Shown: one piece after another, positions 1 through 54,442 of the stretch
Layout: every line of letters begins with the position of its first letter
How positions within the stretch are numbered: the stretch's first letter is position 1
IMG/VR virus record: IMGVR_UViG_3300013005_000022
Location: 1 to 54,442 of that record
Length of the DNA stretch: 54,442 bases
Direction: 5' to 3' (one strand)
Source: a virus
Made by a program: the position numbers and the translations under genes
The notes under the pieces: model-generated
What the model saw: only the letters and a program-made list of their open reading frames with translations
Told to the model about the DNA's origin: nothing
Databases searched by the model: none

Positions 1-1
1 A

Positions 2-94
2 GGAAATAACCCATTGAATTTTAGCTTGATATATAATCTACCAACAGACAAGCAAGTTTCAATTTCTTGCACGGTGACATTAAATAAAAAATAA
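2..94 (+). CDS. C-terminal end of an upstream protein (partial)
   Basis: An open frame enters from the left edge and stops at TAA 92-94, five bases before the next ATG. Its 30 residues (GNNPLNFSLIYNLPTD, then a short polar tail ending LNKK) have alternating hydrophobic and polar residues, as in beta-rich phage structural proteins. The tight spacing to a tail fibre gene suggests the same tail operon. No function can be assigned from so short a piece. Confidence 0.55.
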   Translation, partial: GNNPLNFSLIYNLPTDKQVSISCTVTLNKK

Positions 95-98
95 GTAA

Positions 99-2645
99 AT
101 GGCTAACATTTCAATAAAAGAACTTTTTCCATCAGACTCTCTCTTAGATGCAGTTGAAAAGATAAATTTTAACTTCGATCAAGTAATTCTAGGTGGTGGA
201 GGTCCTCAAGGAGAAATCGGTGTAACCGGTAATGCCGGAGGACAGGGACCAATTGGAGATCGAGGAAACTATTGGTTTGCTGGATCTACTTATGGCGGAA
301 TAACAGGAGATTACTTCGGAAATCCATTAGAACTAGGTGATGGATTTGTGAGTACTGGTGGAACCGTGTTCATATACTCATATACTGGTGGATCTACCGG
401 ATGGTACAATACAGGAATTAATCTTGTTGGACCGAGTGGTCCGGTTGGTGCAACTGGAAGTTCATTCGAATGGCAATATTTTAGAGGAGCTACAGACATA
501 GGTGCTAACTCATGGGTTGCAGCTACTGCTGGAGGTGCCACTTCAATAACAAGTTCAAATAGAGATATTATTTCATATGTAGGCGCTGAGAAGAATATTG
601 TGTTTATGGGATCTACTGGTTGGGCTCAAAACGAGCTATCCGATTTTGGATTCTTTCCTACCGGATCTAACCTACAAAAACAGCTACCCACTCTAACGGT
701 TATTCAAAGATATATCGATGGAGATAGTGTTAGTGGAATTGCATTTGGTGCCGTTGGTTTAACTTCTGGCACTGCCGGAACACTTCCTACATCCGGAGAT
801 CTTAATGCATCAGTATCGGCTCTAGACTTTACGTATTATGGATTCGAAACTACAACAACAGATCCTTGGTTTAATGGAACTATAATACAAAGAGCAGTAG
901 TACATTCTCCTAAAATGCCAATGGCAATTAAGATTGGTGGAACTACTCCTTTAGAATCTCCGGCTAATTATTACCTAGAAGCCCAATATATGAAATTCAA
1001 TGATTATCTAAATGAGAAATCTTGGTTAACTGGTAATGATACAACTGGAAGTTCTAATATGGGGTTTCATCATATATTCTCAAAAAGTATTGGATTCAAT
1101 CCTCTTTCTACTGGAGTTGGAAAACAAGGTGCAGTAGTAATTCAAGGAGTTGAAGGATCCTATGCGGTTGGAACTTACCAACATAGATTAGGAAATACAA
1201 TTATCGGTTCAACCGCTGGTTTAGCTGGTAATATTGTAGCCGGGCTAATTATATCTAGAGGAAATACTGGAGGAATTAGTGCATCGAATAATTACGATTC
1301 ACATATATCATTACATGCCAATAATACATCAAATGCAATTGCTAAAATTATCGCATCAGTTGATTCAACTGGAGTTCCTAGAACCCAATTTGCATCATCC
1401 AGATTTGGTGTCGTTGGTCCAGTTCCAGGAGCTACTGGATCTACCGGTTTCTTAAATGGAGCGTGGAATTCAGAATCATATACTCCTAAAGTTCCTTTCC
1501 ACGTTATTCAAGATAGTGCAAATCTAAATACAATTAATGGATCCGGTGGTGGTATTAATGGTCTAACTCTTCCAATCAACTTGTCAAATTTAAGAGTATT
1601 ATCGATGAATGATGTTATTAATGCTCGTGGTGGTGGTCTTATTCAAGGACTTACTCCGGCATATAACATAACATCTTTTGTGAGTGGAGCTACTGTTGTT
1701 TATGGATTTGATGATATCGTTCTAAGAACTTTTGCTAGAGGAGCAACTAACCCATCGCCTAATATCTGGATTAATCCTGGTGGAACTGGTGTAAATGGTG
1801 GAGCGGTAGTCGTTGGATTAAACTTTCCAACCGGTAACTCTACTCTCGCTGGATCAACTGGTCAATACATTAGATCTAAGATGGCTATTGGAGGTCCAGT
1901 AACAATCGGTAGTAGTATTGATATACACCGAGATGCAGTTGCACCAACGGATGGAATAAGAATTCAAGGAGCAATATATCAAGGTCATGTAAAAAATTAC
2001 CCTGGAGCATCTGCCTCATATAACCTATTTGGTTATTATGGTGGAACTGGATCTTTCGGAAATGAAGGTATCTTAACTGTAGGTGATGAAATTTGGAATA
2101 GAGATGCTAATGCATCTTCACAATATTGGCAACAAAATGCTGGAAGTGCTGGAATGCCTTCGACATTTGCCGCTGCTTTTGGTGGAGCCGTTATAATTCA
2201 AGGAAAATCTCAAGCATCTGTACCGCTTGGTGGAAATATACAGAAGATAACAACTAAAGGACCTACTTCCGTAGATGCATCCCTTTTAGTTGGTGGATAT
2301 TCTATTTTTGGTGATGATGCATATGCACAATCATGGTTTGAAAAAGGACCTTGGTATACAGGAGGTATGGTTTCTAAGGTTGGTGTATTCGGAGATCCTA
2401 TTACAGGATATTCAACTCCGGGATACAATCCATTGGGTTTCCCTGATTCCGCAGTTCTATCTGCTAACTCAACCACTAAAGGTTTTGCTCCGCCGAGAAT
2501 GACTCACACCCAAAGAATAGCGATCGCTGGAGCTACAGTAGGTCTTATGGTATATCAATTAGGTGGAGGAACTGCTCCAATTGGTCAAGAAGGACTTTGG
2601 GTTTATCATTCAACTGGTTGGACTGGACCAGCAAGAATGGGATAA
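99..2645 (+). CDS. Collagen-like tail fibre / adhesin
   Basis: An 848-residue virion protein, probably a fibre or baseplate appendage that contacts the host. Residues 1-30 form a hydrophobic/acidic head (FPSDSLLDAVEKINFNFDQV) of the kind found at the start of phage fibre proteins. Residues 32-56 are Gly-X-Y collagen-like (GPQGEIGVTGNAGGQGPIG), and a second short patch follows near 111-122. The long middle is Gly/Ser/Thr/Asn-rich and probably beta-structured. The end, around residues 790-805, carries TTKGFAPPRMTHTQR followed by GLMVYQ, a C-terminal motif that recurs in phage fibres and appendages. The start is preceded by AAGTAA. It opens a run of tail genes. The structural role is fairly sure; the receptor and exact position in the virion are unknown. 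Confidence 0.75.
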   Translation: MANISIKELFPSDSLLDAVEKINFNFDQVILGGGGPQGEIGVTGNAGGQGPIGDRGNYWFAGSTYGGITGDYFGNPLELGDGFVSTGGTVFIYSYTGGSTGWYNTGINLVGPSGPVGATGSSFEWQYFRGATDIGANSWVAATAGGATSITSSNRDIISYVGAEKNIVFMGSTGWAQNELSDFGFFPTGSNLQKQLPTLTVIQRYIDGDSVSGIAFGAVGLTSGTAGTLPTSGDLNASVSALDFTYYGFETTTTDPWFNGTIIQRAVVHSPKMPMAIKIGGTTPLESPANYYLEAQYMKFNDYLNEKSWLTGNDTTGSSNMGFHHIFSKSIGFNPLSTGVGKQGAVVIQGVEGSYAVGTYQHRLGNTIIGSTAGLAGNIVAGLIISRGNTGGISASNNYDSHISLHANNTSNAIAKIIASVDSTGVPRTQFASSRFGVVGPVPGATGSTGFLNGAWNSESYTPKVPFHVIQDSANLNTINGSGGGINGLTLPINLSNLRVLSMNDVINARGGGLIQGLTPAYNITSFVSGATVVYGFDDIVLRTFARGATNPSPNIWINPGGTGVNGGAVVVGLNFPTGNSTLAGSTGQYIRSKMAIGGPVTIGSSIDIHRDAVAPTDGIRIQGAIYQGHVKNYPGASASYNLFGYYGGTGSFGNEGILTVGDEIWNRDANASSQYWQQNAGSAGMPSTFAAAFGGAVIIQGKSQASVPLGGNIQKITTKGPTSVDASLLVGGYSIFGDDAYAQSWFEKGPWYTGGMVSKVGVFGDPITGYSTPGYNPLGFPDSAVLSANSTTKGFAPPRMTHTQRIAIAGATVGLMVYQLGGGTAPIGQEGLWVYHSTGWTGPARMG

Positions 2646-2661
2646 TAAAATTAAATAAACT

Positions 2662-3441
2662 ATGAAATTTGATTACAAAAAATTGAAGCTTAATCAAGTC
2701 CTAATGATAGGATTCGTGATTATGTTACTTCTATTTTTAAGACAATGTTCAGTTACTGATGGTCTTAAAGATGAATTAATGATAGCCGGGCAAAATGAAA
2801 AAGCTCTACATGATTCAGTTAGAGTAACAACTAATAAATTAGGTGAGCAAGTTTTCTTAAAGAATACTTTTATTGCAGATGGTAAGAAGTTAAAAGAACT
2901 TAATGCCGAACTTTATAAAGAGGTTAAAAACCTAAAAGGAGATGTTAAGATGATTACTACGGCTAATGCCGGAATCAAATCTGATCCAATTTATCTAACA
3001 AATACCATCACTAAATATGCCGATGGAATTGTGGATATTGGTTGGAAATATGATACGATTTTTTCTAAGGGTAACTACAGGAAGTTGGCAGGGATATCTA
3101 AGATTCAATACGATTCAACGAATGTTCTAGATAAAGGAACCACTATAACAAACGATGAAATTGGCATCTCGGTGACCACTGGTTTGGTTAAGCTCGATGG
3201 ATCTTACCAAATTTTTGTAAAATCTAATTATCCTGGAATGTCAATATCTGATATTCAAGGATCTATACTTGATAAAGATATGATTCAATCAGACGAATCC
3301 TCTTGGGTATTTGGACCTTATGTTGGTGTTGGTGTTGGAGTAGATCCAATGAACAAAACAGTTGGTCCTAATGTATCCATAGGTCTAGGAATTACATATA
3401 ACTTGAATAAGAAGATTAAAAGGCTCTTTAAGCCCTTCTAA
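2662..3441 (+). CDS. Membrane-anchored coiled-coil protein, unknown function
   Basis: 259 residues. Residues 11-27 (NQVLMIGFVIMLLLFLR) form one N-terminal transmembrane helix next to a Lys-rich cytoplasmic tip, and a Cys follows at residue 29. Residues 35-100 are heptad-like and charged, suggesting a coiled coil. The C-terminal third is beta-rich, and its glycine-rich stretch (GPYVGVGVGVDP, then GPNVSIGLGITYNL) ends in a basic tail and resembles the final strands of a small barrel. This layout (one anchor, coiled coil, envelope-facing domain) could suit a lysis or spanin-like protein, but no family motif proves it. It lies between two structural genes. Confidence 0.5.
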   Translation: MKFDYKKLKLNQVLMIGFVIMLLLFLRQCSVTDGLKDELMIAGQNEKALHDSVRVTTNKLGEQVFLKNTFIADGKKLKELNAELYKEVKNLKGDVKMITTANAGIKSDPIYLTNTITKYADGIVDIGWKYDTIFSKGNYRKLAGISKIQYDSTNVLDKGTTITNDEIGISVTTGLVKLDGSYQIFVKSNYPGMSISDIQGSILDKDMIQSDESSWVFGPYVGVGVGVDPMNKTVGPNVSIGLGITYNLNKKIKRLFKPF

Positions 3442-3454
3442 ATAATAAACGTAA

Positions 3455-6043
3455 ATGGCTACATCTTCAAAATTTGTTTTACTTAATGATGCCGTACTGA
3501 TGGAATACATCTATGCGGATCAAGATCAGATCAATGTACCCGGGAACGAGTTTCGTATCCCTACTACAACTGCAGCATTATGGAAGACACAAAATCTACA
3601 TACAGGAGAATATCAAATTCTAAATGATGATGCATCCGGAACAATTCAAGATGGTCTTCCAGTTGGAACCGCTAATATCAGGAATCATTCATATGCACAA
3701 ATATCTAAGTCTAAAATAGCAGACCTTGATATTAATCGTATTGTTTTCTATAACGATTACGATCCAGATTTAACACCATCTAACTTACTTCCAATAAGTT
3801 TTAACACAGCTAAATCTCCAGTATATGATACAATAAGATTCCATTTAGTACAAGGATTTAACTTTCAGGGAAATGAAGCTTTTGCTGCGTCAATTAAGGC
3901 AAAGAAAAGAGATGGAAAGAATTTAATTCTTGCAAACTTACTTTATTCAAAATCAGATTCATGGGAAACTCTTAACCCATCATCATTCTTATTTGGTGGT
4001 AGAGTTTATGATTCATATGTGGAAATTAGAGCACTTTCTCTATACAATCTAATATATGATTATTGGTATACTACACTTACTGGAGATTCGGTTGCAGAAA
4101 AAATAACTGATGGATCTGGACTTGTTCAATCACAAAATATTCAAATTGAATTTAGATGGTTGAATAACCCAACTTTTGTAGATGGACAAAATTACCTAAC
4201 CTTCTTTGAAGGTGTTCAAGTAGAAATACCTACTAAAGATCAATTTGAAGCTATTAGTGCTTATATTGCTGAATCGAATGATGGAGATTATGTTGAATTC
4301 TATGGTAAATTTGACGGAGATATCATCGAGAATTTCATCTTAGATATTAATAAGTCTGGATACGATTATATGTTACTACATGATTTAGTCGTATCTGAAT
4401 ATGTTTACGATCAAACTAGTGCAACCTATACATGGGTACAAACTGCCGATGTACAGCTTTCACAAACAGATAATTATGATTTGCCTAATACTTACCGTCC
4501 TGTAATTAAGAACGGTAATGCTATTTCGTTTAAGATTGATTATGTTCTTCGACTATACAACCGAAACGACAATTCACAGATTTGGAAAACCTCATCTATG
4601 ATTTCTGGTAAAGTTAATAGATATGGTAGAACACTTAAAGCAATTAACTTGGGATCTAATCCTATTCAACTTAAGGTATACAATCAAATTGTATCAAAAG
4701 AAATTAAGTTACAAAGAGTTATTGAGCCGGTAATTAGTAACGTTAAGTATTTGACTTCATTCACTGATAATAATGCAATATCTATTGCATGGGATAATGT
4801 TGCAACCGGAACCACTGCTGCTGCCGGAACTGTTGAAAGAGTAATTCAAAATGGAACGGTTCTAAGAATATTCCCACAGAGTTTAGGTCGAATAATGGTA
4901 TCTAAAGGAGTTTCGTATATCAGATTTACGATGTATCAAAATAAGAATAATGCAAATACTATTCTAGATTTATCTGGGCTCGGTGATCTTATTCTAGGAT
5001 TTGGATCTAATACAGACGAATCTATTTCGTTTGAAGAATTTCCAACTCCATCAGCCGATAAAGCTAGAGGTCAAGTTGTATTTCGTCTTAACGAAACTCA
5101 AGCAACTAATGTTCTTGGACTAAAAGATAGAGAATTTAATATCTACATCCGAAATGAGAAAGGAACTACTGCCGGTCTAACTGGAGCTACTTCGGTGGAT
5201 ATCACTAATACTGCACAAACCAATGCGGCTAATGCAAGAGGAGAAAAACAATTACTTTATACAGGTAAATTCTATTCATCGGCAGAATATGCTAAATTAG
5301 CAGAGCTAGACAAAATAGAAGAGTTGATTGGTACCATCAATGAAAAAGATGGCCAGATTAATAGACAAGAAAATATTATAGTTGAACGTAACTCAACAGT
5401 AGCTAATAAGGACAATATTATAGCAGATCTACAAACTAGATTATCTAAAGCTAATGCGGATTTAGTACAAGCACTCAAAGATCAAGCTACATTCTTGGCA
5501 TCAGATAACATAGAAGATGCTCAATTTAAAGCTACAATAGATTCGTTAACTGCTCAATTAAATGCTGCAACTACTTCAATAAACCAAATAAATACTCAAT
5601 TACAAAATCTAACTTCTGAGAAAGTTAGTTTAACTAATGAGAATAATCGTTTATTGGCCTTGATCAGTACTCTTAATGCAACTATCGCATCACTTCGAGC
5701 AACTCCAGTAAGAACAGACGTACTCCCATATAGTCCAATAACAATAAGAAATTTTGGAGAATTACCTCTCGTGAATCCAAACAACCCAAGATCTCTTTTA
5801 CCTCCGGCATCTTCAATAGTGAGTGTTAATGCATCTAATTTTGCAGTTAGTCCAGTAAGACCTAGTGGATCAAGCTTTGCAAATAACGTTATATCAGTTC
5901 CAAGTTTCACCAATTTTACTAATGTAACAATACCAGCTGCATTCCAATCAACTTCACCATCTAAAGGATCTGCTTCAAAAGGAACTAATGTTAGAAATTC
6001 AATAGTAGCTAGTAATTTTGGTGGAGGTGGTAGGCCATCATAA
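3455..6043 (+). CDS. Large structural protein with C-terminal coiled coil
   Basis: 862 residues, not matched to a named T4 protein. Residues 1-600 are rich in beta-prone sequence (for example LTFFEGVQVEIPT and QIEFRWLNNP). Residues about 612-748 form a long coiled coil rich in Asn, Gln, Leu and Ile, including LQTRLSKANADLVQALKDQ. The tail is Ser/Pro/Asn-rich and ends NFGGGGRPS. Size and neighbours (tail fibre before, tail-tube-like protein after) suggest a tail or baseplate component. A fibre or tape-associated role is also possible. Confidence 0.55.
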   Translation: MATSSKFVLLNDAVLMEYIYADQDQINVPGNEFRIPTTTAALWKTQNLHTGEYQILNDDASGTIQDGLPVGTANIRNHSYAQISKSKIADLDINRIVFYNDYDPDLTPSNLLPISFNTAKSPVYDTIRFHLVQGFNFQGNEAFAASIKAKKRDGKNLILANLLYSKSDSWETLNPSSFLFGGRVYDSYVEIRALSLYNLIYDYWYTTLTGDSVAEKITDGSGLVQSQNIQIEFRWLNNPTFVDGQNYLTFFEGVQVEIPTKDQFEAISAYIAESNDGDYVEFYGKFDGDIIENFILDINKSGYDYMLLHDLVVSEYVYDQTSATYTWVQTADVQLSQTDNYDLPNTYRPVIKNGNAISFKIDYVLRLYNRNDNSQIWKTSSMISGKVNRYGRTLKAINLGSNPIQLKVYNQIVSKEIKLQRVIEPVISNVKYLTSFTDNNAISIAWDNVATGTTAAAGTVERVIQNGTVLRIFPQSLGRIMVSKGVSYIRFTMYQNKNNANTILDLSGLGDLILGFGSNTDESISFEEFPTPSADKARGQVVFRLNETQATNVLGLKDREFNIYIRNEKGTTAGLTGATSVDITNTAQTNAANARGEKQLLYTGKFYSSAEYAKLAELDKIEELIGTINEKDGQINRQENIIVERNSTVANKDNIIADLQTRLSKANADLVQALKDQATFLASDNIEDAQFKATIDSLTAQLNAATTSINQINTQLQNLTSEKVSLTNENNRLLALISTLNATIASLRATPVRTDVLPYSPITIRNFGELPLVNPNNPRSLLPPASSIVSVNASNFAVSPVRPSGSSFANNVISVPSFTNFTNVTIPAAFQSTSPSKGSASKGTNVRNSIVASNFGGGGRPS

Positions 6044-6060
6044 CAAATAAAATTAAGTAA

Positions 6061-6627
6061 ATGATACTCCAAAATAGAAATGACCTCTTTAAAGTTGAGT
6101 TACCTAGAATATTTGTACCTCAAGAAATTAAAGAGAGATATGCGCCATATCTTTTTAGGATGCCAACTCCGGTTACTGATGTAGCAGACATAATCAATTA
6201 TTCTATACAATCTATATCAATTCCTAATTTTAACTATCAACCAATTGAACAAGTTAAACCTGGGTATTATGCCGAAGCAAAAGGAACCACCAGAAGATTC
6301 CGTCAAGCACTTTCACCAGAGATGTTAATTGATCGTAATTTTACCATTACTTTTCAACTCTTAGACGGTAATGTTAATTACTGGATAATGTTAGAAACAT
6401 TCTTCCATTACTACAACTTCGATAATAGAGATCCTTATACATTTGATGTTCCTATTGGAATATTTGATGCTGAAGGAAATAAGATGTATTCATCAATTTT
6501 CAAAGATTGTTTGTTTACCGGAATGAATCAATTCACAATGTCATACTCTGAACTTACTCCAGAATTTAGAACATTCGAAGCTACATTTGCATTCAACGAG
6601 CTAAAGCTAGAATTTGAAGTTCAATAA
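6061..6627 (+). CDS. Tail-tube-like protein (gp19/gp54 type)
   Basis: 188 residues with the layout of T4 tail-tube-fold proteins. An N-terminal LFKVELPRIF strand is followed by a loop around residues 55-65 (SIQSISIPNFNYQPIEQ) that resembles the segment in gp19-like tubes. A conserved-looking FTITFQLLDG strand follows, and the C-terminus is FRTFEATFAFNELKLEFE, similar in pattern to the closing strands of gp19. In T4, gp19 polymerises into the inner tube and gp54 starts it on the baseplate. I cannot tell which of these it corresponds to. It follows a structural gene and its start is preceded by AAGTAA. Confidence 0.5.
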   Translation: MILQNRNDLFKVELPRIFVPQEIKERYAPYLFRMPTPVTDVADIINYSIQSISIPNFNYQPIEQVKPGYYAEAKGTTRRFRQALSPEMLIDRNFTITFQLLDGNVNYWIMLETFFHYYNFDNRDPYTFDVPIGIFDAEGNKMYSSIFKDCLFTGMNQFTMSYSELTPEFRTFEATFAFNELKLEFEVQ

Positions 6628-6641
6628 CCGAAATTTTATCA

Positions 6642-6657
6642 AATATATAATAAAATC
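6642..6657 (+). promoter_or_regulatory. Candidate late promoter box
   Basis: AATATATAATAAAATC; the TATATAA core (6644-6650) lies 18 nt before the start of the tagged protein at 6669. Core and spacing recur upstream of other virion genes and resemble the T4 late box TATAAATA. Confidence 0.45.
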
Positions 6658-6668
6658 AACATAACAAC

Positions 6669-6971
6669 ATGGAAATACCTAATTTTGAAAATTTTATCAA
6701 CGAAGGAAAAGTTACCATCAATAAAATGAATTTCACCATACATGTATTCAACGATACTAAAGGGTTATCTGTTCAATTTATTCCGGATAGTAAAACTCTA
6801 GATAAATTTTCAAAAAATGAAATGGTTGAATCTATTAAAACAAAACTAACCTCAGCAATGCCTAAATTTGCGGATTCTCTATATTTTGCAATAGATAATT
6901 CAGCTGCTGGTTTAAGTTTCCGTGTTGATACATTTGAATTAAGTGAAATAATTACAAAAGCTATTAAATAA
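6669..6971 (+). CDS. Small protein with capsid-targeting-type N-terminus
   Basis: 100 residues of unknown function. The N-terminus is MEIPNFENFINEGKV. The NFENFINE stretch matches the aromatic-x-x-F-hydrophobic-x-E pattern of T4 internal-protein capsid-targeting sequences, and INE fits the gp21 (L/I)xE cleavage site. The remainder is a small alpha/beta protein with no motif I recognise. It is preceded by a late-promoter-like box and its stop shares a base with the next ATG. I infer that it is packaged in the head; the sequence does not prove this. Confidence 0.6.
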   Translation: MEIPNFENFINEGKVTINKMNFTIHVFNDTKGLSVQFIPDSKTLDKFSKNEMVESIKTKLTSAMPKFADSLYFAIDNSAAGLSFRVDTFELSEIITKAIK

Positions 6972-7336
6972 TGAAAACATTCAAAGAATATCTTATAGAA
7001 ACTAGCACTTTCTCTGAAGAAGAAATCAAGGCTCTTAATGAGAACCTTAAGACTGAGCTAACTGAAGAAGAAGAAGCTAAAGTAGACAAAGCTATAAAAG
7101 AATTTTGTAGTGAATACCTAGACAAAAATAAAGGAATGAAATCTTTCAATGAAGATCTAACTAATGAAGGTTTCTTGGGATCTATCTTAGGAGGTCTAAC
7201 CGGTTTTGCATTGGGTTCATCGGTTGGTAAAATCATTGCAAACGTATTGGGTATTGAAAAAGGTGTGATTTTCGATCTTCTAACTAGTAGATTAGTTGGT
7301 GCTGCATTAGGTGCTGCATTAGGAAAACGTCTATGA
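6971..7336 (+). CDS. Tagged protein with glycine-zipper hydrophobic C-terminus
   Basis: 121 residues. It begins MKTFKEYLIE, almost the same pattern as the T4 internal-protein tag (MKTYQEFIAE as I recall it). An acidic helix-rich stretch follows. Residues 56-66 read MKSFNEDLTNE, a second tag-like site. The last 55 residues are Gly/Ala-rich and hydrophobic (GFLGSILGGLTGFALGSSVG), as in membrane-inserting glycine zippers. Cleavage after E66 would free this peptide. A role as a packaged membrane-active protein is inference. The end overlaps the resolvase start by four bases. Confidence 0.6.
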   Translation: MKTFKEYLIETSTFSEEEIKALNENLKTELTEEEEAKVDKAIKEFCSEYLDKNKGMKSFNEDLTNEGFLGSILGGLTGFALGSSVGKIIANVLGIEKGVIFDLLTSRLVGAALGAALGKRL

Positions 7337-7950
7337 TAATAGGAATTGACTTTTCAATTAATAGTACTGCCGTATCTATAAACGACGAAGGTAAATACAC
7401 ACTTTTCTCATTCGTTCCAAATTTCCAATCAGGTAAAGCGGCATTCCGTACTCATGATGCAATTGACAAAATTGTAACTATTGTTAGTTATGAAAAGACG
7501 GCAAATACCAAAGATAGTCTAGAGGATCAACGAATAAAACTTCGTAATGCCAATCGTTTATCCGACCAAATCATTGAACATATTAGACCTTACTTAGATA
7601 AAGCAGAATTTATCAATATAGAAGGTTATTCATTTGGATCTAAAGGAAATTCCTTTATCGATCTAATTACCTATAATTCATTTCTAAAAGTAAAAATTCT
7701 ACAAATCTGTGGAGAGAAGACTTGGGTTTGGCCACCTAAATCTATTAAGAAGATGTATACCGGTAATGGTAATGCATCAAAATGTATGATGGTTACCCGT
7801 TTCATGGAAGATTCTAGTCCTCTTAGAGATAAAATTTCTGAACTTGGATTTGTCCAAGAAGGCGAATTCGCAATCCCAAAACCTATCGATGATATCGTCG
7901 ATGCGGTAGCCCTATCTAGATTAAACCCTATCACCCAATCCATCATATAA
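7333..7950 (+). CDS. RuvC-like Holliday junction resolvase
   Basis: 205 residues with the RNase-H-like resolvase pattern. GIDFS gives the first acidic residue (D6), IEGYSFGSKG the second (E97), and DDIVDAVALS near residues 186-193 the final Asp pair (D186/D187, D190). KKMYTGNGNASK sits where resolvases have a conserved basic loop. Such enzymes cut branched DNA. In T4 the unrelated endonuclease VII (gp49) clears branches before packaging, and I infer that this enzyme takes that role here. It overlaps the preceding tagged gene by ATGA-type coupling. The family call is good; substrate preference is untested. Confidence 0.75.
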   Translation: MIIGIDFSINSTAVSINDEGKYTLFSFVPNFQSGKAAFRTHDAIDKIVTIVSYEKTANTKDSLEDQRIKLRNANRLSDQIIEHIRPYLDKAEFINIEGYSFGSKGNSFIDLITYNSFLKVKILQICGEKTWVWPPKSIKKMYTGNGNASKCMMVTRFMEDSSPLRDKISELGFVQEGEFAIPKPIDDIVDAVALSRLNPITQSII

Positions 7951-7971
7951 GTAGATAAAGACTGTATTTGC

Positions 7972-9801
7972 ATGAAAATTAATATCATAACTAGGCTCAC
8001 TCGACCTGAGTACATAAAAGACGTATGGAAGTCGATTGAAGCTTCTCGAATAAAAGATGTTCAAATAGATTGGTATGTTATAATTGACATACTAGGAAAT
8101 TTCTCTGTTTCATCGGAGATCTTTCGTTTCCTGGAAGATAAAGCGGATTCAGTTATTATTGAAAAGGGAAAACCTGATACATTCGGATATACCCTAATCA
8201 ATAAGCTAATAGATGTTTTACCTGACGATGAATGGATATACATTCTAGACGATGATAATGCAATACACTTAGATTTTTTCCAAACCGTCAAAGATCGAGT
8301 AAACAAACCAGGTATCTGGGTATTCGATCAATTAGTGGAAGGAAAAGACTTCACTGGTGTACATATCAGAGAAGCTAATATAGAAAATATGAGATGGCAA
8401 GGAGTTGACGTTGCCCAGTTACTTATACACAAAGGCTCAATGAATCCTCATAGATTCCACTCTCATTATAGTGGAGATGGATATTTCATAGATGCGATTA
8501 AAGCAGACAAACCAGAAGTATTCAATTTTATCAACGAAACTCTTACTCATTATAATTACTTTCAAAAACCCAAGCTCAATAAAAAACTTCCAAGAATCTT
8601 ATTGATACATGACCAAGATGTTGAGCTTTTATCTAACAACCCTCCTTATTTTGAATGTAAAGAACTTACCGTTAAACGTTGTGAAGCTTATGATGAAAAG
8701 GTTGTTTCTGAATTTAACCCTGATTGTATAGTTACTATCGGTGGTGATTGGTCAGATTATCCACAACTTTCGAGTTCATCATTTGACTTTAAACAAAGAT
8801 GGTTACATTTTTCTGAATACACTCCAGAAATAGGAGAAGAAGCCTATCAATGTGCAACATCATATATCCTTAATAGAAAAGATGATGAACCTCTTTTAAG
8901 TATCATCACTCCTATTTACAATACCGGAGATAAGCTAAGAAGAACTTACAACTCAATCAAATCACAAACCTACACAAATTGGGAATGGGTAATTGTAGAT
9001 GATTCAACTGATGAATATACCACTCGATTAGCTAAAGAAATAGAATCAGAAGATCCTAGAGTAACCGTGTATCGAATACTTCCTATTAGTGGTGGAATTA
9101 TTGGTGAAGCTAAATATCGAGCATTCATGCTTTCTCGAGGAGAAATCTTAATGGAAATGGATCATGATGACGAACTTCACCCAGAAGCAAATGAATACAT
9201 CGTTAAAGCTTACAGAAAATATCCTGATGCCGGTTTCTATTACTCTGATTGTGTTGAGATAAATGAACAACATGAATCTTTAACTTATGGACCAGATGGA
9301 ACATGGGCTTTAGGTTATGGTAAATATTATGACTTTACTCATAATGGAAGAGAATACAAATCCGTCGATCAACCAAACATCAATCCACTTACAATACGTC
9401 ACATCGTGGCAGTTCCAAATCACTTTCGTGCATGGCGAAGAGATGTTTATTTAGCAATAGGATCGCATAATAGAAGACTATCAATAGCCGATGATTATGA
9501 GTTAATTGTTAGAACTTTCTTACATACCAAAATGGTACACATCCCAAAACCTCTTTACTTCCAATATTATCATGGAGGAAATTCTCAGGATGATGGTAAT
9601 GCTAGAGCCGACATTCAAAGAAGAGTAAGATCCATTTCAGTATTCTACAATTGGGAGATACGTAATCGTTTTAAAGAACTAGGAGTAGAAGACTGGGCTT
9701 TTGTTGATACTAACTGGCCTTGGTACGAAAACCCTAGATTCGGTGAGGAAGAGAATTATGTTAATTACTTATTAGATATAAGTGAGAATGAAGGAGAATG
9801 A
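7972..9801 (+). CDS. Two-domain glycosyltransferase (GT-A / GT2 type)
   Basis: 609 residues. The N-terminal part (1-180) looks like a GT-A fold, with WIYILDDDNAIH placing a DDD motif at 93-95. A middle part (about 200-290) begins RILLIHDQDVELL. From residue 307 there is a classical family-2 domain: LSIITPIYNTGDKLRRTYN, WEWVIVDDSTD, and the metal/sugar-nucleotide DxD motif in EMDHDDELHP (D397-x-D399). It probably transfers sugars from nucleotide donors in the cytoplasm. The target could be virion protein, phage DNA or host surface glycan, and the sequence does not decide. It sits between the resolvase and a LamG adhesin, which favours modification of a virion component. Confidence 0.75.
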   Translation: MKINIITRLTRPEYIKDVWKSIEASRIKDVQIDWYVIIDILGNFSVSSEIFRFLEDKADSVIIEKGKPDTFGYTLINKLIDVLPDDEWIYILDDDNAIHLDFFQTVKDRVNKPGIWVFDQLVEGKDFTGVHIREANIENMRWQGVDVAQLLIHKGSMNPHRFHSHYSGDGYFIDAIKADKPEVFNFINETLTHYNYFQKPKLNKKLPRILLIHDQDVELLSNNPPYFECKELTVKRCEAYDEKVVSEFNPDCIVTIGGDWSDYPQLSSSSFDFKQRWLHFSEYTPEIGEEAYQCATSYILNRKDDEPLLSIITPIYNTGDKLRRTYNSIKSQTYTNWEWVIVDDSTDEYTTRLAKEIESEDPRVTVYRILPISGGIIGEAKYRAFMLSRGEILMEMDHDDELHPEANEYIVKAYRKYPDAGFYYSDCVEINEQHESLTYGPDGTWALGYGKYYDFTHNGREYKSVDQPNINPLTIRHIVAVPNHFRAWRRDVYLAIGSHNRRLSIADDYELIVRTFLHTKMVHIPKPLYFQYYHGGNSQDDGNARADIQRRVRSISVFYNWEIRNRFKELGVEDWAFVDTNWPWYENPRFGEEENYVNYLLDISENEGE

Positions 9802-9918
9802 AGGAGAATTACCTAGTAACTTACTAGTACTGCCTGAAGAACTATATTATTTCCTCGATCACCTTAGATAAAGGTTATATGTAATTTTGATACGGTCAGA
9901 TTCAGTATTTTTATATTG

Positions 9919-9930
9919 AATATATAAAGT
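9919..9930 (+). promoter_or_regulatory. Candidate late promoter box
   Basis: AATATATAAAGT; the TATATAA core (9921-9927) lies 18 nt before the LamG adhesin start, the same spacing as at several other virion genes. Confidence 0.4.
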
Positions 9931-9945
9931 GAATTAAGATATAAT

Positions 9946-10992
9946 ATGCCAACAACCAGAACATTTGCTTATAATACAGGATCTACATTTGCCGGTGCTG
10001 ATCAGGTTGGCTTTGTTGCTGCTGGAACACCAAATGCAGGTTTAACTGCGACTGGAGTAACTTGGCGATCTGGTCCGGATGAAGATCCTGGATATATTAT
10101 TGCCTATCCTACGTCTGGTCCTAGAACTGCAGGTGGTGGAACAGAAATAATATCTGTACCGGATATAGGTTATAAACGATCTTTATCTAAGACAGATAAT
10201 TCATTTATTGCATTATCTAATCAAGTAGGAAACCAATCATTTGCATCTTTATATTCTGCCAGAACCTGGTTAAATTCTAATGGATATTGGACATCTTGGC
10301 CAGGAATAGTTTGGTCTGGATTATCATTATATTTGAATCCTTCTAGTAGTATGTCTTATTCAGGAACAGGAACTTCTTGGTATGACCTGAGTGGAAGTAA
10401 TTTAACATTGACCTCATTCGGTACTCAAACTCCATTAACGACAATGGGAGGAGCTTCCGGATTTAGTTTCAATAACTCAGGTTATTGGCAGTGTACTTCT
10501 AATTCAAGTTTAGTTGATCTAGGAGGAGATTGTACTGTAATATTATGGATATATGGAGATCAAGGAGGTTCGAGACGAACAATATTCGAAAAGGCAGGGA
10601 CCATATATCAATCATATGAACAGGAATTAGCAATGACGTGGGAGGTTGGATCCGGATTAAGTTATTATAGTAGATATAGTAATTATGATTATGCTGGAAC
10701 TGAAGCAACTGTTGCAAATACCTGGACAATGATATCAATAAAAATGTCAACCGGGAAAACTTCCGCTGCTAGAACTGGATTTCGAAGCAAAAATGGGAGC
10801 GCTTGGATTCAAGATTATGTTTCAAGAAGTAGCACCGCATTAGTTGCAGCCGGTGATTTACGAATTGGTACAGGTTATTCCGGAACCTGTTATCAAGGAG
10901 GTATAGGCACAGTTCTATGTTACAATAGAATGTTATCCGATGCCGAAATACTTCAAAATTTTAACGCAACTAAATCAATTTACGGACTATAA
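9946..10992 (+). CDS. LamG/concanavalin-type adhesin, probable tail appendage
   Basis: 348 residues. The C-terminal two thirds (from about residue 120) follow the jelly-roll pattern common in marine T4-like tail proteins: LSLYLNPSSSMSYSGTGTSW with WYDLSGS, then FSFNNSGYW, DCTVILWIYG, NTWTMISIKM, DLRIGTGYSG and a closing CYNRMLSDAEILQNFNATK. Such domains bind glycans or act as fibre tips. The N-terminal 110 residues are Gly/Thr-rich and may be the attachment part. A glycosyltransferase gene precedes it, so the two may act on or through surface sugars, but that link is only by position. Confidence 0.7.
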   Translation: MPTTRTFAYNTGSTFAGADQVGFVAAGTPNAGLTATGVTWRSGPDEDPGYIIAYPTSGPRTAGGGTEIISVPDIGYKRSLSKTDNSFIALSNQVGNQSFASLYSARTWLNSNGYWTSWPGIVWSGLSLYLNPSSSMSYSGTGTSWYDLSGSNLTLTSFGTQTPLTTMGGASGFSFNNSGYWQCTSNSSLVDLGGDCTVILWIYGDQGGSRRTIFEKAGTIYQSYEQELAMTWEVGSGLSYYSRYSNYDYAGTEATVANTWTMISIKMSTGKTSAARTGFRSKNGSAWIQDYVSRSSTALVAAGDLRIGTGYSGTCYQGGIGTVLCYNRMLSDAEILQNFNATKSIYGL

Positions 10993-10995
10993 AAT

Positions 10996-11142
10996 ATGAA
11001 AAAATTTATAAATATGGATTTTGATGGCACCAAATGGTGGGTTGAATATAACGAAGATGGAATAGATAAAAAAGATCTATTTGATACTAAATCAGAAGCT
11101 ACGGCTTTTTATGAAACTTTTTTTAATACACCGCACAATTAA
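10996..11142 (+). CDS. Small acidic protein, 48 residues
   Basis: An ATG three bases after the adhesin stop opens a 48-residue frame beginning MKKFINMDFDGTKWWVEYN and ending FFNTPHN. The composition (WW pair, many Asp/Glu, aromatic residues) looks like a folded small protein rather than a chance frame. No known family. It could be a translation-coupled partner of the adhesin. Confidence 0.5.
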   Translation: MKKFINMDFDGTKWWVEYNEDGIDKKDLFDTKSEATAFYETFFNTPHN

Positions 11143-11172
11143 ATTTGGCATAAAATAGAAGATAAATATATT

Positions 11173-11799
11173 ATGAAACATATACAACATTTCGATGACT
11201 TCTTAAATGAAGTAAAAAATGAAGACCAACCTAAAAAGGAAAGACGTGTCGGACATACTGTAAAAAGAGGATATTACAAATCAGATCCACCAGATATTGG
11301 TCTTTATTCTAAAGGAGGAAGAGATGCAATCAAAGGAACTGGATATGCCAATAAAGAAAAAGCCGAATTTACCATAAAGGAGCTAGATAAACTTATGGAT
11401 AAAGGAGAAAGAGTTTGGGCTATGTCTATTGCAACCACAATGGAATCTCGTGCTAAAAAACACCAACATCAAACAGATGGAATGCGTGATGCTATGAAGA
11501 TATTCCGTGAATGGATCGATAAAAACAAGAAAAGCGAATCCATTGAAGAAGCTGAAAGTAAAACTCTATTCCATCCCGGTGAAGGAGATAAAGTTGAAGG
11601 TACCGGATATGCTGATGCGGAAGCGGCTAACAAAACAATCGCCATCATTAATAAGTTAAAGAAAACTGATCATAATCATGCTATGGCAATTGCCACTACC
11701 ATGGAAAACCGAGCTAAAACTCACAAGTACAGTACTCCTGATATGAAAGAGGCAGCTAGAATATTTAGAGAATGGATCGATAAAAACAAGAAATCATAA
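11173..11799 (+). CDS. Tagged protein with a tandemly duplicated domain
   Basis: 208 residues. The start, MKHIQHFDDFLNE, fits the capsid-targeting pattern with an LNE cleavage site. Two copies of one domain follow, at about 39-123 and 130-208. Each runs from KGTGYA or EGTGYA through AMSIATTME or AMAIATTME to IFREWIDKNKKS, which is identical in both. This domain type occurs in other phage proteins, but I do not know its function. The last base overlaps the next ATG. Packaging into the head is inferred from the tag. Confidence 0.65.
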   Translation: MKHIQHFDDFLNEVKNEDQPKKERRVGHTVKRGYYKSDPPDIGLYSKGGRDAIKGTGYANKEKAEFTIKELDKLMDKGERVWAMSIATTMESRAKKHQHQTDGMRDAMKIFREWIDKNKKSESIEEAESKTLFHPGEGDKVEGTGYADAEAANKTIAIINKLKKTDHNHAMAIATTMENRAKTHKYSTPDMKEAARIFREWIDKNKKS

Positions 11800-11996
11800 T
11801 GAATTCATCTTGGCTATATAACAGAAACCGAATAATGAGACAGCAATCAGAAGAGATGTTGCAATTACAACAGCAAATAGCTAATTCTGAGCAAGTCTCT
11901 ACTGATCTACCTATTGAGCAAACAATGTTACTTTTATTGAATGACGATACAGTAACCACTCTATCTATAGGAACTGGTTTAACTGGACCTGCATAA
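11799..11996 (+). CDS. Small protein, 65 residues, unknown
   Basis: ATG overlaps the last base of the preceding gene. The N-terminal 35 residues are a Gln/Glu-rich amphipathic helix (MRQQSEEMLQLQQQIANSEQ), and the C-terminus is TLSIGTGLTGPA. Overlapped start, clean composition and position suggest a real, translation-coupled gene. No function recognised. Confidence 0.45.
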   Translation: MNSSWLYNRNRIMRQQSEEMLQLQQQIANSEQVSTDLPIEQTMLLLLNDDTVTTLSIGTGLTGPA

Positions 11997-12186
11997 TTTT
12001 TTGAAACTAAAAATCTCAAGTGAAGTGAGATACATATAATAACTATAACATCCAAAAAATGTTATAACCAAGTAAGTAGAACAAGCTTAGATTAGGTGAA
12101 ACTAATTTAATCCGGAGTAAGTAAGTGAATCTGTTATTTAAGTAAGTTCATATTAAATAAACAACGTAAATTAAAAAGTAAGTAAA
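11997..12186 (+). promoter_or_regulatory. Structured leader of the ssDNA-binding protein gene
   Basis: A 190-nt gap ahead of gp32 that holds three hairpins: ATCTCA/TGAGAT (12013-12031), TATAACAT/ATGTTATA (12044-12066) and a nine-pair TTAGATTAG hairpin with GTGAAA loop (12087-12110). AAGTAAG occurs four times (12070, 12119, 12140, 12176), the last just before the start. T4 gp32 represses its own translation by binding its leader, and this layout would suit similar control. That is inference. Confidence 0.45.
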
Positions 12187-13116
12187 ATGGAAAACAATTT
12201 CGACATCTTCAATCTGTCTTTGGATGATTTCAAAACAGAAGAAAAACCAAAATCTGGTCAGGATCTTTACAAAACAGATCCTAAATTATCTAAAGACTCT
12301 ATCTACAGAGCAATCATTCGTTTCATACCGAATGTTAAGAATCCCAAAAAATCTTTCGTTAAAAAATTCTCATACTGGTTGGAAGACGCAGGTGGAAATG
12401 GCTTTTACGTAGATTGTCCTTCATCAATTGGTGACAAATCAATTATCCAAGACACATTCTGGAAATTATTCAAATCTGAATCTGCATTCGACAAGAAACA
12501 AGCAGAAAAGATTAAACGTAAAGAGTACTACTACTCTCTTGTTTATATCATGAAAGATCCACAACGTCCAGAATTCGAAAACACCGTACAAATTCTTCGT
12601 TACCCTCGTGCCGTTAAGAAATTAATTGATGCACAAATCCAACCAGATGTTACTGATTTGGAAATGGGAACAGAACCAACTAACGTTTTTGACTTCTTTG
12701 AAGGTAAAGACTTCTCATTAAAAGTTACAATGAAAGGTGGTTATTGGAATTATGACGAATGTAAATTCGCTCAAGCTAAAACTCCAATCGCTGTAAGTGG
12801 TGTTAAAATGGATAACAATGCTGAATCTCGTAAAATGATTATGGATCTTTACGAAGGTGCTGCTGATATCGAGGTTTATGACTTCAAACCATGGGATGAA
12901 GATATGCGCCAAAAAGTAAATGGTGTATTAGGTGAAATTACAGGAAATCCTGGTTCTGCTTATAATGCGGTATCTTCTCCTGCAAAATCTGCTCCAGCCC
13001 CACAACGAACCGAATCTGCTCCTGCTTCAATGAATGAATCAATGCCAGAAACTACTCAACCAGCAAATAACGATGAAAACATCGAAGATTGGTTGAAAGA
13101 ATTTGATATTAAATAA
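12187..13116 (+). CDS. 32: Single-stranded DNA-binding protein (gp32-like)
   Basis: 309 residues, close to T4 gp32 (301). It binds ssDNA cooperatively at forks and recombination sites. Diagnostic sequence is VFDFFEGKDFSLKVTMKGGY with WNYDECKF, which parallels the T4 core (WEGANFVLKV...SNYDESKF), and IYRAIIRFIPN and DPQRPEFENTVQILRYP earlier. The linker near 255-290 is Pro/Ala/Ser-rich, and the tail is acidic (DENIEDWLKEFD), as needed for partner binding. The zinc-binding Cys/His cluster of T4 gp32 is not visible: the matching region holds a single Cys (VDCPSS). The gene has a long structured leader and is followed by a terminator. Confidence 0.9.
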   Translation: MENNFDIFNLSLDDFKTEEKPKSGQDLYKTDPKLSKDSIYRAIIRFIPNVKNPKKSFVKKFSYWLEDAGGNGFYVDCPSSIGDKSIIQDTFWKLFKSESAFDKKQAEKIKRKEYYYSLVYIMKDPQRPEFENTVQILRYPRAVKKLIDAQIQPDVTDLEMGTEPTNVFDFFEGKDFSLKVTMKGGYWNYDECKFAQAKTPIAVSGVKMDNNAESRKMIMDLYEGAADIEVYDFKPWDEDMRQKVNGVLGEITGNPGSAYNAVSSPAKSAPAPQRTESAPASMNESMPETTQPANNDENIEDWLKEFDIK

Positions 13117-13145
13117 TCAAATATCTTATTAACACATATTCAACT

Positions 13146-13171
13146 AAGGGGTTCTACGGGACCCCTTTTTT
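13146..13171 (+). terminator. Intrinsic terminator after gp32
   Basis: Stem AAGGGGT/ACCCCTT with a TCTACGGG-type loop, followed by a run of T (13166-13171). It should insulate gp32 from the primase operon. Confidence 0.75.
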
Positions 13172-13183
13172 CTTATAATAAAT

Positions 13184-14257
13184 ATGGAACTAAAAGAATC
13201 TTCAAAGAATCATATCATATCGTTGCTGGATTCAATTCTACGTGAACAATTTACAGGAGAAAAGGCAAATGCCAAGCCTTACCTAGATCGTATAAATTTT
13301 GCTTGCCCTTATTGTGGCGATTCACATGGTGGAACTTTTAAGAAGCGAGGAAATATTTATTGGAAAAATCTAAAATTCCACTGCTACAATGGTGGATGTC
13401 CTAAACCACATACAACCGTAGTAGATTTTCTTAAAGATCATGGAAAATCCTTCAATCAGAAAGATGAACTAATCCATGTATTAGATTTTATTCAAGCAAA
13501 TACCATTGTTGTACCGACTAAAGATTATCTTCAAGTAGGTATCTTTAATGAATTACGTAAAGGTGCAATTCCTTTAGCTGAAGTAAAATCTAAACTTAAT
13601 CTAGTTGAACCTCATCGAAATATGCGTATTGAAGCTTATTTGAAAGCTCGATTCATGCATTACAAAATGGAATTTTTTGCATACGATCCAAAAAAAGATC
13701 AGCTATACATATTTAATTTAACCCCAGATAAACAACATGTGTTAGGTTGGCAATGTCGTAATTTCGGTAAACGAACCGATGAAGCAAAATATGTAAGTTA
13801 TAACATGGAAAAAATGCATCTACTTGTTCGAGAAAAACTACTCGAAGGTAGTGGTGAAACCGTAATGCGTTTGAATACTTTATCTCTATTCTTCAATATA
13901 ATGTTAACCGACTTTACCAAAACGGTTACTGTGTTTGAAGGTCCTATGGATGCATTCCTTTGTAAAAATGCAATAGCACTTTCGGGTATTGATAAACCTT
14001 TTGATATGTTTAATGAAATGCCAAATATGCGTTATCTATTTGATAATGATTATATTGGCAGAAAGAAAATGGAAGAAATACTGAAGAAAAAACGATCAGT
14101 ATTTATGTGGAACAAACTTGTTAGAGATTATAAAGTTCGTGAAAAGGTGAAAGATCTACAAGATCTATTCGCTTATTGTTGGAAAACTAAGAATGAAGCA
14201 ATTAAACATTATGGAGAATATTTTACAGACAACCCTCTCGATATCAGATCTGTATAG
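13184..14257 (+). CDS. 61: DNA primase (gp61-like)
   Basis: 357 residues. It makes RNA primers for lagging-strand synthesis with the gp41 helicase. The N-terminal zinc domain shows CPYCGDSH (C41, C44, H48) and HCYNGGCPKPH (C67, C72). The TOPRIM domain shows VFEGPMDAF (E252) and the LFDNDYIG acidic pair (D287, D289). T4 gp61 has 342 residues, so the length fits. The gene is separated from gp32 by a terminator and begins an operon with UvsY and UvsW. Confidence 0.87.
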   Translation: MELKESSKNHIISLLDSILREQFTGEKANAKPYLDRINFACPYCGDSHGGTFKKRGNIYWKNLKFHCYNGGCPKPHTTVVDFLKDHGKSFNQKDELIHVLDFIQANTIVVPTKDYLQVGIFNELRKGAIPLAEVKSKLNLVEPHRNMRIEAYLKARFMHYKMEFFAYDPKKDQLYIFNLTPDKQHVLGWQCRNFGKRTDEAKYVSYNMEKMHLLVREKLLEGSGETVMRLNTLSLFFNIMLTDFTKTVTVFEGPMDAFLCKNAIALSGIDKPFDMFNEMPNMRYLFDNDYIGRKKMEEILKKKRSVFMWNKLVRDYKVREKVKDLQDLFAYCWKTKNEAIKHYGEYFTDNPLDIRSV

Positions 14258-14258
14258 A

Positions 14259-14471
14259 ATGGAAAATGAAGCTAAAAAAATTGAAGATTTTGAGGATCTA
14301 AACCTCAAAGCACCGGTAGATTTTACCGCATCTGAGAAATTAGTGTCCAAAGATCTAGGTAATCAATTAGAGATTCCAATCATAAAATATAAAGTTCGTC
14401 CCAAAAATAAAGGGAAAGCCATCGAAGTTAAACTTGGCAAAAAACAAAAGTCAACAAATAATCTATTTTAA
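14259..14471 (+). CDS. Small basic protein between primase and uvsY
   Basis: 70 residues from the ATG just after the primase stop; upstream in-frame ATGs at 14193 and 14211 would overlap the primase. The N-terminus is acidic (ENEAKKIEDFEDLN) and the C-terminus very basic (KYKVRPKNKGKAIEVKLGKK). The stop overlaps the next ATG. A DNA- or partner-binding helper of the replication genes is possible, but no family is recognised. Confidence 0.5.
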   Translation: MENEAKKIEDFEDLNLKAPVDFTASEKLVSKDLGNQLEIPIIKYKVRPKNKGKAIEVKLGKKQKSTNNLF

Positions 14472-14917
14472 TGACAACTGAAGAACAAAAAGTCGAAACC
14501 CTAGATACCGCATTGACATCCGAACGAGATGATTTTTCTGCAAAAATACTTGATCTAATCAAGAACATAAATGATGTATCTAAGATTGCAGAGGCTCAAG
14601 TTCTTATGTTATCTTATCGTCATATGATGGTAGATAAAATAACCAAATATAGAGTAGCCCTTTATAAAAAGAAAACCTCTGATACTAATTATCGAAAACT
14701 TCGATATGAATATTACAAAACACAACACGATGTTAGATTAGATAATCGAGAAATTAATCAATACATAGATTCTGATATGGCACTTAGAATTCGCCAAACT
14801 GAATTATTAGAATCTCAAGTAAACTTCTTTCAGCAATGTGTAGAAACACTTGATAAAATGGGGTTCTCCATTAAGAACCGAATTCAAATCGAGGAAATTA
14901 ATCAAAGAGCATATTAA
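14471..14917 (+). CDS. uvsY: UvsY-like recombination mediator
   Basis: 148 residues (T4 UvsY is 137). UvsY loads the UvsX recombinase onto gp32-coated ssDNA. The all-helical pattern matches, with an aromatic/basic centre (KYRVALYKKK, LRYEYYKTQHD) and a C-terminal LDKMGFSIKNRIQIEEI that parallels the T4 LDAIKSRGFAIKHIQDM. It lies directly before uvsW, as in T4, with start/stop overlap. Similarity is moderate; the gene order adds weight. Confidence 0.72.
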   Translation: MTTEEQKVETLDTALTSERDDFSAKILDLIKNINDVSKIAEAQVLMLSYRHMMVDKITKYRVALYKKKTSDTNYRKLRYEYYKTQHDVRLDNREINQYIDSDMALRIRQTELLESQVNFFQQCVETLDKMGFSIKNRIQIEEINQRAY

Positions 14918-16440
14918 TGGAATGGAACCTAACACATAACGACAAAATACTTACTCTCGTTTCAGCGACTGAAATGGAGATTGAGCAACTTAATATAACA
15001 TTTGAACGTGAAGTAGCAAATGCCAAATGGGATCCTAGAGTAAAAAAAGGATGGTGGAATGGTAAAATCTCATACTTCAAATCTAATCGATATCTCCCTG
15101 CTGGTTTATGGAATGAGCTAATGGAGCTATCTAGACAATATAACTTTGAATTAAAAATCAATGGTATTGAACGTAAGTTTGATCGTGATATATCACTAGA
15201 AGATTTGCAGCAATGGGTAGACGAACGTTGGGCAGATGCTAAAATGAAACCTAGAGATTATCAAGTTGAAGCCGTATTCAATATCATTAAGTATCAAAAT
15301 TGTTTAGCTGAACTTGCTACATCTGCTGGTAAGACTCTAATTACCTATATGGCAATTGCATATTTGTTAGAGACTAAGAAATCTCATAAGATTCTAATGA
15401 TTGTTCCTACTGTCGATCTAGTTGTTCAAGGCACTGAAGACTTTTATCAATATAATGAAGAATCATGTAGATTGAAATTAGATATTCAACAAATATTTGC
15501 CGGATCGATTATTCGAGAAAAATCAAATGTGGTCATAGGAACCTATCAATCACTAGTCAAAAAAGACAAATCCTATTTTGATGAATTTGATACAATTATT
15601 GTTGATGAAACTCACAAAGCTAAATCCGCATCTATTAAAACTATTCTTGAAAAATGCGAAAATGCAACAAGAAAATTTGGTTTATCTGGAACTATTCCCA
15701 AACCTGGAACTTTAGATAGATTAACTCTTATGGCATACACCGGCCCAGTTATATCAAATGTCCGAGCAGATTTCTTGATAGAACAAGGTCATATCACTCC
15801 ATGTGAAGTATATGTTGTTGAAATGAATTATGCTTCAAACGAAGTTAAAGAAGGATTCAAAACTCTGTTTCAAAGATCTGAAGATGATCGTAAGAAACTT
15901 CTTAACATGGAACAGAATTATGCAATTCAATCCGAAGAGAGACTAGATTTTATTACTGATCTGATTCTAAAGAACATGAAAAACTCTCTAGTTCTTTTTT
16001 ATCGTATTGAATATGGTCAAAAGATATACAACAAGCTAAGAGATAAAACCGATCGTCGAGTACTTTACATAGATGGAGGAATTGATAAAGATCTTAGAGA
16101 AACTCATCGTGAAGCATTAGAAGAGGGTGAAGGTAAAATTATGATTGCATCCTATGGTACCTTCTCTACTGGTATTAATGTAAAAAATATCCATACTGTA
16201 TACCTAACAGAATCCTTCAAATCTGAAGTCATTATTCGACAATCTATTGGTCGAGGTCTAAGAAAACACGAAGATAAAAAGAAGCTACTTATAGTTGACT
16301 TCGTGGATGATTATAGATCAGGTAAATTCCAAAACTATCTGTACAAGCACTCTCTAGCTCGACAAGCCATCTATGATGAGCAAAACTTCCCATACACGAT
16401 AAAAACAGTAGATCTTCAGAGAATATATAATAAAAAATAG
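14917..16440 (+). CDS. uvsW: UvsW-like SF2 DNA helicase
   Basis: 507 residues (T4 UvsW is 503). An ATP-dependent helicase that unwinds branched DNA and R-loops and drives the switch to recombination-dependent replication. Motifs in order: RDYQVEAV (Q-like region), ATSAGKTL Walker A (A134-T140), VPTVDLV, GTYQSLV, DETH box at 230-233, LSGTIP, then helicase C-terminal motifs around TGINVKN and QSIGRGLRKH. An N-terminal DNA-binding domain occupies residues 1-105. A late-promoter-like box is embedded in its last codons. Confidence 0.92.
   Translation: MEWNLTHNDKILTLVSATEMEIEQLNITFEREVANAKWDPRVKKGWWNGKISYFKSNRYLPAGLWNELMELSRQYNFELKINGIERKFDRDISLEDLQQWVDERWADAKMKPRDYQVEAVFNIIKYQNCLAELATSAGKTLITYMAIAYLLETKKSHKILMIVPTVDLVVQGTEDFYQYNEESCRLKLDIQQIFAGSIIREKSNVVIGTYQSLVKKDKSYFDEFDTIIVDETHKAKSASIKTILEKCENATRKFGLSGTIPKPGTLDRLTLMAYTGPVISNVRADFLIEQGHITPCEVYVVEMNYASNEVKEGFKTLFQRSEDDRKKLLNMEQNYAIQSEERLDFITDLILKNMKNSLVLFYRIEYGQKIYNKLRDKTDRRVLYIDGGIDKDLRETHREALEEGEGKIMIASYGTFSTGINVKNIHTVYLTESFKSEVIIRQSIGRGLRKHEDKKKLLIVDFVDDYRSGKFQNYLYKHSLARQAIYDEQNFPYTIKTVDLQRIYNKK
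16421..16436 (+). promoter_or_regulatory. Candidate late promoter box inside the uvsW end
   Basis: GAATATATAATAAAAA, core TATATAA at 16424-16430, 20 nt before the small gene at 16451. It is encoded within the last codons of uvsW. Confidence 0.35.
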
Positions 16441-16450
16441 TAGACTCATA

Positions 16451-16651
16451 ATGGCTATACTAAAATTCAAACAATTTCGTAACGTAAGAAATGAAGCTAA
16501 AGTTCTTAAGCTAAAAGAGAAAGCTTCTAAGGCGTTTAAAGAAGCATATTATGCCAAGCTCGAAAACTACGGAGCTAAAGATGCATCTGAATTGAATGAC
16601 GAACAACTTACTCAATTCCTAGAAGAATTAAAAACCTACCGAAACCAATAA
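16451..16651 (+). CDS. Small helical protein, possible tagged protein
   Basis: 66 residues, strongly helical and charged. The N-terminus MAILKFKQFRNVRNE is a weaker version of the capsid-targeting pattern (F-x-x-F then NE). The rest (LKLKEKASKAFKEAYYAKLE, then LNDEQLTQFLEELKTYRN) looks like two or three helices. A late-type box precedes it. Function unknown. Confidence 0.5.
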   Translation: MAILKFKQFRNVRNEAKVLKLKEKASKAFKEAYYAKLENYGAKDASELNDEQLTQFLEELKTYRNQ

Positions 16652-16657
16652 ACCATA

Positions 16658-17884
16658 ATGGCAGAATTACAATCCCTAAAGACTATATTCCAGAGAGAAG
16701 GCTTAGAATTTATCCAAAAACTTTTCAACAATTTTGTGATTGTTTCGGAGAAAGTTGGTGGGACTAGATTTGCATTCGAAAAAACTGAGAATGGATTGAC
16801 TTTCTTTAAGAAGGAAGGAAAAATCACTAAGGTTGATAGATCTTTATCTCAGCTATATGAACAACCAATAAGATACATCGAGACTTTATCAAAAGCTATT
16901 ATCAAAGAACTTCCGGAAGGTTATCGCTATGGATTCAGATATTTCTTAAACACAAAACCCGAGACTATTCAATATGATAATATGCCTCTTAATGGTCTAA
17001 TACTGACAGATGTTCAACGAGTATCTGATGGTAAAATGATTGAGGATCCAAAAATTTTACAAAAGATATCCGATCTTTTAACGGTTCAATCTCCGCCAAT
17101 TATTTGGTATGGTAAATTAGATGATAAACAGAAAGATGATCTTTTGACGTTTATTAAGACTCCTGAAAGTGAATTAACTTTACTTTTCAAAACGAGCTCA
17201 TTTACGAAATATGTAATTTCCATCTTAAATCCCAAACTTAAGAAAACTGCTTTAAACAACGACTTAAGTAAACCCATCGATTCAATTATATTCAAATTCT
17301 TATCCGATGAAAATCGTGAAACGGTTTCTGCTAAAGTAATAGAACCTATTATTGCAGAAATCAATAGAGATACGAAAGTAGATAGAGAGCCAACCGATAT
17401 GTATGGAATTATTCTATCTGATATCGTTGAGTTTCTTAAGATCACTGGTCTTAATCAATACACTCTAAAAGAAACCGAAGAGGAAGACAGATTCCTTGAG
17501 TTAATGTGTCTTATTTTCAATGAATATATTAAGAAGAACGAATACAAATATCAAGGAGTAGAAATGGATCCTTTGTCTTTTAATGATGTTCCTCAATTTG
17601 ATCTTAATATCGGATTCATTATCAATCAAACTACTCGTGAATACTTAGAGAAATCCAAGATAAACAAAATCATCTTCCGTATATTGGTATCTTCTATCAT
17701 CAAACCCAAGAAGAAACCAACCGGAACTCTTACCGAACTTCTTCTAAGAGACCTAAAAGACATATCTACCAAAATCACTAATAAAATTCAAGGTAAAAAT
17801 GACCCAATCAAGAATGAAGGTCTAGAGACCTTTGAAGACTTCCTAAAAAGAAAACAGGAAGGGAAATATATAATAAAAGACTAA
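16658..17884 (+). CDS. Conserved phage protein, possibly nucleotidyltransferase-like
   Basis: 408 residues. The N-terminal region (FAFEKTENGLTFFKKEGKIT with VDRSLSQLYEQPI, then RYGFRYFLNTKPETIQYDN, LNGLILTDVQ and SPPIIWYGKLDD) resembles a family in marine T4-like phages whose pattern recalls RNA-ligase-type nucleotidyltransferases. I cannot find a clear KxDG lysine motif, so activity is unproved. The C-terminus LETFEDFLKRKQEGK looks like the packaging tag placed at the end instead of the start. It lies after uvsW and before a series of tagged genes. Confidence 0.45.
   Translation: MAELQSLKTIFQREGLEFIQKLFNNFVIVSEKVGGTRFAFEKTENGLTFFKKEGKITKVDRSLSQLYEQPIRYIETLSKAIIKELPEGYRYGFRYFLNTKPETIQYDNMPLNGLILTDVQRVSDGKMIEDPKILQKISDLLTVQSPPIIWYGKLDDKQKDDLLTFIKTPESELTLLFKTSSFTKYVISILNPKLKKTALNNDLSKPIDSIIFKFLSDENRETVSAKVIEPIIAEINRDTKVDREPTDMYGIILSDIVEFLKITGLNQYTLKETEEEDRFLELMCLIFNEYIKKNEYKYQGVEMDPLSFNDVPQFDLNIGFIINQTTREYLEKSKINKIIFRILVSSIIKPKKKPTGTLTELLLRDLKDISTKITNKIQGKNDPIKNEGLETFEDFLKRKQEGKYIIKD
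17864..17880 (+). promoter_or_regulatory. Candidate late promoter box
   Basis: AAATATATAATAAAAGA, core TATATAA at 17867-17873, 18 nt before the tagged gene at 17892. It overlaps the end of the preceding coding region. Confidence 0.4.
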
Positions 17885-17891
17885 ACTTCAT

Positions 17892-18149
17892 ATGAAAGCT
17901 ATTCCAGAATTCAACAAATTTAAAGAAGATGTAAATGAAGCACATGATAATGTCGAACATTACATGTTCTTTAAGAATATAGAAAATATCAAAGTAATGA
18001 TAGATGAATTGTTACAAATGAATCCTACTCAAGTAGATATGCTTTTGAACAATGGACATGATTGGGCAGCTGATCATATCACATCATCTAAAGACGATAT
18101 TCAAGAAGTTACCGACTTTCTTAAAAGTGAAATAAAACAACAATCATAA
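17892..18149 (+). CDS. Small tagged protein
   Basis: 85 residues, helical and acidic. It begins MKAIPEFNKFKEDVNE, matching the capsid-targeting pattern with a VNE cleavage site. The body (MFFKNIENIKVMIDELLQMN, then DWAADHITSSKDDIQEV) has no motif I know. A late-type promoter box precedes it. I infer that it is packaged. Confidence 0.55.
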   Translation: MKAIPEFNKFKEDVNEAHDNVEHYMFFKNIENIKVMIDELLQMNPTQVDMLLNNGHDWAADHITSSKDDIQEVTDFLKSEIKQQS

Positions 18150-18164
18150 AAATATCAATTTAAC

Positions 18165-18521
18165 ATGTCACAAGATCTAAACGAAGGGACACATCAAATA
18201 AAAAGAAAATACGGAGAATACACTGCTATTAACGTATATGAAAGAGGTCCTATCCGCAACAAAATCATTGAGTTTGTAAAAAACAAACACGTTACTGAAT
18301 CTGAGCTAAAAGAATTCGTTAAGAAATTAGCCGAAGAAAGAGGTGCTGATTTTGATTCTAATAAATGGTTCAAAAGAAACGAAAGATACTTTGAGGCTTA
18401 TCAAAATAGAGGTCAACAAGTTTATACTCTTTCTAAATTCGGTCAACGAGTTTATGAGTATATTGTTAAAAAAGCCGCACAAAAACAAATCAATGAATCA
18501 ATTGGTCTTTTTAAATTCTAA
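18165..18521 (+). CDS. Small basic protein, possible winged-helix
   Basis: 118 residues. The pattern (RGPIRNKIIEFVKNKHVTES, LKEFVKKLAEERG, FDSNKWFKRNERYF, VYTLSKFGQRVYEYI) suggests helix-turn-helix plus wing, and similar small proteins are found in T4-like phages. It begins MSQDLNEG and ends INESIGLFKF, both containing the xNE form of the cleavage site, but lacks the aromatic part of the tag. DNA binding in the head or cytoplasm is possible; neither is shown. Confidence 0.45.
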   Translation: MSQDLNEGTHQIKRKYGEYTAINVYERGPIRNKIIEFVKNKHVTESELKEFVKKLAEERGADFDSNKWFKRNERYFEAYQNRGQQVYTLSKFGQRVYEYIVKKAAQKQINESIGLFKF

Positions 18522-18538
18522 ACAAAACAAACATAAAT

Positions 18539-19561
18539 ATGAAATTACTTAACTTTAATGAGTTTGTTACTCATTTAAATGAATCACAAGAACTTCTATT
18601 AGAAGCTTTCAATTCTAGTATCTTACAAAGCGTTGTAACCAAACAACGTGAAGGAGGAATTGATAAGAAATTCTTCGATGCTCTCTCTAAAATAGGAGTG
18701 GCTGCCTCTGAGGTAACTAATTTAGATATTACTACTCTTGCTCCAGCCGATGCAGCTAAATATGCTGCCGCAAACCCAAACCAAATTCTAATTTATTATT
18801 CAACAACAGAAAAACCAAATCCTTACGTATCACCAGACGGTAAATACTATTATGGAACTATTAAAGCTGATGTTCCTTTGGCAGTTGTTAAAGGTAAATT
18901 GTTCATGGGGTTGGCTTATGATCGTTGGGCTTCTAAAGGTGGAAAAGCCGAATATAAGATAGTTGCTGGTACTGATGCTGGTACATCATTAGGTCTTGGA
19001 AATAAAGATTCTCGCGGATATGGTTCTAGTGGAATTAATACACTTAAGAAAATGGCCGATGTTTCAGATGTAGTTTATGCTATTAATCCGGATACCGTTC
19101 CATCTTCTAAAGCTCTAAAAGCAGAAAGATCAGAATCTAGAGCTGGTGCAATCGCATACAAAACAGATAAAGAATTCAAAGCGGAAAATCAATCTCGATA
19201 TGAAGCTATTCTAAGAGATCGTGCTTCTAATGAAGATATTGATAAAATGGTTGGTGATGCTATTGATACTCTTACTCAACAAATTAAAGATGCAATCGCT
19301 AAAGGTGCTAAAACTTCATACGGAGATGTTCTTATTGGTTTAAATCCTAAAGGAAGAGAAGTTAAGATGTCCGATGCCGGTCACTTAATGAGTACTATCC
19401 TAAGAGATTATGGAACATATGCATCTGCTAAAAATGACGAAATTGAATCAGAAAAACGTCACGGTGAAACTGATAGATACTATCGTAATCGTTCAGCAGA
19501 AGCGGCAAAAGCTATTAAAGACGGTCTTAATAAAATTAAGAACTTAAATTACGCTTGGTAA
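18539..19561 (+). CDS. Tagged internal-type protein, 340 residues
   Basis: Begins MKLLNFNEFVTHLNE, matching the capsid-targeting pattern with LNE. The body is Ala/Lys-rich and looks globular: DVPLAVVKGKLFMGLAYDRW, GTDAGTSLGLGNKDSRGYG, MSDAGHLMSTILRDYGTYA. I recognise no enzyme motif. At this size it is one of the larger members of the tagged set, so a carried enzyme or effector, as with T4 Alt, is worth testing. It is followed after one base by the next gene. Confidence 0.55.
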   Translation: MKLLNFNEFVTHLNESQELLLEAFNSSILQSVVTKQREGGIDKKFFDALSKIGVAASEVTNLDITTLAPADAAKYAAANPNQILIYYSTTEKPNPYVSPDGKYYYGTIKADVPLAVVKGKLFMGLAYDRWASKGGKAEYKIVAGTDAGTSLGLGNKDSRGYGSSGINTLKKMADVSDVVYAINPDTVPSSKALKAERSESRAGAIAYKTDKEFKAENQSRYEAILRDRASNEDIDKMVGDAIDTLTQQIKDAIAKGAKTSYGDVLIGLNPKGREVKMSDAGHLMSTILRDYGTYASAKNDEIESEKRHGETDRYYRNRSAEAAKAIKDGLNKIKNLNYAW

Positions 19562-19562
19562 T

Positions 19563-20219
19563 ATGCCATCAACCTCTATTGCACAACAAAGACTTATGGG
19601 TCAGGCTTACGCTCTCAAAACAGGAGAGCTTAAGTCTTCCGACTTAGATCCTAAATATCGTAAACAAATCGAAGATCTAGCCGCATCAATGTCCGAAAAA
19701 GACCTTAAAGATTTTGCTGAAACTTCACATAAAGGTTTACCACAAAAAGTAAAAGAAAATTATAAAATGAATAGACACGTTCCTACATTTGAATCATTTA
19801 TTAATGAATCAATTGATCGATTAGAACTTGACGAAGCCATTAAAATTAAATCAGGAACTGGACCATTCTATAAATACACCAGAGATCATAAATTAATCGA
19901 AAAGATTTTTAATGAGGCATTCAACGGTCAAGAAGATAAATTGCATAGTGCAAAATTCTTTAATACTGGTGCACCATGTATCAGATTTGAATTAAAAGAT
20001 AGAAGTGACTGGATGTTAATTTACTATCCAGGTCAAACTTATTTAGAAGATCATGGTTTAGGCAGTATTTCATTATATCCATACGGTCCACAAGAAAAAC
20101 GTTACGAAATTTTCTCGGTTGGTGTAAAAGGAAACCGAAAATTTGGTGATACCAAAATGACACCAGCTGAACTAAGAGATGCTACAAACGAACTTAAAGA
20201 TTGGGCATCTAAACAATAA
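19563..20219 (+). CDS. DUF3008-like domain joined to a tagged protein
   Basis: 218 residues in two parts. Residues 1-60 (MPSTSIAQQRLMGQAYALKT, then KDLKDFAETSHKGLP) match the small DUF3008-type phage/bacterial protein, which usually stands alone. Residue 69 is a Met (ATG 19767) that begins MNRHVPTFESFINE, a capsid-targeting tag in the middle of the frame, followed by a 135-residue domain (FYKYTRDHKLIEKIFNEAFN, ...DWMLIYYPGQTYLEDHG). Either two genes have fused in frame, or an internal start makes the tagged protein. Both may happen. Function unknown. Confidence 0.55.
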   Translation: MPSTSIAQQRLMGQAYALKTGELKSSDLDPKYRKQIEDLAASMSEKDLKDFAETSHKGLPQKVKENYKMNRHVPTFESFINESIDRLELDEAIKIKSGTGPFYKYTRDHKLIEKIFNEAFNGQEDKLHSAKFFNTGAPCIRFELKDRSDWMLIYYPGQTYLEDHGLGSISLYPYGPQEKRYEIFSVGVKGNRKFGDTKMTPAELRDATNELKDWASKQ

Positions 20220-20229
20220 AAACTATACA

Positions 20230-20538
20230 ATGACAAATAACTACATACCTACATTCGAATCATTCGTTAACGAATCCATAGACGTTAAATATTGGACGGA
20301 TTATAACGACGAAGCCGGAAGAACTTTTGCGGCTACGGAATTTGCCGAAAAATCAAAAGATTTTGACGGAACCTTCGAAGAAGCGGTAGATGATTGGAAT
20401 AATGAAGCCGATGGTCCCGAAAATCGCATCAAAGGAGCTCAAATTAAGAAGATTGAAAAGTTAGCAAAAGAATTCTTCAAAAAAACCGGATGGATCTCGA
20501 TTAATATTGTTCAGGCAATGATTATGCAAGAATCTTAA
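20230..20538 (+). CDS. Small tagged acidic protein
   Basis: 102 residues from ATG 20230. A start 17 codons upstream is possible but would place the tag inside the protein. It begins MTNNYIPTFESFVNE; the PTFESF core is also present in the preceding protein's internal tag, pointing to recent duplication of the leader. The rest is acidic and helical (WTDYNDEAGRTFAATEFAEK, IKKIEKLAKEFFKKTGW). Presumed head-packaged; function unknown. Confidence 0.55.
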   Translation: MTNNYIPTFESFVNESIDVKYWTDYNDEAGRTFAATEFAEKSKDFDGTFEEAVDDWNNEADGPENRIKGAQIKKIEKLAKEFFKKTGWISINIVQAMIMQES

Positions 20539-20540
20539 TA

Positions 20541-20777
20541 ATGAAACAAGTAAAAGAAAATACTGCTGCTGCGACACCTGCTTCTGTAAATGGAATGGGT
20601 GCTCCAGCATTGCCAGGAAATCCAGGAACTCAATCAGGTTTTGTTACACAAAAGACAGGATCTGGTGATATCCCTTATTCGTTGGTTAAAGGCCAACCGA
20701 AGAAAAAGAAGAAATCTTCGTTCAAGAAATTTAATGACTTCATTAAAGGAAGCGAAGAAGTTAGAACTGCCTTTTAA
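20541..20777 (+). CDS. Small protein carrying a copy of the capsid protein N-arm motif
   Basis: 78 residues. Residues 16-48 (VNGMGAPALPGNPGTQ, then TQKTGSGD) repeat the segment of the major capsid protein at its residues 53-85 (VNGMGATRFPGNPGTQ, then TQTTGSGD); I count 22 identities in 33 positions by eye. A PKKKKKSSFKKFNDFIKGSE tail follows, basic with a tag-like FNDFI. It may dock in the capsid lattice or bind the same partner as the capsid protein arm. Its stop-start spacing of two bases ties it to the tagged genes before it. Confidence 0.55.
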   Translation: MKQVKENTAAATPASVNGMGAPALPGNPGTQSGFVTQKTGSGDIPYSLVKGQPKKKKKSSFKKFNDFIKGSEEVRTAF

Positions 20778-20813
20778 GTTTAGCAGTTCTCATTAAAAGT
20801 ACTAAAATGGATA

Positions 20814-21050
20814 GTGACAGTAGTAAAAAGACAATTCAGGAAATTATCGTGGAGGACGATCTGCCTGATCCTAGCAACCTTCTTCAACCCACTCGGATTC
20901 GACGCCTTATTTGCTTTGGTGACGAAGCTGACGGGTTCTTATCTAATAACAGATATCATCTTCTATTCCATTTCGGGATTCTTTTTTGGGTTATACTTTT
21001 TAACAAATCCAAATAGAAGACTTTCCAAGCACCCCAAATCCGACATATAA
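20814..21050 (+). CDS. Small two-helix membrane protein
   Basis: 78 residues, starting at GTG; no in-frame ATG lies between this point and the preceding stop. Two hydrophobic segments are visible, about residues 15-37 (TICLILATFFNPLGFDALFA) and 43-62 (LITDIIFYSISGFFFGLYFL), with a basic N-terminus. An overlapping frame from ATG 20807 encodes a less protein-like sequence. Role unknown; possibilities include lysis control or superinfection exclusion. Confidence 0.5.
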   Translation: MTVVKRQFRKLSWRTICLILATFFNPLGFDALFALVTKLTGSYLITDIIFYSISGFFFGLYFLTNPNRRLSKHPKSDI

Positions 21051-21073
21051 TTTCATATAAATATAAAATCAAT

Positions 21074-21565
21074 ATGAAATTTCTAAAAGTACGTAATGTG
21101 AAGTCTCCTATCCGAGGAACTTCGAAATCGGCTGGTATAGACTTCTTTGTTCCTGATGAATGGAATGATGGTCAACCATATTCTCTTGCCCCTGGAGGTA
21201 GAATCCTAATTCCGAGTGGAATCAAAGTAAATGTAATTGATGGACACGCTCTTATTGCTTTTAATAAGAGTGGAATTGCTACGAAGAAAGGTATCGTCGT
21301 TGGTGCTGAAGTGGTTGATGAAGATTACCAAGGCGAAATTCATTTACATATTATAAACACAAACCAACCATCAGAAACATTTGGTGATGCAGCATATTCA
21401 TCGGATCCTGGTTATGTTGATATTATCCCAGGAGAAAAACTAATGCAATTTATATTGCTACCAGTTAATTACTCAATGCCTGAGGAAGTTGAAACTATCG
21501 ATGATCTATTTGATGGTGTTACTGAAAGAGGTGAAGGCGGGTTTGGATCAACTGGATTAAAATAA
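21074..21565 (+). CDS. dut: dUTPase
   Basis: 163 residues, trimeric dUTP diphosphatase type. It hydrolyses dUTP to dUMP and PPi, keeping uracil out of DNA and feeding dTMP synthesis. All five motifs are visible: SAGIDFF (1), NKSGIA (2), GAEVVDEDYQGEIHLHIIN (3), GEKLMQFILLPV (4) and ERGEGGFGSTG (5). It lies close to the ribonucleotide reductase genes, a natural metabolic partner. Confidence 0.92.
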   Translation: MKFLKVRNVKSPIRGTSKSAGIDFFVPDEWNDGQPYSLAPGGRILIPSGIKVNVIDGHALIAFNKSGIATKKGIVVGAEVVDEDYQGEIHLHIINTNQPSETFGDAAYSSDPGYVDIIPGEKLMQFILLPVNYSMPEEVETIDDLFDGVTERGEGGFGSTGLK

Positions 21566-21573
21566 AAGAACTT

Positions 21574-21801
21574 ATGGACTTACAAAATTTAAAAGGACCT
21601 GGTGTCGATTTATCTATGACAACTGCAGTAAAGTGCGAAGCTGAAGGTTGTGAGAATGAACGTTTTCGTGAAGTATACATGATACGCAAAATATCAGCTA
21701 TCGTCACCGGAAGCTCTAAAGATTCTTACATGCCTATCCCAACTTTCGAGTGCACTAAGTGTGGTCATATAAATAAAGAATTCGCCATTAAAACAAAGTA
21801 A
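21574..21801 (+). CDS. Small zinc-ribbon protein
   Basis: 75 residues with two Cys pairs spaced as in a zinc ribbon: CEAEGCENE and CTKCGH, separated by a strand-rich middle (EVYMIRKISAIVTGS, MPIPTFEC). Proteins of this layout occur in marine T4-like phages near the DNA polymerase. It ends next to the polymerase start. A structural or regulatory metal-binding role is likely; the target is unknown. Confidence 0.6.
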   Translation: MDLQNLKGPGVDLSMTTAVKCEAEGCENERFREVYMIRKISAIVTGSSKDSYMPIPTFECTKCGHINKEFAIKTK

Positions 21802-23202
21802 ATGATATTAGACATCGAAAACAACTTCAACGAATTAACCGTTTCTTATTTCAATAAGGAAGGAAATATTCGCTTAAAAAAGTACAAATTGACCGAAGAG
21901 CAATGCTCAAATTGGCGAATCTGTTCAGAATCCGATTCAAAAAAATCCGATCAATTTCGTAATTGGGATGGTAAAGCAGTAAAGAAAGTTAAAGATAAAC
22001 GTCTTCAAAAATTCTCCATCTATGAATTTATTAACAATTTAGAAGACGAAGATAAAGACGAAATCATTGGTTTTCATCTACCAAAAATACAATCTGTCGA
22101 TATTGAAACAGAAGTAATTGATTCTTTCCCTGATCCTAATGTTGCTCGAGAAAGAATTACCACTATTGCAATATCTACCGAAACAAATAAAACTATTGTA
22201 CTCGGTTGGAAACAAATCAGTAAAGAACAAGAGAAAGAAATATTCGATAAACATCGTGAATACCTAAAGAACTTCGGTGATTGGGACTTTAAATATATCT
22301 GTTTTGAAGATGAATTCAATATGATGTACACCTTTGTTAATAAGTTTATTCCAAACTTCTCGGTAATGATCGGTTGGAACTTTATGAACTTTGACTGGAA
22401 ATACATCTATAATCGTTGCAAAAAGCTCGGAATAGATATAACTGCCGCATCACCTAGTAGAAAAGTACAAGGTAACGATAACATCTTAATGCACGTAGGT
22501 ATTATTGACTATCTTGACATCTACCGAAGATGGGATAGAACAGTAGCTATTAAAGAAAGTAATTCACTTGATTTTGTGGCTAATGCTGTTTTAGGAACAA
22601 CTAAATTAAAGTATAACGGTACACTACAAGAACTATACGATAATGATTATGACAAATATATTTTGTATAATGCCGTCGATGCTGCTTTGGTGTCTTTAAT
22701 ACACAGAAAATTAAAAACTCTTAATATGGTATTCTCCATTGGATGTATTTGTAGTATTCCCATCTATCGAGCTTCTTCGGCGGTGAATGTTACTGAAGCG
22801 CTTCTTTGGAAAGGTTATTATAAAAGAAATCAAGTAATTGCCGATGATAGAACGGAAAAGGTTAAAGGTTCTTACGAAGGTGCTTATGTTAAAGAACCTG
22901 AACCTGGAATGTTTAAAGCAGCAACCTGTTTCGATTATGCTTCTCTATATCCTTCAATTATGCGTCAATATAATGTTTCACCAGAATCATTCTTACGAAA
23001 AGAACAAAATCAACAAAATCTAGAAAAATATCGTCAAGATCCCAATTTCGTCGTATCAGTCACTGGTGCAATATATGATAACTCTAAGGTATCTGTGTTA
23101 AAAGAAATTCTAACCGACCTTTATACAGAACGTAAAACGAATAAGAATCGTGGTCTCGATATTGAAAGATCTCTAATTAAAATAACAAAGAAAAATGCCT
23201 AA
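21802..23202 (+). CDS. 43: DNA polymerase family B, N-terminal piece (exonuclease and motif A)
   Basis: 466 residues, the first half of a T4 gp43-type replicative polymerase. The 3'-5' proofreading exonuclease shows VDIETE (D100, E102), NFMNFDWKYI and YNAVDAAL. The palm begins with motif A, FDYASLYPSIMRQ (D378). The frame stops within the fingers, before motif B. The rest of the enzyme is encoded about 4 kb downstream (27261-28469). Together the pieces give 868 residues, close to T4 gp43 (898), so little or nothing has been lost. The stop overlaps the nrdB start by eight bases. The two proteins probably assemble into one enzyme. Confidence 0.88.
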   Translation: MILDIENNFNELTVSYFNKEGNIRLKKYKLTEEQCSNWRICSESDSKKSDQFRNWDGKAVKKVKDKRLQKFSIYEFINNLEDEDKDEIIGFHLPKIQSVDIETEVIDSFPDPNVARERITTIAISTETNKTIVLGWKQISKEQEKEIFDKHREYLKNFGDWDFKYICFEDEFNMMYTFVNKFIPNFSVMIGWNFMNFDWKYIYNRCKKLGIDITAASPSRKVQGNDNILMHVGIIDYLDIYRRWDRTVAIKESNSLDFVANAVLGTTKLKYNGTLQELYDNDYDKYILYNAVDAALVSLIHRKLKTLNMVFSIGCICSIPIYRASSAVNVTEALLWKGYYKRNQVIADDRTEKVKGSYEGAYVKEPEPGMFKAATCFDYASLYPSIMRQYNVSPESFLRKEQNQQNLEKYRQDPNFVVSVTGAIYDNSKVSVLKEILTDLYTERKTNKNRGLDIERSLIKITKKNA

Positions 23203-24199
23203 ATTATTCGAAGAACGTATTGAATACAAGCCCTTTGAGTACCCTGTGTACTACAACGAAGGATGGTTAAAACAAATGCAAGCATTTTGGTTACATACTG
23301 AAATACAAATGCAAGGTGATGTAAAAGATTGGAAAGAACATCTACTTCCACACGAAAAACACCTTGTTGGAAATATCCTTCTTGGTTTTGCTCAAACTGA
23401 ATGTGCTGTTTCTGATTATTGGACCGGAATGGTAACCAAATGGTTTCCTAAACATGAAATCAAACAAATGGCTATGGCATTTGGCTCTCAAGAAACTATA
23501 CATGCTACTGCATACTCATATCTTAACGAGACTTTAGGTCTTGAAGATTTTGCTGCCTTTATGCATGAGCCTACTATCGCTGCCAAATTCGAATTCTTAC
23601 TTTCAACCGAATCTGATTATACCCACGAAGATTTACTAAAATCTGCTAAAGCTAGAAAAGATGCTGCAAGATCTCTTGCTATATTCTCGGGATTCGCTGA
23701 AGGAGTTTCTTTATACTCATCTTTTGCAGTTTTATACTCTTTCCAAATGAGAAATATGCTTAAAGGAATTGGTCAACAAATGAAATGGTCAGTAAGAGAC
23801 GAATCTCTACATTCGAAAATGGGTTGTCAATTATTCCGTCATATGTGTGAAGAATATCCAGAATTAAAAGAAGATGTTCGTGGAGAAGTTGAATATGCCG
23901 CGAAACTTATGGTAGAAATGGAGCATAAATTTATAGATAAAATATTCGAAAATGGAGATCTTCTAAATCTTAAAGCATATGATGTTAAAAACTTTATATC
24001 TCGTAGAGCTAACGAAAAACTTTTAGAATTAGGTTACGAACCAATTATGAATTATGATATCGAATCAGCTAACGAACTTGAATGGTTCGATCATTTAACT
24101 GGTGGAACTACTCACACAGACTTTTTTGCTATCAGATCTACTGATTATGCAAAAGCCGGTGAAAATGAAAACTGGTCAGATGAAGAATTATGGAATTAA
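23195..24199 (+). CDS. nrdB: Ribonucleotide reductase small subunit (class I)
   Basis: 334 residues. It holds the diiron/tyrosyl radical that NrdA uses to reduce ribonucleotides. Likely ligands and radical site: ETIHATAY (E100, H103, radical Y107), EGVSLY (E169), RDESLHSKMG (E203, H206) and an acidic residue in QTECAVSDYW at the first ligand position. It begins inside the last codons of the polymerase N-terminal piece, an arrangement expected if the reductase genes were inserted into the polymerase gene. nrdA follows at once. Confidence 0.9.
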   Translation: MPKLFEERIEYKPFEYPVYYNEGWLKQMQAFWLHTEIQMQGDVKDWKEHLLPHEKHLVGNILLGFAQTECAVSDYWTGMVTKWFPKHEIKQMAMAFGSQETIHATAYSYLNETLGLEDFAAFMHEPTIAAKFEFLLSTESDYTHEDLLKSAKARKDAARSLAIFSGFAEGVSLYSSFAVLYSFQMRNMLKGIGQQMKWSVRDESLHSKMGCQLFRHMCEEYPELKEDVRGEVEYAAKLMVEMEHKFIDKIFENGDLLNLKAYDVKNFISRRANEKLLELGYEPIMNYDIESANELEWFDHLTGGTTHTDFFAIRSTDYAKAGENENWSDEELWN

Positions 24200-24214
24200 A
24201 AATTAAGTAAATAT

Positions 24215-26023
24215 ATGGAAGAAAAGAAAGACAACGTAAATCATCACGGTTCCGAATTAGGATGGGAACTAGGAGTGGATTTTCCTATTTGGGGAAATAC
24301 CGAGATTTATGTAAAGACGATATCTAAAGGATATCTATTAAAAGGTGAAACTCCAAAGGACGCCTATTGGAGAGTGTGTACAACAGTTGCTAGACGATTA
24401 GGAAAGCCGGAAATGGCTTCCAAATTCTTTGATTATATTTGGAAAGGTTGGTTAAATTTAGCTACTCCTGTTTTATCTAATACTGGAACTGAACGCGGTT
24501 TACCTATCTCATGTTTTGGTATTGATGTTGCTGATTCAATTTTTGATATTGGTACCAAGAACCTAGAACTTATGTTATTAGCAAAACATGGTGGAGGTGT
24601 TGGTGTTGGAATTAACCAAATCCGTTCTGCCGGAACTGTAATTAAAAACAATGGAACTTCTGATGGAGTTGTTCCATTTTGTAAAATTTATGATTCAACG
24701 ATCTTAGCTACTTCACAAGGAAGTGTTCGTCGAGGTGCTGCTTCAGTAAATATCGATATTGAACACAATGACTTTTGGGAATGGTTAGAGATCCGTGAAC
24801 CAAAAGGTGACGTTAATCGTCAATCGCTAAACCTACATCAATGTGTTATTGTCTCTGATGCATTTATGCAAAAAGTTGAACAAGGTGACAAAGAAGCAAG
24901 AGCTCGATGGACTGCGGTAATTCGTAAACGTCGTACAACAGGTGAACCATATATCATGTACAAAGGAAATGTTAATCGCAACAATCCTGAAGCTTACAAG
25001 AATAATGGTTTGAAAGTTTACATGACTAATATCTGTTCGGAAATTACATTACATACCGACGAATCCCACTCATTTGTTTGTTGCTTATCTTCTATTAACC
25101 TTGCAAAATATGATGAGTGGAAAGATACTGATCTTATTTACACATCAACTTGGTTCTTAGATGGTGTACTTGAAGAATTCATTCAAAAGGCCAAATACAT
25201 GAGCGGATTCACTAATTCAGTTAGATCTGCCGAAAAAGGAAGAGCTTTAGGACTAGGAGTTTTAGGATGGCACACTTACCTACAAGATAAAGGAATTCCT
25301 TTTGAAGGTCTTCTTGCTCAATTTGAAACTCGTAAAATATTCTCTCAAATTAAAATTGAATCTGAACAAGCTTCTAGAGATATGGCAAGAGAATATGGCG
25401 AGCCACTATGGTGTATTGGAACTGGAATGCGTAATACTCACTTAAGAGCAATTGCCCCAACCGTTTCAAATTCTAAATTGAGTGGGAATGTTTCTGCTGG
25501 TATTGAACCATGGGCAGCAAACGTATTCACCGAACAAACTGCTAAAGGAACATTCATTCGTAAAAATCCTACACTAGAGAAATTCCTGAAACGTATGAAA
25601 CGTAACCAAAAAGAAGTTTGGGATCAAATACTTATTGATGGTGGATCTGTACAAGGGCTACAATTCTTAGATGATTGGTTCTTTCACGGAGATACCTTAG
25701 TAAATAAAGAAAAAGCAGAAACTCTATCTCAAATTGAACGTTCTGAGTTAATTCCTTTCAAAGATGTATTTAAGACATTCAAAGAAATTAATCAATTAGA
25801 ACTTGTTAAGCAAGCTGGTCTACGTCAACAATACATTGACCAATCCGTTTCTTTGAATCTTGCATTCCCTACGGAAGCTACTCCCAAGTTCATTAATCAA
25901 GTTCACATGGAAGCCTATAAACAAGGAATCAAAACGCTTTATTACATGAGAACCGAATCTGTTCTTCGAGGTGATATTGCCGCTAAAGCACTCGATGAAA
26001 ATTGTTTATCTTGCGACGGATAG
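24215..26023 (+). CDS. nrdA: Ribonucleotide reductase large subunit (class I), compact form
   Basis: 602 residues, shorter than E. coli NrdA (761). It starts almost directly in the catalytic domain, so the N-terminal ATP-cone that senses dATP is missing. Visible motifs: SCFG (C100) and FVCCLSS (C289/C290) for the disulfide pair region, NICSEI with the thiyl-radical C274 and E276, QGSVRRGA, and a C-terminal CLSCDG tail (C597, C600) for reduction by thioredoxin-type proteins. Loss of the cone would free dNTP production from dATP feedback. It is followed by a terminator. Confidence 0.9.
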   Translation: MEEKKDNVNHHGSELGWELGVDFPIWGNTEIYVKTISKGYLLKGETPKDAYWRVCTTVARRLGKPEMASKFFDYIWKGWLNLATPVLSNTGTERGLPISCFGIDVADSIFDIGTKNLELMLLAKHGGGVGVGINQIRSAGTVIKNNGTSDGVVPFCKIYDSTILATSQGSVRRGAASVNIDIEHNDFWEWLEIREPKGDVNRQSLNLHQCVIVSDAFMQKVEQGDKEARARWTAVIRKRRTTGEPYIMYKGNVNRNNPEAYKNNGLKVYMTNICSEITLHTDESHSFVCCLSSINLAKYDEWKDTDLIYTSTWFLDGVLEEFIQKAKYMSGFTNSVRSAEKGRALGLGVLGWHTYLQDKGIPFEGLLAQFETRKIFSQIKIESEQASRDMAREYGEPLWCIGTGMRNTHLRAIAPTVSNSKLSGNVSAGIEPWAANVFTEQTAKGTFIRKNPTLEKFLKRMKRNQKEVWDQILIDGGSVQGLQFLDDWFFHGDTLVNKEKAETLSQIERSELIPFKDVFKTFKEINQLELVKQAGLRQQYIDQSVSLNLAFPTEATPKFINQVHMEAYKQGIKTLYYMRTESVLRGDIAAKALDENCLSCDG

Positions 26024-26044
26024 ACTTAAATTATTAACAATATT

Positions 26045-26074
26045 AAGGGATTCATTTATATGGATCCCTTTTTT
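26045..26074 (+). terminator. Intrinsic terminator after nrdA
   Basis: Stem AAGGGAT (26045-26051) with ATCCCTT (26064-26070), then a T run. It ends the polymerase-nrdBA transcript before the clamp region. Confidence 0.7.
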
Positions 26075-26087
26075 CATATAATTAAAT

Positions 26088-26318
26088 ATGGCGATACTAC
26101 ATCACTTAAGAAAACCAAAGGCTAAATGCGACATTATCTTCGAAGAAGATTTAGCTATGGATGAAGATGGTTGGTTTATTACAGTCAAACATGTACAAAA
26201 GAACAACGGCAAAATTACCAGAGAATCTTGCATAATTCTAAAAAACGTAAGCTCTTGGTTAGATCCTTACTTACGTGAAGGATATGTAGATCTTACTACC
26301 GAAACAAATCAATCATAA
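26088..26318 (+). CDS. Small protein, 76 residues, unknown
   Basis: A basic N-terminus (ILHHLRKPKAKCDIIFEED) is followed by a mixed strand/helix body (DGWFITVKHVQKNNGKITRE, SWLDPYLREGYVDL). No family recognised. It lies between the nrdA terminator and the clamp gene. Confidence 0.5.
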   Translation: MAILHHLRKPKAKCDIIFEEDLAMDEDGWFITVKHVQKNNGKITRESCIILKNVSSWLDPYLREGYVDLTTETNQS

Positions 26319-26340
26319 AATAATAAACAAAATCAATAAA

Positions 26341-27087
26341 ATGAAAATTAAAATCAAGAAGATTTCCGTAGCAAATCTATCAATGTTAGTAAGAAAAATG
26401 TTGCTAATGGATAATTCAATCTATTTGAATTTCGATAGCGAAAGAATTTGGTCAGATGTTTATACTCCAACTAAGGATGTTGTAAAATCTAATCATTTAC
26501 CTATTAATGACGTATTCGAATTCGAATCACCAGTATCTCAACCAATCAAATTATCTTTTTATTCAGGTGCCAAACTACTTGAATGTTTGAAATATTTCGA
26601 TGCCCATCATTTATCCGCTGAAGTATCTTGTTTTGAAGATCTAGAAGATAAATTAACTTATGCCGATAAAATAATCTTACAAGATCAAAAACTTAAAATT
26701 GAAATTGCTTGCCAAGATATATCATTAGGGTTTACTTCAATGACTCCGGATCAAACTGTTCGAGCATTCGATCTTGGTTCTGAAGAATATCAATTCACTC
26801 TAGCTGCCGAAGACTTTAATAAAATCGTATCTCTTCAAACATTCGATAAAAGCGAATTGTTATCTATTTACTCCGATGAAAATGGTGTTCATGTAAAAAC
26901 TGATGGTTTTGATATTATTGTAGATGATCGAGTAAAAATCAAAACAACTCCTAAAAATATCTTCAAATCATTCTTATCTAGAATTGATAAAGAAACATAT
27001 CGTATTCACGTTTGTTCTAATAAATTAATTCTTGATTCAACCGAAACAAACACAAAATTAGCTTTAAACCTAGCAATAACAGAATAA
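26341..27087 (+). CDS. 45: Sliding clamp-like protein (gp45-type)
   Basis: 248 residues (T4 gp45 is 228). A sliding clamp tethers the polymerase and, in T4, also activates late transcription through gp55 and gp33. The sequence is rich in alternating strands and has two comparable halves. Clamp-like elements include KLSFYSGAKLLECLKYFD, EEYQFTLAAEDFNKIVSLQ, LLSIYSDENGVHVKTDGF and a closing LILDSTETNTKLALNLAI. Its position between the two polymerase pieces supports the call. Sequence similarity alone is weak, so structure prediction would be decisive. Confidence 0.55.
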   Translation: MKIKIKKISVANLSMLVRKMLLMDNSIYLNFDSERIWSDVYTPTKDVVKSNHLPINDVFEFESPVSQPIKLSFYSGAKLLECLKYFDAHHLSAEVSCFEDLEDKLTYADKIILQDQKLKIEIACQDISLGFTSMTPDQTVRAFDLGSEEYQFTLAAEDFNKIVSLQTFDKSELLSIYSDENGVHVKTDGFDIIVDDRVKIKTTPKNIFKSFLSRIDKETYRIHVCSNKLILDSTETNTKLALNLAITE

Positions 27088-27091
27088 ACAT

Positions 27092-27268
27092 ATGTACAAC
27101 TTATACAGCAAATACATTCATTACAACGAATACACACAAAAATGGTACGTATTCGAGCGTTCAGAAGCTACTCATTATCTAAATGATTCTGCTAAGCTTA
27201 AAACATTAAAAGAATATAAATCAATCGAGGATCTATTAAAGGACCATAAAAAAGAAACAAATGATTAA
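27092..27268 (+). CDS. Small protein before the polymerase C-terminal piece, 58 residues
   Basis: ATG 27092 opens a frame encoding MYNLYSKYIHYNEYTQKWYV and ending LLKDHKKETND, with stop 27266-27268. It overlaps the next start by eight bases, the same kind of overlap as between the polymerase N-terminal piece and nrdB. Tyr-rich and helical; function unknown. Confidence 0.5.
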   Translation: MYNLYSKYIHYNEYTQKWYVFERSEATHYLNDSAKLKTLKEYKSIEDLLKDHKKETND

Positions 27269-28469
27269 TTTCAATCCAGAAAAAATTGCAATAGAAGATA
27301 TCCCAGCATTACTCGAATCGCTAACAGGTCAAGATCGAGAAGATGCTATTACCGCCCTTAAAGCCGAACAACTTCGATGCAGTACTCAGGAACAAGGAAT
27401 TAAGCTAATCATTAACTCAATTTACGGAGCCTTCGCGAATGAGTATTTTCACTTCTACAATATTTCAGTTGCAGAAACGGTAACTCTTCAAGGACAAGAT
27501 GCTATCAAATTTACTGAACGTATGGTTGATAAGTATTTCAAAGAATTCTTTCATCGCGATAAACCTTTACTCGAAGCATTATGTGTTGTTGAAGGTCAAG
27601 AAGTTCCTAGAATTAAAGGAAACGTTTGGAAATATACAGATACCGATTCAGGTTATCTAATATTTGAAGAATGTATGGAAGCGGTTCAATGGAAAGGAAC
27701 CGTAAAAGATTTTGTACTCACTCTTAATTCTTTTAGGTTATCTAATTACATTAAGAAAGTTCTTAATGATTATGCCGAAACATTCCATACCGAAAATTAT
27801 CTAGATTTCGAATTAGAAACTATTGCCGAAAATGCCATTTGGGTTGCTAAAAAGAAATACATCCAAAATATCATTTGGAAAGATGGTAAAGATTACGACA
27901 ATCTTTCATATATCAAAACAACTGGTCTAGAAATTATCCAATCTTCTACACCAGTATTTTGTCGAGGTAAACTTATCGATGCCGTAAAATACATGTTCGC
28001 AAAAGGTAAAATTACCGAAAAAGATATTGGCGATTTAGTTAAGCTAATCAAAGAAATCAAACGAGAATTTAAACTTTCGAATATCGAAAAAATCTCAATG
28101 GGTCGTTCGGTTTCAGATTATCAAAAATTTGTAATCAATGATAATGATAAACTAGAACTTCAAAAAGGTTGTCCTATTCACGTTCGAGCATCTGCATATT
28201 ACAATTATCTACTTAATCAAAATCCAAAACTTAAAGGTAAATATGAAATGATTCGATCTGGTGATAAACTTAAATGGTATCATTCAGACGATACATTTTG
28301 TGATGTATTCGCTTATAAAGCAGGAATGCATCCCATTGAATTTGCACCTAAGATGAATATTGAACGTCAATTTCAAGCTTCAATTTTGGATCCACTTAAT
28401 CGAATTATAACACCAACTGGTATTCCGGCTTTGAATCCATCATTGGCATATACAGTAAGCCTTTTCTAA
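27261..28469 (+). CDS. 43: DNA polymerase family B, C-terminal piece (motifs B and C, thumb)
   Basis: 402 residues, the second half of the gp43-type polymerase. Motif B is KLIINSIYGAFAN (K48), and motif C YTDTDSGY (D127, D129) supplies the second metal ligand that complements D378 of the N-terminal piece. The palm continues with KKKYIQNIIW, then thumb sequence. The C-terminus NPSLAYTVSLF may be the clamp-binding tail, as the extreme C-terminus is in T4. The first 45 residues (INFNPEKIAIEDIPALLESL...) form the returning finger helix. No intein motifs are visible at either broken end, so the protein pieces are likely to associate without splicing. Confidence 0.88.
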   Translation: MINFNPEKIAIEDIPALLESLTGQDREDAITALKAEQLRCSTQEQGIKLIINSIYGAFANEYFHFYNISVAETVTLQGQDAIKFTERMVDKYFKEFFHRDKPLLEALCVVEGQEVPRIKGNVWKYTDTDSGYLIFEECMEAVQWKGTVKDFVLTLNSFRLSNYIKKVLNDYAETFHTENYLDFELETIAENAIWVAKKKYIQNIIWKDGKDYDNLSYIKTTGLEIIQSSTPVFCRGKLIDAVKYMFAKGKITEKDIGDLVKLIKEIKREFKLSNIEKISMGRSVSDYQKFVINDNDKLELQKGCPIHVRASAYYNYLLNQNPKLKGKYEMIRSGDKLKWYHSDDTFCDVFAYKAGMHPIEFAPKMNIERQFQASILDPLNRIITPTGIPALNPSLAYTVSLF

Positions 28470-28499
28470 CATATAAATTAAAACAAAACAATATAAAAT

Positions 28500-29693
28500 A
28501 TGAGTAAAGAATTTTCAATTGGTGAGCTACAGAAAGAGCTTAGAAAAATAAATCCTTTTGGTGATGTTATCAGCAAATCGGATTTTTCAAAAATTACAGA
28601 ATGGATTGATACTGGAAACTATCACTTAAATGCAGTTTTTAGTGGAGACCTTTTTGGTGGTATTCCTAATAACCGAACAATATGTTTAGCTGGTGATTCA
28701 GGTACTGGTAAAACGTTTTTGCTTCTTAATATGGTTGCAAAAGCTCAGGAAATGGGTTATTACGTGGTGTATTATGATACTGAAGGTGCAGTCGATGTAG
28801 ATAACATTCAAGCATTCGGTGTTGATCCTGAAAAATTCGATCATCAACCAGTTTCAGATATCGCTAAATTCCGTACTTCAATTACCACATTATGTAAGAA
28901 GCTAATGGAAGCTAAAGAGAAAGGGTTTAAAACTCCTAAAATCTTTATTGCACTCGATTCATTAGGTATGCTTGCAACTCAAAAAGAAATTGATGATGCA
29001 ATCAGTGGAAATACCGCTGCCGATATGACTCGTGCAAAATCAATTCGTTCTTTATTCCGTATTATTACTTCTGACTTAACTGGTCTTGGAATTCCTTTCG
29101 TATTTACAAACCACACATATGCTTCTACTGGAATGTTCCCTACCGTGAACTTATCTGGAGGTGGTGGTTTAATCTACTCAGCTTCTGTTATCTTGGCTTT
29201 ATCTAAAGCACAAATTAAAGAAGGAACCGTACAAACTGGAATTATCGTTACTGTAAAAACTCTTAAAAATCGTTTCGGTAAACCTATTCCTATTAAGTTC
29301 CATATCCGTTGGGATAAAGGAATGAATCCTTACATCGGAATGGAAGAATATATGAATTGGGAAAATTGTGGTATTCAAAAAGGTAACTTAATTACCGACA
29401 AAGAATACGAGAAAATGAACGATAAAGATAAATCAACAGTACATACATTTGATTATCAAGGTGAAACTAAATACTTCGTTCCTCGAGAAACTGCTCGTAA
29501 TTATATCGTTAAGCATTTAGGAAAAGGTATTCCGGCTAACGAATTATTTACTCCCGAAGTTTGGACTCAAGAAGTACTTCAGTTAATTAATGAAAAATGT
29601 ATTAAGCCTAAATTCAGTTATGGAATTGATTCTGCTGAAGGTGAAGTTGAACAAATTTTCTTAAACGCTGAAGATAGTAACGATGCTGAATAA
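28500..29693 (+). CDS. uvsX: UvsX recombinase
   Basis: 397 residues (T4 UvsX is 391). A RecA-family strand-exchange protein. Walker A is GDSGTGKT (65-72), the glutamate switch region is YYDTEGAVD, Walker B is IFIALDSLGML, and FVFTNHTYAS and LSGGGGLIYSASVILALSK are family hallmarks. The tail is acidic (EDSNDAE). It starts a tight operon with gp41, gp47 and gp46, and its end overlaps the next gene. Confidence 0.93.
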   Translation: MSKEFSIGELQKELRKINPFGDVISKSDFSKITEWIDTGNYHLNAVFSGDLFGGIPNNRTICLAGDSGTGKTFLLLNMVAKAQEMGYYVVYYDTEGAVDVDNIQAFGVDPEKFDHQPVSDIAKFRTSITTLCKKLMEAKEKGFKTPKIFIALDSLGMLATQKEIDDAISGNTAADMTRAKSIRSLFRIITSDLTGLGIPFVFTNHTYASTGMFPTVNLSGGGGLIYSASVILALSKAQIKEGTVQTGIIVTVKTLKNRFGKPIPIKFHIRWDKGMNPYIGMEEYMNWENCGIQKGNLITDKEYEKMNDKDKSTVHTFDYQGETKYFVPRETARNYIVKHLGKGIPANELFTPEVWTQEVLQLINEKCIKPKFSYGIDSAEGEVEQIFLNAEDSNDAE

Positions 29694-29994
29694 GGAACAA
29701 ATAAAAATCAAACATATTCTTGGTTCATTTCGAGATGAGTTAGATTTTCCTACGTATGAAGACTTCCTCTATCTAGTACAAAATTGGTACTGGGTAGAAG
29801 GCGGTCATAACTTCATTCATACCTATCGAGGTCTTGAAGAAACCGGAAATGTAATCTTTCCGGATTCGGTGTTAAAGGAGAAATTGAATGGAAATGCCGA
29901 GCAATATGCGGATCTAATAGAAACTCTTCTAAAAGATAACAAAATCAAAATAAACAAAGATACAAAATTCACAACTTACTATGAAGTTCTATAA
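29683..29994 (+). CDS. Small acidic protein between uvsX and gp41
   Basis: 103 residues, overlapping the uvsX end by eleven bases. The sequence (KIKHILGSFRDELDFPTYED, VQNWYWVEGGHNFIHTYRGL) looks like a folded alpha/beta protein but matches nothing I know. T4 has gene 40 between uvsX and 41, but I see no similarity to it. A replication accessory role is suggested by position only. Confidence 0.5.
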   Translation: MLNKEQIKIKHILGSFRDELDFPTYEDFLYLVQNWYWVEGGHNFIHTYRGLEETGNVIFPDSVLKEKLNGNAEQYADLIETLLKDNKIKINKDTKFTTYYEVL

Positions 29995-30015
29995 CAACAT
30001 ATAAAAATAAAATCT

Positions 30016-31314
30016 ATGATTGGATCATCCGAATTTGAAAAGGCGTTTTACCTATATACCCGTAAAAACCCAGAATATTTAGCAAATATCGACGAAGGAT
30101 TTTATGATAGCGAAGAAATTGCAACTTTGCATAAAATCACAAAAGGTTTTAATCAAAGATTCTCACAAATTCCCACTAAAGATCAGGTTAAATTAATTGC
30201 CAGACAAGATCAATTTAAAGACCGTGTTACGGAATCTATTATCGATCTAGTATTCGATGAACCAGTTGATACATATGATCCTGATTGGTTAAGAGAAACA
30301 AGTGAAGCTTGGATTTTATGGAAATCTCTCGATAAATCTTTGATTGATACAATCGAATATGTAAAGACAGTAAAGGTAAACCCAGATAACGTAAAGGACG
30401 TAATTCAAAAAGTAAAATCTCTTATTAACGAACGAAACTCTATTTCGTTTGATAAGGACTTAGGTAAAGACTTCTTCACTGCAGAAAATCACATTCCAAC
30501 TGCCAATTCAAAAATTACAACATGTCATAATTTCGTTGATAATTTCAGTGGCGGTTATCGAACAAAATCTTTAATTGTATATGCCGGTGAACAAAATGTC
30601 GGTAAATCAATTTGGTTAGCTAATGATGCAGTAAATTATGTTCGTGCCGGTTTCGATGTTGCGGTGATTACTGCCGAAATGGCAGATATCGACTTTATCC
30701 ATCGTATTGGTTCAAATCTTCTAAATGTTAAAGTAAGTGAATATGAACGTAAATCAAAAGAATCCGGTTTCATTCAAAGTCGTTTATCATCTTTATCAAA
30801 TGGGGTAATTCCTACAGGAAATCTATTCGTTAAAGAATATCCAACTTCTCAAGTAACTGTTCCTGAAATTGAAACATATCTAAGAGAACTAGAATTAACA
30901 AAAGGTGTAAAACTCAAAGTAATCATAATTGACTATATTAATATCCTAGCAAATTATCGAAATCCAAACACGGAAAATACCTATATGAAGATTAAGCAAA
31001 TTGCCGAAGATCTTCGTGCTATGGCTGTTCGAAATGATTGGGTTGTAATAACTGCTACTCAAATTAATCGAAGTGGTTATGATTCAACTGAATTAAGCCT
31101 AGGAAATATCGCTGAATCTGCCGGTCTATCACATACTGCCGATATGATTTATGGTATTATCCAAGATACTTCAATGCATATGAATAACGAATATTGGTTG
31201 AAGATCTTAAAAATAAGAAACGGTTCCGGTAAAAACAGCCGAACCATGTATCGCATAAATTATGAATATATGAGATTAACAGAAAGCGATACAACAATAA
31301 CAGCAAGTATATAA
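30016..31314 (+). CDS. 41: Replicative DNA helicase (gp41, DnaB family)
   Basis: 432 residues (T4 gp41 is 475). A hexameric 5'-3' helicase that works with the gp61 primase. An N-terminal helical domain (1-165) precedes the RecA-like core: GEQNVGKSIW Walker A (about 191-198), VAVITAEMAD, KVIIIDYINIL Walker B, ITATQINRSG sensor and SAGLSHTADMI. The gene follows uvsX in a replication/recombination operon. Confidence 0.9.
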   Translation: MIGSSEFEKAFYLYTRKNPEYLANIDEGFYDSEEIATLHKITKGFNQRFSQIPTKDQVKLIARQDQFKDRVTESIIDLVFDEPVDTYDPDWLRETSEAWILWKSLDKSLIDTIEYVKTVKVNPDNVKDVIQKVKSLINERNSISFDKDLGKDFFTAENHIPTANSKITTCHNFVDNFSGGYRTKSLIVYAGEQNVGKSIWLANDAVNYVRAGFDVAVITAEMADIDFIHRIGSNLLNVKVSEYERKSKESGFIQSRLSSLSNGVIPTGNLFVKEYPTSQVTVPEIETYLRELELTKGVKLKVIIIDYINILANYRNPNTENTYMKIKQIAEDLRAMAVRNDWVVITATQINRSGYDSTELSLGNIAESAGLSHTADMIYGIIQDTSMHMNNEYWLKILKIRNGSGKNSRTMYRINYEYMRLTESDTTITASI

Positions 31315-31315
31315 A

Positions 31316-31774
31316 ATGAATACTCCAGAAAATGATCTTCCTGAAGAAGAACTAATAAAAAGAGACAAGATATTCGATAACGAATATGACCAAATTGAAC
31401 TAGAAAGTTCAAATAAAAGTTTTTCAATCGATGAATCTTACAAAGAACCATCTATCGAAGATTCTATCGATGTCGATCTTGTAAAAGAAAGAATATATGA
31501 AGAAATTGCTAAAGTTGAAAAATATCAAGCATATCTTCAACCACTCAATGGAGAATTTAAGAAAATTGGTAAAGCTGAAATTAATGAAATTTACAGTCAT
31601 TTGATTAAAGCAATCGGACCAGGACCTAGAATTGAAATTTATTCATGTATGTCTGAAATCTATGAAATATCACCTGACAAATTTTACGAATCTCTATCAA
31701 ATAAATTTAAAACGGAATTAGTTCACGATCTTAAATCAAGAGGATATTTACAAAACATTAAAGCACTATTCTAA
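31316..31774 (+). CDS. Acidic protein between gp41 and gp47, unknown
   Basis: 152 residues. The first 65 residues are very acidic and probably disordered (PENDLPEEELIKRD, ESYKEPSIEDSIDVD). The rest is helical, ending LVHDLKSRGYLQNIKALF. The layout (disordered acidic part, helical domain, hydrophobic C-terminus) would suit a transcription co-activator such as T4 gp33, whose C-terminus binds the clamp, but I see no real sequence match. The stop overlaps the gp47 start. Confidence 0.45.
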   Translation: MNTPENDLPEEELIKRDKIFDNEYDQIELESSNKSFSIDESYKEPSIEDSIDVDLVKERIYEEIAKVEKYQAYLQPLNGEFKKIGKAEINEIYSHLIKAIGPGPRIEIYSCMSEIYEISPDKFYESLSNKFKTELVHDLKSRGYLQNIKALF

Positions 31775-32850
31775 TGAAGATAAACGCCAATAAAGCCATC
31801 ATTATATCAGATACACACTTAGGAGCAAGATCTAATTCGGCTGAATGGTTAACCACTATGACTGATTGGTTTCGTGAAGATTTTATACCAAGGGCAAAAG
31901 AGCTATATGAACCAGGAACTGTTCTAATACATACCGGTGACGTATTTGATAATCGTCAATCTATTAATCTAATGGTTCTTCATGAAGGAATGTCTTTATT
32001 CGAAGAACTTAGTCAGATATTTGATGCAATATACATTATAGCCGGTAATCATGATGTTATGAAGAAAACGTCTAATGACATATCTTCATTAGATTGTTTA
32101 AAGTACATTCCTAAAGTTCACATCATCAAAGAACCTACATTAGCTGATATTAATGGAACCAAAGCATTATTTATGCCTTGGAGAACAGATGTTAATGAAG
32201 AAAAATCTTGTATTGCCAATTTTGGTAAAGAAGATCCTAAAGTACTTTTCTGTCATACCAACATCTACTCTCTTAAATTCGACAATTCGAGAGATGTGGA
32301 AGAAGGTTTACAAGCGGATGATCTAAAAACCTACGAAAAAGTTTATTCTGGACACATACATTGGGGACAGAAAAGAGGTAATGTTACTATGGTCGGAAAT
32401 CCCTACCAAATGACCCGTTCCGATGCGGGAAATCCAAAAGGGTTTTACGAATTTAACTTTAAGACATTCGAAGAAACATTCCACGAAAACACTTATTCAC
32501 CTCGGTTCGTTAGAGTTCATCTTAATCGTTATTTAGAAAATACATTAGGTGATATACTAGATGAATGTAAGAATAACCGAGTTGATCTCTATGTACCGTC
32601 GCATTATATTCTTAAATACCAAGTTAACCCAATCATAGACGCCATCGCAGAAGTGTCTAGGAAGCTAGAGGTATTCCCTTTTGAAGAAGATCAGAATATA
32701 GAGATTGAAGGTTCTGAACTAGAAACTCTTTCTATATTTGAAATGTGTCAAAAATATATTACTCAAATGCGTAGTGTAGATGATTCAGTAAAGAAACGAA
32801 TCGAATCAAAAATATCTAAGCTATACAACCAAACCATCAAAGAAATTTAA
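31774..32850 (+). CDS. 47: Recombination nuclease subunit (gp47, Mre11/SbcD family)
   Basis: 358 residues (T4 gp47 is 339). A Mn-dependent nuclease that, with gp46, resects DNA ends for recombination-dependent replication. The metallophosphoesterase motifs appear in order: ISDTHLG, HTGDVFDN, AGNHDVM, FCHTNIY, SGHIHWGQ. The C-terminal 100 residues should bind gp46. It is followed after one base by gp46. Confidence 0.92.
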   Translation: MKINANKAIIISDTHLGARSNSAEWLTTMTDWFREDFIPRAKELYEPGTVLIHTGDVFDNRQSINLMVLHEGMSLFEELSQIFDAIYIIAGNHDVMKKTSNDISSLDCLKYIPKVHIIKEPTLADINGTKALFMPWRTDVNEEKSCIANFGKEDPKVLFCHTNIYSLKFDNSRDVEEGLQADDLKTYEKVYSGHIHWGQKRGNVTMVGNPYQMTRSDAGNPKGFYEFNFKTFEETFHENTYSPRFVRVHLNRYLENTLGDILDECKNNRVDLYVPSHYILKYQVNPIIDAIAEVSRKLEVFPFEEDQNIEIEGSELETLSIFEMCQKYITQMRSVDDSVKKRIESKISKLYNQTIKEI

Positions 32851-32851
32851 T

Positions 32852-34522
32852 ATGAGAATTCAAACAGTAGAGTGGAAGAATTTCAATAGTTATGGAAATC
32901 AAATCCAAAAAATAGAATTTGAAAAAGATTCAGGTGATCTGTATCTTCTTTTAGGATCTAATGGACATGGAAAATCCACAATATCTGAAGTAATAACATT
33001 TGCCCTTTATGGAAGAATTGAAAGAAAGAACAAATCCGATCTTCCTAATAGAATCAATAAGAATCTTTGGTGTCGAATAGTTATTCGTTCAAAAAACAAA
33101 ATTGTTGAAATTACCAGAGGAGTATCACCAAATCTATTTGAAGTAAAAATTGATACGGTTACTTATGATACTGCCGGTAATGCAAATGTTCAAGATTATC
33201 TAGAAACCGAAATCTTCGATATTCCATATCAGGTATTTAAGAATATTATTGTTCTATCCATTAATGACTTTAGGTCTTTCTTAACCATGTCAACCGGTGA
33301 TAAACGTAATATTGTCGATCGTCTATTTGGATTCACTATAATCAATCAAATGCGCGATCAGATTAGATCCGAAAGAAAAGATCTTCGAGACCGAATCAAA
33401 ACTCTCGGTGATGAGCTAAATATTATTCAAGAATCAATCGAATCAGTTAATCAAAAAATATCTACCCTCGAATCATCTAAAAAAGAAGATCGCCTTCGAT
33501 TAATTGAAGAGTACAAAGGAAAGATCAAAGATATGATCGAACAAAAACGTAAGATCTCTGATTCATTATCATTAGTAAAAACTAAAGAAACTGAATTCAA
33601 CGAAGCTATTCGATCAAAAGGAACTGAAAAAGAACAAGTATCTTTTGAACTTCGTAATGCCGTTAATTCTTTGAAGCTATACAATAATGCAAAATGCCCT
33701 ACATGTAATGCCGACCTAAACACAGAAGATCATCAACATCTTAAATCTCATTTAGAAGAAATAGTAAGAACCAAGCAAGAAGAGTATACTGATATTCAAG
33801 AAGAATATACCGATCTATCGAGCAAAATGAGTTCTTTGTCCAGTAAGATCAAAGATATGGATTCATCTTGTATCAAAATCAATCTACTTATCGGTCAATA
33901 CAAAAATGAAGCCGAAAGAATTGCTAAAGAAACCAAAGAAGAGGATATGGATTATCTTAATGAAATCCTATCAGAAAACGAAGGTAAATTACTAGAAAGA
34001 AAATCGTCTTTATCTAGCAATTCTACCGAAGATACTTTCTTAGATATCGTTGAAGGTGTTCTTGGTGATGATGGTGTTAAGAATCTAGCGATGAAAACTA
34101 TTCTACCTACAATTAATCAATCTATTCAGAATATGTCAAAGCAAATGCACTTGCCATATATGATTAAATTCGATGAAAAATTCGATTGTTCTATACAATC
34201 TTTAGGTGAAGAAATTAATGCTCGTAGTATGTCGACTGGTGAACGTAAAAAAGCAGATTTTGTAATTATCATATCTCTTCTTCGTCTACTTAAGATTCGT
34301 TATCCGTCATTAAACCTATTATTCTTAGATGAAATCTTCTCATCGGTAGATTCTGGTGGTATATATGAAATTCTTAAAATCCTAAAAGATGTATCGGTTG
34401 AAAATTCACTTAATACATGGGTAGTTAACCATACCGAACTTCCTATTGAGTTATTCGATAAAAGAGTTGAAGCGGTTAAAGAATCCGGTTTCTCTAAATT
34501 GCATATAGAGAATATCTCGTAA
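32852..34522 (+). CDS. 46: Recombination ATPase subunit (gp46, Rad50/SbcC family)
   Basis: 556 residues (T4 gp46 is 560). An SMC-like ATPase partner of gp47. Walker A is GSNGHGKST (35-43). Two coiled-coil arms flank a zinc hook CPTC (C282, C285). The signature/Walker B end reads ARSMSTGERKKADF and LLFLDEIFSSVDSGG. Complete, with all functional parts present. It ends the uvsX-41-47-46 group, and a late-type box follows. Confidence 0.92.
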   Translation: MRIQTVEWKNFNSYGNQIQKIEFEKDSGDLYLLLGSNGHGKSTISEVITFALYGRIERKNKSDLPNRINKNLWCRIVIRSKNKIVEITRGVSPNLFEVKIDTVTYDTAGNANVQDYLETEIFDIPYQVFKNIIVLSINDFRSFLTMSTGDKRNIVDRLFGFTIINQMRDQIRSERKDLRDRIKTLGDELNIIQESIESVNQKISTLESSKKEDRLRLIEEYKGKIKDMIEQKRKISDSLSLVKTKETEFNEAIRSKGTEKEQVSFELRNAVNSLKLYNNAKCPTCNADLNTEDHQHLKSHLEEIVRTKQEEYTDIQEEYTDLSSKMSSLSSKIKDMDSSCIKINLLIGQYKNEAERIAKETKEEDMDYLNEILSENEGKLLERKSSLSSNSTEDTFLDIVEGVLGDDGVKNLAMKTILPTINQSIQNMSKQMHLPYMIKFDEKFDCSIQSLGEEINARSMSTGERKKADFVIIISLLRLLKIRYPSLNLLFLDEIFSSVDSGGIYEILKILKDVSVENSLNTWVVNHTELPIELFDKRVEAVKESGFSKLHIENIS

Positions 34523-34530
34523 TTTCACGA

Positions 34531-34547
34531 GAATATATAAAATAAAA
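34531..34547 (+). promoter_or_regulatory. Candidate late promoter box
   Basis: GAATATATAAAATAAAA, core TATATAA at 34534-34540, 15 nt before the TTG start of the tail completion gene. It marks the switch from recombination genes to virion genes. Confidence 0.45.
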
Positions 34548-34555
34548 GATCTTAA

Positions 34556-35497
34556 TTGTCTTACTACGACCTCCATTTTAACAAAGACGACGTTTATTTC
34601 AGAAACGTCATGGTTGGGCTACTAGCAACCCTTTATGATTCTATCCAATGGTATAATCAGACCGGAAGGGGTGTTAACGATAAAAGAGAAATTAGAGTTC
34701 CTTTTTATTTTAGTACAACGGGTACTGAACGTTATCTACAAGATAATTTCTTAAATAATATAGATTTCGATCCTCAATTACTTGAGGCAGAAGCCTTCTA
34801 TAACAAGATTCCTAGAGGAATTTGTGACTTTTCAGGGATATCAATTGAAACCTCGGCCATTGTCAATAAGTATGTTCGTATGAATAGACTTAAACAAGAA
34901 ACCGATGGAACTTTGAACACTTATAGCTACGAAACCTATATGGTTCCGATGATTATGAACGTTGATTGTACGGTATACCTAGATTCTATCCTAGATCAAT
35001 TCAAATGTTCAGAAGCTATTATCAAAACATTCTACAAGAATAAGGTTTATCAAGTAGATATTGGTTATACTAGAATCCCTTGCTTAATCATGTTTCCTGA
35101 TGAAATAACAAATGAAAGAACTGTAGAATTCTCTTTTACCGACAAGAAAGAATTTAAAGTAACATTCTCTCTACAAATAAAGAGTCATTTACCAATCTTC
35201 CGCCCAGAAACAGAAATCTTTGCTGGTTCTACTATGCAGAAATTCGCACAATCTACTATAGTTCCTCCATTTACTTTAGGTCCTACTGGTATAGTTGGAA
35301 ATACCGGAGTTGAGGCTGGATTTGGATCGACCAGTGCTAATGGTTCACCTACCGTAACCGGAGGTGGAACTGGCCAATTAACAACCGATCATAATGCAAA
35401 TGCAACTAGACTTATTGTTACTGAAAATGCAATTCCTTCGGAAGATCCTGTACCTTGGCCAAAACCAACTGATTCCCAAGGATCATTTAATACATAA
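34556..35497 (+). CDS. 15: Tail sheath stabiliser / completion protein (gp15-like)
   Basis: 313 residues. In T4, gp15 caps the contracted-tail sheath and joins the tail to the head. The N-terminal half resembles gp15 of marine T4-like phages: YFRNVMVGLLATLYDSIQWY, EIRVPFYFSTTGTERYLQDN, IPRGICDFSGISIETSAIVN, YETYMVPMIMNVDCTVYLDS. The C-terminal 70 residues are Gly/Thr/Pro-rich and probably disordered. Translation appears to begin at TTG; the first in-frame ATG would cut into the conserved part. The call is moderate. Confidence 0.6.
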   Translation: MSYYDLHFNKDDVYFRNVMVGLLATLYDSIQWYNQTGRGVNDKREIRVPFYFSTTGTERYLQDNFLNNIDFDPQLLEAEAFYNKIPRGICDFSGISIETSAIVNKYVRMNRLKQETDGTLNTYSYETYMVPMIMNVDCTVYLDSILDQFKCSEAIIKTFYKNKVYQVDIGYTRIPCLIMFPDEITNERTVEFSFTDKKEFKVTFSLQIKSHLPIFRPETEIFAGSTMQKFAQSTIVPPFTLGPTGIVGNTGVEAGFGSTSANGSPTVTGGGTGQLTTDHNANATRLIVTENAIPSEDPVPWPKPTDSQGSFNT

Positions 35498-35504
35498 AAA
35501 CAAA

Positions 35505-35520
35505 GATATATAATAAAATC
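35505..35520 (+). promoter_or_regulatory. Candidate late promoter box
   Basis: GATATATAATAAAATC, core TATATAA at 35507-35513, 17 nt before the tagged gene at 35531; nearly identical to the box at 6642-6657. Confidence 0.45.
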
Positions 35521-35530
35521 AAGAAGTGAC

Positions 35531-36283
35531 ATGAGTATCAAATCTTACGATGAATTTGTAAACGAACATTTAATAGGAGCTTACTCTTATTATGGTCAAG
35601 GGTCCTTATACCCTATTGTAAAAAAATTAGCGGAAGAGGGTAAAACACCTCAACAAGTTTATACCTATCTTACAACTTTAGGTATTGACGAAGAACGTAA
35701 ACAACGTGTTCTTGGTCAAGTATTTGAAAGAATAAACGAAGGTTTATTTGAAGATGATGATATACTTACGGCTAGTACAAAAGATCTTACCAAAGGCGTT
35801 CCGCCATCAAAAGCTAAACCAGACGAAGACGTTAAAGCGGCTTTAGATAAGTTGAAGACTGGCGATGACGAAGACATGGAAGATAAAGAAGACGATGATG
35901 AAACTAAAACTGATGATGATTCAGATTCAGCTAAAGTTGCAGCATTACAATCTGCTCTTAAAGATGCAGAAAAACTAGAAAAAATCAAGAAAATCCTTGC
36001 AGAATCTATGGAAATGGAAATCGAAGGAATTGAAGACGAAGTACTAGTTGATGTATTAGATTATCATTTAGATGAAAAACTTGATCCTAAAGTTAGAGCT
36101 GCTTTAAAAGATACTGACTTCGTATTTCAAGATAAAAGATCATGGCCTATTCATGATGAAAAACACGCTAAAACTGCATTAGTTTGGGCAACTTGGCCAC
36201 AATATAAAGACCTTAAAAAAGATATTGTTAAAGCCGTTCTTAAAAAATATCCTAACCTTAAAGGTGTAGGTGCTGCAAAGTAA
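35531..36283 (+). CDS. Tagged acidic internal-type protein
   Basis: 250 residues. It begins MSIKSYDEFVNE, a clear capsid-targeting pattern with VNE. A short helical domain follows, then ERINEGLFEDDD (a second xNE site), then a highly acidic linker (DDEDMEDKEDDDETKTDDDS) and a C-terminal domain with DKRSWPIHDEKHAKTALVWA. Acidic internal proteins are typical of T4-type prohead cores. The C-terminal domain has no function I can name. Confidence 0.6.
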   Translation: MSIKSYDEFVNEHLIGAYSYYGQGSLYPIVKKLAEEGKTPQQVYTYLTTLGIDEERKQRVLGQVFERINEGLFEDDDILTASTKDLTKGVPPSKAKPDEDVKAALDKLKTGDDEDMEDKEDDDETKTDDDSDSAKVAALQSALKDAEKLEKIKKILAESMEMEIEGIEDEVLVDVLDYHLDEKLDPKVRAALKDTDFVFQDKRSWPIHDEKHAKTALVWATWPQYKDLKKDIVKAVLKKYPNLKGVGAAK

Positions 36284-36311
36284 AATCATTTAAACAAAAA
36301 AACATATAAAC

Positions 36312-37718
36312 ATGTCAAAATTACAAACCGCTTTCGAATCTGCTTCTTTGAAAGAGAGAGTTTCAACTCTACTTGAGAGCATTGATAGAAATAACACATC
36401 AAAATTTATTGCAGAGCGTATTCTTTCTAGATTTGCTACTGTAGAAGTTTCTGAAGGATCTTCAACTGCATCTGATGCTTATACTTATTTAATGGGTAAA
36501 GGTGTTGATCAGGCTAAAGCTAAAGGAGTTGCTAGTGCCTCTATCAATGAATCAACTTCAAGAGTTGCTAATCCTTACTTAATCGAAAAAGTAAACATTA
36601 TGAGAACTGCAATCAAAGAATTGTCAGCTTACTCATGGATGCCAGTTATTAACGATTACATCAAAGAATGTAATAACATACTAACTGAAAATGAATTTGC
36701 TATCTTAGTTGAATCCGTTATTTTCGATCTAGAAAACCACAGAGAATCTAAATTCTACTCAAAAGCAATCTCTAAACTTCGTGAATGTTCAAATGCTGAA
36801 AATCCAGTATTTGCAGTATCTGAAGATCTTGATTCAGAAAAATGGATTCCTCTAGTTAAACAATTAGTAGAATATGCTGAAAAATCTAAAGGATCTATCG
36901 GTGGAAGTGATAATAACTACAAAGTAAGCAAAGTTTACTCTCCGGTTATTGTTAACGAAGAAGAAAACACTTACACATTCTATTCAAATGGAAAAATGTT
37001 AACTCTTAATGGTGAAGAAATCACTGAATCGGAAGTTACACCAGATGAAAAATTCAAAAGCCTACTTAACTTAATGGAATCATCTACTATCGTTAAAAAC
37101 GGTATGAGATTCTACCCTAAAGCTGGATCTATATTAGACGTTACTTTCGAAGCAGAAGGAACTAAAATCACAGTTGATGGTAAATTAGTTGAGGCTGCTA
37201 ACTTAGAAACTCACTTACTTAAAACCGGTCTTTTCAAATTCAACGAAATCGAAAAAGTTAATGTTATTAACCGTGCAATCGCTGAAGGTGCAAATATCAA
37301 AGAAATGGATTTCGCTTACAGAGTTGAATCTAAAAAATTCAAAGGTGTTTCTACTACGGTATTCACTATTGCTGAAAATATCTTCATTCAAAAGGTTAAT
37401 CCTGCAATGAAAGTTAATGAATTCGTTAAAGCTGAAAGCGCTGAAGCTGCAGTTTCTATCGTTAAAGAATTTATGAACTATGATATCACTAATTCTTTAA
37501 CTAAATTGATCGAGGCTGAAGAAGTTGAGAAAGCTAAAATAGCTGAAGAAAATTCTAAAATTGAAAGAAAAATTCAATTCTTACAAGAGAAATTAGAAGA
37601 ACTAAATAGAATTGATAAATTATCAATTTACGATGTTGAGCATATAAATAAAGCGAAAGCTATCGTAGAGAGCGAAATTGCTACTCAAACCGAAGAGCTT
37701 ACAAAAAAAAACTCTTAA
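36312..37718 (+). CDS. Internal/structural protein, zero-frame product
   Basis: 468 residues, helical, Glu/Lys-rich, beginning MSKLQTAFESASLKERVSTL and containing ASINES (an xNE site). The middle is mixed (VYSPVIVNEEENTYTFYSN, FYPKAGSILDVTFEAEGTK), and the last 70 residues form a coiled coil (KIERKIQFLQEKLEELNRID). The frame ends just after a run of nine A. Shifting -1 there continues into a further 65 sensible codons. Position among tagged and head genes suggests a head or prohead-core protein. Function unknown. Confidence 0.6.
   Translation: MSKLQTAFESASLKERVSTLLESIDRNNTSKFIAERILSRFATVEVSEGSSTASDAYTYLMGKGVDQAKAKGVASASINESTSRVANPYLIEKVNIMRTAIKELSAYSWMPVINDYIKECNNILTENEFAILVESVIFDLENHRESKFYSKAISKLRECSNAENPVFAVSEDLDSEKWIPLVKQLVEYAEKSKGSIGGSDNNYKVSKVYSPVIVNEEENTYTFYSNGKMLTLNGEEITESEVTPDEKFKSLLNLMESSTIVKNGMRFYPKAGSILDVTFEAEGTKITVDGKLVEAANLETHLLKTGLFKFNEIEKVNVINRAIAEGANIKEMDFAYRVESKKFKGVSTTVFTIAENIFIQKVNPAMKVNEFVKAESAEAAVSIVKEFMNYDITNSLTKLIEAEEVEKAKIAEENSKIERKIQFLQEKLEELNRIDKLSIYDVEHINKAKAIVESEIATQTEELTKKNS
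37703..37712 (+). other. Possible -1 ribosomal frameshift site
   Basis: AAAAAAAAAC in the zero frame reads ACA AAA AAA AAC, offering the slippery heptamers A_AAA_AAA and A_AAA_AAC. A -1 slip enters an open frame that runs to 37906. A homopolymer length error in the assembly (true length ten A) would give the same picture. Confidence 0.55.
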
Positions 37719-37906
37719 CCGAAACGAGTGACAATTATGTTGTTGCTACTCTAGCTGAACCATTTAATGGATTGGTTAAAGGTGATTCAGTAAAGATGGA
37801 TGCTTTAGAATTTACCAAAAAGGGTGATGATGATATGATCGATATTATCTTGCCTGATGGAAGTAAATCTCAAGCGAAAAAAAGAATACTGTTCGCTAAA
37901 ATTTAA
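37709..37906 (+). CDS. Frameshifted C-terminal extension of the 36312 gene
   Basis: 65 codons in the -1 frame after the A-run, starting KLLTETSDNYVVATLAEPFN and ending KKRILFAKI, with TAA at 37904-37906. The sequence is protein-like: a compact beta domain (GLVKGDSVKMDALEF, DDMIDIILPDGSK). It has no good start of its own; its first ATG, at 37797, would leave only 36 residues. It stops three bases before gp55, as a real gene end would. The joined product would be about 531 residues. Resembles a small SH3-like cap. Confidence 0.55.
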   Translation, partial: KLLTETSDNYVVATLAEPFNGLVKGDSVKMDALEFTKKGDDDMIDIILPDGSKSQAKKRILFAKI

Positions 37907-37909
37907 GAC

Positions 37910-38266
37910 ATGGCAATATACGTAAAACCAAAAGAACTATACGAAGAAATTTGTATTTCACTAGAGCAAAAGAAATTGACGCCAAAGGCTGAAAAGATGC
38001 TCATATTAATAGCTGAAAGAGCTAATCAAAAGCTAAGATATGAAAATCCAATGGACCGAGAGGATTGCATTGCTTTTGCTCTTTTGGATTTGTTCAAATA
38101 CTGGGATCGATTCAAACCAGAGAAAACCACAAATGCATTTGCATTTTATACACAAATTGCAAAAAATGCATATGCTAAAGGATGGAATAAACTACATCCT
38201 GGTAAATACAAAGGAACATTATCGCTTGATGGCGGTATGGATCGTGAAGGTATTTACTCAATATAA
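37910..38266 (+). CDS. 55: Late transcription sigma factor (gp55-like)
   Basis: 118 residues (T4 gp55 is 185). gp55 redirects host RNA polymerase to late promoters. The region 2-like helical part matches: ERANQKLRYENPMDREDCIA, then LFKYWDRFKPEKTTNAFAFY and TQIAKNAYAKGWNK, parallel to the T4 [20 protein letters not shown] and PHAYITQACFNAF stretch. It is shorter than T4 gp55 at the C-terminus. Its recognition element may be the TATATAA/TAAATAA box repeated in this window. Confidence 0.75.
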   Translation: MAIYVKPKELYEEICISLEQKKLTPKAEKMLILIAERANQKLRYENPMDREDCIAFALLDLFKYWDRFKPEKTTNAFAFYTQIAKNAYAKGWNKLHPGKYKGTLSLDGGMDREGIYSI

Positions 38267-38275
38267 ACTAACAGG

Positions 38276-38677
38276 ATGTACGCAATTAAAACATATTCTG
38301 AATTCATAAACGAAGGTAAGTCTTCAAACTTCAATAGAACTTATACTATGGGTTCTACCTGGTGGGCTTTATGGAAAAAAGAAAACAAAGAAGATTTTGA
38401 TATAAAGCAAGATGCTTTTACCAAAACTTTTGAGGTTTATACGAAAGATAAAGAACCCAAATTAAAATTTGTTTTTGATTACGGACGAAATGTAGTTTTT
38501 ACCAACGATTCTCCTAAAATGTTTGAATTGGGAAGAATTAAACCTGCTGCTAAAGCAAGTGCAGAAGAGACCGATGCAGAAACTGGTAAAAAAGAAGTAA
38601 TTCCTGGAGCTGAAACCCCTAAAGAGGCAGAAGCCGAAGGGGAATTAACTACTGATAAAACCGAAGAAGAAGAATAA
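38276..38677 (+). CDS. Tagged protein with acidic tail
   Basis: 133 residues. It begins MYAIKTYSEFINE, one of the best capsid-targeting matches here (KTYSEFINE against T4 KTYQEFIAE as I recall it). A small beta domain follows (STWWALWKKENKEDFDIKQD, VYTKDKEPKLKFVFDYGR), then a disordered Ala/Glu-rich tail. Presumed packaged; function unknown. A late-type box lies inside its last codons. Confidence 0.62.
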   Translation: MYAIKTYSEFINEGKSSNFNRTYTMGSTWWALWKKENKEDFDIKQDAFTKTFEVYTKDKEPKLKFVFDYGRNVVFTNDSPKMFELGRIKPAAKASAEETDAETGKKEVIPGAETPKEAEAEGELTTDKTEEEE

Positions 38678-38690
38678 ATAATAAAATACT
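38672..38690 (+). promoter_or_regulatory. Candidate late promoter box
   Basis: GAATAAATAATAAAATACT, core TAAATAA at 38675-38681, 18 nt before ATG 38700. The same 19 bases occur unchanged upstream of the portal gene (41777-41795). Confidence 0.5.
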
Positions 38691-38699
38691 ACAATATCA

Positions 38700-39575
38700 A
38701 TGAATCATTTACCAACATACTCGGATTTTATTCTAGGTCCTCCAATTGCTTTTGACGGAAACGGATTAAGAGTTGGACAATCAATAGTTGCTGCCGATGG
38801 TTATTCCGGTATTATAGTTTCAAGAGAAATGGTTAACGGACAAATTATGTTCAGAGATCATTTAGGTGTACATCATTTAGTTGAGGCTTGTGATGTTGTT
38901 ATCGATGAAGCTATTAATGAAGACCTTCAATGGTGGGAAGTAACCAAAGGGATACTTGCTGCTGATGCAATTAAAAGCGGAATGGCTATTGCCGGTGGAG
39001 GACTTGCAGTTGCTGCATTAATGTTCTCTAATTGGTTTCATAATATCACTTCAAAAATGGCAACTGCTAGAAAAGATGCTAAATTAAAAGCTGCCGCTGA
39101 AGCAATTGCAGTTAAATTTAATGAAGATACTGAATTAAATGGAATGATGAAAAAACTTCAACAATTCCCTTATATGAAACCTCTTATGGCTTCGAAAAGA
39201 GAAGCTGCTAAGATTGCTGCCAATAACAAAGAAAGATCAAAAGTCTTAAGAGAAATTGCTAAATATGTAAAATCTAAATTAACTCCAGAAGAAACTGAAT
39301 TCTTTGTTGAAGTTAATAAAATACTTAAATCTCAACCACTAGCTACTAATGATGGAGAGAAAGTAGAAGAAGATTTGCAACAAATGGCTGATGCTGTTTT
39401 AGATCCATCTAATTCTAATGCAGAATCTTCTATTAATAAAGATCCAAATAGAACTGTTGGTACCGGAACTTATACTTCCACAACCTCAGATCCAAATCCA
39501 ACAACTAAAGGTTTATTCAAAACTACTGATTCTGCATCCGGTGGTTGGAGTCCTTTTTTGACTACTTCTAATTAA
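38700..39575 (+). CDS. Protein with central hydrophobic Gly/Ala-rich segment, tagged-type
   Basis: 291 residues. The N-terminus MNHLPTYSDFILG has the aromatic core of the tag but lacks the Glu. A small KOW/SH3-like part follows (GLRVGQSIVAADGYSG, IMFRDHLGVHHLVEACD). DEAINED at about 74-80 is a possible cleavage site just before a hydrophobic stretch (about 83-113: GILAADAIKSGMAIAGGGLA, then VAALMFSNWF). Helices and a Thr/Ser-rich disordered tail complete it. A packaged, membrane-active role is inferred. Confidence 0.55.
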   Translation: MNHLPTYSDFILGPPIAFDGNGLRVGQSIVAADGYSGIIVSREMVNGQIMFRDHLGVHHLVEACDVVIDEAINEDLQWWEVTKGILAADAIKSGMAIAGGGLAVAALMFSNWFHNITSKMATARKDAKLKAAAEAIAVKFNEDTELNGMMKKLQQFPYMKPLMASKREAAKIAANNKERSKVLREIAKYVKSKLTPEETEFFVEVNKILKSQPLATNDGEKVEEDLQQMADAVLDPSNSNAESSINKDPNRTVGTGTYTSTTSDPNPTTKGLFKTTDSASGGWSPFLTTSN

Positions 39576-39625
39576 TATTATCGAATAAAGATAAATATAA
39601 AAACAAAAATAAAAACAAACTAAAC

Positions 39626-39928
39626 ATGAAAAACTTAATGTCTTTTGACGAATATGTCGTTAACGAAGCTGCTAAGAATGATGCTGCTGGTTTCAACCCA
39701 GAAAAAGAAACTACTAGCGACGAATTCAACCAAGAATTAACTCCTGGTAAAAAATACAATGTTAAAAAAGGAGAAGAAACTTCTCTTTGCATTTATCAAG
39801 GAAACACTGATGGTGTTTATGTATTCAATCCAGAAGCTAAAGAAGAAGGTGTAGTTACTGCTCCATGTGAATACACTGAAGCTGAACTTGATGCTGCTAT
39901 GAAAGCTGGTGAAATCACTGCTGCTTAA
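39626..39928 (+). CDS. Tagged protein with one PG-YQG-FN domain
   Basis: 100 residues. It begins MKNLMSFDEYVVNE, matching the capsid-targeting pattern. The rest is one copy of a small domain found twice in the next gene: ELTPGKKYNVKKGEE, SLCIYQGNTDGVYVFNPE, then TEAELDAAMKAGEITAA. The domain looks like an SH3-type beta barrel. Function unknown, but repetition across neighbouring packaged proteins suggests a useful binding module. Confidence 0.62.
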   Translation: MKNLMSFDEYVVNEAAKNDAAGFNPEKETTSDEFNQELTPGKKYNVKKGEETSLCIYQGNTDGVYVFNPEAKEEGVVTAPCEYTEAELDAAMKAGEITAA

Positions 39929-39949
39929 TTAAAAACTAAAAAATTCTCT

Positions 39950-40522
39950 ATGAAGAATCTTAAAACATTTGCTGAATTCGTATTAGAATCTCAGGAATTT
40001 GATCCTGCTAAAACGACTGATATTGATGTTCTTTTACCTGCTATTAAATCTGCTTCAGAGCTAATGCCTGGTAAAGAATACGTTATCAATCTTGACGGTA
40101 AGACTCATGCCAATATGATGTATCAAGGTGTATCTGATGGTAATTACATCTTCAACTCTGAAGATATGAAAACCACATTAAACCTTAATACTGAACAAAT
40201 CAGTGGTGCCGTTTCAGTTGGAGGAGTTCAACAAGTAAACGAATCTAAATCTTATAAAGGAAGAGAAGTTTTCCCTAATTGGATTAATCCTAGTAGAGAT
40301 TTTGGTGCTCCAGTTAGTAAGACAAAAGATCTTAAACCTGGTGCTGAATATATCCTTTGGGAACCTGGAATGGACGTTTGGCAAGCTGAATGGATCTATC
40401 AAGGTTATACCGGTGGAAAACATATATTCAATGATTCTAATAAAGAAGCAGATCCTATGGTATTCACTCAATCTGAATTAGAAGAATACATTACAAGTGG
40501 TGACGTTATAAAGCAAAACTAA
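39950..40522 (+). CDS. Tagged protein with two PG-YQG-FN domains
   Basis: 190 residues. It begins MKNLKTFAEFVLE, a strong capsid-targeting match. Domain 1 (about 35-95): ELMPGKEYVINLDGK, MMYQGVSDGNYIFNSED. QQVNESKSYKGRE follows and contains another xNE site. Domain 2 (about 120-188): DLKPGAEYILWEPGMD, WIYQGYTGGKHIFNDSN, ELEEYITSGDVIKQ. With the preceding gene this makes three copies of the domain side by side. Function unknown. Confidence 0.62.
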   Translation: MKNLKTFAEFVLESQEFDPAKTTDIDVLLPAIKSASELMPGKEYVINLDGKTHANMMYQGVSDGNYIFNSEDMKTTLNLNTEQISGAVSVGGVQQVNESKSYKGREVFPNWINPSRDFGAPVSKTKDLKPGAEYILWEPGMDVWQAEWIYQGYTGGKHIFNDSNKEADPMVFTQSELEEYITSGDVIKQN

Positions 40523-40537
40523 TAACGTCTAACATGT

Positions 40538-41017
40538 ATGCGCTCAATAAAAGGAAACAAACCAACTAAGAAATCAGGTTTCGTTCAAGGATATTTCCCT
40601 ATCCTAGAGTGCAAGAAATACTTCGGTAATGGACCAATCATTTACCGATCATCATGGGAAAAGAAATTTTGCTTATATTGTGAAAGGAATCCGGAGATCA
40701 TACAGTGGTCTTCGGAATCGCTTTCTATTAAATATTTCAATCCTCTCGACGAAAAATATCATACATATTTCCCAGATTTCGTTGTTAGAACAGCAGATGG
40801 AAGAACCATCATTGTTGAGGTTAAACCTAAGGCTCAATTAAAGAAGCCTAATCCTCCTAAAAGAAAAACTCCAAAACAAATTGAAAGTTATAAATGGGCA
40901 TATTCGGCATTTGTTACGAATATGTGTAAGAAGAAGTATGCTGAAGAGTTTGCTAAAAATAGAGGTTGGGAGTATATGTTGGTAACTGAAGATTTTTTCG
41001 CAAAAACTATTAATTAA
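40538..41017 (+). CDS. 4: Head completion protein / nuclease-fold (gp4-like)
   Basis: 159 residues (T4 gp4 is about 150). gp4 finishes the filled head before tail joining. Matching segments: YRSSWEKKFCLYCERNPEII with QWSSESLSI, PLDEKYHTYFPDFVVRTADG, RTIIVEVKPKAQLKKP. The PDF-x12-EVK layout is that of a TnsA/restriction-type nuclease fold, so nuclease activity is plausible. It is close to the portal gene, in the head-gene region. Confidence 0.8.
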   Translation: MRSIKGNKPTKKSGFVQGYFPILECKKYFGNGPIIYRSSWEKKFCLYCERNPEIIQWSSESLSIKYFNPLDEKYHTYFPDFVVRTADGRTIIVEVKPKAQLKKPNPPKRKTPKQIESYKWAYSAFVTNMCKKKYAEEFAKNRGWEYMLVTEDFFAKTIN

Positions 41018-41745
41018 TGAAAGCGCTTATAGATGTATTTGAAATGCTCATTGGTCTTATCAGATTACAAGGGAATGAGAATCCAGAGACACCTCAATCA
41101 GAAGGTATTGATGATGCGTATCAATGGTTTCTAAATACTCTAAAAGACGTTCGAAATAAGAGAGTATCAGAAACAAACGATAATGCACTTAAGCCCGGAA
41201 AGATTTATGTTTTTCGATACGATCCGAAATTTAAGAATGTATTAGATTATTATGACATGAATCCAATCGTTATTGCTTTAGGTCAAGTGATGACAGAAAA
41301 TGGAAAGTTAGAAGTTGGTTTAAATATTAGTTGGTATCCACCTAAAGCTAGAAAATATATTATTGGAAAGATACGAGAGATGTATAAACCCATATATGAG
41401 GCTGCCATTAAAAGATCACCATACAATGGCCAAGAGCAAGCATTCGTTCCTATTGATCTTTATGCACTTAAAGTTGCATTAGATAAAGCTGGACTTTCAT
41501 GGGCAATACGAACATATATACCAGATCTTATAAAGACAAAAGTTGTTGTTTGTTATGAAGACTGGGAAATCGTTTCTCGAATGGATAAACCGAAAATTAT
41601 CCCTCAATTTCAAGGTAAAATTTCTTTATTTGATGTATATAAAGGATTCGAATTATATGTGAGAGATCAAACTACTAATGCCGCTAAGAATGCACAGAAA
41701 AGAGAGAAGGCGAAAAAACTAAATAGATATAAATTCATAAAATAA
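41017..41745 (+). CDS. Conserved virion-module protein, function unknown
   Basis: 242 residues, starting on the last base of gp4. Segments such as LKPGKIYVFRYDPKFKNVLD, YDMNPIVIALG, VGLNISWYPPKARKYIIGKI and ISLFDVYKGFELYV recall a family seen in other T4-like phages with an FxYDPK...GLNxxxxPP pattern, but I cannot name its role with confidence. A highly basic C-terminus (AQKREKAKKLNRYKFIK) suggests DNA or RNA contact. Being next to gp4 and before the portal, it is probably a head or DNA-end protein. Confidence 0.5.
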   Translation: MKALIDVFEMLIGLIRLQGNENPETPQSEGIDDAYQWFLNTLKDVRNKRVSETNDNALKPGKIYVFRYDPKFKNVLDYYDMNPIVIALGQVMTENGKLEVGLNISWYPPKARKYIIGKIREMYKPIYEAAIKRSPYNGQEQAFVPIDLYALKVALDKAGLSWAIRTYIPDLIKTKVVVCYEDWEIVSRMDKPKIIPQFQGKISLFDVYKGFELYVRDQTTNAAKNAQKREKAKKLNRYKFIK

Positions 41746-41776
41746 TTAGTTGAAGCTAATATGGCTAACTATCAGC

Positions 41777-41795
41777 GAATAAATAATAAAATACT
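41777..41795 (+). promoter_or_regulatory. Candidate late promoter box
   Basis: GAATAAATAATAAAATACT, core TAAATAA at 41780-41786, 22 nt before the portal start; identical to 38672-38690. Confidence 0.5.
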
Positions 41796-41808
41796 CAAAT
41801 AAACTAAT

Positions 41809-43425
41809 ATGGCAGGATTCGTAAATAGAGAGGAGACTTACGCAGGTAAACCATCCGCATCTTCAAGAAATGTCGTTTCTAAAGCTCTTAAATCGTTATC
41901 ATCTTTTGGGATGATGTACGATGATATGGTGCTTAGAAACTCAAAAGCCATAGGTATCAATGAAGACCGATTCGGTTGGAGACTAGATCCAAGAAATGCA
42001 GCCGGTGGTGAATATGACGATTATGCTCTATTTGCTAACCTTTCAATGACAGATATTAATCTGCGTAAAAGTATTTCTATTTTTGACAAATCTTATATTA
42101 AAAAGAGAGAAGATCTTAGAAAATTCTCTATCCAAGATGAAATTGAAGAGATTCTCGATACCTTATGTGACGAATGTATCGTCTATGACGAAAAAAATTA
42201 CTTCTGTACACCATTAACTTTTGATGATCAGACACTAGAACCAGAAACTTTAGAGGCTGTTAAGTACGCTTTAGATACAAACTTTAAAAGAGTTTACCAG
42301 TACTTTGGCTTCAATAATGATATTTCTGCTTGGTCTTATTTTCGTAAATGGTTAATTGATGGATATCTCGCATTCGAGATTATCTATAATAAAGAACAAA
42401 CAAGAATTATCGGTTTCAAAGAACTTGATCCAGTATCTTTAGAACCAGGTCTTGATAAAGAAGGTAAGAAAATTTGGAAACAATTTAAAGCTCAACCTGG
42501 TAAAGAAAGAGTTATTTATGACTCACAGCTAATCTACCTTTCATATGCACATGCCAATACCGTAAGTCGTGTTTCTTATGTAGAACGTCTTATTCGTGCA
42601 TTCAACTTGCTTCGTATTATGGAGCACTCAAGAGTTATTTGGGCTACTGTTAATGCCTCATTCAAAACTAAATTCGTTATTCCTGTCGGTGGTAAATCTA
42701 AAACCAGAGCTCGTCAAAGCTTAGGTGTTCTGATGCAAAATTACCGAGAGAATATTGATTTTGATACTGAATCCGGAGAACTTAAAGTTAATGGTAAACC
42801 AATGATGCCTTTCAACAAAGAGTATTGGTTACCTTCTGGGGAAGCTGGTGAACCTACTATCGAGAATATTGGTAATGATGGTCCAGACTTATCAGATACA
42901 GATGCTCTTAAATATTTCCGTGAGAAACTAATTAAAGTATCTAAAATTCCACTTTCTCGTTTTGATATGGAATCTCCTCCATCATGGGAAATGAATGCTG
43001 AAGGTATGACAAGAGATGAAATTAAATTTGGTCGTTTTGTTAATCGTATGCGTTCAGTTTATCAAGAAATCTTGGTAAAACCTTTATGGATTCAAATGTG
43101 TTTAGACTTTCCAGAACTTAAAGATGATGATGCTTTTAAGGCACAAATTGGAATTAAGTTCAATAAATATAACATCTTTGAAGAGATGAAAGAGATTGAA
43201 ATCCTTCAAAAACGATTAGATTTTGTTACTTCAATGAAAGATGGTCTTGTAGAAACCGATGCTAATATGAACGAAATTAAATACTTTGCTTCGGAATTCT
43301 TAATTCAACGTTTCCTTGGTTTATCATCAGATGATATCCGAACCAACAAGAAAATGAAAGAATTAGAAGACGAAGAAAAACTAGCAGCCGCTAAGAAAGC
43401 CGCTGAAGCAACTGGTGGATTCTAA
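41809..43425 (+). CDS. 20: Portal protein (gp20)
   Basis: 538 residues (T4 gp20 is 524). It forms the twelve-subunit ring through which DNA enters and leaves the head. Diagnostic stretches are IDGYLAFEIIYNKEQTRIIG, FKELDPVSLEPG, LIYLSYAHANTVSRVSYVER, RVIWATVNASFKTKFVIPVG, EYWLPSGEAGEPTIENIG, LIKVSKIPLSRFD and EIKFGRFVNRMRSVYQEIL. Complete, with an Ala/Lys-rich C-terminus. It is followed by protease and capsid genes, in T4 order (20-21-22-23). Confidence 0.92.
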   Translation: MAGFVNREETYAGKPSASSRNVVSKALKSLSSFGMMYDDMVLRNSKAIGINEDRFGWRLDPRNAAGGEYDDYALFANLSMTDINLRKSISIFDKSYIKKREDLRKFSIQDEIEEILDTLCDECIVYDEKNYFCTPLTFDDQTLEPETLEAVKYALDTNFKRVYQYFGFNNDISAWSYFRKWLIDGYLAFEIIYNKEQTRIIGFKELDPVSLEPGLDKEGKKIWKQFKAQPGKERVIYDSQLIYLSYAHANTVSRVSYVERLIRAFNLLRIMEHSRVIWATVNASFKTKFVIPVGGKSKTRARQSLGVLMQNYRENIDFDTESGELKVNGKPMMPFNKEYWLPSGEAGEPTIENIGNDGPDLSDTDALKYFREKLIKVSKIPLSRFDMESPPSWEMNAEGMTRDEIKFGRFVNRMRSVYQEILVKPLWIQMCLDFPELKDDDAFKAQIGIKFNKYNIFEEMKEIEILQKRLDFVTSMKDGLVETDANMNEIKYFASEFLIQRFLGLSSDDIRTNKKMKELEDEEKLAAAKKAAEATGGF

Positions 43426-43439
43426 TCATAATAAACATA

Positions 43440-43455
43440 GATATATAAAAAAATC
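43440..43455 (+). promoter_or_regulatory. Candidate late promoter box
   Basis: GATATATAAAAAAATC, core TATATAA at 43442-43448, 18 nt before the prohead protease start. Confidence 0.45.
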
Positions 43456-43466
43456 AACTAAGTAAA

Positions 43467-45371
43467 ATGAGTCAAAAATATTTGCTCGTACTGGAAAGAT
43501 CCTCTTCTGAATTAGACATCAAAACAGAAGGTGATAATTACGTTCTAGAAGGAATCTTTACAGAGATCGGCGTTAAAAACAAAAACAATCGTATTTACGA
43601 TGAAAAAGAAGTTCTTCCTCACATAGATGAACTTTTACAAAAGGTAAAAGGGAGTAAACTTTTAGGAGAATTAGATCATCCAAAATCTTTTGAAGTTTCT
43701 TTAAAAAATGCATCACATGTTATTGAAGCATTAGATTACGACAAAAACACCAAAAAAGTAATGGGTAGAATTCGTCTACTTAATACTAGTGCTGGTAAAG
43801 AAGCAAAAGCATTAGTTGATGCTGGTATTCCTTTACATATTTCTAGTCGTGCTGCTGGTGTAGTTGAGAATAATGGTCACGTTAAAATCAAAAAAATGTT
43901 TACTTACGATTTAGTTGCAGATCCTGGATTTGCTAATGCTGAATTATCAAGAGTAAATGAAGCATTTGGATTTGAGATGGATGATACATTAGGACTTTAT
44001 GAAATACCTTATGATTCTAAGTTAGCTGAGTCTTTCGAAGATCATGATAAAATTGATGAAAACAAACAAACTCAAAACATAAACAAATCTTCAAAAATGA
44101 ATACAACGGAGAACATTTCAGTTGAAGATTTTAACGAATATACAAAAATCGTTAAAAACGAAATTGAAAACCTTAAAAAACAAATCGCTGAGAGTAACAC
44201 TGATGCTGTAACAGAGAGTAATGAATCTTTGGTTAAGTATACCGAAACTATCGCAAAAAGAGTAAATCAAATCCAAGAAAACCTAGGTTCTTTAAAAGAG
44301 AATTTCGATCACTTGGTATCACACAATGATTACATCGTAGAAAACCTTGAAAAGGTTAAAGATTACGCTGAAATGGTTGGTGAGAAATCAAATCAAGGAA
44401 TTAACTATTCAGAAAAACTTGCTGAATCAGTTGACCACTTAATTGAGTACACTAAAATGGTTGCTGAAAAAGCAGATCATGGAATCTCTTATACTGAGAG
44501 AATCGCTGAATCTCTTGATTCTTCAATCGAATATCAAAACCACGTTACCAAAGAAGTTAATGAGCGTTTTGCTTACCAAACTTACATCAACGAACAAGTT
44601 GATAACATCATTTCCCATACAGATTATATCGTTGAAGGTTGTGATTCTATTATCAAGTACACTGAGTACTTAAAAGAGAACCAATCAAGTTTAACTGGTT
44701 ATATGGACTATGTAGTTAAAGGAATTAACGAAGGAAAAGTTATTACTAACGATCCTACAGACGATAATAAATCAGAAAACGGAAACGAAGATGATTCTAA
44801 AGTAAATGAAGGTGCTGATGCTACTGCTTCTACTGCTACAACTGCTGACGAATTTGAAAAAGAAATTAACTCTAAAGTTGATGCTATTTTAGAATCCGCT
44901 AAAGCTCAAAAAGATGAAGTTAAAAAATCTAAAATGCATTTCTTTAATTTCTTAGCAGAATCAAAAAGAAACGAATTTGAAGCGTTAAATCCTGAAATGC
45001 AAGAAAAAATCGTTGGTCTTTTCGAGTCTACTAAATGGTACGGTTCAACTGATGCTAATAACATTTGGGAATCTGCTTTCGCTAAACCAGTTGCTAAAAA
45101 TGATTGGTTAGCTAATATGCCAAATCGTTATGCTGAAGCTTGGAATTCATTAAACGAATCACAAAAGAATGCTATTAAAGCTCAAGCTTCGGTAAGAGTT
45201 CTTGATACACAATATCAAATCGATTCTTTCTGGTCATCTAGAGATTTAAGAGTTACTAAAGTAGAATCTACTACTCCTGTTGCTCCAATCAACGAATCAT
45301 CTAAGTACGAAACTCCAACTGAATACATGGATACTGTAGCTGCTGAATTAAAAAGAAGATTCAAAAGATAA
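43467..45371 (+). CDS. 21: Prohead protease fused to a scaffold-like domain (gp21-gp22 fusion)
   Basis: 634 residues, three times T4 gp21 (212). Residues 1-195 are the protease: EGIFTEIGVKNKNNRIYDEK, GELDHP with catalytic H71, and HISSRAAG with Ser126/127. It should cut head proteins at (L/I)xE sites. From residue 200 a Gln/Asn/Lys-rich joint leads to Met211 (ATG 44097), then a coiled coil with twelve 14-residue repeats (255-422), an acidic linker and a helical end (TEYMDTVAAELKRRFKR). The second part sits where T4 has scaffold gp22. An internal start at 44097, in an A-rich context like true starts here, could make free scaffold, as lambda C/Nu3 does. Confidence 0.82.
   Translation: MSQKYLLVLERSSSELDIKTEGDNYVLEGIFTEIGVKNKNNRIYDEKEVLPHIDELLQKVKGSKLLGELDHPKSFEVSLKNASHVIEALDYDKNTKKVMGRIRLLNTSAGKEAKALVDAGIPLHISSRAAGVVENNGHVKIKKMFTYDLVADPGFANAELSRVNEAFGFEMDDTLGLYEIPYDSKLAESFEDHDKIDENKQTQNINKSSKMNTTENISVEDFNEYTKIVKNEIENLKKQIAESNTDAVTESNESLVKYTETIAKRVNQIQENLGSLKENFDHLVSHNDYIVENLEKVKDYAEMVGEKSNQGINYSEKLAESVDHLIEYTKMVAEKADHGISYTERIAESLDSSIEYQNHVTKEVNERFAYQTYINEQVDNIISHTDYIVEGCDSIIKYTEYLKENQSSLTGYMDYVVKGINEGKVITNDPTDDNKSENGNEDDSKVNEGADATASTATTADEFEKEINSKVDAILESAKAQKDEVKKSKMHFFNFLAESKRNEFEALNPEMQEKIVGLFESTKWYGSTDANNIWESAFAKPVAKNDWLANMPNRYAEAWNSLNESQKNAIKAQASVRVLDTQYQIDSFWSSRDLRVTKVESTTPVAPINESSKYETPTEYMDTVAAELKRRFKR
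44229..44732 (+). repeat. Twelve tandem 14-residue (42-nt) repeats in the scaffold domain
   Basis: Residues 255-422 divide without gaps into twelve units of 14, consensus x-I-x-Y-T-x-x-(I/V)-A-E-x-x-(D/N)-x. Examples: LIEYTKMVAEKADH, GISYTERIAESLDS, IISHTDYIVEGCDS. The hydrophobic spacing suits a regular coiled-coil rod. DNA repeats have diverged, so the pattern is held by selection at protein level. Confidence 0.8.
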
Positions 45372-45479
45372 AATATCCAAGAGATCTTAGATAAATAGAT
45401 TATAATATTCCGCAACACTAAGATGCAAAAAGTGTAAAGGAAAACAAAACAATAAAACAACAAAAATAAACATTTAAAA

Positions 45480-47099
45480 ATGTACTTAATTAACGAAAGT
45501 GAAATTTTTTCAAAATGGGCTCCAATTATCGAGTCTAATACTGGAATCACTGAGCGTTCTAGAGTTGAGTGGATGTCAAAATATTGCCATAACCACGAAT
45601 TATATGAGAACAACTCATATGCTCAACTAGGCGCTGTGAACGGTATGGGTGCTACTCGTTTCCCTGGAAACCCTGGTACTCAAGATGCTTTTGACACTCA
45701 AACTACAGGTTCTGGTGATAAAGCTCACACATTGCTACCTCTTGCTATGCAAGTTGCAGCTCAAACAATCGGATTGGACTTAGTTCCAGTTGTGCCAATG
45801 CCTGGTCCAATGGGTGTTTTAACTTATTTGGATTTCGTATATGCTGGTGGTAAAACTGCTGGTACTGGTGCTGATGTTCCTTTGATGGTTAAATTGAACT
45901 ACGGTTCTAACACAATCCCAGGATTCACAGTAGGTGGTTCAGGTGCTTCAGGTGGTGCTACTTTCTACATGGTAGGTTCTTCTCGTCTTGACGGTATGCC
46001 AATCTTACGTGTTGCTGGTACTCTAACAGGTTCTAACACAATCGTAGATTGCTTAACTAACATCACAATCGGTGGAGCTTCTGCTGGTACTACTTCTAAC
46101 TATTCAGTTGAATTAGTTAAAGCTCTAGAAGATCACATCACTGGTTTCTCTGGTCAAGCTCTTGCTAACAACGACTACACTGGATTCGATATTAACGATC
46201 CATATAGCCGTAACGAAGGTGAAAGTACTGCAGATAACGTAATGAACTTAAGTCTATTCAACAAATCAGTTGAAGCTAAGACTTTCCAAGTTGCTGCTGC
46301 TGTTACTCGTGAGCAAGTTCAAGACTTGAAACAATTCGGTATCGATGCTGTATCTCAAGTAGAAGCAGTTCTTATCAACGAATTAACTCAATCAATCAAC
46401 AAGAACATTCTTGCTCGTATCTTCGCTCTAGGAGAAAGAAACCACGAATACGTAATCCGTACTCAAGGTCAAAACTTCTTCTTGAACTTAGGTGCTACTG
46501 CTGCTCTAGTTTCTTCAACTAGCACTAACTCTCCTGCATCTAACTTCGGTGCTTACATTCAATCAACTACTTTACGTGGTGCTACTATGGCTGCGACTGA
46601 AAACGTTAACTCTGCTTCAGAAAACTTACATACTCGTCAACGTAAAATTATGTCTAAAGTATTAGCTATCGCTAACTTAATCGCTATTAGAGGTCGTCGT
46701 GGACCAGCTACTTTCGTAGTTACTAACGGTCAAGTTTGTTCAGCTTTACAAGACGTTGCTGGATTCGTACCTGCTCCAATGGCTAACACAATTAACCAAA
46801 TGAGTGGTTCACTTTACCCAATCGGTACTTTAGCTGGTTTGGCAGTGTATAACGATCCAAACATGAACTGGTCAGATACTCGTATGTGTATCGGACGTAA
46901 AGGTGACGGTAACTCTCCAGGGTTAGTGTTCATGCCTTACTTAATGGCTGAAAGTGTTCAAACTATCGCTGAAGGTACTATGGCTCCTAAAGTTGCGGTT
47001 AAATCTCGTTACGCTTTAGTTGAAGCTGGTTTCCACCCAGAAACTATGTACTTAACTTCAGGTGTATCGTTGAACAACGCATTCGGTTCACTTGCTTAA
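45480..47099 (+). CDS. 23: Major capsid protein (gp23)
   Basis: 539 residues (T4 gp23 is 521). Builds the head lattice. The N-terminus (MYLINESEIFSKWAPIIESN) is a helical propeptide; a gp21-type site LYE lies at residues 41-43, after which the mature arm would begin NNSYAQLGAVNGMGATRFPG. The body shows AAQTIGLDLVPVVPMPGPMG, FQVAAAVTREQVQDLKQFGI, EAVLINELTQSINKNILARI and the C-terminal VKSRYALVEAGFHPETMYLT, all as in gp23. The gene uses more C-ending, cleaner codons than its neighbours, fitting high expression, and ends in a strong terminator. Confidence 0.93.
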   Translation: MYLINESEIFSKWAPIIESNTGITERSRVEWMSKYCHNHELYENNSYAQLGAVNGMGATRFPGNPGTQDAFDTQTTGSGDKAHTLLPLAMQVAAQTIGLDLVPVVPMPGPMGVLTYLDFVYAGGKTAGTGADVPLMVKLNYGSNTIPGFTVGGSGASGGATFYMVGSSRLDGMPILRVAGTLTGSNTIVDCLTNITIGGASAGTTSNYSVELVKALEDHITGFSGQALANNDYTGFDINDPYSRNEGESTADNVMNLSLFNKSVEAKTFQVAAAVTREQVQDLKQFGIDAVSQVEAVLINELTQSINKNILARIFALGERNHEYVIRTQGQNFFLNLGATAALVSSTSTNSPASNFGAYIQSTTLRGATMAATENVNSASENLHTRQRKIMSKVLAIANLIAIRGRRGPATFVVTNGQVCSALQDVAGFVPAPMANTINQMSGSLYPIGTLAGLAVYNDPNMNWSDTRMCIGRKGDGNSPGLVFMPYLMAESVQTIAEGTMAPKVAVKSRYALVEAGFHPETMYLTSGVSLNNAFGSLA

Positions 47100-47124
47100 T
47101 CTTTAAACGATTAACATATTTCTT

Positions 47125-47154
47125 AAAGAGCTTCCTTCGGGAAGCTCTTTTTTT
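47125..47154 (+). terminator. Strong intrinsic terminator after the major capsid gene
   Basis: Perfect 11-pair stem AAAGAGCTTCC (47125-47135) with GGAAGCTCTTT (47140-47150), closed by a UUCG tetraloop and followed by seven T in all. It is the most stable hairpin in the window. Confidence 0.9.
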
Positions 47155-47171
47155 GTTTGTTGTCTTTTCAT

Positions 47172-47190
47172 GAATATATAAATAAAATAC
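47172..47190 (+). promoter_or_regulatory. Candidate late promoter box
   Basis: GAATATATAAATAAAATAC, core TATATAA at 47175-47181, 24 nt before ATG 47206. It comes straight after the capsid terminator, so a promoter is needed here. Confidence 0.5.
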
Positions 47191-47205
47191 GATCATATAA
47201 TTGAA

Positions 47206-47781
47206 ATGATATATCCTAGTCAAGCAATACAAATCAGACCTGATCTAAAGGATTATAGAGATCTTTGTTCTAAATTCGGTTATCAACCGACTAAAGAGGA
47301 ATATGAAGAAACTCTTAAATTCCTTTTGCTATTCCATACAGGAATCGGTCATACATGTGAATCCCATGAAGTAGATTTTTTCTATCATGAAATGGAGATG
47401 CATTTATTAGAAAACAATCTTAATCAAGATCTTTTTGAATCCGCAGTTTTAAATGAAGAGCCTCATGCATTTGCAGATCCTGCTTCGGAAAAAGATACTG
47501 CTTTAGGTCTTATAACTGCTGCCGGAGTTGGTGCTGCTGGTCTTGGTGCTGCCGCCGCTGTTGGTGTTGGAATGTTTATTTCCTACCTTATGAAAAAAGG
47601 TAAAGTGAAATCTGCAGTTAAAACTGAATTAGCCGGTATGATGAAGAAATTAGAGCCTTACCAATTAATATACAAAAAGAGAGAAGAACTTTCCAAATTA
47701 AAAGGAGAAACTTTCGATGGAATTGGTAAGTTACCTGGTGTTTCTGAAGCACCGCCAATGGAAGAAAAGCCAGAAAAATAA
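47206..47781 (+). CDS. Protein with Gly/Ala-rich transmembrane segment
   Basis: 191 residues. A helical domain (1-85) ends in LFESAVLNEEPHAFADP, holding a gp21-type LNE site. Residues about 98-130 are very hydrophobic and Gly/Ala-rich (TALGLITAAGVGAAGLGAAA, then AVGVGMFISYLM). A basic helix and Pro/Glu-rich tail follow. The layout (cleavage site just before a glycine-zipper helix) is shared with the genes at 6971 and 38700. A packaged membrane-active function is an inference. Confidence 0.55.
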   Translation: MIYPSQAIQIRPDLKDYRDLCSKFGYQPTKEEYEETLKFLLLFHTGIGHTCESHEVDFFYHEMEMHLLENNLNQDLFESAVLNEEPHAFADPASEKDTALGLITAAGVGAAGLGAAAAVGVGMFISYLMKKGKVKSAVKTELAGMMKKLEPYQLIYKKREELSKLKGETFDGIGKLPGVSEAPPMEEKPEK

Positions 47782-47799
47782 TTCAAAAAGAGCTTATAA

Positions 47800-50277
47800 A
47801 TGATGACTAAAAATCTAGAAAATCTTATTAGAGAAGAGTATCTAAGTGCTCTGTATGAACAACAAATAATAGAGAATTTATCAAATACTGAAATCGATAC
47901 ATTATTCAATGAATTTATTTCTGAAGTATCTGAACAATTCGATTTTGAAATTCCTGAAGAATCAACTATCGAGGAGATTTTAGAATCTTTCGAAGATTGG
48001 GATCTTACGGAAAATGAATCATACACAAAACTAATAGAGGCTATTGGTAAACGTCCGAGTGCTACAAAAAGAAAGCCGACAAAACCAAAAAGACCTATGG
48101 CGAATAAGCCAAAACCTAATCAGAATAAACCTAAGCCAAAACCTAAGGCTAAACCTGAACCTAAGGCTAAACCTGAACCTAAAAAAATGGATGTTAAACC
48201 TAAAGGGGAAAAGCCAGAAGGTAAAAAACCTGAAGGTCCTACTAAGGCTGAAAAGGAAGAAAAGATATCAGCCGAGAAGCAAAAGATTAAAGATCAAATT
48301 GATTCTCTTAATACTCAAAAGGATTCTCTTCAAGGAAAAGATGATAACAAATCTCGTGAATTAGAAACGAAGATTAAATCTCTAGATGCAGAAAAAACTA
48401 AATTAACTGCAGTACAAAAGAAAGAATCCGGAGATGAAAAGGCTGGTGATTATGCCAAATTATCCTCTCTCAAAAAAGCAGAAGCTGATGCATATGCTGC
48501 ATGGACTAAAGTTAAGAACGAAACATCGGAATCTGTAACTGAAGCAGAAGATGAAGAAGTTGAAGCTAGTACCAAAGAAGCTAAAATTAAATTCTTAAAT
48601 GCTCGTATTGCAACTCTTAAACAACAAGAGGCAATGGCCGATTCCCCTGAAGGAAAAACTAAACAGAAAGAAGCCGTTGCTAATGCAGAAAAAGAACTTG
48701 TCGCTTTAGGTGCTGAATCTACTGACGGTGAATCTACCGAAGAGAAAGAGAAATCTCTTAAAGATGTTAAGAAGGAAAATGCAGAACTTAATAAACAACT
48801 TAATACTGCAAAAACCGAAAAACTTAAAGCTGATAATAAAGTAAAAGAGATCAAAGATCAAATTGCTAATGAACAAGATCCGGCTAAGAAAACCGAACTT
48901 AATAAACAACTTAATGCTGCTTCAGAAGAGGCATCGATAAAAGGTAATGAAGTATCTGAACTTCAACCAAAGGTTGATGATTCTGATGAAGAATTAGAAG
49001 CCGCAAAAGAAAAAAGCGGTGGATCTGATAAAGATAAGAAAGAGAAGATATCTGCTGCCGAAAAGAAGATTGAAGATATTAATTCTAAACTAGAATCAGA
49101 AGAAGATCCGGAAAAAAGAGATATTCTTAAACAAAAACGAAAAGAAGCAAAGGCAGAACTTGCTAAACTCACTGGTAAAGAAGCAGAAGAAGATACTGAT
49201 TCTGAATCTGATAGAATGCAAGATGAATTAGTCAATAAGAAAAAAATTGAGGCAATTCAAACTAAAGTTGATGAACTTAACGATCAATTAGCTGCAGAAA
49301 AAGATCCAGCTAAAAGAAAGTTAATTAAAGATAAAATCAAAAAAGAGAAAGCCGAAATATCTAAACTTAAAGGCGAAGAACCCACTGAAGAAGAACCTAG
49401 TGATGATGAAAAGGCTGCTGATACTGAAGCGGAAAATGCAGATAAAATTGCAAAACTTGAAGCTGAACTTGAAAAACTAGAATCCGATGCCGATTCTAAA
49501 GTGTCCGCTCATGAAGAAGCAGTACAGGCTCAAATGAAAAAAACCAACGATATAGTTGGTTGGAATTTAATGCTTAAGAGACTTGCTACTCGTATGAGAA
49601 TGGAAAATATGGTTGAGTATAACAACGCTAAAATTCAACTTGCTTCTCCTGATCTAAAAGACAAATTAGAAGAAAAAGATAAAGAACTTGAAAAACTAGT
49701 TTCTCAAGCAGATGAAGATCTTAAAAAGGCAGAAGATGAAAATAATAAAGAGCACGCTAAAGATCCAGAAGTTAAAGATGCTCAAGCAGTTGCTGATACC
49801 GAAGAAGCTGAAGGAGATACTCAAAAACCGAGCGGATCTTCTAAATCTAGTGAAGATGACGTTGAAGCTAAATTTGCTGCACAGAAAAAAGCTAGAGAAG
49901 ATGCCGAAAAGGCTGCTCAAACTAAAGGAAGAAATGCCGATATTGAAGCTAAAGGAAATACTCCACAAGAAAAGGCCAAAGATTACTCTATTAAAAAATT
50001 AGAAACTAAAATATCTGCTATTTCAACTGCATGGCAAAAAATGCAAGATGATGCTAGTAAAGCTAAAGGTAAAGATAAAGAAAAATTAGATATGAAAGCT
50101 TCGGCAATCGAGAAAAATCTTAATCTTGCTAAGGAAGAGTTAACCAAATTAAAAAGTGGATCTTCTACACCAAATGAATCATTTGAAGATTTTGAATCTG
50201 GTGTTTGGGCAATCGACTTTATCCTAGAAAGAGTTGAAAACCAAATGAATGAATATCAATTCTTAATTAGCGAATAA
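47800..50277 (+). CDS. Large charged coiled-coil protein with Lys-Pro region
   Basis: 825 residues. Residues 1-80 form an acidic helical head (MMTKNLENLIREEYLSALYE, EEILESFEDWDLTENES). A Lys/Pro stretch follows at about 85-150 (KPKPNQNKPKPKPKAKPEPK). About 600 residues of Lys/Glu/Ala/Asp coiled coil come next, with repeated modules built around EEDPEKRDILKQKRKEAKAE and EKDPAKRKLIKDKIKKEKAE. The end (SFEDFESGVWAIDFILERVE, NQMNEYQFLISE) is ordered again. Possible roles are prohead core, tape-like ruler or internal DNA-binding protein. No family assigned. Confidence 0.55.
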   Translation: MMTKNLENLIREEYLSALYEQQIIENLSNTEIDTLFNEFISEVSEQFDFEIPEESTIEEILESFEDWDLTENESYTKLIEAIGKRPSATKRKPTKPKRPMANKPKPNQNKPKPKPKAKPEPKAKPEPKKMDVKPKGEKPEGKKPEGPTKAEKEEKISAEKQKIKDQIDSLNTQKDSLQGKDDNKSRELETKIKSLDAEKTKLTAVQKKESGDEKAGDYAKLSSLKKAEADAYAAWTKVKNETSESVTEAEDEEVEASTKEAKIKFLNARIATLKQQEAMADSPEGKTKQKEAVANAEKELVALGAESTDGESTEEKEKSLKDVKKENAELNKQLNTAKTEKLKADNKVKEIKDQIANEQDPAKKTELNKQLNAASEEASIKGNEVSELQPKVDDSDEELEAAKEKSGGSDKDKKEKISAAEKKIEDINSKLESEEDPEKRDILKQKRKEAKAELAKLTGKEAEEDTDSESDRMQDELVNKKKIEAIQTKVDELNDQLAAEKDPAKRKLIKDKIKKEKAEISKLKGEEPTEEEPSDDEKAADTEAENADKIAKLEAELEKLESDADSKVSAHEEAVQAQMKKTNDIVGWNLMLKRLATRMRMENMVEYNNAKIQLASPDLKDKLEEKDKELEKLVSQADEDLKKAEDENNKEHAKDPEVKDAQAVADTEEAEGDTQKPSGSSKSSEDDVEAKFAAQKKAREDAEKAAQTKGRNADIEAKGNTPQEKAKDYSIKKLETKISAISTAWQKMQDDASKAKGKDKEKLDMKASAIEKNLNLAKEELTKLKSGSSTPNESFEDFESGVWAIDFILERVENQMNEYQFLISE

Positions 50278-50765
50278 TGGAAATCATTAGACAAAATCTA
50301 GGAAAACGTCCAACCAAGTTCGGTATAGTTCTAGATCGACTTAAACCTAGATATCAAAGAATATTAAAGAAGAATCCTATCATTCGTAATTACTCAACGG
50401 ATGATAGGATCCTTAAATGTATCTTCAAAATAGAAGATAGATTAATACAAGTATCTCATCTCAAAAGAGTTTTTATTGAACCTAAAAGCAGAGAAATATC
50501 CACTTTTAAAATCATCAGAGAATCATATCATCAATTCGATTGGAATTGTACTTTTTGCAATAAACCAATCAAATCTCGAATAGATAATTATGAACCAGGA
50601 AACTTTACTTGCACGAAATGCGAGAATACATATATTAAAGGAACTCGAAAAATTCCTAGACGAATAATCGAGGAATCTTTAAGATTCACAGAACATGTGA
50701 AAACTTTAATGAAGACTGATCAAAAGAAAATTATAAAATATATCAAGAAAAATGATGAATCTTAA
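50277..50765 (+). CDS. Zinc-ribbon protein, unknown function
   Basis: 162 residues. A basic first half (LGKRPTKFGIVLDRLKPRYQ) is followed by a zinc ribbon, CTFCNKPIKS and CTKCENTYI, with 20-odd residues between the pairs, then a basic helical end. Nucleic-acid binding is likely from charge and ribbon. It overlaps both neighbours at start and stop, so it is translated with the structural genes around it. Confidence 0.55.
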   Translation: MEIIRQNLGKRPTKFGIVLDRLKPRYQRILKKNPIIRNYSTDDRILKCIFKIEDRLIQVSHLKRVFIEPKSREISTFKIIRESYHQFDWNCTFCNKPIKSRIDNYEPGNFTCTKCENTYIKGTRKIPRRIIEESLRFTEHVKTLMKTDQKKIIKYIKKNDES

Positions 50766-52257
50766 GTACTTCAGTGATTTTGTTAATGAAGCAAAAACTA
50801 CTGACGCAAAAACTGTTAAAAATCCGAGAGTTAAACTAGTACTACTAACGAATGCTAGTAAAGAATCTCATACCGTTCCTTCGTTCGAAGCAGAATGTAA
50901 AAAAATGGGTGTTGAATTCATCGTTATTGATATCAGTACAGCAATGATTGCTGATGGTAAAGACGGTAACTTCTTCATCAGTGATAAAGAAAATCCAAAA
51001 GGCCTTAAGATCAATGCAGATAATACTGCAGTTTTAACTCGTCGTGGAGTTGTTAGAAATACTTATACAAAATCACTAGTTGAGAAGTTAGAAGATAATA
51101 ACTTCTTTGTTGTAAATACACTTGAAGCTATTATGGCTTGTGAGAACAAATATGTTACTACAAAAATCCTTAAAGAAGCTGGACTTCCAGTTCCTAAAAC
51201 TGCTATTGTTGATGGAGAAGACTCTATTGAAAGAGCGGTTAAAGATGTTGGTGGTAAATTCCCAGTAGTTTGTAAAATCCTTTCTGGATCTCAAGGAATT
51301 GGAGTTTCTATTGTAGATTCTCTTGCCTCTCTTAAATCTGTTTTACAGACCATATGGAAAGTTGATCCCTCTGTTGAAATCTTGATTCAAGAGAAGATCG
51401 AATCTGAATACGATTTAAGAATACACGTTTTGACGAGAAAATTCAACTCGCCAACACCAGAAGACACCGATTCGGTACTTCTTGGTTACATGAGAAGAAA
51501 TCGTGTTAAAAAAGACTTCCGTACTAATTACTCTTTAGGCGGAACCGTTGAAAAAACTAAAGTAACACCAGAACAAGAGAAAATAGCTATCGAATCAGCT
51601 AAGGCTGTTGGTTGTAATTGGTGTGGAGTTGATATTATCGTAGATAAGAAAACTGGTGCTAATTACGTTCTAGAAGTTAATGCTTCTCCAGGAACTACTG
51701 GTTTGAAAAAAGCTACTGGTGTTAACGTTGTTAAAGATATCGTTCAATTCTTAATGGATAAAACCAACTGGATTCGTTCTAGAAAACGTGTTGGTTTCCG
51801 TGAAGTAATTCAGATCCCTAATCTTGGTGATGTGGTTGCTAAATTTGATACTGGTAATGGATCTCTTTCTTGTACACTTACATACGATAAAATAGATGTT
51901 AATGAAAAAGAAAAACTAGTTAAATGGACTTTAGGTAAAAGAGATTTTGAATCTAAATTTGTCGGATTCACCGAAACCGAAGTTGGTGATACTGTAGAGA
52001 AACGTCCAGTTATTGAAATGGATATTCAATTTGCTGGTAAAGTATACAAGAAAGTTCCGGTTGCATTAGATGATCGTTCTACCAAAAGTACTAAATTCCT
52101 TGTGAATCGTAAATTCATGGAGAGAATTGGTTGTTCAGTAGATCCAATGAGAACTTTCGTGGTAACTTCATTTCCTGAAGATTATCATGGTGGAGAAGCT
52201 AAAAAGGATCCACATGCAGGAATTATCTTTGAATGGGATAAAAAGAAAACTAAATAA
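50752..52257 (+). CDS. Tagged ATP-grasp ligase fused to a RimB-like aspartic protease
   Basis: 501 residues in three parts. Residues 1-13, MMNLKYFSDFVNE, form a capsid-targeting tag with a VNE cleavage site. About 30-335 is a RimK-like ATP-grasp domain: CENKYVTTKILKEAGLPVPK, FPVVCKILSGSQGIGVSIVD, SEYDLRIHVL, YVLEVNASPGTTG (E308, N310 as metal ligands). It would join an amino acid to a carboxyl group using ATP. About 345-480 resembles the retropepsin-like ATP-dependent zinc protease/RimB domain: VAKFDTGNGSLSCTL with catalytic D366, KRPVIEMDIQFAGKVYKKVP and CSVDPMRTFVV. A ligase and a protease in one packaged protein suggests addition and removal of peptide tags. Confidence 0.78.
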   Translation: MMNLKYFSDFVNEAKTTDAKTVKNPRVKLVLLTNASKESHTVPSFEAECKKMGVEFIVIDISTAMIADGKDGNFFISDKENPKGLKINADNTAVLTRRGVVRNTYTKSLVEKLEDNNFFVVNTLEAIMACENKYVTTKILKEAGLPVPKTAIVDGEDSIERAVKDVGGKFPVVCKILSGSQGIGVSIVDSLASLKSVLQTIWKVDPSVEILIQEKIESEYDLRIHVLTRKFNSPTPEDTDSVLLGYMRRNRVKKDFRTNYSLGGTVEKTKVTPEQEKIAIESAKAVGCNWCGVDIIVDKKTGANYVLEVNASPGTTGLKKATGVNVVKDIVQFLMDKTNWIRSRKRVGFREVIQIPNLGDVVAKFDTGNGSLSCTLTYDKIDVNEKEKLVKWTLGKRDFESKFVGFTETEVGDTVEKRPVIEMDIQFAGKVYKKVPVALDDRSTKSTKFLVNRKFMERIGCSVDPMRTFVVTSFPEDYHGGEAKKDPHAGIIFEWDKKKTK

Positions 52258-52730
52258 TGCCTTTACCAAGTAGTGGTCCTATAGGAGTAGGTGCAATCTA
52301 TCAAGAACTTACTGGATCTGCGGTAGAAGGTCCTACACAAGTACAGAAGTGTTTTAATGGAGAATATGCAACAATTAACCCTAATAGCCCAACTCAACCG
52401 AGTGCATCCACTCCTTATTCTCTAGGATCATTTCATGGATATGATCAGAATGCTGGTGGATTAAAGTTATTCTTCAGATCACAAGATTCTCAATCGTTTC
52501 CTCAAGATTCCTGCTATACTCAATGTCTTGTACCACAATGGCATAACGGAGCAGGTACATTACCTACTATAGGCGATACTGTATATAATGATTCCAGCGG
52601 CAATCAACCTATTCCATCTAATGGAAATTATTTTGGAATGAGTGAAGTAGAAGGAAATCCAGCATATTCCGCTTTTTTAACTTTCAAACAATCTGGTAAT
52701 GTAACAGATGTTTATTTCTGTGGTTTTTAG
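52257..52730 (+). CDS. Small virion protein with fibre-type N-terminus
   Basis: 157 residues, starting on the last base of the ligase gene. The N-terminus PLPSSGPIGVGAIYQELTG followed by TPYSLGSFHGYD is a pattern common to phage tail and appendage proteins, where it probably serves assembly. The C-terminal 80 residues are Gly/Ser/Pro-rich and contain four Cys (SCYTQC, then YFCGF). Likely a minor structural or fibre-associated protein. It ends at a clear terminator. Confidence 0.55.
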   Translation: MPLPSSGPIGVGAIYQELTGSAVEGPTQVQKCFNGEYATINPNSPTQPSASTPYSLGSFHGYDQNAGGLKLFFRSQDSQSFPQDSCYTQCLVPQWHNGAGTLPTIGDTVYNDSSGNQPIPSNGNYFGMSEVEGNPAYSAFLTFKQSGNVTDVYFCGF

Positions 52731-52752
52731 TAATAAATTTGTTAATATTTCT

Positions 52753-52780
52753 AAAGTCGAGAGCAATCTCGACTTTTTTT
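52753..52780 (+). terminator. Intrinsic terminator with GNRA loop
   Basis: Ten-pair stem AAAGTCGAGA (52753-52762) with TCTCGACTTT (52767-52776), GCAA loop, then T run. It ends the structural block. Confidence 0.88.
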
Positions 52781-52808
52781 GTCGGAATATACAGATTAAC
52801 ATCAAAAT

Positions 52809-52873
52809 GTTAATAACTTTTTTAAAAAAAATGACTAAAAATTTTTTTATTTACGAAAAATGTATTATATTTG
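52809..52873 (+). promoter_or_regulatory. Bacteroidetes-type promoter
   Basis: TATATTTG (52866-52873) matches the TAnnTTTG -7 box of Bacteroidetes. Upstream lies TGTTAATAACTTTTT (52809-52823), found unchanged at the second such promoter (54200). It lies in a very AT-rich gap after a terminator and should drive the membrane protein and gp44 early in infection. Confidence 0.7.
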
Positions 52874-52897
52874 TTATAACCAATTAAATATAAACAT

Positions 52898-53092
52898 ATG
52901 AAATTAACTATCGATCTTAAATTCTTTACCTATTCAGTAATCGCATTCACAATTGCATATTCAATCATCTCAGGATTTGCGCAAAAATTCGTTAAATTTG
53001 CTGCGGTGGAAAACGAAATGGGTTGCTTTTTCTTAGCCTCTACAATGGGTGTAATTTGTTTATTTGCTTCTTTCGAACGAATTAAAAAGTAA
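52898..53092 (+). CDS. Small two-helix membrane protein
   Basis: 64 residues with two hydrophobic helices: about 9-27 (FFTYSVIAFTIAYSIISGF) and 41-58 (MGCFFLASTMGVICLFAS), with a basic end. It is the first gene behind a host-type promoter, a common place for early membrane proteins affecting the host. Function unknown. Confidence 0.55.
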   Translation: MKLTIDLKFFTYSVIAFTIAYSIISGFAQKFVKFAAVENEMGCFFLASTMGVICLFASFERIKK

Positions 53093-53129
53093 TTTTCAAT
53101 CATATAATTAAAACAATTCAAATCTTAGT

Positions 53130-54083
53130 ATGAAGGTATCAAATATGTTATGGACCGAGAAATATCGTCCAAAAGTTATCGAAGAACTTATTCTTCCTGA
53201 ACGAGTTTTTGCCAAAGTTCAAAATGGCGTATATCAAAATTTGCTTTTTTATGGTGGTCCAGGAAGTGGAAAAACTTCTACCGCAAAGGTGCTTTCTAAA
53301 GATCACCCAACCATGTATATCAATTGTTCATCAGAAACTGGTGTCGATGTGGTTCGTACAAAAATCACAGAATTCTGCTCAACTCTTTCAGTAATCGACG
53401 GTGAACGTAAAATGAAAGTGGTTATTCTCGATGAGTTCGATGGTGTATCGGATCAATATATGAAAGCTCTTCGTGGAACTATCGAACAATTTCATAAAAC
53501 TGCTCGTTTCATTGCAACCTGTAATTACTTCAATAAAATTCCAGATAACATTCAATCACGTTTTGAATGTATTAACTTCGACTTCTCCGACGAAGAATCT
53601 AAAGAAATCGAAAAGAAATATCTTCGTCGAGTATTTGATATCCTTAAAACCGAAGGTATGGAAATCGAAAAAGATGCTTTACTCGAGTTAGTTCGTCGTA
53701 AATTCCCAGATCTTCGTGCTACCATCTCAATTCTTCAAGGTTATCATGCTGAAGGAAGAACTAAAATTACATCTGATGATGTTAAGAAATTTCATGGTGT
53801 ATTTCGTGATCTTTATGAACACATCTTTACAACTAGTGATGAAATAAAGAATTATCAATTTTTAGTTTCTAATTACTCAAATCGAGTTGAAGATGTTATT
53901 CAAGCATTAGGAACGGATTTTATCGAATACATTCAACTTGAAAAACCTCATCTAATGCGTAAAGTTGGCGAAATCTGTTATGAAACAAATAAACATTCTT
54001 ACGAACAAAGATTTGTAATTGATCCTGTAATTACCATGCTTTCATTGGTTTATAAAATACAAGCAATCGTACGAACAAATTGA
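53130..54083 (+). CDS. 44: Sliding-clamp loader large subunit (gp44)
   Basis: 317 residues (T4 gp44 is 319). An AAA+ ATPase that opens and loads the gp45 clamp. Motifs: LWTEKYRPKVIEEL, GGPGSGKT Walker A (42-49), VVILDEFDG Walker B (D101, E102), FIATCNYFNKIP sensor 1 and IQSRFECI in the SRC/arginine-finger position. FPDLRATISILQG is sensor 2-type. The small subunit gp62 is not visible here and may follow outside the window. An alternative start at the second Met (53145) is possible. Confidence 0.9.
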   Translation: MKVSNMLWTEKYRPKVIEELILPERVFAKVQNGVYQNLLFYGGPGSGKTSTAKVLSKDHPTMYINCSSETGVDVVRTKITEFCSTLSVIDGERKMKVVILDEFDGVSDQYMKALRGTIEQFHKTARFIATCNYFNKIPDNIQSRFECINFDFSDEESKEIEKKYLRRVFDILKTEGMEIEKDALLELVRRKFPDLRATISILQGYHAEGRTKITSDDVKKFHGVFRDLYEHIFTTSDEIKNYQFLVSNYSNRVEDVIQALGTDFIEYIQLEKPHLMRKVGEICYETNKHSYEQRFVIDPVITMLSLVYKIQAIVRTN

Positions 54084-54089
54084 TAAATA

Positions 54090-54155
54090 AACTATAATAG
54101 TCCGGGAAGATTCTTAGAAATCTTCACTTTTAGGACCGGTATAGTTACAACTATA
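54090..54155 (+). ncRNA. Nested stem structure with alternative pairing after gp44
   Basis: Outer stem AACTATA (54090-54096) with TATAGTT (54140-54146); four-pair GTCC (54100-54103) with GGAC (54133-54136); inner hairpin GAAGATT/AATCTTC (54106-54125). The outer strand TATAGTT can also pair with a second AACTATA at 54149-54155. It lies between the gp44 stop and a terminator. Possible small RNA, attenuator or transcript-end stabiliser. Confidence 0.4.
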
Positions 54156-54191
54156 AAAGGCTGAGGATTCGCTACCTCAGCCTTTATTTTT
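54156..54191 (+). terminator. Intrinsic terminator after gp44
   Basis: Eleven-pair stem AAAGGCTGAGG (54156-54166) with CCTCAGCCTTT (54175-54185), loop ATTCGCTA, then TATTTTTT. Confidence 0.85.
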
Positions 54192-54199
54192 TGATAAAT

Positions 54200-54254
54200 T
54201 GTTAATAACTTTTTGCAAAAAGATTTTTTTATCCAACTATTTTTATTATATTTG
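54200..54254 (+). promoter_or_regulatory. Bacteroidetes-type promoter
   Basis: TATATTTG at 54247-54254 fits the TAnnTTTG -7 box. TGTTAATAACTTTTT (54200-54214) repeats the element seen at 52809. It is followed 30 bases on by a gene start. Confidence 0.7.
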
Positions 54255-54284
54255 TATAATCAATTTAATTAAAAATAAAAATCA

Positions 54285-54442
54285 ATGGCAACATTCTTTA
54301 TCAATCGCTTTCCTATTTGTACAATGGTTTACAAGGAAGCTGCAGAAATGCAAAATCATGAACCTCAATTTGCAAAATCACTTGCAGTCGCTAGAGCAGT
54401 ATTCTTCGCTGCTGCCAAGAAAGGGTTTACTAATAAAAATGG
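54285..54442 (+). CDS. Unknown protein, N-terminal part (runs off the window)
   Basis: 52 complete codons from ATG 54285 to the window end: MATFFINRFPICTMVYKEAA, later KSLAVARAVFFAAAKKGFTN. It is amphipathic and Ala-rich with no signal peptide or known motif. Promoter, A-rich leader and codon use indicate a real gene, probably early. Too short to identify. Confidence 0.55.
   Translation, partial: MATFFINRFPICTMVYKEAAEMQNHEPQFAKSLAVARAVFFAAAKKGFTNKN

Follow-up and report, generated by a model that had tools for sequence, protein, structure and literature searches.

The internal proteins of bacteriophage T4 (IPI-IPIII and Alt) have, like the proteins described below, an N-terminal leader of 10-20 residues in front of unrelated bodies, together with a T4-type protease; in T4 itself the cut is made by gp21. 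In the accessible part of a mapping study on IPIII, residues 4 and 7 were assigned mainly to targeting and residues 8 and 10 to processing (PMC9026906), and these four positions correspond to conserved columns of the tag found here. The variable ip genes of T-even phages were found by their leader; in the portion of the report available to us at least ten are described, and Ip1-3 inhibit type IV restriction enzymes (PMC12373910). In the phiKZ-like phage SPN3US many head proteins are likewise cut after a glutamate and ejected into the host, as far as the available sections of two papers state (PMC5694885, PMC10052503), and in MuF-fused and polyvalent effectors a packaging module is likewise joined to varied effector domains, according to an extract of PMC9503650. 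The open-licence literature that we searched, in so far as its texts were accessible, contains the T-even version of the idea pursued here; expansion of the system, leader dialects and likeness of the leader to the scaffold were not reported in it.

The window is the whole stretch of 54,442 nucleotides that opens a 160-kb virus record (IMGVR_UViG_3300013005_000022), and counts refer to the 229 plus-strand genes of that record, minus-strand ORFs having been excluded beforehand. A tag was called strict if it matched [FY]xx[FY][LIVM]xE at the N-terminus, while a longer-spaced class was defined partly by eye; the typical leader reads M-K-x-(I/L)-x-(T/S)-(F/Y)-x-(E/Q/D)-F-(L/V/I)-N-E. A first-pass annotation of this DNA had claimed at least twelve such genes. 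We count thirteen in the window, eight strict and N-terminal, four longer-spaced or weaker and one strict but internal (Table 1), and all ten N-terminal strings quoted earlier are present in plus-strand ORFs, each starting at an ATG. The internal copy, in the ORF at 19563, starts at residue 76, and an ATG in the same frame lies at 19767; for the gene at 20230 an alternative in-frame ATG lies upstream at 20179. The tag of the gene at 6971 is retained in its homologue in the related phage G002. At N-terminal positions of the window the motif matches 8 times in 683, compared with 7 times in 16,289 at internal positions (Fisher p 3.3e-8), and the record outside the window shows the same enrichment (10/1,871 against 4/29,499, p 4.5e-10). 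Of the 11 internal matches in the record, the protease-scaffold protein accounts for three and the copy in 19563 for one, so this internal background is itself probably genuine in part. Note that the protein at 6669 (MEIPNFENFINE) is also tagged, without having been listed earlier; it has no PHROG match at 1e-3 and no Pfam match at 0.05.

Table 1. Tagged genes, head genes and related features. Positions are those of the window unless marked as record.
Feature	Position	Strand	Leader or site (residue that follows)	Basis
Tagged protein, 100 aa	6669..6971	+	MEIPNFENFINE (G)	strict motif
Tagged protein, 121 aa	6971..7336	+	MKTFKEYLIE (T)	strict motif
Tagged protein, 208 aa	11173..11799	+	MKHIQHFDDFLNE (V)	strict motif
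Weaker tagged candidate, 66 aa	16451..16651	+	MAILKFKQFRNVRNE (A)	longer-spaced, by eye
Tagged protein, 85 aa	17892..18149	+	MKAIPEFNKFKEDVNE (A)	longer-spaced form
Tagged protein, 340 aa	18539..19561	+	MKLLNFNEFVTHLNE (S)	longer-spaced form
DUF3008 domain, then in-frame tagged protein	19563..20219	+	MNRHVPTFESFINE (S)	DUF3008 3.2e-11
Tagged protein, 102 aa	20230..20538	+	MTNNYIPTFESFVNE (S)	strict motif
Tagged protein, 250 aa	35531..36283	+	MSIKSYDEFVNE (H)	strict motif
Tagged protein, 133 aa	38276..38677	+	MYAIKTYSEFINE (G)	strict motif
Degenerate tag, aromatic part, Glu lost	38700..39575	+	MNHLPTYSDFILG	same in G002
Tagged protein, 100 aa	39626..39928	+	MKNLMSFDEYVVNE (A)	longer-spaced form
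Tagged protein, 190 aa	39950..40522	+	MKNLKTFAEFVLE (S)	strict motif
DNA end protector (gp2-like)	41017..41745	+		phrog_429 9.6e-26
Portal protein	41809..43425	+		phrog_213 2.4e-72
Head maturation protease fused to repeat-bearing scaffold part, 634 aa	43467..45371	+		phrog_207 4.6e-43
14-residue tag-like repeats, protease-protein residues 281-420	44307..44726	+
Major capsid protein	45480..47099	+	predicted cut HELYE43 (N44)	phrog_138 2.5e-36
Tagged RimK-like ATP-grasp enzyme, 501 aa	50752..52257	+	MMNLKYFSDFVNE (A)	strict motif
Acb1-like tagged protein	record 139599-140162			PF23474 profile and two HxT motifs

The first-pass annotation had also proposed a search for the tag over the whole genome and related phages. 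This search yielded 27 tagged genes in the record (18 of them strict, the others longer-spaced apart from the internal copy), and strict tags in 44 of 450 ORFs in G001, 31 of 353 in G002, 24 of 343 in G008 and 20 of 530 in LR756500. Across 80 portal loci from relatives, with identical proteins collapsed into one, there are 136 N-terminal matches against 6.7 expected. Control phages gave no significant excess: PTm1 has 2/320, P-RSM4 1/264, PAU 0/302, T4 3/273 (p 0.067), G011 0/426 and G014 1/400. In T4 the motif matches two MKTYQEFIAE proteins, and it also occurs at residues 59-65 of gp23, the known cleavage site of that protein. Other lineages bear other leaders, here called dialects; gp142 and gp154 of PAU, deposited as 'internal capsid protein', carry PAU's own, and no paper supporting that label was found. 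PTm1 has no repeated leader. A megablast of positions 24000-48000 against the phage collection gave no close DNA relative. Distant DNA matches, from a separate search, include an uncultured huge phage, Lak phages and T-even uvsX, and the portal protein ranks LR756500, other uncultured huge phages, Sphingomonas phage PAU, Lak phages and Tenacibaculum phage PTm1 highest. These relatives suggest a host among the Bacteroidota, yet PAU is recorded on Sphingomonas. No usable virion proteomics of a relative was found in the literature: for MA9V-1 the available part of the report gives SDS-PAGE of virions and no mass spectrometry (PMC10537231), and the accessible part of PMC12363816 holds nothing on leaders.

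Of 186 unique tags, 145 have Ser, Ala, Asn or Gly directly after the conserved glutamate (P1'), where the background is 25%; in this record 13 of the 18 strict tags do so (p 3.4e-5). Past P1' the conservation of the tag ends, the information falling to about 0.6 bits. The junction fits the (L/I)xE pattern, with V also found at P3, and by eye 24 of 25 RimK-like orthologues, several of them near-identical, keep (V/I/L)NE followed by A while the leader varies. The columns not fixed by our search pattern thus resemble a cleavage site, although this is a sequence pattern only and actual cleavage is inferred. A T4-type head maturation protease is encoded in the window; H71 and S126/S127 are invariant in 23 sequences, and a GEL[DN]HP segment is common to it and T4 gp21. 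Its C-terminal part is inferred to be the scaffold; the AlphaFold2 model is poor (mean pLDDT 59) and supports no more than long helices. Each of 15 records gave a protease match and 14 of 18 gave phrog_207, the remaining four being possible fragments. The capsid protein has a matching site, HELYE then [NS], and HELYE itself occurs in 26 of the 30 homologues listed. The earlier likening of the tag to T4 capsid-targeting sequences is thus upheld by the key residues of IPIII (PMC9026906, available part), the T4-type protease, the cleavage-like columns and the orthologues that keep (V/I/L)xE, and we consider it likely that the tag acts as a propeptide for capsid targeting, as in the T4 internal proteins, with packaging, cleavage and injection being inferred.

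The bodies behind the tags had been called unrelated, and 25 of them indeed fell into 25 clusters at E 1e-3. This clustering lacked 39626 and 79523, which its pattern missed, and the tag ends of 16451, 17892, 125780 and 19563 were set by hand; as 39626 and 39950 have a PGKxY segment in common (by eye), there is at least one related pair. An earlier single-linkage clustering had drawn 98 of 231 bodies together in a single group; its set contained the minus-strand ORF 47044, which is spurious, and the weak ORF 60528, both of which were removed, and the clustering was repeated on other records. Across 118 tagged proteins of at least 90 aa from four relatives, only M1, F10 and E13 reach 90% conservation over 1,364 columns. 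The tag is portable as proposed in that one leader sits on unrelated bodies, but dialects exist. Net charges of 23 tagged bodies, two spurious rows excluded, range from -15 to +11, so that the bodies are not generally basic, unlike T4 internal proteins. T4-type internal proteins are usually basic, though basicity is unnecessary for targeting, since foreign proteins are packaged.

Most tagged bodies of the record have no Pfam match above the cut-off, and PADLOC returned no match at 1e-4 for the 118 proteins. Recognisable cargo, in this phage or its relatives, includes Acb1-like, Tad3, RimK-like, cytidylyltransferase-like, glycosyltransferase and PNK3P proteins; the RimK-like enzyme at 50752 matches PF08443 at 8.7e-34 and also phrog_2599. 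The Acb1-like protein scores 31.8 bits with PF23474 (cut-off 27), 2_5_RNA_ligase2 likewise exceeding its own cut-off, and H63/T65 and H138/T140 are invariant in 29 sequences. Foldseek matched viral cGAMP phosphodiesterase, Acb1, Usb1 and LigT alike, and in the model residues 1-18 have a pLDDT below 50 while the body is mostly above 90. Taken together, these kinds of cargo suggest pre-loaded counter-defence, packaging and function, cleavage of cyclic oligonucleotides included, being inferred. A role in counter-defence or host takeover is probable for several of the cargoes, again by inferred function.

Chance, composition or the translation-start bias of an AT-rich genome can be given practically no weight as the source of the likeness. 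MK-rich N-termini are indeed common in phages, yet residue shuffles of the whole record gave a mean of 0.39 and a maximum of 2 strict tags in 500 runs against the 18 found, other phages showed no significant excess under the same scan, and a test free of any motif found three or more N-terminal lookalikes for 22 of 233 ORFs and for none after shuffling. Chance and composition are ruled out by the shuffles, the internal positions, the record outside the window and the control phages. It is conceivable, if improbable, that the leader addresses some other phage structure, such as the tail, a membrane or the replication compartment, and that the glutamate belongs to a binding motif and is no cut site. 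There are no cleavage data, and a helix with spaced aromatics is plausible as a binding motif too; such a role is nevertheless at odds with the drop in information past P1' and the small residues preferred there, with the same motif in the protease-protein repeats and T4 gp23, with the matching site in the capsid protein, and with orthologous enzymes whose leader changes while xxE is retained. The tagged proteins may also enter the head and be cut, but be mostly structural or core-building, staying or leaving as fragments, with few injected effectors among them. Some tagged genes do adjoin the portal, protease and capsid genes, many relatives have a gene similar to 35531 upstream of their portal, as expected of a core head gene, and a number of the bodies are acidic, with a fold that is unknown. 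We still think this rather unlikely: some tagged bodies, the six kinds named above, look like enzymes without an obvious structural role, and tagged genes may turn over more than others, as judged by homologues in G002 (19 of 27 tagged against 169 of 193 untagged genes, p 0.035), though not in G001 (18 of 27 against 105 of 193, p 0.30).

How a capsid-targeting leader might be recognised is suggested by the repeats of the protease protein. They carry the strict motif at residues 370 and 398, and one more copy, at 492, falls beyond the repeat stretch. Past residue 200 of this protein, 44 homologues hold 162 motifs against 3.0 by shuffle, and the aromatic pair accompanies 162 of 1,082 [LIVM]xE sites as opposed to 36 of 3,410 in other proteins (odds ratio 16.5); motifs in the repeat part are spaced by 14 (47 times) or 28 residues (20 times). 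The tag may therefore be a detached scaffold repeat. The likeness has limits, however. A PWM built from tags gives the best repeat of this phage a score of only 10.4, the 5th percentile for real tags being 17.9, and the LR756500 repeats are degenerate, with 2 strict motifs. The T4 scaffold gene has no strict motif although T4 has an aromatic tag, so mimicry is not a general rule; no clear dialect-matched scaffold repeat was seen in PAU, G011 and G014, so that the idea is supported by the aromatic lineage alone; and since phages with both tags and aromatic repeats form one protease-scaffold lineage, their co-occurrence counts as roughly one event. Repeats and tags could be alike only because both hold a protease site on a helix, without any mimicry, an explanation to which we give only slightly less than an even chance. 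In its favour, [LIV]xE is required in both, coiled coils have a seven-residue period, and T4 has tags without such repeats. On the other hand, targeting in T4 maps mainly to residues 4 and 7, separate from processing at 8 and 10 (PMC9026906, available part), so the aromatic pair should be dispensable for cutting; it is nevertheless enriched at the [LIVM]xE sites of the repeat part.

In the mechanism that we propose, the short N-terminal leader, probably helical, would dock a protein into the scaffold core of the growing prohead, perhaps by copying one unit of the 14-residue repeat (Y-T-E-Y-L-x-E). Upon completion of the shell, the protease would cut scaffold and capsid protein as well as the tags after the same glutamate, and the cargo, now free in the head, would be ejected with the DNA and act immediately in the new cell. 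Docking by mimicry is inferred, as are the later steps. Whether the head is a general cargo vehicle in this group and in relatives with other dialects is in our judgement evenly poised; its address would be a detached scaffold-repeat copy, and each virion would deliver dozens of effectors before phage expression, including enzymes against cyclic-nucleotide (Acb1-like) and NAD-based immunity (Tad3, perhaps a cytidylyltransferase of NMNAT type). With such an address, any gene gaining about 13 codons would be loaded. If this is true, a short leader would list, from the genome alone, the proteins carried into a new cell, dozens per genome and mostly of unknown function, and likely anti-CBASS, anti-Thoeris and RNA-end-repair enzymes would sit in the particle, able to act before defences are triggered. 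The copying of a scaffold repeat is a testable idea for capsid targeting, and the leader might serve as a portable means of directing chosen proteins into phage heads.

The suggestion that the cargo is larger than that of T4 holds for gene counts: this record has 27 tagged genes, of which 18 are strict, and each of four relatives has 20-44 strict tags, while the same scan of T4 gave 3 strict matches; presence in virions, cleavage and injection have not been shown. In further contrast to T4, some of the cargo can be recognised as enzymes, the protease carries a fused part with tag-like repeats, and several leader dialects occur across lineages. The T-even ip proteins tested hit one defence family, as far as the available account goes, while anti-CBASS, anti-Thoeris, nucleotide-transfer and RNA-end-repair matches are found here. 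The propeptides of SPN3US, with nine substrates, are mostly 111-254 residues long, only two having 20-24, and the sections available to us describe no single short tag (PMC5694885, PMC10052503); such long propeptides are not seen here, where the strict leaders of the 18 proteins span 10-15 residues. MuF-type effectors, from the extract available, have a head domain fused to them, in place of which a leader of 10-16 residues, probably removed, is found here; no MuF or portal Pfam domain at E 0.05 occurs in 30 record proteins (the 27 tagged, 38700, 36312 and 47800), nor among the 25 of 32 families listed for the relatives. We read the system as a much expanded variant of T4 internal-protein targeting, with packaging, cleavage and injection inferred, which, if true, would amount to a pre-packed toolkit far larger than the few such proteins known from T4.

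Leaders of the pattern [FY]xx[FY][LIVM]xE, starting at residues 3-11, are present in 18 of the 229 plus-strand genes of the 160,448-base record, while shuffling the residues at positions 1-40 (500 rounds) yielded 0.39 matches on average and never more than 2. The first-pass annotation had proposed that a set of genes in the window shares such a capsid-targeting N-terminus, and all ten N-termini quoted in its support were recovered there, each with an ATG start. The excess is also valid in sequence unseen in that reading, as the part of the record outside the window by itself holds 10 strict matches where 0.25 were expected; the window, which spans bases 1-54,442 of the record, holds 8 (0.29 expected). 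With longer-spaced forms of the tag (for example VTHLNE, VVNE and DVNE) and one internal copy included, the count of tagged genes comes to 13 for the window and 27 for the whole record; nine of the 27 fall outside the strict N-terminal set and were assigned by eye. Note that start codons in the gene calls were picked by rule.

Behind the tag, no two bodies among 25 tagged proteins of this record are alike at an E value of 1e-3, and the 154 bodies pooled from five records form between 98 and 105 clusters as the cut-off varies. An alignment of tagged proteins from four relatives (118 sequences, each 90 residues or longer) left only M1, F10 and E13 conserved to 90% over 1,364 columns. A DUF3008 protein that is a single chain in the relative G001 is apparently split in the window, where two tagged ORFs lie between its parts; judged from sequence, the gene looks as if interrupted by inserted tagged cassettes. 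The 78-residue protein at its C-terminal end has NGMGA..PGNPGTQ..TGSGD in common with the capsid protein, directly past the predicted cut of the latter, and this segment may be a second means of shell binding.

Around 80 related portal genes, 136 N-terminal tag matches were found against 6.7 expected, with identical proteins counted once only and some of the loci devoid of any match. Strict tags were found in the relatives G001 (44 of 450 ORFs), G002 (31/353), G008 (24/343) and LR756500 (20/530); among other phages, the same scan yielded 3 of 273 ORFs in T4 (p 0.067), 1 of 264 in P-RSM4, 2 of 320 in PTm1, none of 302 in PAU, none of 426 in G011 and 1 of 400 in G014. T4, PAU, PTm1 and G011 were scanned whole, and the others over 293,000 of 294,034 bases (G001), 254,000 of 254,393 (G002), 254,000 of 256,444 (G008), 312,500 of 322,477 (G014), 176,000 of 176,428 (P-RSM4) and 390,500 of 462,018 (LR756500). 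As orthologues are not independent, counts across relatives overstate the number of events; within-record counts are affected far less.

A motif-free test, counting ORFs that begin similarly to three or more other ORFs, gave 22 of 233 ORFs in this record (shuffled control 0), 62/436 in G001 (1), 42/344 in G002 (0), 28/331 in G008 (1), 22/298 in PAU (1) and 22/386 in G014 (0). The 14 of 413 in G011 (0) are a mixed set including signal-peptide-like starts, the 6 of 267 in T4 (0) are apparently homing endonucleases, and none emerged from 305 ORFs of PTm1 (1) or 251 of P-RSM4 (0). The PAU leader has the form MKT(L/I)xxL(Y/F)E, and many leaders of G014 resemble MK(I/L)xITE. Within one enzyme family, the Acb1-like proteins, a switch of leader is directly visible at the sequence level: 15 of 52 complete ORFs carry the aromatic tag, 14 more (L175, L181-L186, L188-L194) have other leaders with, by eye, an (L/I/V)xE end directly before the body, and the other 23, for the most part more distant, mostly have a stub or lack a leader. 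RimK-like ORFs keep the junction of (V/I/L)NE and A in 24 of 25 cases despite a varying leader (by eye; several are near-identical), and the start of the single exception lies off the contig.

As evidenced by PHROGs, the window encodes four T4-type proteins: a portal protein, a head maturation protease, a major capsid protein and a DNA end protector. In 23 aligned protease sequences, invariant residues lie in segments around H71 (GELDHP) and S126/S127 (SSR); T4 gp21 carries GELNHP and has an SSR segment as well. Given the PHROG match and these segments, the window thus encodes a protease of the type responsible for cutting internal proteins in T4. The strict pattern also matches T4 gp23 at residues 59-65 (FGSFLTE), its known maturation site. 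In T4 IPIII, residues 4 and 7 mainly serve targeting and residues 8 and 10 processing, according to the available portion of the source (PMC9026906), and two strict leader proteins of the T4 record read MKTYQEFIAE, with Y4, F7, I8 and E10 in the same four columns. A set of 186 unique tags was drawn from this record, from G001 and G002 and from the portal loci. In this set, the columns left free by the pattern also show preferences: L/I three positions ahead of the first aromatic, T/S directly before it, E/Q/D before the second aromatic and N directly before the Glu (147/186). The residue directly after the Glu is S, A, N or G in 145 of the 186 (background 25%) and in 13 of 18 tags of this record alone (p 3.4e-5), and beyond it the information drops to about 0.6 bits. 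Conservation that stops so sharply one residue past the Glu is what would be expected of a protease site.

The 634-residue protease protein bears 14-residue repeats behind its protease domain (for example DSIIKYTEYLKENQ). Past residue 200, its 44 unique homologues contain 162 strict motifs against 3.0 by shuffle, spaced by 14 (47 times) or 28 (20 times); the aromatic pair precedes 162 of 1,082 [LIVM]xE sites there. In the other proteins encoded by this record, by G001 and by G002 it precedes 36 of 3,410 such sites, giving an odds ratio of 16.5. Together with a model of the repeat region as long helices, albeit of low confidence, these observations underlie the proposal that the tag would be one repeat of the putative scaffold, detached, which would dock cargo in the core. 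Such mimicry is nevertheless less certain than the targeting role, because the best repeat of this phage scores 10.4 bits on the tag PWM, where only 5% of tags score below 17.9, the T4 scaffold gene is without the strict motif although T4 has tags, the repeats of LR756500 are degenerate, with just two strict copies left, and the positive cases all come from one scaffold lineage. Downstream of the capsid gene lies that of a Lys/Glu-rich protein, a candidate for a second core protein, without a PHROG (1e-3) or Pfam (0.05) match.

Coordinates of features in this record (gene starts where single) and in other phages
Position	Feature	Details
19563-20777	DUF3008 protein, apparently split	N-terminal part 19563 to about 19766
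20541-20777	its C-terminal module	NGMG...GSGD, lysines, FKKFNDFIKG
26341-28469	perhaps a split DNA polymerase gene	27261-28469 presumably resembles C-terminal part of family B enzyme, starting mid-domain
38700-39575	aromatic half of tag kept, Glu replaced	MNHLPTYSDFILGPP; same in G002; possibly targeted without cutting, or tag decaying
43467-45371	protease protein	
45480-47099	capsid protein	
47800-50277	Lys/Glu-rich protein	825 residues
50752	tagged gene	RimK-like ATP-grasp; RimK 8.7e-34; sub-threshold Zn_protease match
74487	tagged gene	
74705	tagged gene	
75181	tagged gene	
79523	tagged gene	glycosyltransferase family 2
118227	tagged gene	
123815	tagged gene	
125780	tagged gene	cytidylyltransferase-like
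126364	tagged gene	
126649	tagged gene	
127004	tagged gene	
127951	tagged gene	
128853	tagged gene	
130416	tagged gene	
139599	tagged gene	Acb1-like 2H phosphodiesterase; PF23474, 31.8 bits (cut-off 27)
G008, 193196-200277	strict tag on 13/15 consecutive genes	near-match on one more; includes Acb1-like and Tad3 genes
Sphingomonas phage PAU (L088), 1932-15419	PAU leader on about a dozen adjoining genes	two deposited as internal capsid proteins
T4 (NC_000866), 18966-19130, minus strand	54-residue ORF matching strict leader	MKTFKEFIKE; possibly an internal protein so far missed, or a chance match

Pfam matches above cut-off were obtained for five of this record's 27 tagged proteins, in one case to DUF3008 only, and PADLOC gave no match at 1e-4 for 118 tagged proteins. 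From its motifs, we presume that the cytidylyltransferase-like protein is perhaps an NMNAT. In the model of the Acb1-like protein the body is well defined and the tag of low confidence, and the best solved neighbours include LigT besides a poxvirus cGAMP phosphodiesterase, phage Acb1 and Usb1, so the structural likeness does not fix the substrate. In relatives, a tagged 254-residue protein of G008, separated by a single, likewise tagged gene from a tagged Acb1-like one, matches Tad3, a Thoeris inhibitor, and a tagged LR756500 protein matches polynucleotide kinase 3'-phosphatase; further matches are to GNAT, KTSC, LRR and AAA/zeta-type proteins.

That the tagged proteins are in the virion, cut and injected is only inferred, and nothing in this analysis shows any of the three. 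Comparison with the literature was confined to open-licence PMC papers, of which the portions available describe ten or more varied internal proteins that T-even phages carry with a common leader, Ip1-3 inhibiting type IV restriction enzymes (PMC12373910), the suggestion in a review that the leader is a route for T4-like phages to gain cargo (PMC9026906), and many ejected proteins, mostly with long propeptides, in giant phages of the phiKZ kind (PMC5694885, PMC10052503). Packaged effectors and 2H enzymes are treated in work on jumbo-phage and virus conflict systems, and the aromatic leader is not mentioned in the available portions of those papers (PMC7824862, PMC9503650). The kind of address is the same as that of the T-even internal proteins, but the cargo here is several times larger and includes recognisable, likely counter-defence enzymes, the leader occurs in dialects, and the tag motif is repeated within the protease-scaffold protein.

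Follow-up and report, generated by a model that had tools for sequence, protein, structure and literature searches.

We analysed a window of 54,442 nucleotides (positions 1 to 54,442 of the IMG/VR virus record IMGVR_UViG_3300013005_000022), in which a small open reading frame encodes a protein, here called S, with a copy of the N-terminal arm of the major capsid protein (MCP) of the same phage. The genes and features to which we refer are as follows.

20541..20777, + strand: S gene, encoding the 78-aa arm-copy protein, ATG start
20541..20558, + strand: leader MKQVKE of S, ending in a predicted prohead-protease site, E6/N7
20559..20684, + strand: arm copy, in which S residues 7-48 correspond to MCP residues 44-85 of the mature arm
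20700..20714, + strand: lysine run K54-K58 (KKKKK) of S
20715..20774, + strand: C-terminal tail of S, SSFKKFNDFIKGSEEVRTAF, conserved and loosely resembling a targeting sequence
18165..18521, + strand: neighbouring gene; its homologue is fused with an arm copy in the ~540-aa protein of L041/L042 (by inspection)
18539..19561, + strand: neighbouring gene whose product has a targeting-like N-terminus and whose homologue makes up the C-terminal part of that ~540-aa L041/L042 protein (by inspection)
19563..20219, + strand: DUF3008 gene with an internal targeting-like stretch (PF11450, E=3.2e-11)
21074..21565, + strand: dUTPase (PF00692, E=1.1e-14)
41809..43425, + strand: portal protein, gp20 family (PF07230, E=3.2e-71)
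43467..45371, + strand: prohead protease (PF03420, E=7e-13; phrog_207, E=4.6e-43), the expected processing enzyme for the cut
45480..47099, + strand: MCP, gp23 family (PF07068, E=5.8e-35)
45606..45734, + strand: MCP Glu43 and arm residues 44-85, the template of the copy

The S gene is located in the replication region, with the dUTPase and a family B DNA polymerase downstream and no recognised primase directly adjacent. By inspection, close relatives and LR756500 likewise have a dUTPase-looking gene downstream of S. The polymerase is encoded in two genes (21802-23202 and 27261-28469, matching PF00136 positions 15-136 and 148-360), and ribonucleotide-reductase-like genes were seen by inspection between the two parts. 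Directly 3' of S are two overlapping frames, 20807-21016 and 20814-21050 (MDxD... and ...LATFFNPLGFDALFAL...), which are also open in L001, L004-L007, L009, L010, L027 and L304-L306 and possibly represent either dual coding or one genuine membrane protein.

The earlier note on this DNA had reported that S residues 16-48 share about 22 of 33 positions with MCP residues 53-85, and pairwise alignment confirmed an identity of 22/33. The copied stretch had also been placed just after the predicted MCP cleavage site; the alignment indeed runs without gaps back to a Glu in both proteins, and 25 of the 43 residues counted from that Glu are identical (S 6-48 vs. MCP 43-85). When the MCP arm (residues 41-88) was used as a tblastn query against the phage's own 160,448-base record, the MCP was followed by the S ORF (E=1.2e-12, 57% over 44 aa); the best match beyond these two had an E of 4.2, as had the best match in the reversed record. 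The S and MCP arms scored 121 against each other, while shuffled copies scored at most 50 in 2000 trials. A chance or low-complexity match is ruled out by these tblastn, shuffle and reversed-sequence results, and a motif common to unrelated virion proteins, which the earlier note had named as the result that would refute its claim, was not found: the own record has only the MCP and S. At the DNA level the stretch is identical at 69 of 99 positions, with the same codon used for 13 of the 22 common residues, which points to an old copy held at the protein level and makes a recent duplication or gene conversion unlikely. A gp24-like paralogue was also considered and rejected, as the MCP gives the single PF07068 match in the own record, though this record may be incomplete.

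By residue, S reads MKQVKE/N...VNGMGAPALPGNPGTQ...TGSGDIPYSLVKGQPKKKKKSSFKKFNDFIKGSEEVRTAF, where the slash marks the cut at E6/N7 that is predicted from the rule by which T4 gp21 cleaves after L/I-X-E (PMC9026906). The leader of the window S consists of MKQVKE, without an N-terminal targeting peptide of the internal-protein (IP) type. The basic stretch that follows the arm copy is present as the conserved KKKKK, and the 30 residues past the arm carry a net charge of +6, compared to 0 for their MCP counterpart. In close relatives the arm, the lysines and the tail are all kept, including the FKKFNDFIK that had been described as tag-like, but the C-terminal tail does not match the strict tag pattern. 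A C-terminal tag as a genome-wide class found no support (2 ORFs vs. 2.7 expected). By the strict pattern, T4-type targeting-like motifs near the N-terminus were found in 22 of the 231 ORFs of the record, compared to 2.5 in shuffles; examples are at 6669, 11173, 35531, 38276, 39626, 39950 and 50752, the last in a RimK-like ATP-grasp protein (50752-52257), an enzyme that one would hardly expect to be packaged. Neither PF07068, the HK97-type capsid domain, nor DUF3008 (PF11450) was matched in the 78-residue S, and its sole PHROG match was phrog_11367 (E=0.037). The match to MARCKS (PF02063, E=0.0057) is below the cut-off of that family and was taken as a match of composition.

In T4, 65 residues are cut off gp23, and the new N-terminus, the N-fist, contacts four subunits; the gp23 N-termini shift from inside to outside upon expansion (PMC9958956). 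At the T4 portal vertex, the N-fists point toward the portal (PMC7136217). Among the 44 MCPs compared, E43, M56, P62, P65, F71 and G77-D80 are invariant (44/44). A structural model of the MCP (mean pLDDT 63, pTM 0.49), which was used only for the lack of secondary structure in the arm, has none from residue 34 to a helix at 86-96, with pLDDT there mostly <50. The copied span is the unstructured segment that runs from the Glu up to this first MCP helix (86-96 in the low-confidence model) and ends there. Given that profile alignment to T4 gp23 covered only MCP residues 252-513, the equation of the segment with the N-fist rests on chain order, i.e., cleavage site, arm and first helix.

The S/MCP pair is also found in related phages. 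Scanning IMG/VR with the S protein yielded 10 loci, and scanning with the family profile yielded 21, which comprised the 10 contigs already found, 10 new carriers and L043, an MCP; the carriers in both scans total 20 contigs. No carrier was found in bacterial genomes with alignment A1. GSGD is shared by all members of alignments A1 and A2, and a Glu lies exactly 12 residues ahead of GMG in 12/20 S and 9/14 MCPs. The dN/dS ratios among nine sequences varied from 0.06 to 0.34 (36 pairs, 68 codons), and S is under purifying selection. What precedes the arm varies among the relatives and can be a short leader, a T4-type targeting peptide (L004, L007) or a DUF3008 domain (L005, PF11450 E=3e-10; L006, by alignment). 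In distant relatives the arm is found within larger proteins of up to ~540 residues; fused forms with large partners occur in L035, L038, L039, L041 and L042, and in the ~540-residue fusions the arm is surrounded by homologues of the genes at 18165-18521, 19563-20219 and 18539-19561. The fused forms of G013, G016 and G019 have a hydrophobic-X-E/A site after the arm-lysine-tag unit, at which a cut would free a piece that we estimate at 70-80 residues. Past the arm, 27 of 28 S carry a positive net charge (mean +4.75, vs. 0.1 for MCPs), and the sequence of that tail is unconserved across lineages.

A profile search for a second arm covered 42 records, i.e., 41 of the 80 MCP loci plus L043, many of them short fragments of <100 kb. 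A second arm place was found in 16 of the 42, and in 10 of the 11 that were at least 100 kb long, among them the near-identical G001-G003 and the seemingly near-identical G033 and G035. The copies in G025, G030 and G036 are about 10 residues short beside a full-length own MCP arm, and the copy in G033 is shorter still and followed by an acidic stretch, again with a full-length MCP arm in the same phage. Exact replacement of the arm is therefore not required.

Second copies were also found in more distant phages, for which either an arm profile or the MCP arm of the phage in question served as the query. They are present in LR756500 (E=1.2e-10), where a DUF3008-like part, the arm and lysines lie beside a dUTPase-like gene; in PTm1 (E=2.2e-4 with the profile, 6e-10 with its own arm), in ORF-299 between portal and protease; in LR756502 (E=0.011 with the profile; pair score 92, compared to at most 51 for shuffles); in LR756504 (E=6.8e-4); in Lak-B5 (E=1.1e-4); and in cyanophage Syn33 (E=7.5e-7, 67% over 24 residues). 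Searches with arms identified no second copy in PAU, pT24, Flavobacterium phage MaF61 and IMG/VR record G021, so that the copy is not indispensable in all phages. PTm1 ORF-299 (L084 982-1815; phrog_2859, E=1.3e-13) joins the arm copy to a domain of ParB-like appearance (by inspection); a similar gene of PAU, also located between portal and protease, has no arm. LR756500 also contains, at 246257-254192 (L052/L053, L054) and near polymerase and UvsX-like genes, two short genes that resemble separate MCP pieces: a 313-aa gene similar to MCP residues 266-320 and 412-473, and a 169-aa gene weakly similar to residues 6-45 (E=0.007).

In the T4 genome, the gp23 arm as query (E up to 10) matched one place besides gp23, namely gene 61.1 (NP_049649.1; E=1.7e-5, 46% over 37 residues), which adjoins the primase gene, gp61. 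T4 gp61.1 consists of a targeting peptide, MKTFKEFIKE, a copy of the gp23 N-fist and KKKK; its sequence MKTFKEFIKE/DMVAGDSGGNPENISIGTTSGAVVNKGPEQIPKKKKEESKEKEE aligns with FLTE/AEIGGDHGYNATNIAAGQTSGAVTQIGP of gp23. The gp61.1 profile, phrog_1823, matches T4 gp23 residues 59-101 (E=3.1e-9), and phrog_2086, a fused form, matches residues 42-101 (E=5.3e-7). Against the PDB, gp61.1 matched gp23 residues 58-94 (E=0.0067), and a chain of neither S nor gp61.1 was found there by sequence. gp61.1 was matched in 1440 phage records (E up to 10), although some of the matches are MCPs. Seven of the eight matches examined (KMI13, Berthold, Serratia 4S, avDM1, D6b, AS-yj and T6) were gp61.1-like genes, all located beside the primase gene or one gene away, and four of these seven had a domain of ~100 residues instead of the targeting peptide; the eighth, in Vibrio EniLVp02, was the MCP itself. 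In some records the homologues are annotated as "major capsid domain-containing protein," "major capsid protein" or "putative head morphogenesis protein." The earlier note had called a decoy or glue of this sort new; the gene kind is known, but no function is described for it: in the accessible text of the open-access literature searched, gp61.1 appears only in rows of gene tables in two papers. The same literature yielded no mention of S or gp61.1 in virion proteomics or structures, nothing on DUF3008 and nothing on such mimicry. Neither the phrog_1823 profile, which did not match S, nor direct comparison (scores of 22-26) revealed a recognisable common sequence between S and gp61.1, so that their common descent is without sequence support.

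In other lineages the copied sequence differs, yet it is again that of each phage's own arm, which argues against a common motif. We scored each S arm against each MCP arm, subtracted the row and column means and compared the true pairing with shuffled ones. The true pairing was reached by none of 200000 shuffles for 14 pairs and for 20 pairs, and by 2/200000 for 16 pairs of window-type S and DUF3008-type relatives; single pairs outscored all their shuffles in 20/20 and 9/9 cases. For seven deep lineages with mostly dissimilar arms (the window, LR756502, PTm1, LR756504, Lak-B5, T4 and Syn33), the true pairing ranked first of 5040. At close range the preference for the own MCP is weak (3343/200000 shuffles for 6 pairs and 5249/200000 for 9 pairs in the close clade), no such preference was found in the T4 group, and S of LR756504 scored 98 against the MCP of LR756502 but 69 against its own. 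The copy tracks the MCP over deep time, via co-evolution or repeated capture, and not residue by residue. It should be noted that common ancestry of copy and MCP within each lineage would give the same pairing signal.

The design of S (a preserved copy of the arm, a basic tail and agreement with the lineage's own MCP) is well supported as far as sequences can support it, and from it we infer the mechanism (head entry, cleavage, docking site and DNA contact). The reading that we favor, though only tentatively and at somewhat below an even chance, is that S is a head-internal protein of the gp61.1 type whose arm docks in trans and whose basic tail or cargo is held inside. S would enter the prohead by a signal that differs among phages and may be a targeting peptide at the N-terminus, a DUF3008 domain or the C-terminal tail; in T4, targeting peptides of 10 residues carry proteins into the core (PMC9026906). 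The prohead protease would then cut S after the Glu, at or near the position of the MCP cut, so that the newly freed N-terminus of S duplicates that of the mature MCP. During maturation this end may dock in place of an MCP arm, the most plausible places being the few without an arm, adjacent to the portal or flanking the vertices, and would anchor the basic tail, or in fused forms the cargo, on the inner shell face by the DNA. Against this reading speak the absence of an N-terminal targeting peptide from the window S, the deviation of its tail from the strict pattern and the shortened copies of some relatives. The two roles suggested in the earlier note, that S takes the place of the capsid arm or ties DNA to the inner capsid surface, would both fit this anatomy of the sequence. 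S and gp61.1 unite the T4 arm, cleavage and targeting signals, and MCP-like processing and use of an arm site are the simplest reading. In both this phage and T4 the gene sits among replication genes, so S may be an early product of low abundance, as would be better suited to a special vertex than to the whole shell.

Alternatively, S may be a regulator of assembly or of the protease, a soluble competitor that shows the MCP cleavage region and arm to protease, core or MCP, times cleavage or nucleation and need not stay in the head. The Glu and its flanking residues are preserved, and the position of S amid replication genes, away from the head cluster, and of the T4 copy beside the primase gene suggests synthesis before the late genes. 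However, about 40 residues are kept past the site, an excess for a protease with the L/I-X-E rule (PMC9026906), and the basic tail is left unexplained; we consider a regulator unlikely. Quite unlikely, in our view, is that the arm merely retains S and its fused partners until ejection, the basic tail or cargo then acting in the host. The fusions with large partners described above are consistent with this, as are the T4 internal proteins with targeting peptides, which are ejected and protect DNA (PMC3012670), and DarA-Hdf of P1, which lies on the inner capsid face and contacts DNA, DarA being cut (PMC12810830). Nevertheless, the window S and T4 gp61.1 have just a short tail past the arm, and the tails differ in sequence across lineages.

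It is improbable that S is an immune decoy that binds host sensors recognising the MCP and stops them from firing. A decoy would likewise need to track its own MCP, but the targeting peptides and protease site point to the prohead, and the gp23 peptide that activates the host system Lit presumably lies just downstream of the copied part. Sensing of gp23 or of one of its peptides is known for the host systems CmdTAC (PMC11618068) and Lit (mentioned in PMC11312562), but CmdTAC fires in T4 although T4 has gp61.1. That S is a decayed duplicate or a functionless Gly/Pro-rich motif is hardly credible and already contradicted, for although the segment is short and G/P/T/S-rich, its low dN/dS over all 36 pairs, its retention in 10/11 large records and the defeat of all shuffles in the 20/20 and 9/9 pairs stand against a relic or chance likeness.

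The favored reading, a head-internal protein docked by its arm in trans, can be extended to a general and overlooked part of T4-like heads, which would plug the few arm sites that stay empty, be it at the portal vertex or at pentons, and couple expansion to DNA or internal proteins with an own-arm copy on a basic tether, kept or re-acquired in each deep lineage. We regard this extension as doubtful, and hold the same doubt about its range, which would reach from coliphages and cyanophages to the phages of Bacteroidota and Lak megaphages. The occurrence of a small arm-copy protein in many T4-related large phages, nearly always with a lysine-rich tail, suggests an overlooked part of phage-head building or filling, and one design recurs in distant phages whose arm sequences are unrelated. 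T4 has the best-studied phage head, yet its gene 61.1 is without a function in the sources searched, and the combination of targeting peptide, gp23 N-fist copy and lysines gives this gene a testable role. It bears on how arm sites at the portal and vertices are filled, how internal proteins are retained and how jumbo phages pack cargo.

Among known systems, the segment copied is that of the T4 gp23 N-fist/N-arm (PDB 5VF3, 7VS5, 8T1X, 8GMO and others), but S would provide this arm in trans and without a capsid fold. To our knowledge, no gp23-arm copy is present in T4 IPI-IPIII and Alt. In other respects these proteins resemble the proposed S, with a targeting peptide of ~10 residues, a cut after Glu and a location inside the head (PMC9026906, PMC3012670). 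The DarA-Hdf proteins of P1 are also internal proteins of the inner face that contact DNA, with DarA cleaved by the prohead protease close to where the MCP is cut, but they are large folded proteins, and the accessible text of that report describes no arm copy (PMC12810830). T4 gp61.1, with phrog_1823 and phrog_2086, is like S in that it is short, is encoded among replication genes and copies its own mature gp23 N-terminus right after a Glu before continuing into a lysine-rich tail. Unlike S, gp61.1 has an N-terminal targeting peptide and a primase gene as its neighbour, where the window S has a small membrane-like protein and the dUTPase, and outside the design their sequence similarity is unrecognisable. 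Judged by this design in sequence, S is the Bacteroidota-type counterpart of T4 gp61.1, and the feature is wider and older than the window alone shows.

Follow-up and report, generated by a model that had tools for sequence, protein, structure and literature searches.

Introduction

The products of gene 10 in phages T7 and T3 are named 10A and 10B. Frame-extended coat proteins are described for these two phages as well as for Lactobacillus phage A2 and Listeria phages A118, A500 and PSA, and in all of them a frame transition gives a head gene two products, one short and one extended at the C-terminus (PMC5009743). A long homopolymer ahead of a zero-frame stop is also described for Thermus dnaX and Citrobacter rodentium tssM, where an added A leads into a downstream domain and two products are made in a set ratio (PMC5009743; PMC4256274). 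Slippage is reported to give about half of the dnaX product (PMC5009743), and in tssM an A11 tract restores the C-terminal domain in 20-25% of the products, with both forms being needed (PMC4256274). In addition, transcriptional slippage has been proposed for a poly-A-broken phage gene, a methyltransferase gene of Campylobacter phage CPt10 (PMC2853527).

Two other systems concern the loading of proteins into capsids. T4 has a capsid-targeting system, by which internal proteins bearing their own targeting sequence are delivered to the head and released after L/I-X-E (PMC9026906; PMC9958956). This is the cleavage motif of gp21 (PMC9026906), and cleavage after Glu is also described in a giant phage (PMC5694885). 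In retroviruses and totiviruses, polymerase packaging is aided by a frameshift that fuses the polymerase to capsid components, from which it is subsequently cleaved; in the Gag-Pol case, frameshifting fuses the cargo to the capsid-assembly protein and cleavage frees it (PMC5009743).

Here, we describe a locus in the window, which is the whole stretch of 54,442 nucleotides analyzed from the record of a large T4-like phage, IMGVR_UViG_3300013005_000022. A run of nine A (A9) lies at the end of a gene whose product is called the body below, and a short extension follows in the -1 frame. A real, programmed frame transition at A9 is very probable. Our main reading, with a probability of roughly 0.6, is that slippage occurs at A9 and that the domain encoded by the extension is released as head cargo. 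The T7/T3-type systems extend the coat protein, whereas the gp23-type coat protein of this phage is encoded by another gene (45480-47099), and the extension here carries a protease-like site and has counterparts in other phages in separate genes whose starts are targeting-like. dnaX and tssM are cellular genes, and proteolytic release is not part of the cited descriptions of them. The CPt10 case is a suggestion for one phage, and the cited account does not describe the methyltransferase gene as a head gene. In common with the T4 system, a gp21-type protease and about 20 targeting-like N-termini are encoded here, but one cargo would ride on a frameshift fusion rather than on its own targeting sequence. 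The genes are unrelated to those of Gag-Pol, and here we infer the release, of a 60-residue domain with no assigned activity. In a limited literature search, which does not prove absence, no case was found in which programmed frameshifting is combined with a capsid-targeting sequence.

Results

The features of the locus are listed in Table 1. In the zero frame, the letters around the slip site read ctt ACA AAA AAA AAC TCT TAA. The initial annotation had claimed a 468-residue frame that ends just after A9, and the sequence confirmed it. It had also claimed 65 codons in the -1 frame; that frame is indeed open to exactly three bases before the gp55-like ATG, but it holds 64 sense codons and the count of 65 includes the stop. 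The extension was said to lack a start of its own, which held in all three distinct sequences available. In the window there is no ATG, GTG or TTG in the -1 frame from the upstream stop to 37771, the earliest start codons being TTG at 37772 and ATG at 37796, both inside the domain, and the related contigs L003 and L004 likewise have none before the domain. The two other frames across the extension contain several stops in all three distinct sequences. The long product would have the same length under either slip mechanism.

Table 1. Positions of the features in the window
Feature	Position	Strand	Details
Body protein, 468-aa zero-frame product (short form)	36312..37718	+	ATG at 36312 to TAA at 37716-37718
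A9 slippage site	37703..37711	+	A_AAA_AAA; with the next C, A_AAA_AAC; both in zero-frame phase
-1-frame extension, 64 codons and stop; long product 531 aa	37712..37906	+	CTC at 37712 to ATT at 37903, TAA at 37904-37906
Proposed prohead-protease site, Leu-Thr-Glu, cut after Glu	37715..37723	+	Glu invariant in 20/20 rows; L/I-X-E motif of T4 gp21
Small 60-aa domain, proposed to be released	37724..37903	+	Predicted mostly strand, mean pLDDT 68 (modest confidence)
Possible downstream hairpin	37726..37751	+	Begins 13 bases past the end of A_AAA_AAC; weakly supported
gp55-like late sigma factor, syntenic anchor	37910..38266	+	phrog_234, E 7.8e-12
Separate protein, capsid-targeting-like N-terminus and one P domain	39626..39928	+	
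Separate protein, capsid-targeting-like N-terminus and two P domains	39950..40522	+	
Prohead protease, Peptidase_S77, T4 gp21 type; candidate cutter	43467..45371	+	PF03420, E 7e-13, residues 25-136

Relatives were collected by an IMG/VR protein scan with the body, which gave six contigs at 90-100% identity. Exactly A9 and the same two frames were found in 6/6, and these amount to three distinct sequences only: the window (identical to L001 and L002), L003, and L004 (identical to L005 and L006). The distinct sequences differ by up to 12%, with the window differing from L003 at 190 and from L004 at 188 of 1595 aligned bases, and no indels occur over these 1595 bases. A pattern scan that let 7-13 bases stand in place of the A run matched 45 stretches. 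Six had poly-A as the filler, all of them A9 and all in contigs already known; the remaining 39 had other fillers. The plain alternative put forward at the outset was a miscounted homopolymer, the true run being ten A within a single continuous frame. In-frame fusion of the same body and domain in other phages would fit a sequencing or assembly error of this kind. However, nine A recur in contigs from several metagenomes, L001-L004 contain no further A or T run of at least eight, and in none of the nearest relatives is the domain fused, since it is either encoded by a gene apart or missing. Such an error is therefore extremely improbable. Another possible explanation is a phase-variable tract, at which DNA replication slippage would switch the fusion on, by ten A, in part of the population. 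Homopolymers mutate fast and consensus sequences hide minorities, but no ten-A variant was present among the six contigs even though the pattern allowed 7-13 bases, and a head-assembly component would be an odd target for switching. We consider phase variation improbable.

As judged by dN/dS, purifying selection acts on the extension as read in the -1 frame. Its dN/dS was 0.145 (NG86) or 0.113 (YN00) between the window and L003, and 0.162 (NG86) or 0.143 (YN00) between the window and L004, at a dS of 0.43-0.65. These values are near those of the body (0.05-0.13). The close pair L003-L004 gave 0.63 (NG86) for the extension, a value based on 7 differences only. Alternatively, the extension could be a decaying remnant, or ribosomes re-initiating at a non-standard start could translate it as a product of its own. 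In agreement with this, the zero frame alone spans the conserved body, and the domain went undetected in the examined flank of 11 of 52 distinct bodies in the survey of relatives described below. Against it, the extension frame is intact and selected at this level of synonymous divergence, and the missing start codons speak against re-initiation; both forms of the explanation are unlikely.

The long A run is itself unusual in this genome. The record comprises 160,448 bases at 34% GC (the window plus L052-L057), and A9 is its sole A or T run of at least nine, with five runs of eight; the scan went stretch by stretch, and no run of that length spans the joints between stretches. To obtain expected numbers, 162 ORFs of at least 100 aa were subjected to 200 synonymous shuffles that keep the protein and the codon usage. 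Sense A runs of at least nine were expected 12.1 times (range 6-18) and seen once, and runs of at least eight were expected 34.7 times (range 26-45) and again seen once, i.e. 35 times more rarely. The single run is the same in both classes, namely the A9 of the body gene. An A8 run at 142392 sits in an ORF of 74 aa, below the length limit of this test. With one run seen and 34.7 expected, long A tracts have been strongly purged from the ORFs, and one has been kept where slippage enters a coding frame. A purge of A runs of at least eight with one retained may be a general signature for programmed slippage in AT-rich genomes. Sense A runs of at least seven occurred 24 times in the ORFs compared to 101.6 under shuffling, and are thus four times rarer.

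The slip could be made by the RNA polymerase or by the ribosome. In vivo, runs of nine A or T cause bacterial RNA polymerase to slip efficiently (PMC5009743), and a conserved homopolymer of about this length, the mark of transcriptional slippage, is what A9 provides. A cassette with nine A is reported to give 40% frameshifting (PMC3711429). The initial annotation had proposed a -1 ribosomal slip. A programmed transition is supported. A ribosomal slip is possible, with heptamers of the X_XXY_YYZ type in zero-frame phase before the zero-frame stop in all sequences, but polymerase slippage would give the same product and is at least as likely. Should ribosomal -1 frameshifting act alone, the fusion made by tandem tRNA slippage on A_AAA_AAA or A_AAA_AAC would remain uncut and form a minor variant in the head. 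Both heptamers are of the consensus A-rich types (PMC3711429), and extended coat proteins in T3, T7, A2, A118 and A500 are precedents (PMC5009743). The possible downstream hairpin adds one compensatory change among 40 consensus pairs, although four pairs are broken, in one sequence each, and the folding z-scores over 100 bases were -1.0, -2.7 and -2.5. A 13-base spacer between heptamer and hairpin is longer than usual for -1 frameshifting. Moreover, A9 suffices for polymerase slippage, and an uncut variant would leave the edge Glu and the separate targeting-like genes described below unexplained. Ribosomal frameshifting alone, with an uncut fusion, is thus possible but rather doubtful. GAAGAG, a candidate Shine-Dalgarno-like element, lies upstream of the slip site. 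We lean slightly toward transcriptional slippage, although the sequence by itself does not separate it from ribosomal slippage.

The body protein forms a separate family, of which 15 relatives at 25-91% identity were aligned. The AlphaFold2 model of the body (mean pLDDT 81, pTM 0.41) is mixed helix and strand with two long C-terminal helices. Neither the body nor the domain of the window matched PHROG or Pfam at E 0.1. Scans of the alignment members gave weak and scattered matches, the best being phrog_6204, which has no stated function (1.8e-5, 2/16 members), and DUF5776 in Pfam (0.0024, 6/19 members). PDB sequence searches with body and domain found nothing convincing, and Foldseek against the PDB gave no match with E up to 0.001 for either. 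VIA-align matches in the PDB reached Z 7.5 for the C-terminal helices of the body and 2.0 for the domain, and were treated as no information. BFVD gave seven viral matches at E values of 0.001 or lower, each labelled uncharacterised, and these included Tenacibaculum phage PTm1, although the first 50 kb of PTm1 held no convincing match to the body profile (best E 0.46). The profile did match in the very large phage records L060, L062, L063 and L064 (Prevotella phage Lak-A2), and no convincing match was obtained in L058 (phage PAU), L059 or L061. In Lak-A2 (L064, 3798-7454), the body family lies within a far longer frame of 1219 aa. The T4-type protease, a T4-type portal and the gp23 coat protein are encoded nearby, and the body is distinct from the major coat protein, as the gp23 family match belongs to that separate gene. 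The body is probably a head protein and the product of a head-core gene. Its start is not capsid-targeting-like.

The position of the domain was then surveyed in part of the relatives, the body search having kept the best 80 of 152. The in-frame arrangement was first seen in LR756500.1 (462 kb), where body and domain form one ORF of 617 aa. Of 95 loci, overlapping contigs included, 51 carry the domain in the body ORF and 31 carry it in another ORF (7 of which are the -1-shifted group of the window), and in 13 it was not found; these counts overstate independence because many contigs recur among the loci. Among the 52 distinct bodies from the same best 80 of 152 relatives, 24 have the domain in frame, 14 in a separate gene and 3 in the shifted arrangement, and 11 have none within the 1.2-4.0 kb after the body that the survey covered. 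A tree was made from these 52 rows, which represent 91 loci with a body; split profile hits were joined and L033, L038 and L089 were dropped as short. The shifted group forms one clade with a support of 100/100. It is nested in a strongly supported set of 20 rows, the others being 14 with a separate domain gene and 3 with none in the examined flank; the branching order within this set is not settled by the tree, and long branches make the deeper joins unsure. Since the nearest relatives have a separate gene or no domain, there is no sign of a recently continuous gene that broke. In L030, a tiny ORF, MKNLKTQLNESCDCTLCECKSSCNCSCCSC, replaces the domain gene between the body stop (~5857) and the gp55 start (6001). 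Translated from the DNA by eye, it has a short targeting-like start and then a cysteine-rich tail.

All 14 distinct separate domain genes among these best 80 of 152 relatives begin with a capsid-targeting-like start. We called these starts T4-type by their likeness to the T4 capsid-targeting sequence. The domain follows the start directly in 7 of these genes (MKLSTFDEWLNE or alike) and comes 18-259 residues later in the others. In the record, targeting-like starts were found in 20 of 292 six-frame ORFs compared to 2 of 1094 internal Met positions; this contrast and the 14/14 are partly circular because the pattern was written after seeing examples. The roughly 20 ORFs with such starts probably encode a large set of internal head proteins. 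All lie on the + strand, with examples at 6669, 6971, 11173, 35531, 38276, 39626, 39950 and 50752 of the window.

A second module, P, shows the reverse distribution. P forms the in-frame C-terminal end of the body in 14/14 rows with a separate domain gene and in 2/11 rows with no domain found, and in the clade of the window it sits on two separate targeting-like genes, the mirror image of the extension domain. Cargo modules seem to swap between the body and the targeting sequence. This exchange of loading routes is the strongest sign that the body, too, enters the prohead.

The edge of the extension domain was also compared. The triplet encoded directly after the slip is LTE in the window and LIE in L003 and L004, which is the exact T4 motif. 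The Glu at the domain edge is invariant in 20/20 aligned rows, and the partners upstream of it are unrelated, being a targeting sequence, a body linker, another protein or the frameshift junction. In L035 and L036, the aligned Glu is preceded by Asp-Ile, which is not a hydrophobic-X pair. In 38/38 contexts, the 20 residues preceding the domain included a hydrophobic-X-Glu triplet, but so did 83-89% of control 20-mers from bodies. The fused group L116-L145 lies outside the 20-row alignment, and its triplet is further from the domain. With triplets this common in the controls, and with L036 and L116-L145 as exceptions, the argument for cleavage rests on the position of the Glu and not on the presence of a triplet. 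The initial annotation had suggested minor structural variants that differ by a small beta domain. The predicted strand agrees with that fold, but the idea of a permanent variant needs revision. Given the in-frame or targeting-like separate homologues and the hydrophobic-X-Glu at the domain edge, the domain is better explained as cargo released by cleavage than as a lasting decoration.

Discussion

In the reading we prefer, slippage at A9 would make two products from one gene: the body and a fusion, the latter presumably in the minority. RNA polymerase would mainly add one A, giving an mRNA with ten A, and a -1 slip of the ribosome would be the other or an additional route. As a prohead-core carrier, the body would take the domain along into the prohead, and the protease of the gp21 type would then cut after Leu-Thr-Glu (Leu-Ile-Glu in relatives). 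A free protein of 60 aa would be left in the head and perhaps be ejected with the DNA. Slippage would in this way set the number of cargo copies per head, much like frameshifting in retroviral Gag-Pol.

The full Gag-Pol logic goes further and is offered tentatively. Here, A9 slippage would dose a cargo on a prohead-core carrier, the protease would free it, ejection would carry it into the next cell, and cargo domains would move between the carrier-fusion and targeting-sequence routes. If this is true, frameshifting doses head cargo rather than decorating a coat or tail protein. The results also indicate that uncultivated T4-like phages encode many probable capsid-targeted internal proteins, among which modules switch from one loading route to the other.

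Two further observations concern neighboring genes. The C-terminal part of the 634-aa prohead protease ORF is long and repetitive and may be a fused scaffold. In LR756500.1, the body-gp55 pair is flanked by ORFs (L008, 6191-7426 and 9759-11372) that we take to resemble TnpB-type and homing-endonuclease-like proteins.

Follow-up and report, generated by a model that had tools for sequence, protein, structure and literature searches.

A fused RimK-like ligase and RimB-like retropepsin with a capsid-targeting tag, a likely virion-packaged enzyme of T4-like phages

Ribosomal protein S6 receives glutamates from RimK. RimB, which a sequence-only reading of the locus described here had called a protease of the same pathway, is more specifically a retropepsin: it takes poly-glutamate off S6 and has a stimulating effect on RimK, and RimK also makes free poly-glutamate (PMC11957791). 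In the P. aeruginosa structure of RimK, the glutamate chain is bound by R64, R189 and N262 (PMC10092738), and K46, R114 and R137 of RloA are predicted to contact poly-glutamate (PMC12239564). Among phages, the internal proteins of T4 carry a capsid-targeting propeptide of 10-19 residues that is removed by gp21, and Alt provides the precedent for a packaged enzyme (PMC9026906).

The protein under study is encoded on the plus strand (50752-52257) of the window, the whole stretch of DNA that was analyzed (54,442 nt, part of a 160,448-bp virus record). Its reading frame is open throughout, starts with ATG, encodes 501 amino acids and lies in a tight operon, with a 14-base overlap with the upstream ORF and a one-base overlap with the downstream ATG. 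The product has a three-part architecture of capsid tag, RimK-like ligase and RimB-like retropepsin, and domain, structure and conservation evidence identify it as a fused RimK-RimB enzyme. PHROG matches comprise a T4-type late sigma factor, head closure, DNA end protector, portal, head maturation protease and the major capsid protein (45480-47099, plus strand, phrog_138, 2.5e-36). A gp44-type clamp loader was also matched in this phage, and on all these matches together we regard it as T4-like. The gene immediately upstream of the enzyme (50277-50765, plus strand, 14-nt overlap) is predicted to encode a Zn-ribbon protein. This neighbor is conserved in the window's clade, and it was found directly upstream of the enzyme gene, or one gene removed, in 21 loci. 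Two genes upstream of the enzyme lies the gene of an 825-aa Lys/Glu-rich coiled protein (47800-50277), for which no database match was found; its position is conserved in 16 related loci.

The ligase domain (aa 28-338; 50833-51765, plus strand) was identified by Pfam, NCBIfam and Foldseek. The Pfam RimK model matched aa 131-333 (E=8.7e-34), and TIGR00768 (RimK family alpha-L-glutamate ligase) scored 156.2 bits, above its cutoff of 143.4. This broad family cutoff was the only NCBIfam cutoff that the protein exceeded, and no equivalog cutoff was reached. The S6-specific RimK model NF007764 gave 96.8 bits, far under its equivalog cutoff of 331 bits, so that substrate identity with RimK should not be assumed. 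In a Foldseek search, the AlphaFold2 model of the 501-aa protein (mean pLDDT 86.4, 45 sequences) had Pseudomonas RimK (7qys) as its best match (E=1.4e-23, TM 0.88 by target length), and it also matched the RimK-RpsF complex (5zk6). Conservation was counted over 83 non-identical viral homologues. The predicted metal ligands E308 (51673-51675) and N310 (51679-51681, both plus strand) were invariant (83/83), as were D294, R97, R223, R257 and N259. By alignment, the glutamate contacts R64, R189 and N262 of RimK correspond to R97, R223 and N310, respectively. The further RimK contacts S7, R8, S68, H215 and R216 are apparently not conserved, as read from alignments.

A RimB/RloA-type retropepsin domain occupies aa 342-478 (51775-52185, plus strand). 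With PF05618 (Zn_protease), the whole protein scored 23.4 bits and the isolated domain 26.4 bits, both slightly below the cutoff of 27 bits; 32 of 39 family members matched the model at E<=0.01 (best 8.6e-9). The NCBIfam RloA2 model also matched (E=2.5e-7). A profile built from 39 relatives found RloA2 (PDB 9g59, E=5.2e-12), together with RloA (9g58) and Legionella Lpg0085. When the protease domain was modeled separately (pLDDT 89.2), the top Foldseek matches were RloA2 (E=9.3e-9), Lpg0085 and RloA, followed by HIV-1 protease. The active-site motif D366-T367-G368 (51847-51855, plus strand) is almost fully conserved, with D and G in 83/83 and T in 81/83 homologues, and the presence of one DTG per chain implies dimerization. 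The next residue is Asn in all 83 homologues, and the Ala reported at this position for RloA was absent in 83/83. The RloA contacts K46, R114 and R137 were mapped by profile alignment and residue spacing (arginines 23 apart in the RloA protein, 24 apart here) to K364 (72/83), R418 (81/83) and R442 (83/83). Both enzyme domains, with E308, N310 and D366 as their key residues, had been proposed in the sequence-only reading; the structure predictions confirm the two folds, and the conservation data bear out the three residues.

The phage enzyme can be compared with several known systems. It shares the ATP-grasp fold, the metal ligands and several glutamate contacts with RimK (TIGR00768 family), but identity is about 25%, the score is below the S6 equivalog cutoff, and the phage ligase is fused and tagged. 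Its protease has the DTG active site, the retropepsin fold and the predicted poly-Glu-contacting K/R residues of RimB/RloA (PF05618), but reads DTGN instead of DTGA and is located C-terminal to a ligase, whereas RimB and RloA are free-standing. The RimB-RimK fusions of Pseudomonadota also unite both enzyme domains in one chain, but in the opposite order, without a capsid tag, and with a RimK part that groups with bacterial RimK. Phage RimK-like ligases also occur in Melnitz and cyanophages, in these cases without a protease domain, and the Melnitz protein keeps a tag-like start (FSQFITEE). Finally, T4 Alt and the internal proteins IPI-III have a capsid-targeting propeptide, cut by gp21 in T4 and predicted to be cut here. 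Alt is packaged and acts on a host protein, as proposed for the phage enzyme, but as an ADP-ribosyltransferase it has unrelated chemistry.

The fusion is widespread in phages. A profile scan of IMG/VR yielded at least 580 relatives among the 599 candidates listed, a number that may include RimK-only proteins; nearly all of the best 80 span both domains. The full fusion, which the sequence-only reading had suggested looking for in other phages, was present in the 83 viral homologues. Isolates that carry it are Pelagibacter phage Mosig and Yersinia phages YerA41 and GN1. There are at least two gene settings: the window's clade has the fusion gene beside capsid and coiled-coil genes, marine phages have it in the regA/gp44/DNA polymerase region, and in many other loci it is near the DNA polymerase gene. 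All occurrences of the RimK-RimB order that we found were in phages or in contigs that are probably from phages. Two contigs with the ligase-first fusion, L118 (410,106 bases) and L119 (400,076 bases), were binned as Firmicutes/Erysipelotrichaceae genomes; since they also carry a T4-type portal gene, they are probably misbinned jumbo phages. The portal gene on these apparently bacterial contigs counters a bacterial origin of the RimK-RimB order. L117, L120 and a set of small contigs (L110-L116) also seem to come from phages.

Protease-first fusions were found in Pseudomonadota (L124-L128, L130 and L251; mainly Caulobacterales, Algimonas), suggesting that the two activities were linked independently. 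Sampling of two phyla with the protease profile revealed no new fusions, because RimB is rarely carried there. In a midpoint-rooted FastTree phylogeny, the phage ligases are separated from the sampled bacterial ones, and the RimK-only Melnitz protein nests among the fused proteins, suggesting that it has lost the protease domain. A single origin is likely, with a support of only 0.22 at one deep node of the tree.

The amino-terminus of the enzyme carries a predicted capsid-targeting propeptide (MMNLKYFSDFVNE/A, aa 1-14; 50752-50793, plus strand; the slash marks the predicted cut after E13), identified from conservation, a regular expression and disorder. The motif reads YFSDFVNE/A. E13 is invariant in 18 aligned relatives, and residues 1-24 are disordered in the AlphaFold2 model. 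The T4 motif has L or I three residues before the cut; in the window this residue is V (VNE/A), and in relatives it is L, I or V. Among the gene-like ORFs of the genome, 18 of 208 have the tag motif within the first 28 residues, compared to 0.75 in shuffled sequences and 0.99 in internal windows (at most 4 in 500), and the major capsid protein is one of them. The tag is also present in 66 of the 83 fused homologues versus 1.0 in shuffles, and among homologues less than 70% identical to one another in 28 of 37 versus 0.4 expected. The sequence right after the tag diverges among homologues while the tag stays. A chance origin of the tag was rejected on the basis of three shuffle or internal-window tests.

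The expected tag processor is the T4 gp21-type head maturation protease (43467-45371, plus strand, phrog_207, 4.6e-43), which itself contains many internal sites of the LxE type followed by A, G or S. For the pattern [LIV]xE[AGS] we counted 17 sites against an expectation of 2.7 (no more than 9 in 2000 shuffles), and no other plus-strand ORF of at least 150 aa reaches this density. The sequence-only reading had claimed a capsid-targeting tag, and the tagged ORFs, protease sites and homologues bear this out statistically. Fused to the head protease is a long tail rich in probable sites for the protease itself, which gives the impression of a protease and a scaffold combined in a single protein. 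The second highest density of sites of this type (10 sites) was found in a 468-aa protein without PHROG match (36312-37718), possibly a vertex or scaffold protein.

Further tagged genes are located in the window at 6669-6971, 6971-7336, 17892-18149, 18539-19561, 38276-38677, 39626-39928 and 39950-40522, and in genome coordinates at 74070-75438, 123815-131198 and 139599-140162, with several grouped at 126-131 kb. They probably encode packaged proteins, mostly without an assigned function. With the tag analysis, about 18 tagged proteins of a single uncultivated phage become available for testing.

A few clades of fused homologues have no recognizable tag. One of them (L067-L073, L077 and L079) has a conserved start, LLEKFVFKG or EFVFQG, in place of the LxE tag. 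A different cleavage motif was considered for the untagged clades and rejected, as their proteases show no clear difference.

Experimental evidence for packaging comes from Yersinia phage YerA41. Its fused homologue (P0003) is 33% identical over 85% of the query and is annotated as a structural protein. The YerA41 product g112, 'Ribosomal protein modification protein', was identified by LC-MS/MS in purified particles (PMC7354516 Table 3); we equated g112 with YerA41_066 by the gene order beside the ribonucleotide reductase genes. The YerA41 copy is without a recognizable tag, and the particle list also includes metabolic enzymes such as ribonucleotide reductase (PMC7354516), so that carry-over is possible. 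Together, the tag statistics and the LC-MS/MS detection of this distant relative make it likely that the 501-aa enzyme is packaged in the virion. The packaged-enzyme idea of the sequence-only reading is well supported, with experimental virion support confined to YerA41.

With moderate confidence, we favor the interpretation that T4-like phages package in their virions a bifunctional enzyme for protein modification, comparable to Alt, which writes and trims C-terminal glutamate chains. The N-terminal tag would dock the enzyme into the prohead core, where the gp21-type protease would cut after E13, a step with strong support from sequence statistics. The enzyme would then reside in the mature particle and be ejected with the DNA like T4 Alt, in line with the one distant relative. 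The conservation of catalytic and substrate residues suggests that the ligase would attach glutamates to the C-terminus of a protein through its ATP-grasp domain, and that the retropepsin, as a dimer, would trim the chains. The retropepsin possibly also stimulates the ligase, as RimB does RimK, and the fusion would keep writer and eraser at a fixed ratio. We infer this glutamate chemistry, the writer-eraser coupling and the delivery at infection. The target would belong to the host, with ribosomal protein S6 as the most plausible choice, and its modification would shift host translation before phage gene expression; S6 and translation are plausible but speculative as a target. Against the favored interpretation stand the low score in the S6-specific RimK model (96.8 versus 331 bits), the apparent lack of conservation at several RimK contact positions, the DTGN instead of the RloA-type DTGA, the few untagged clades, and the YerA41 copy without obvious tag and with possible carry-over in particles.

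Alternatively, the enzyme could act in head assembly and add or trim glutamates on a packaged phage substrate, which we consider unlikely. The weak candidate substrate from a screen for C-terminal glutamates is a tagged 133-aa protein (38276-38677, plus strand, YSEFINEG...) that ends in EEEE. Among 239 gene-like ORFs, no other ends in EE or has at least four E in the last six residues, and relatives of this protein end in EEE or PEEE, except for one that ends in DDEFKI. However, it has no detectable homologue in 10 of the 14 fusion-bearing contigs searched, some of which are fragments. Gene context is similarly divided, as the enzyme gene adjoins capsid and coiled-coil genes in the window's clade, whereas in marine phages it is found with the replication and regulatory genes regA, gp44 and gp43. 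The ATP supply within a closed head is also doubtful. Trimming or extending of head proteins is a weaker rival to S6 and translation as the target.

It is similarly doubtful that the protein is a packaged or early counter-defense enzyme whose product or substrate is a soluble acidic peptide, or which ligates another amino acid, and which leaves S6 unmodified. ATP-grasp ligases of the RimK family accept many substrates, the phage protein exceeds only the broad family cutoff and no equivalog cutoff, and free poly-glutamate is a further RimK product (PMC11957791), but the poly-glutamate-contacting residues are conserved in both domains. An ordinary unpackaged intracellular RimK-RimB enzyme, with an N-terminal motif of other role or inherited as decoration, is improbable: it would fit the untagged clades, the position among replication genes in marine phages and the listing of YerA41 g112 ahead of the late genes, but not the tag retention below 70% identity next to diverging sequence (28/37 versus 0.4 expected), the tag in about 17 other genes of the phage, or the distant YerA41 protein in particles.

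The architecture is real, widespread and apparently undescribed. The open-licence literature mentions RimK-like genes in phages and does not describe the fusion or its packaging, with earlier mention elsewhere being possible; RimK goes unmentioned in the Melnitz paper. Packaged takeover enzymes as a general idea are already known, and the chemistry and the writer-eraser coupling are, as far as we found, new for phages.

Taken as a whole, we only tentatively propose that T4-like phages deliver a polyglutamylation writer-eraser with their DNA, which would retune host ribosomes or another host protein before phage expression, and that this would be a takeover mode not described before, conserved from marine pelagiphages to 400-kb jumbo phages in gut MAGs. 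If true, phages would have a new route to alter a host protein at time zero, by packaging a glutamate ligase together with its antagonist in one chain; T4 Alt and the other packaged takeover enzymes known so far rely on different chemistry. The RimK/RimB system, which is poorly understood, would also gain a viral counterpart from which single-chain enzymes could readily be obtained.
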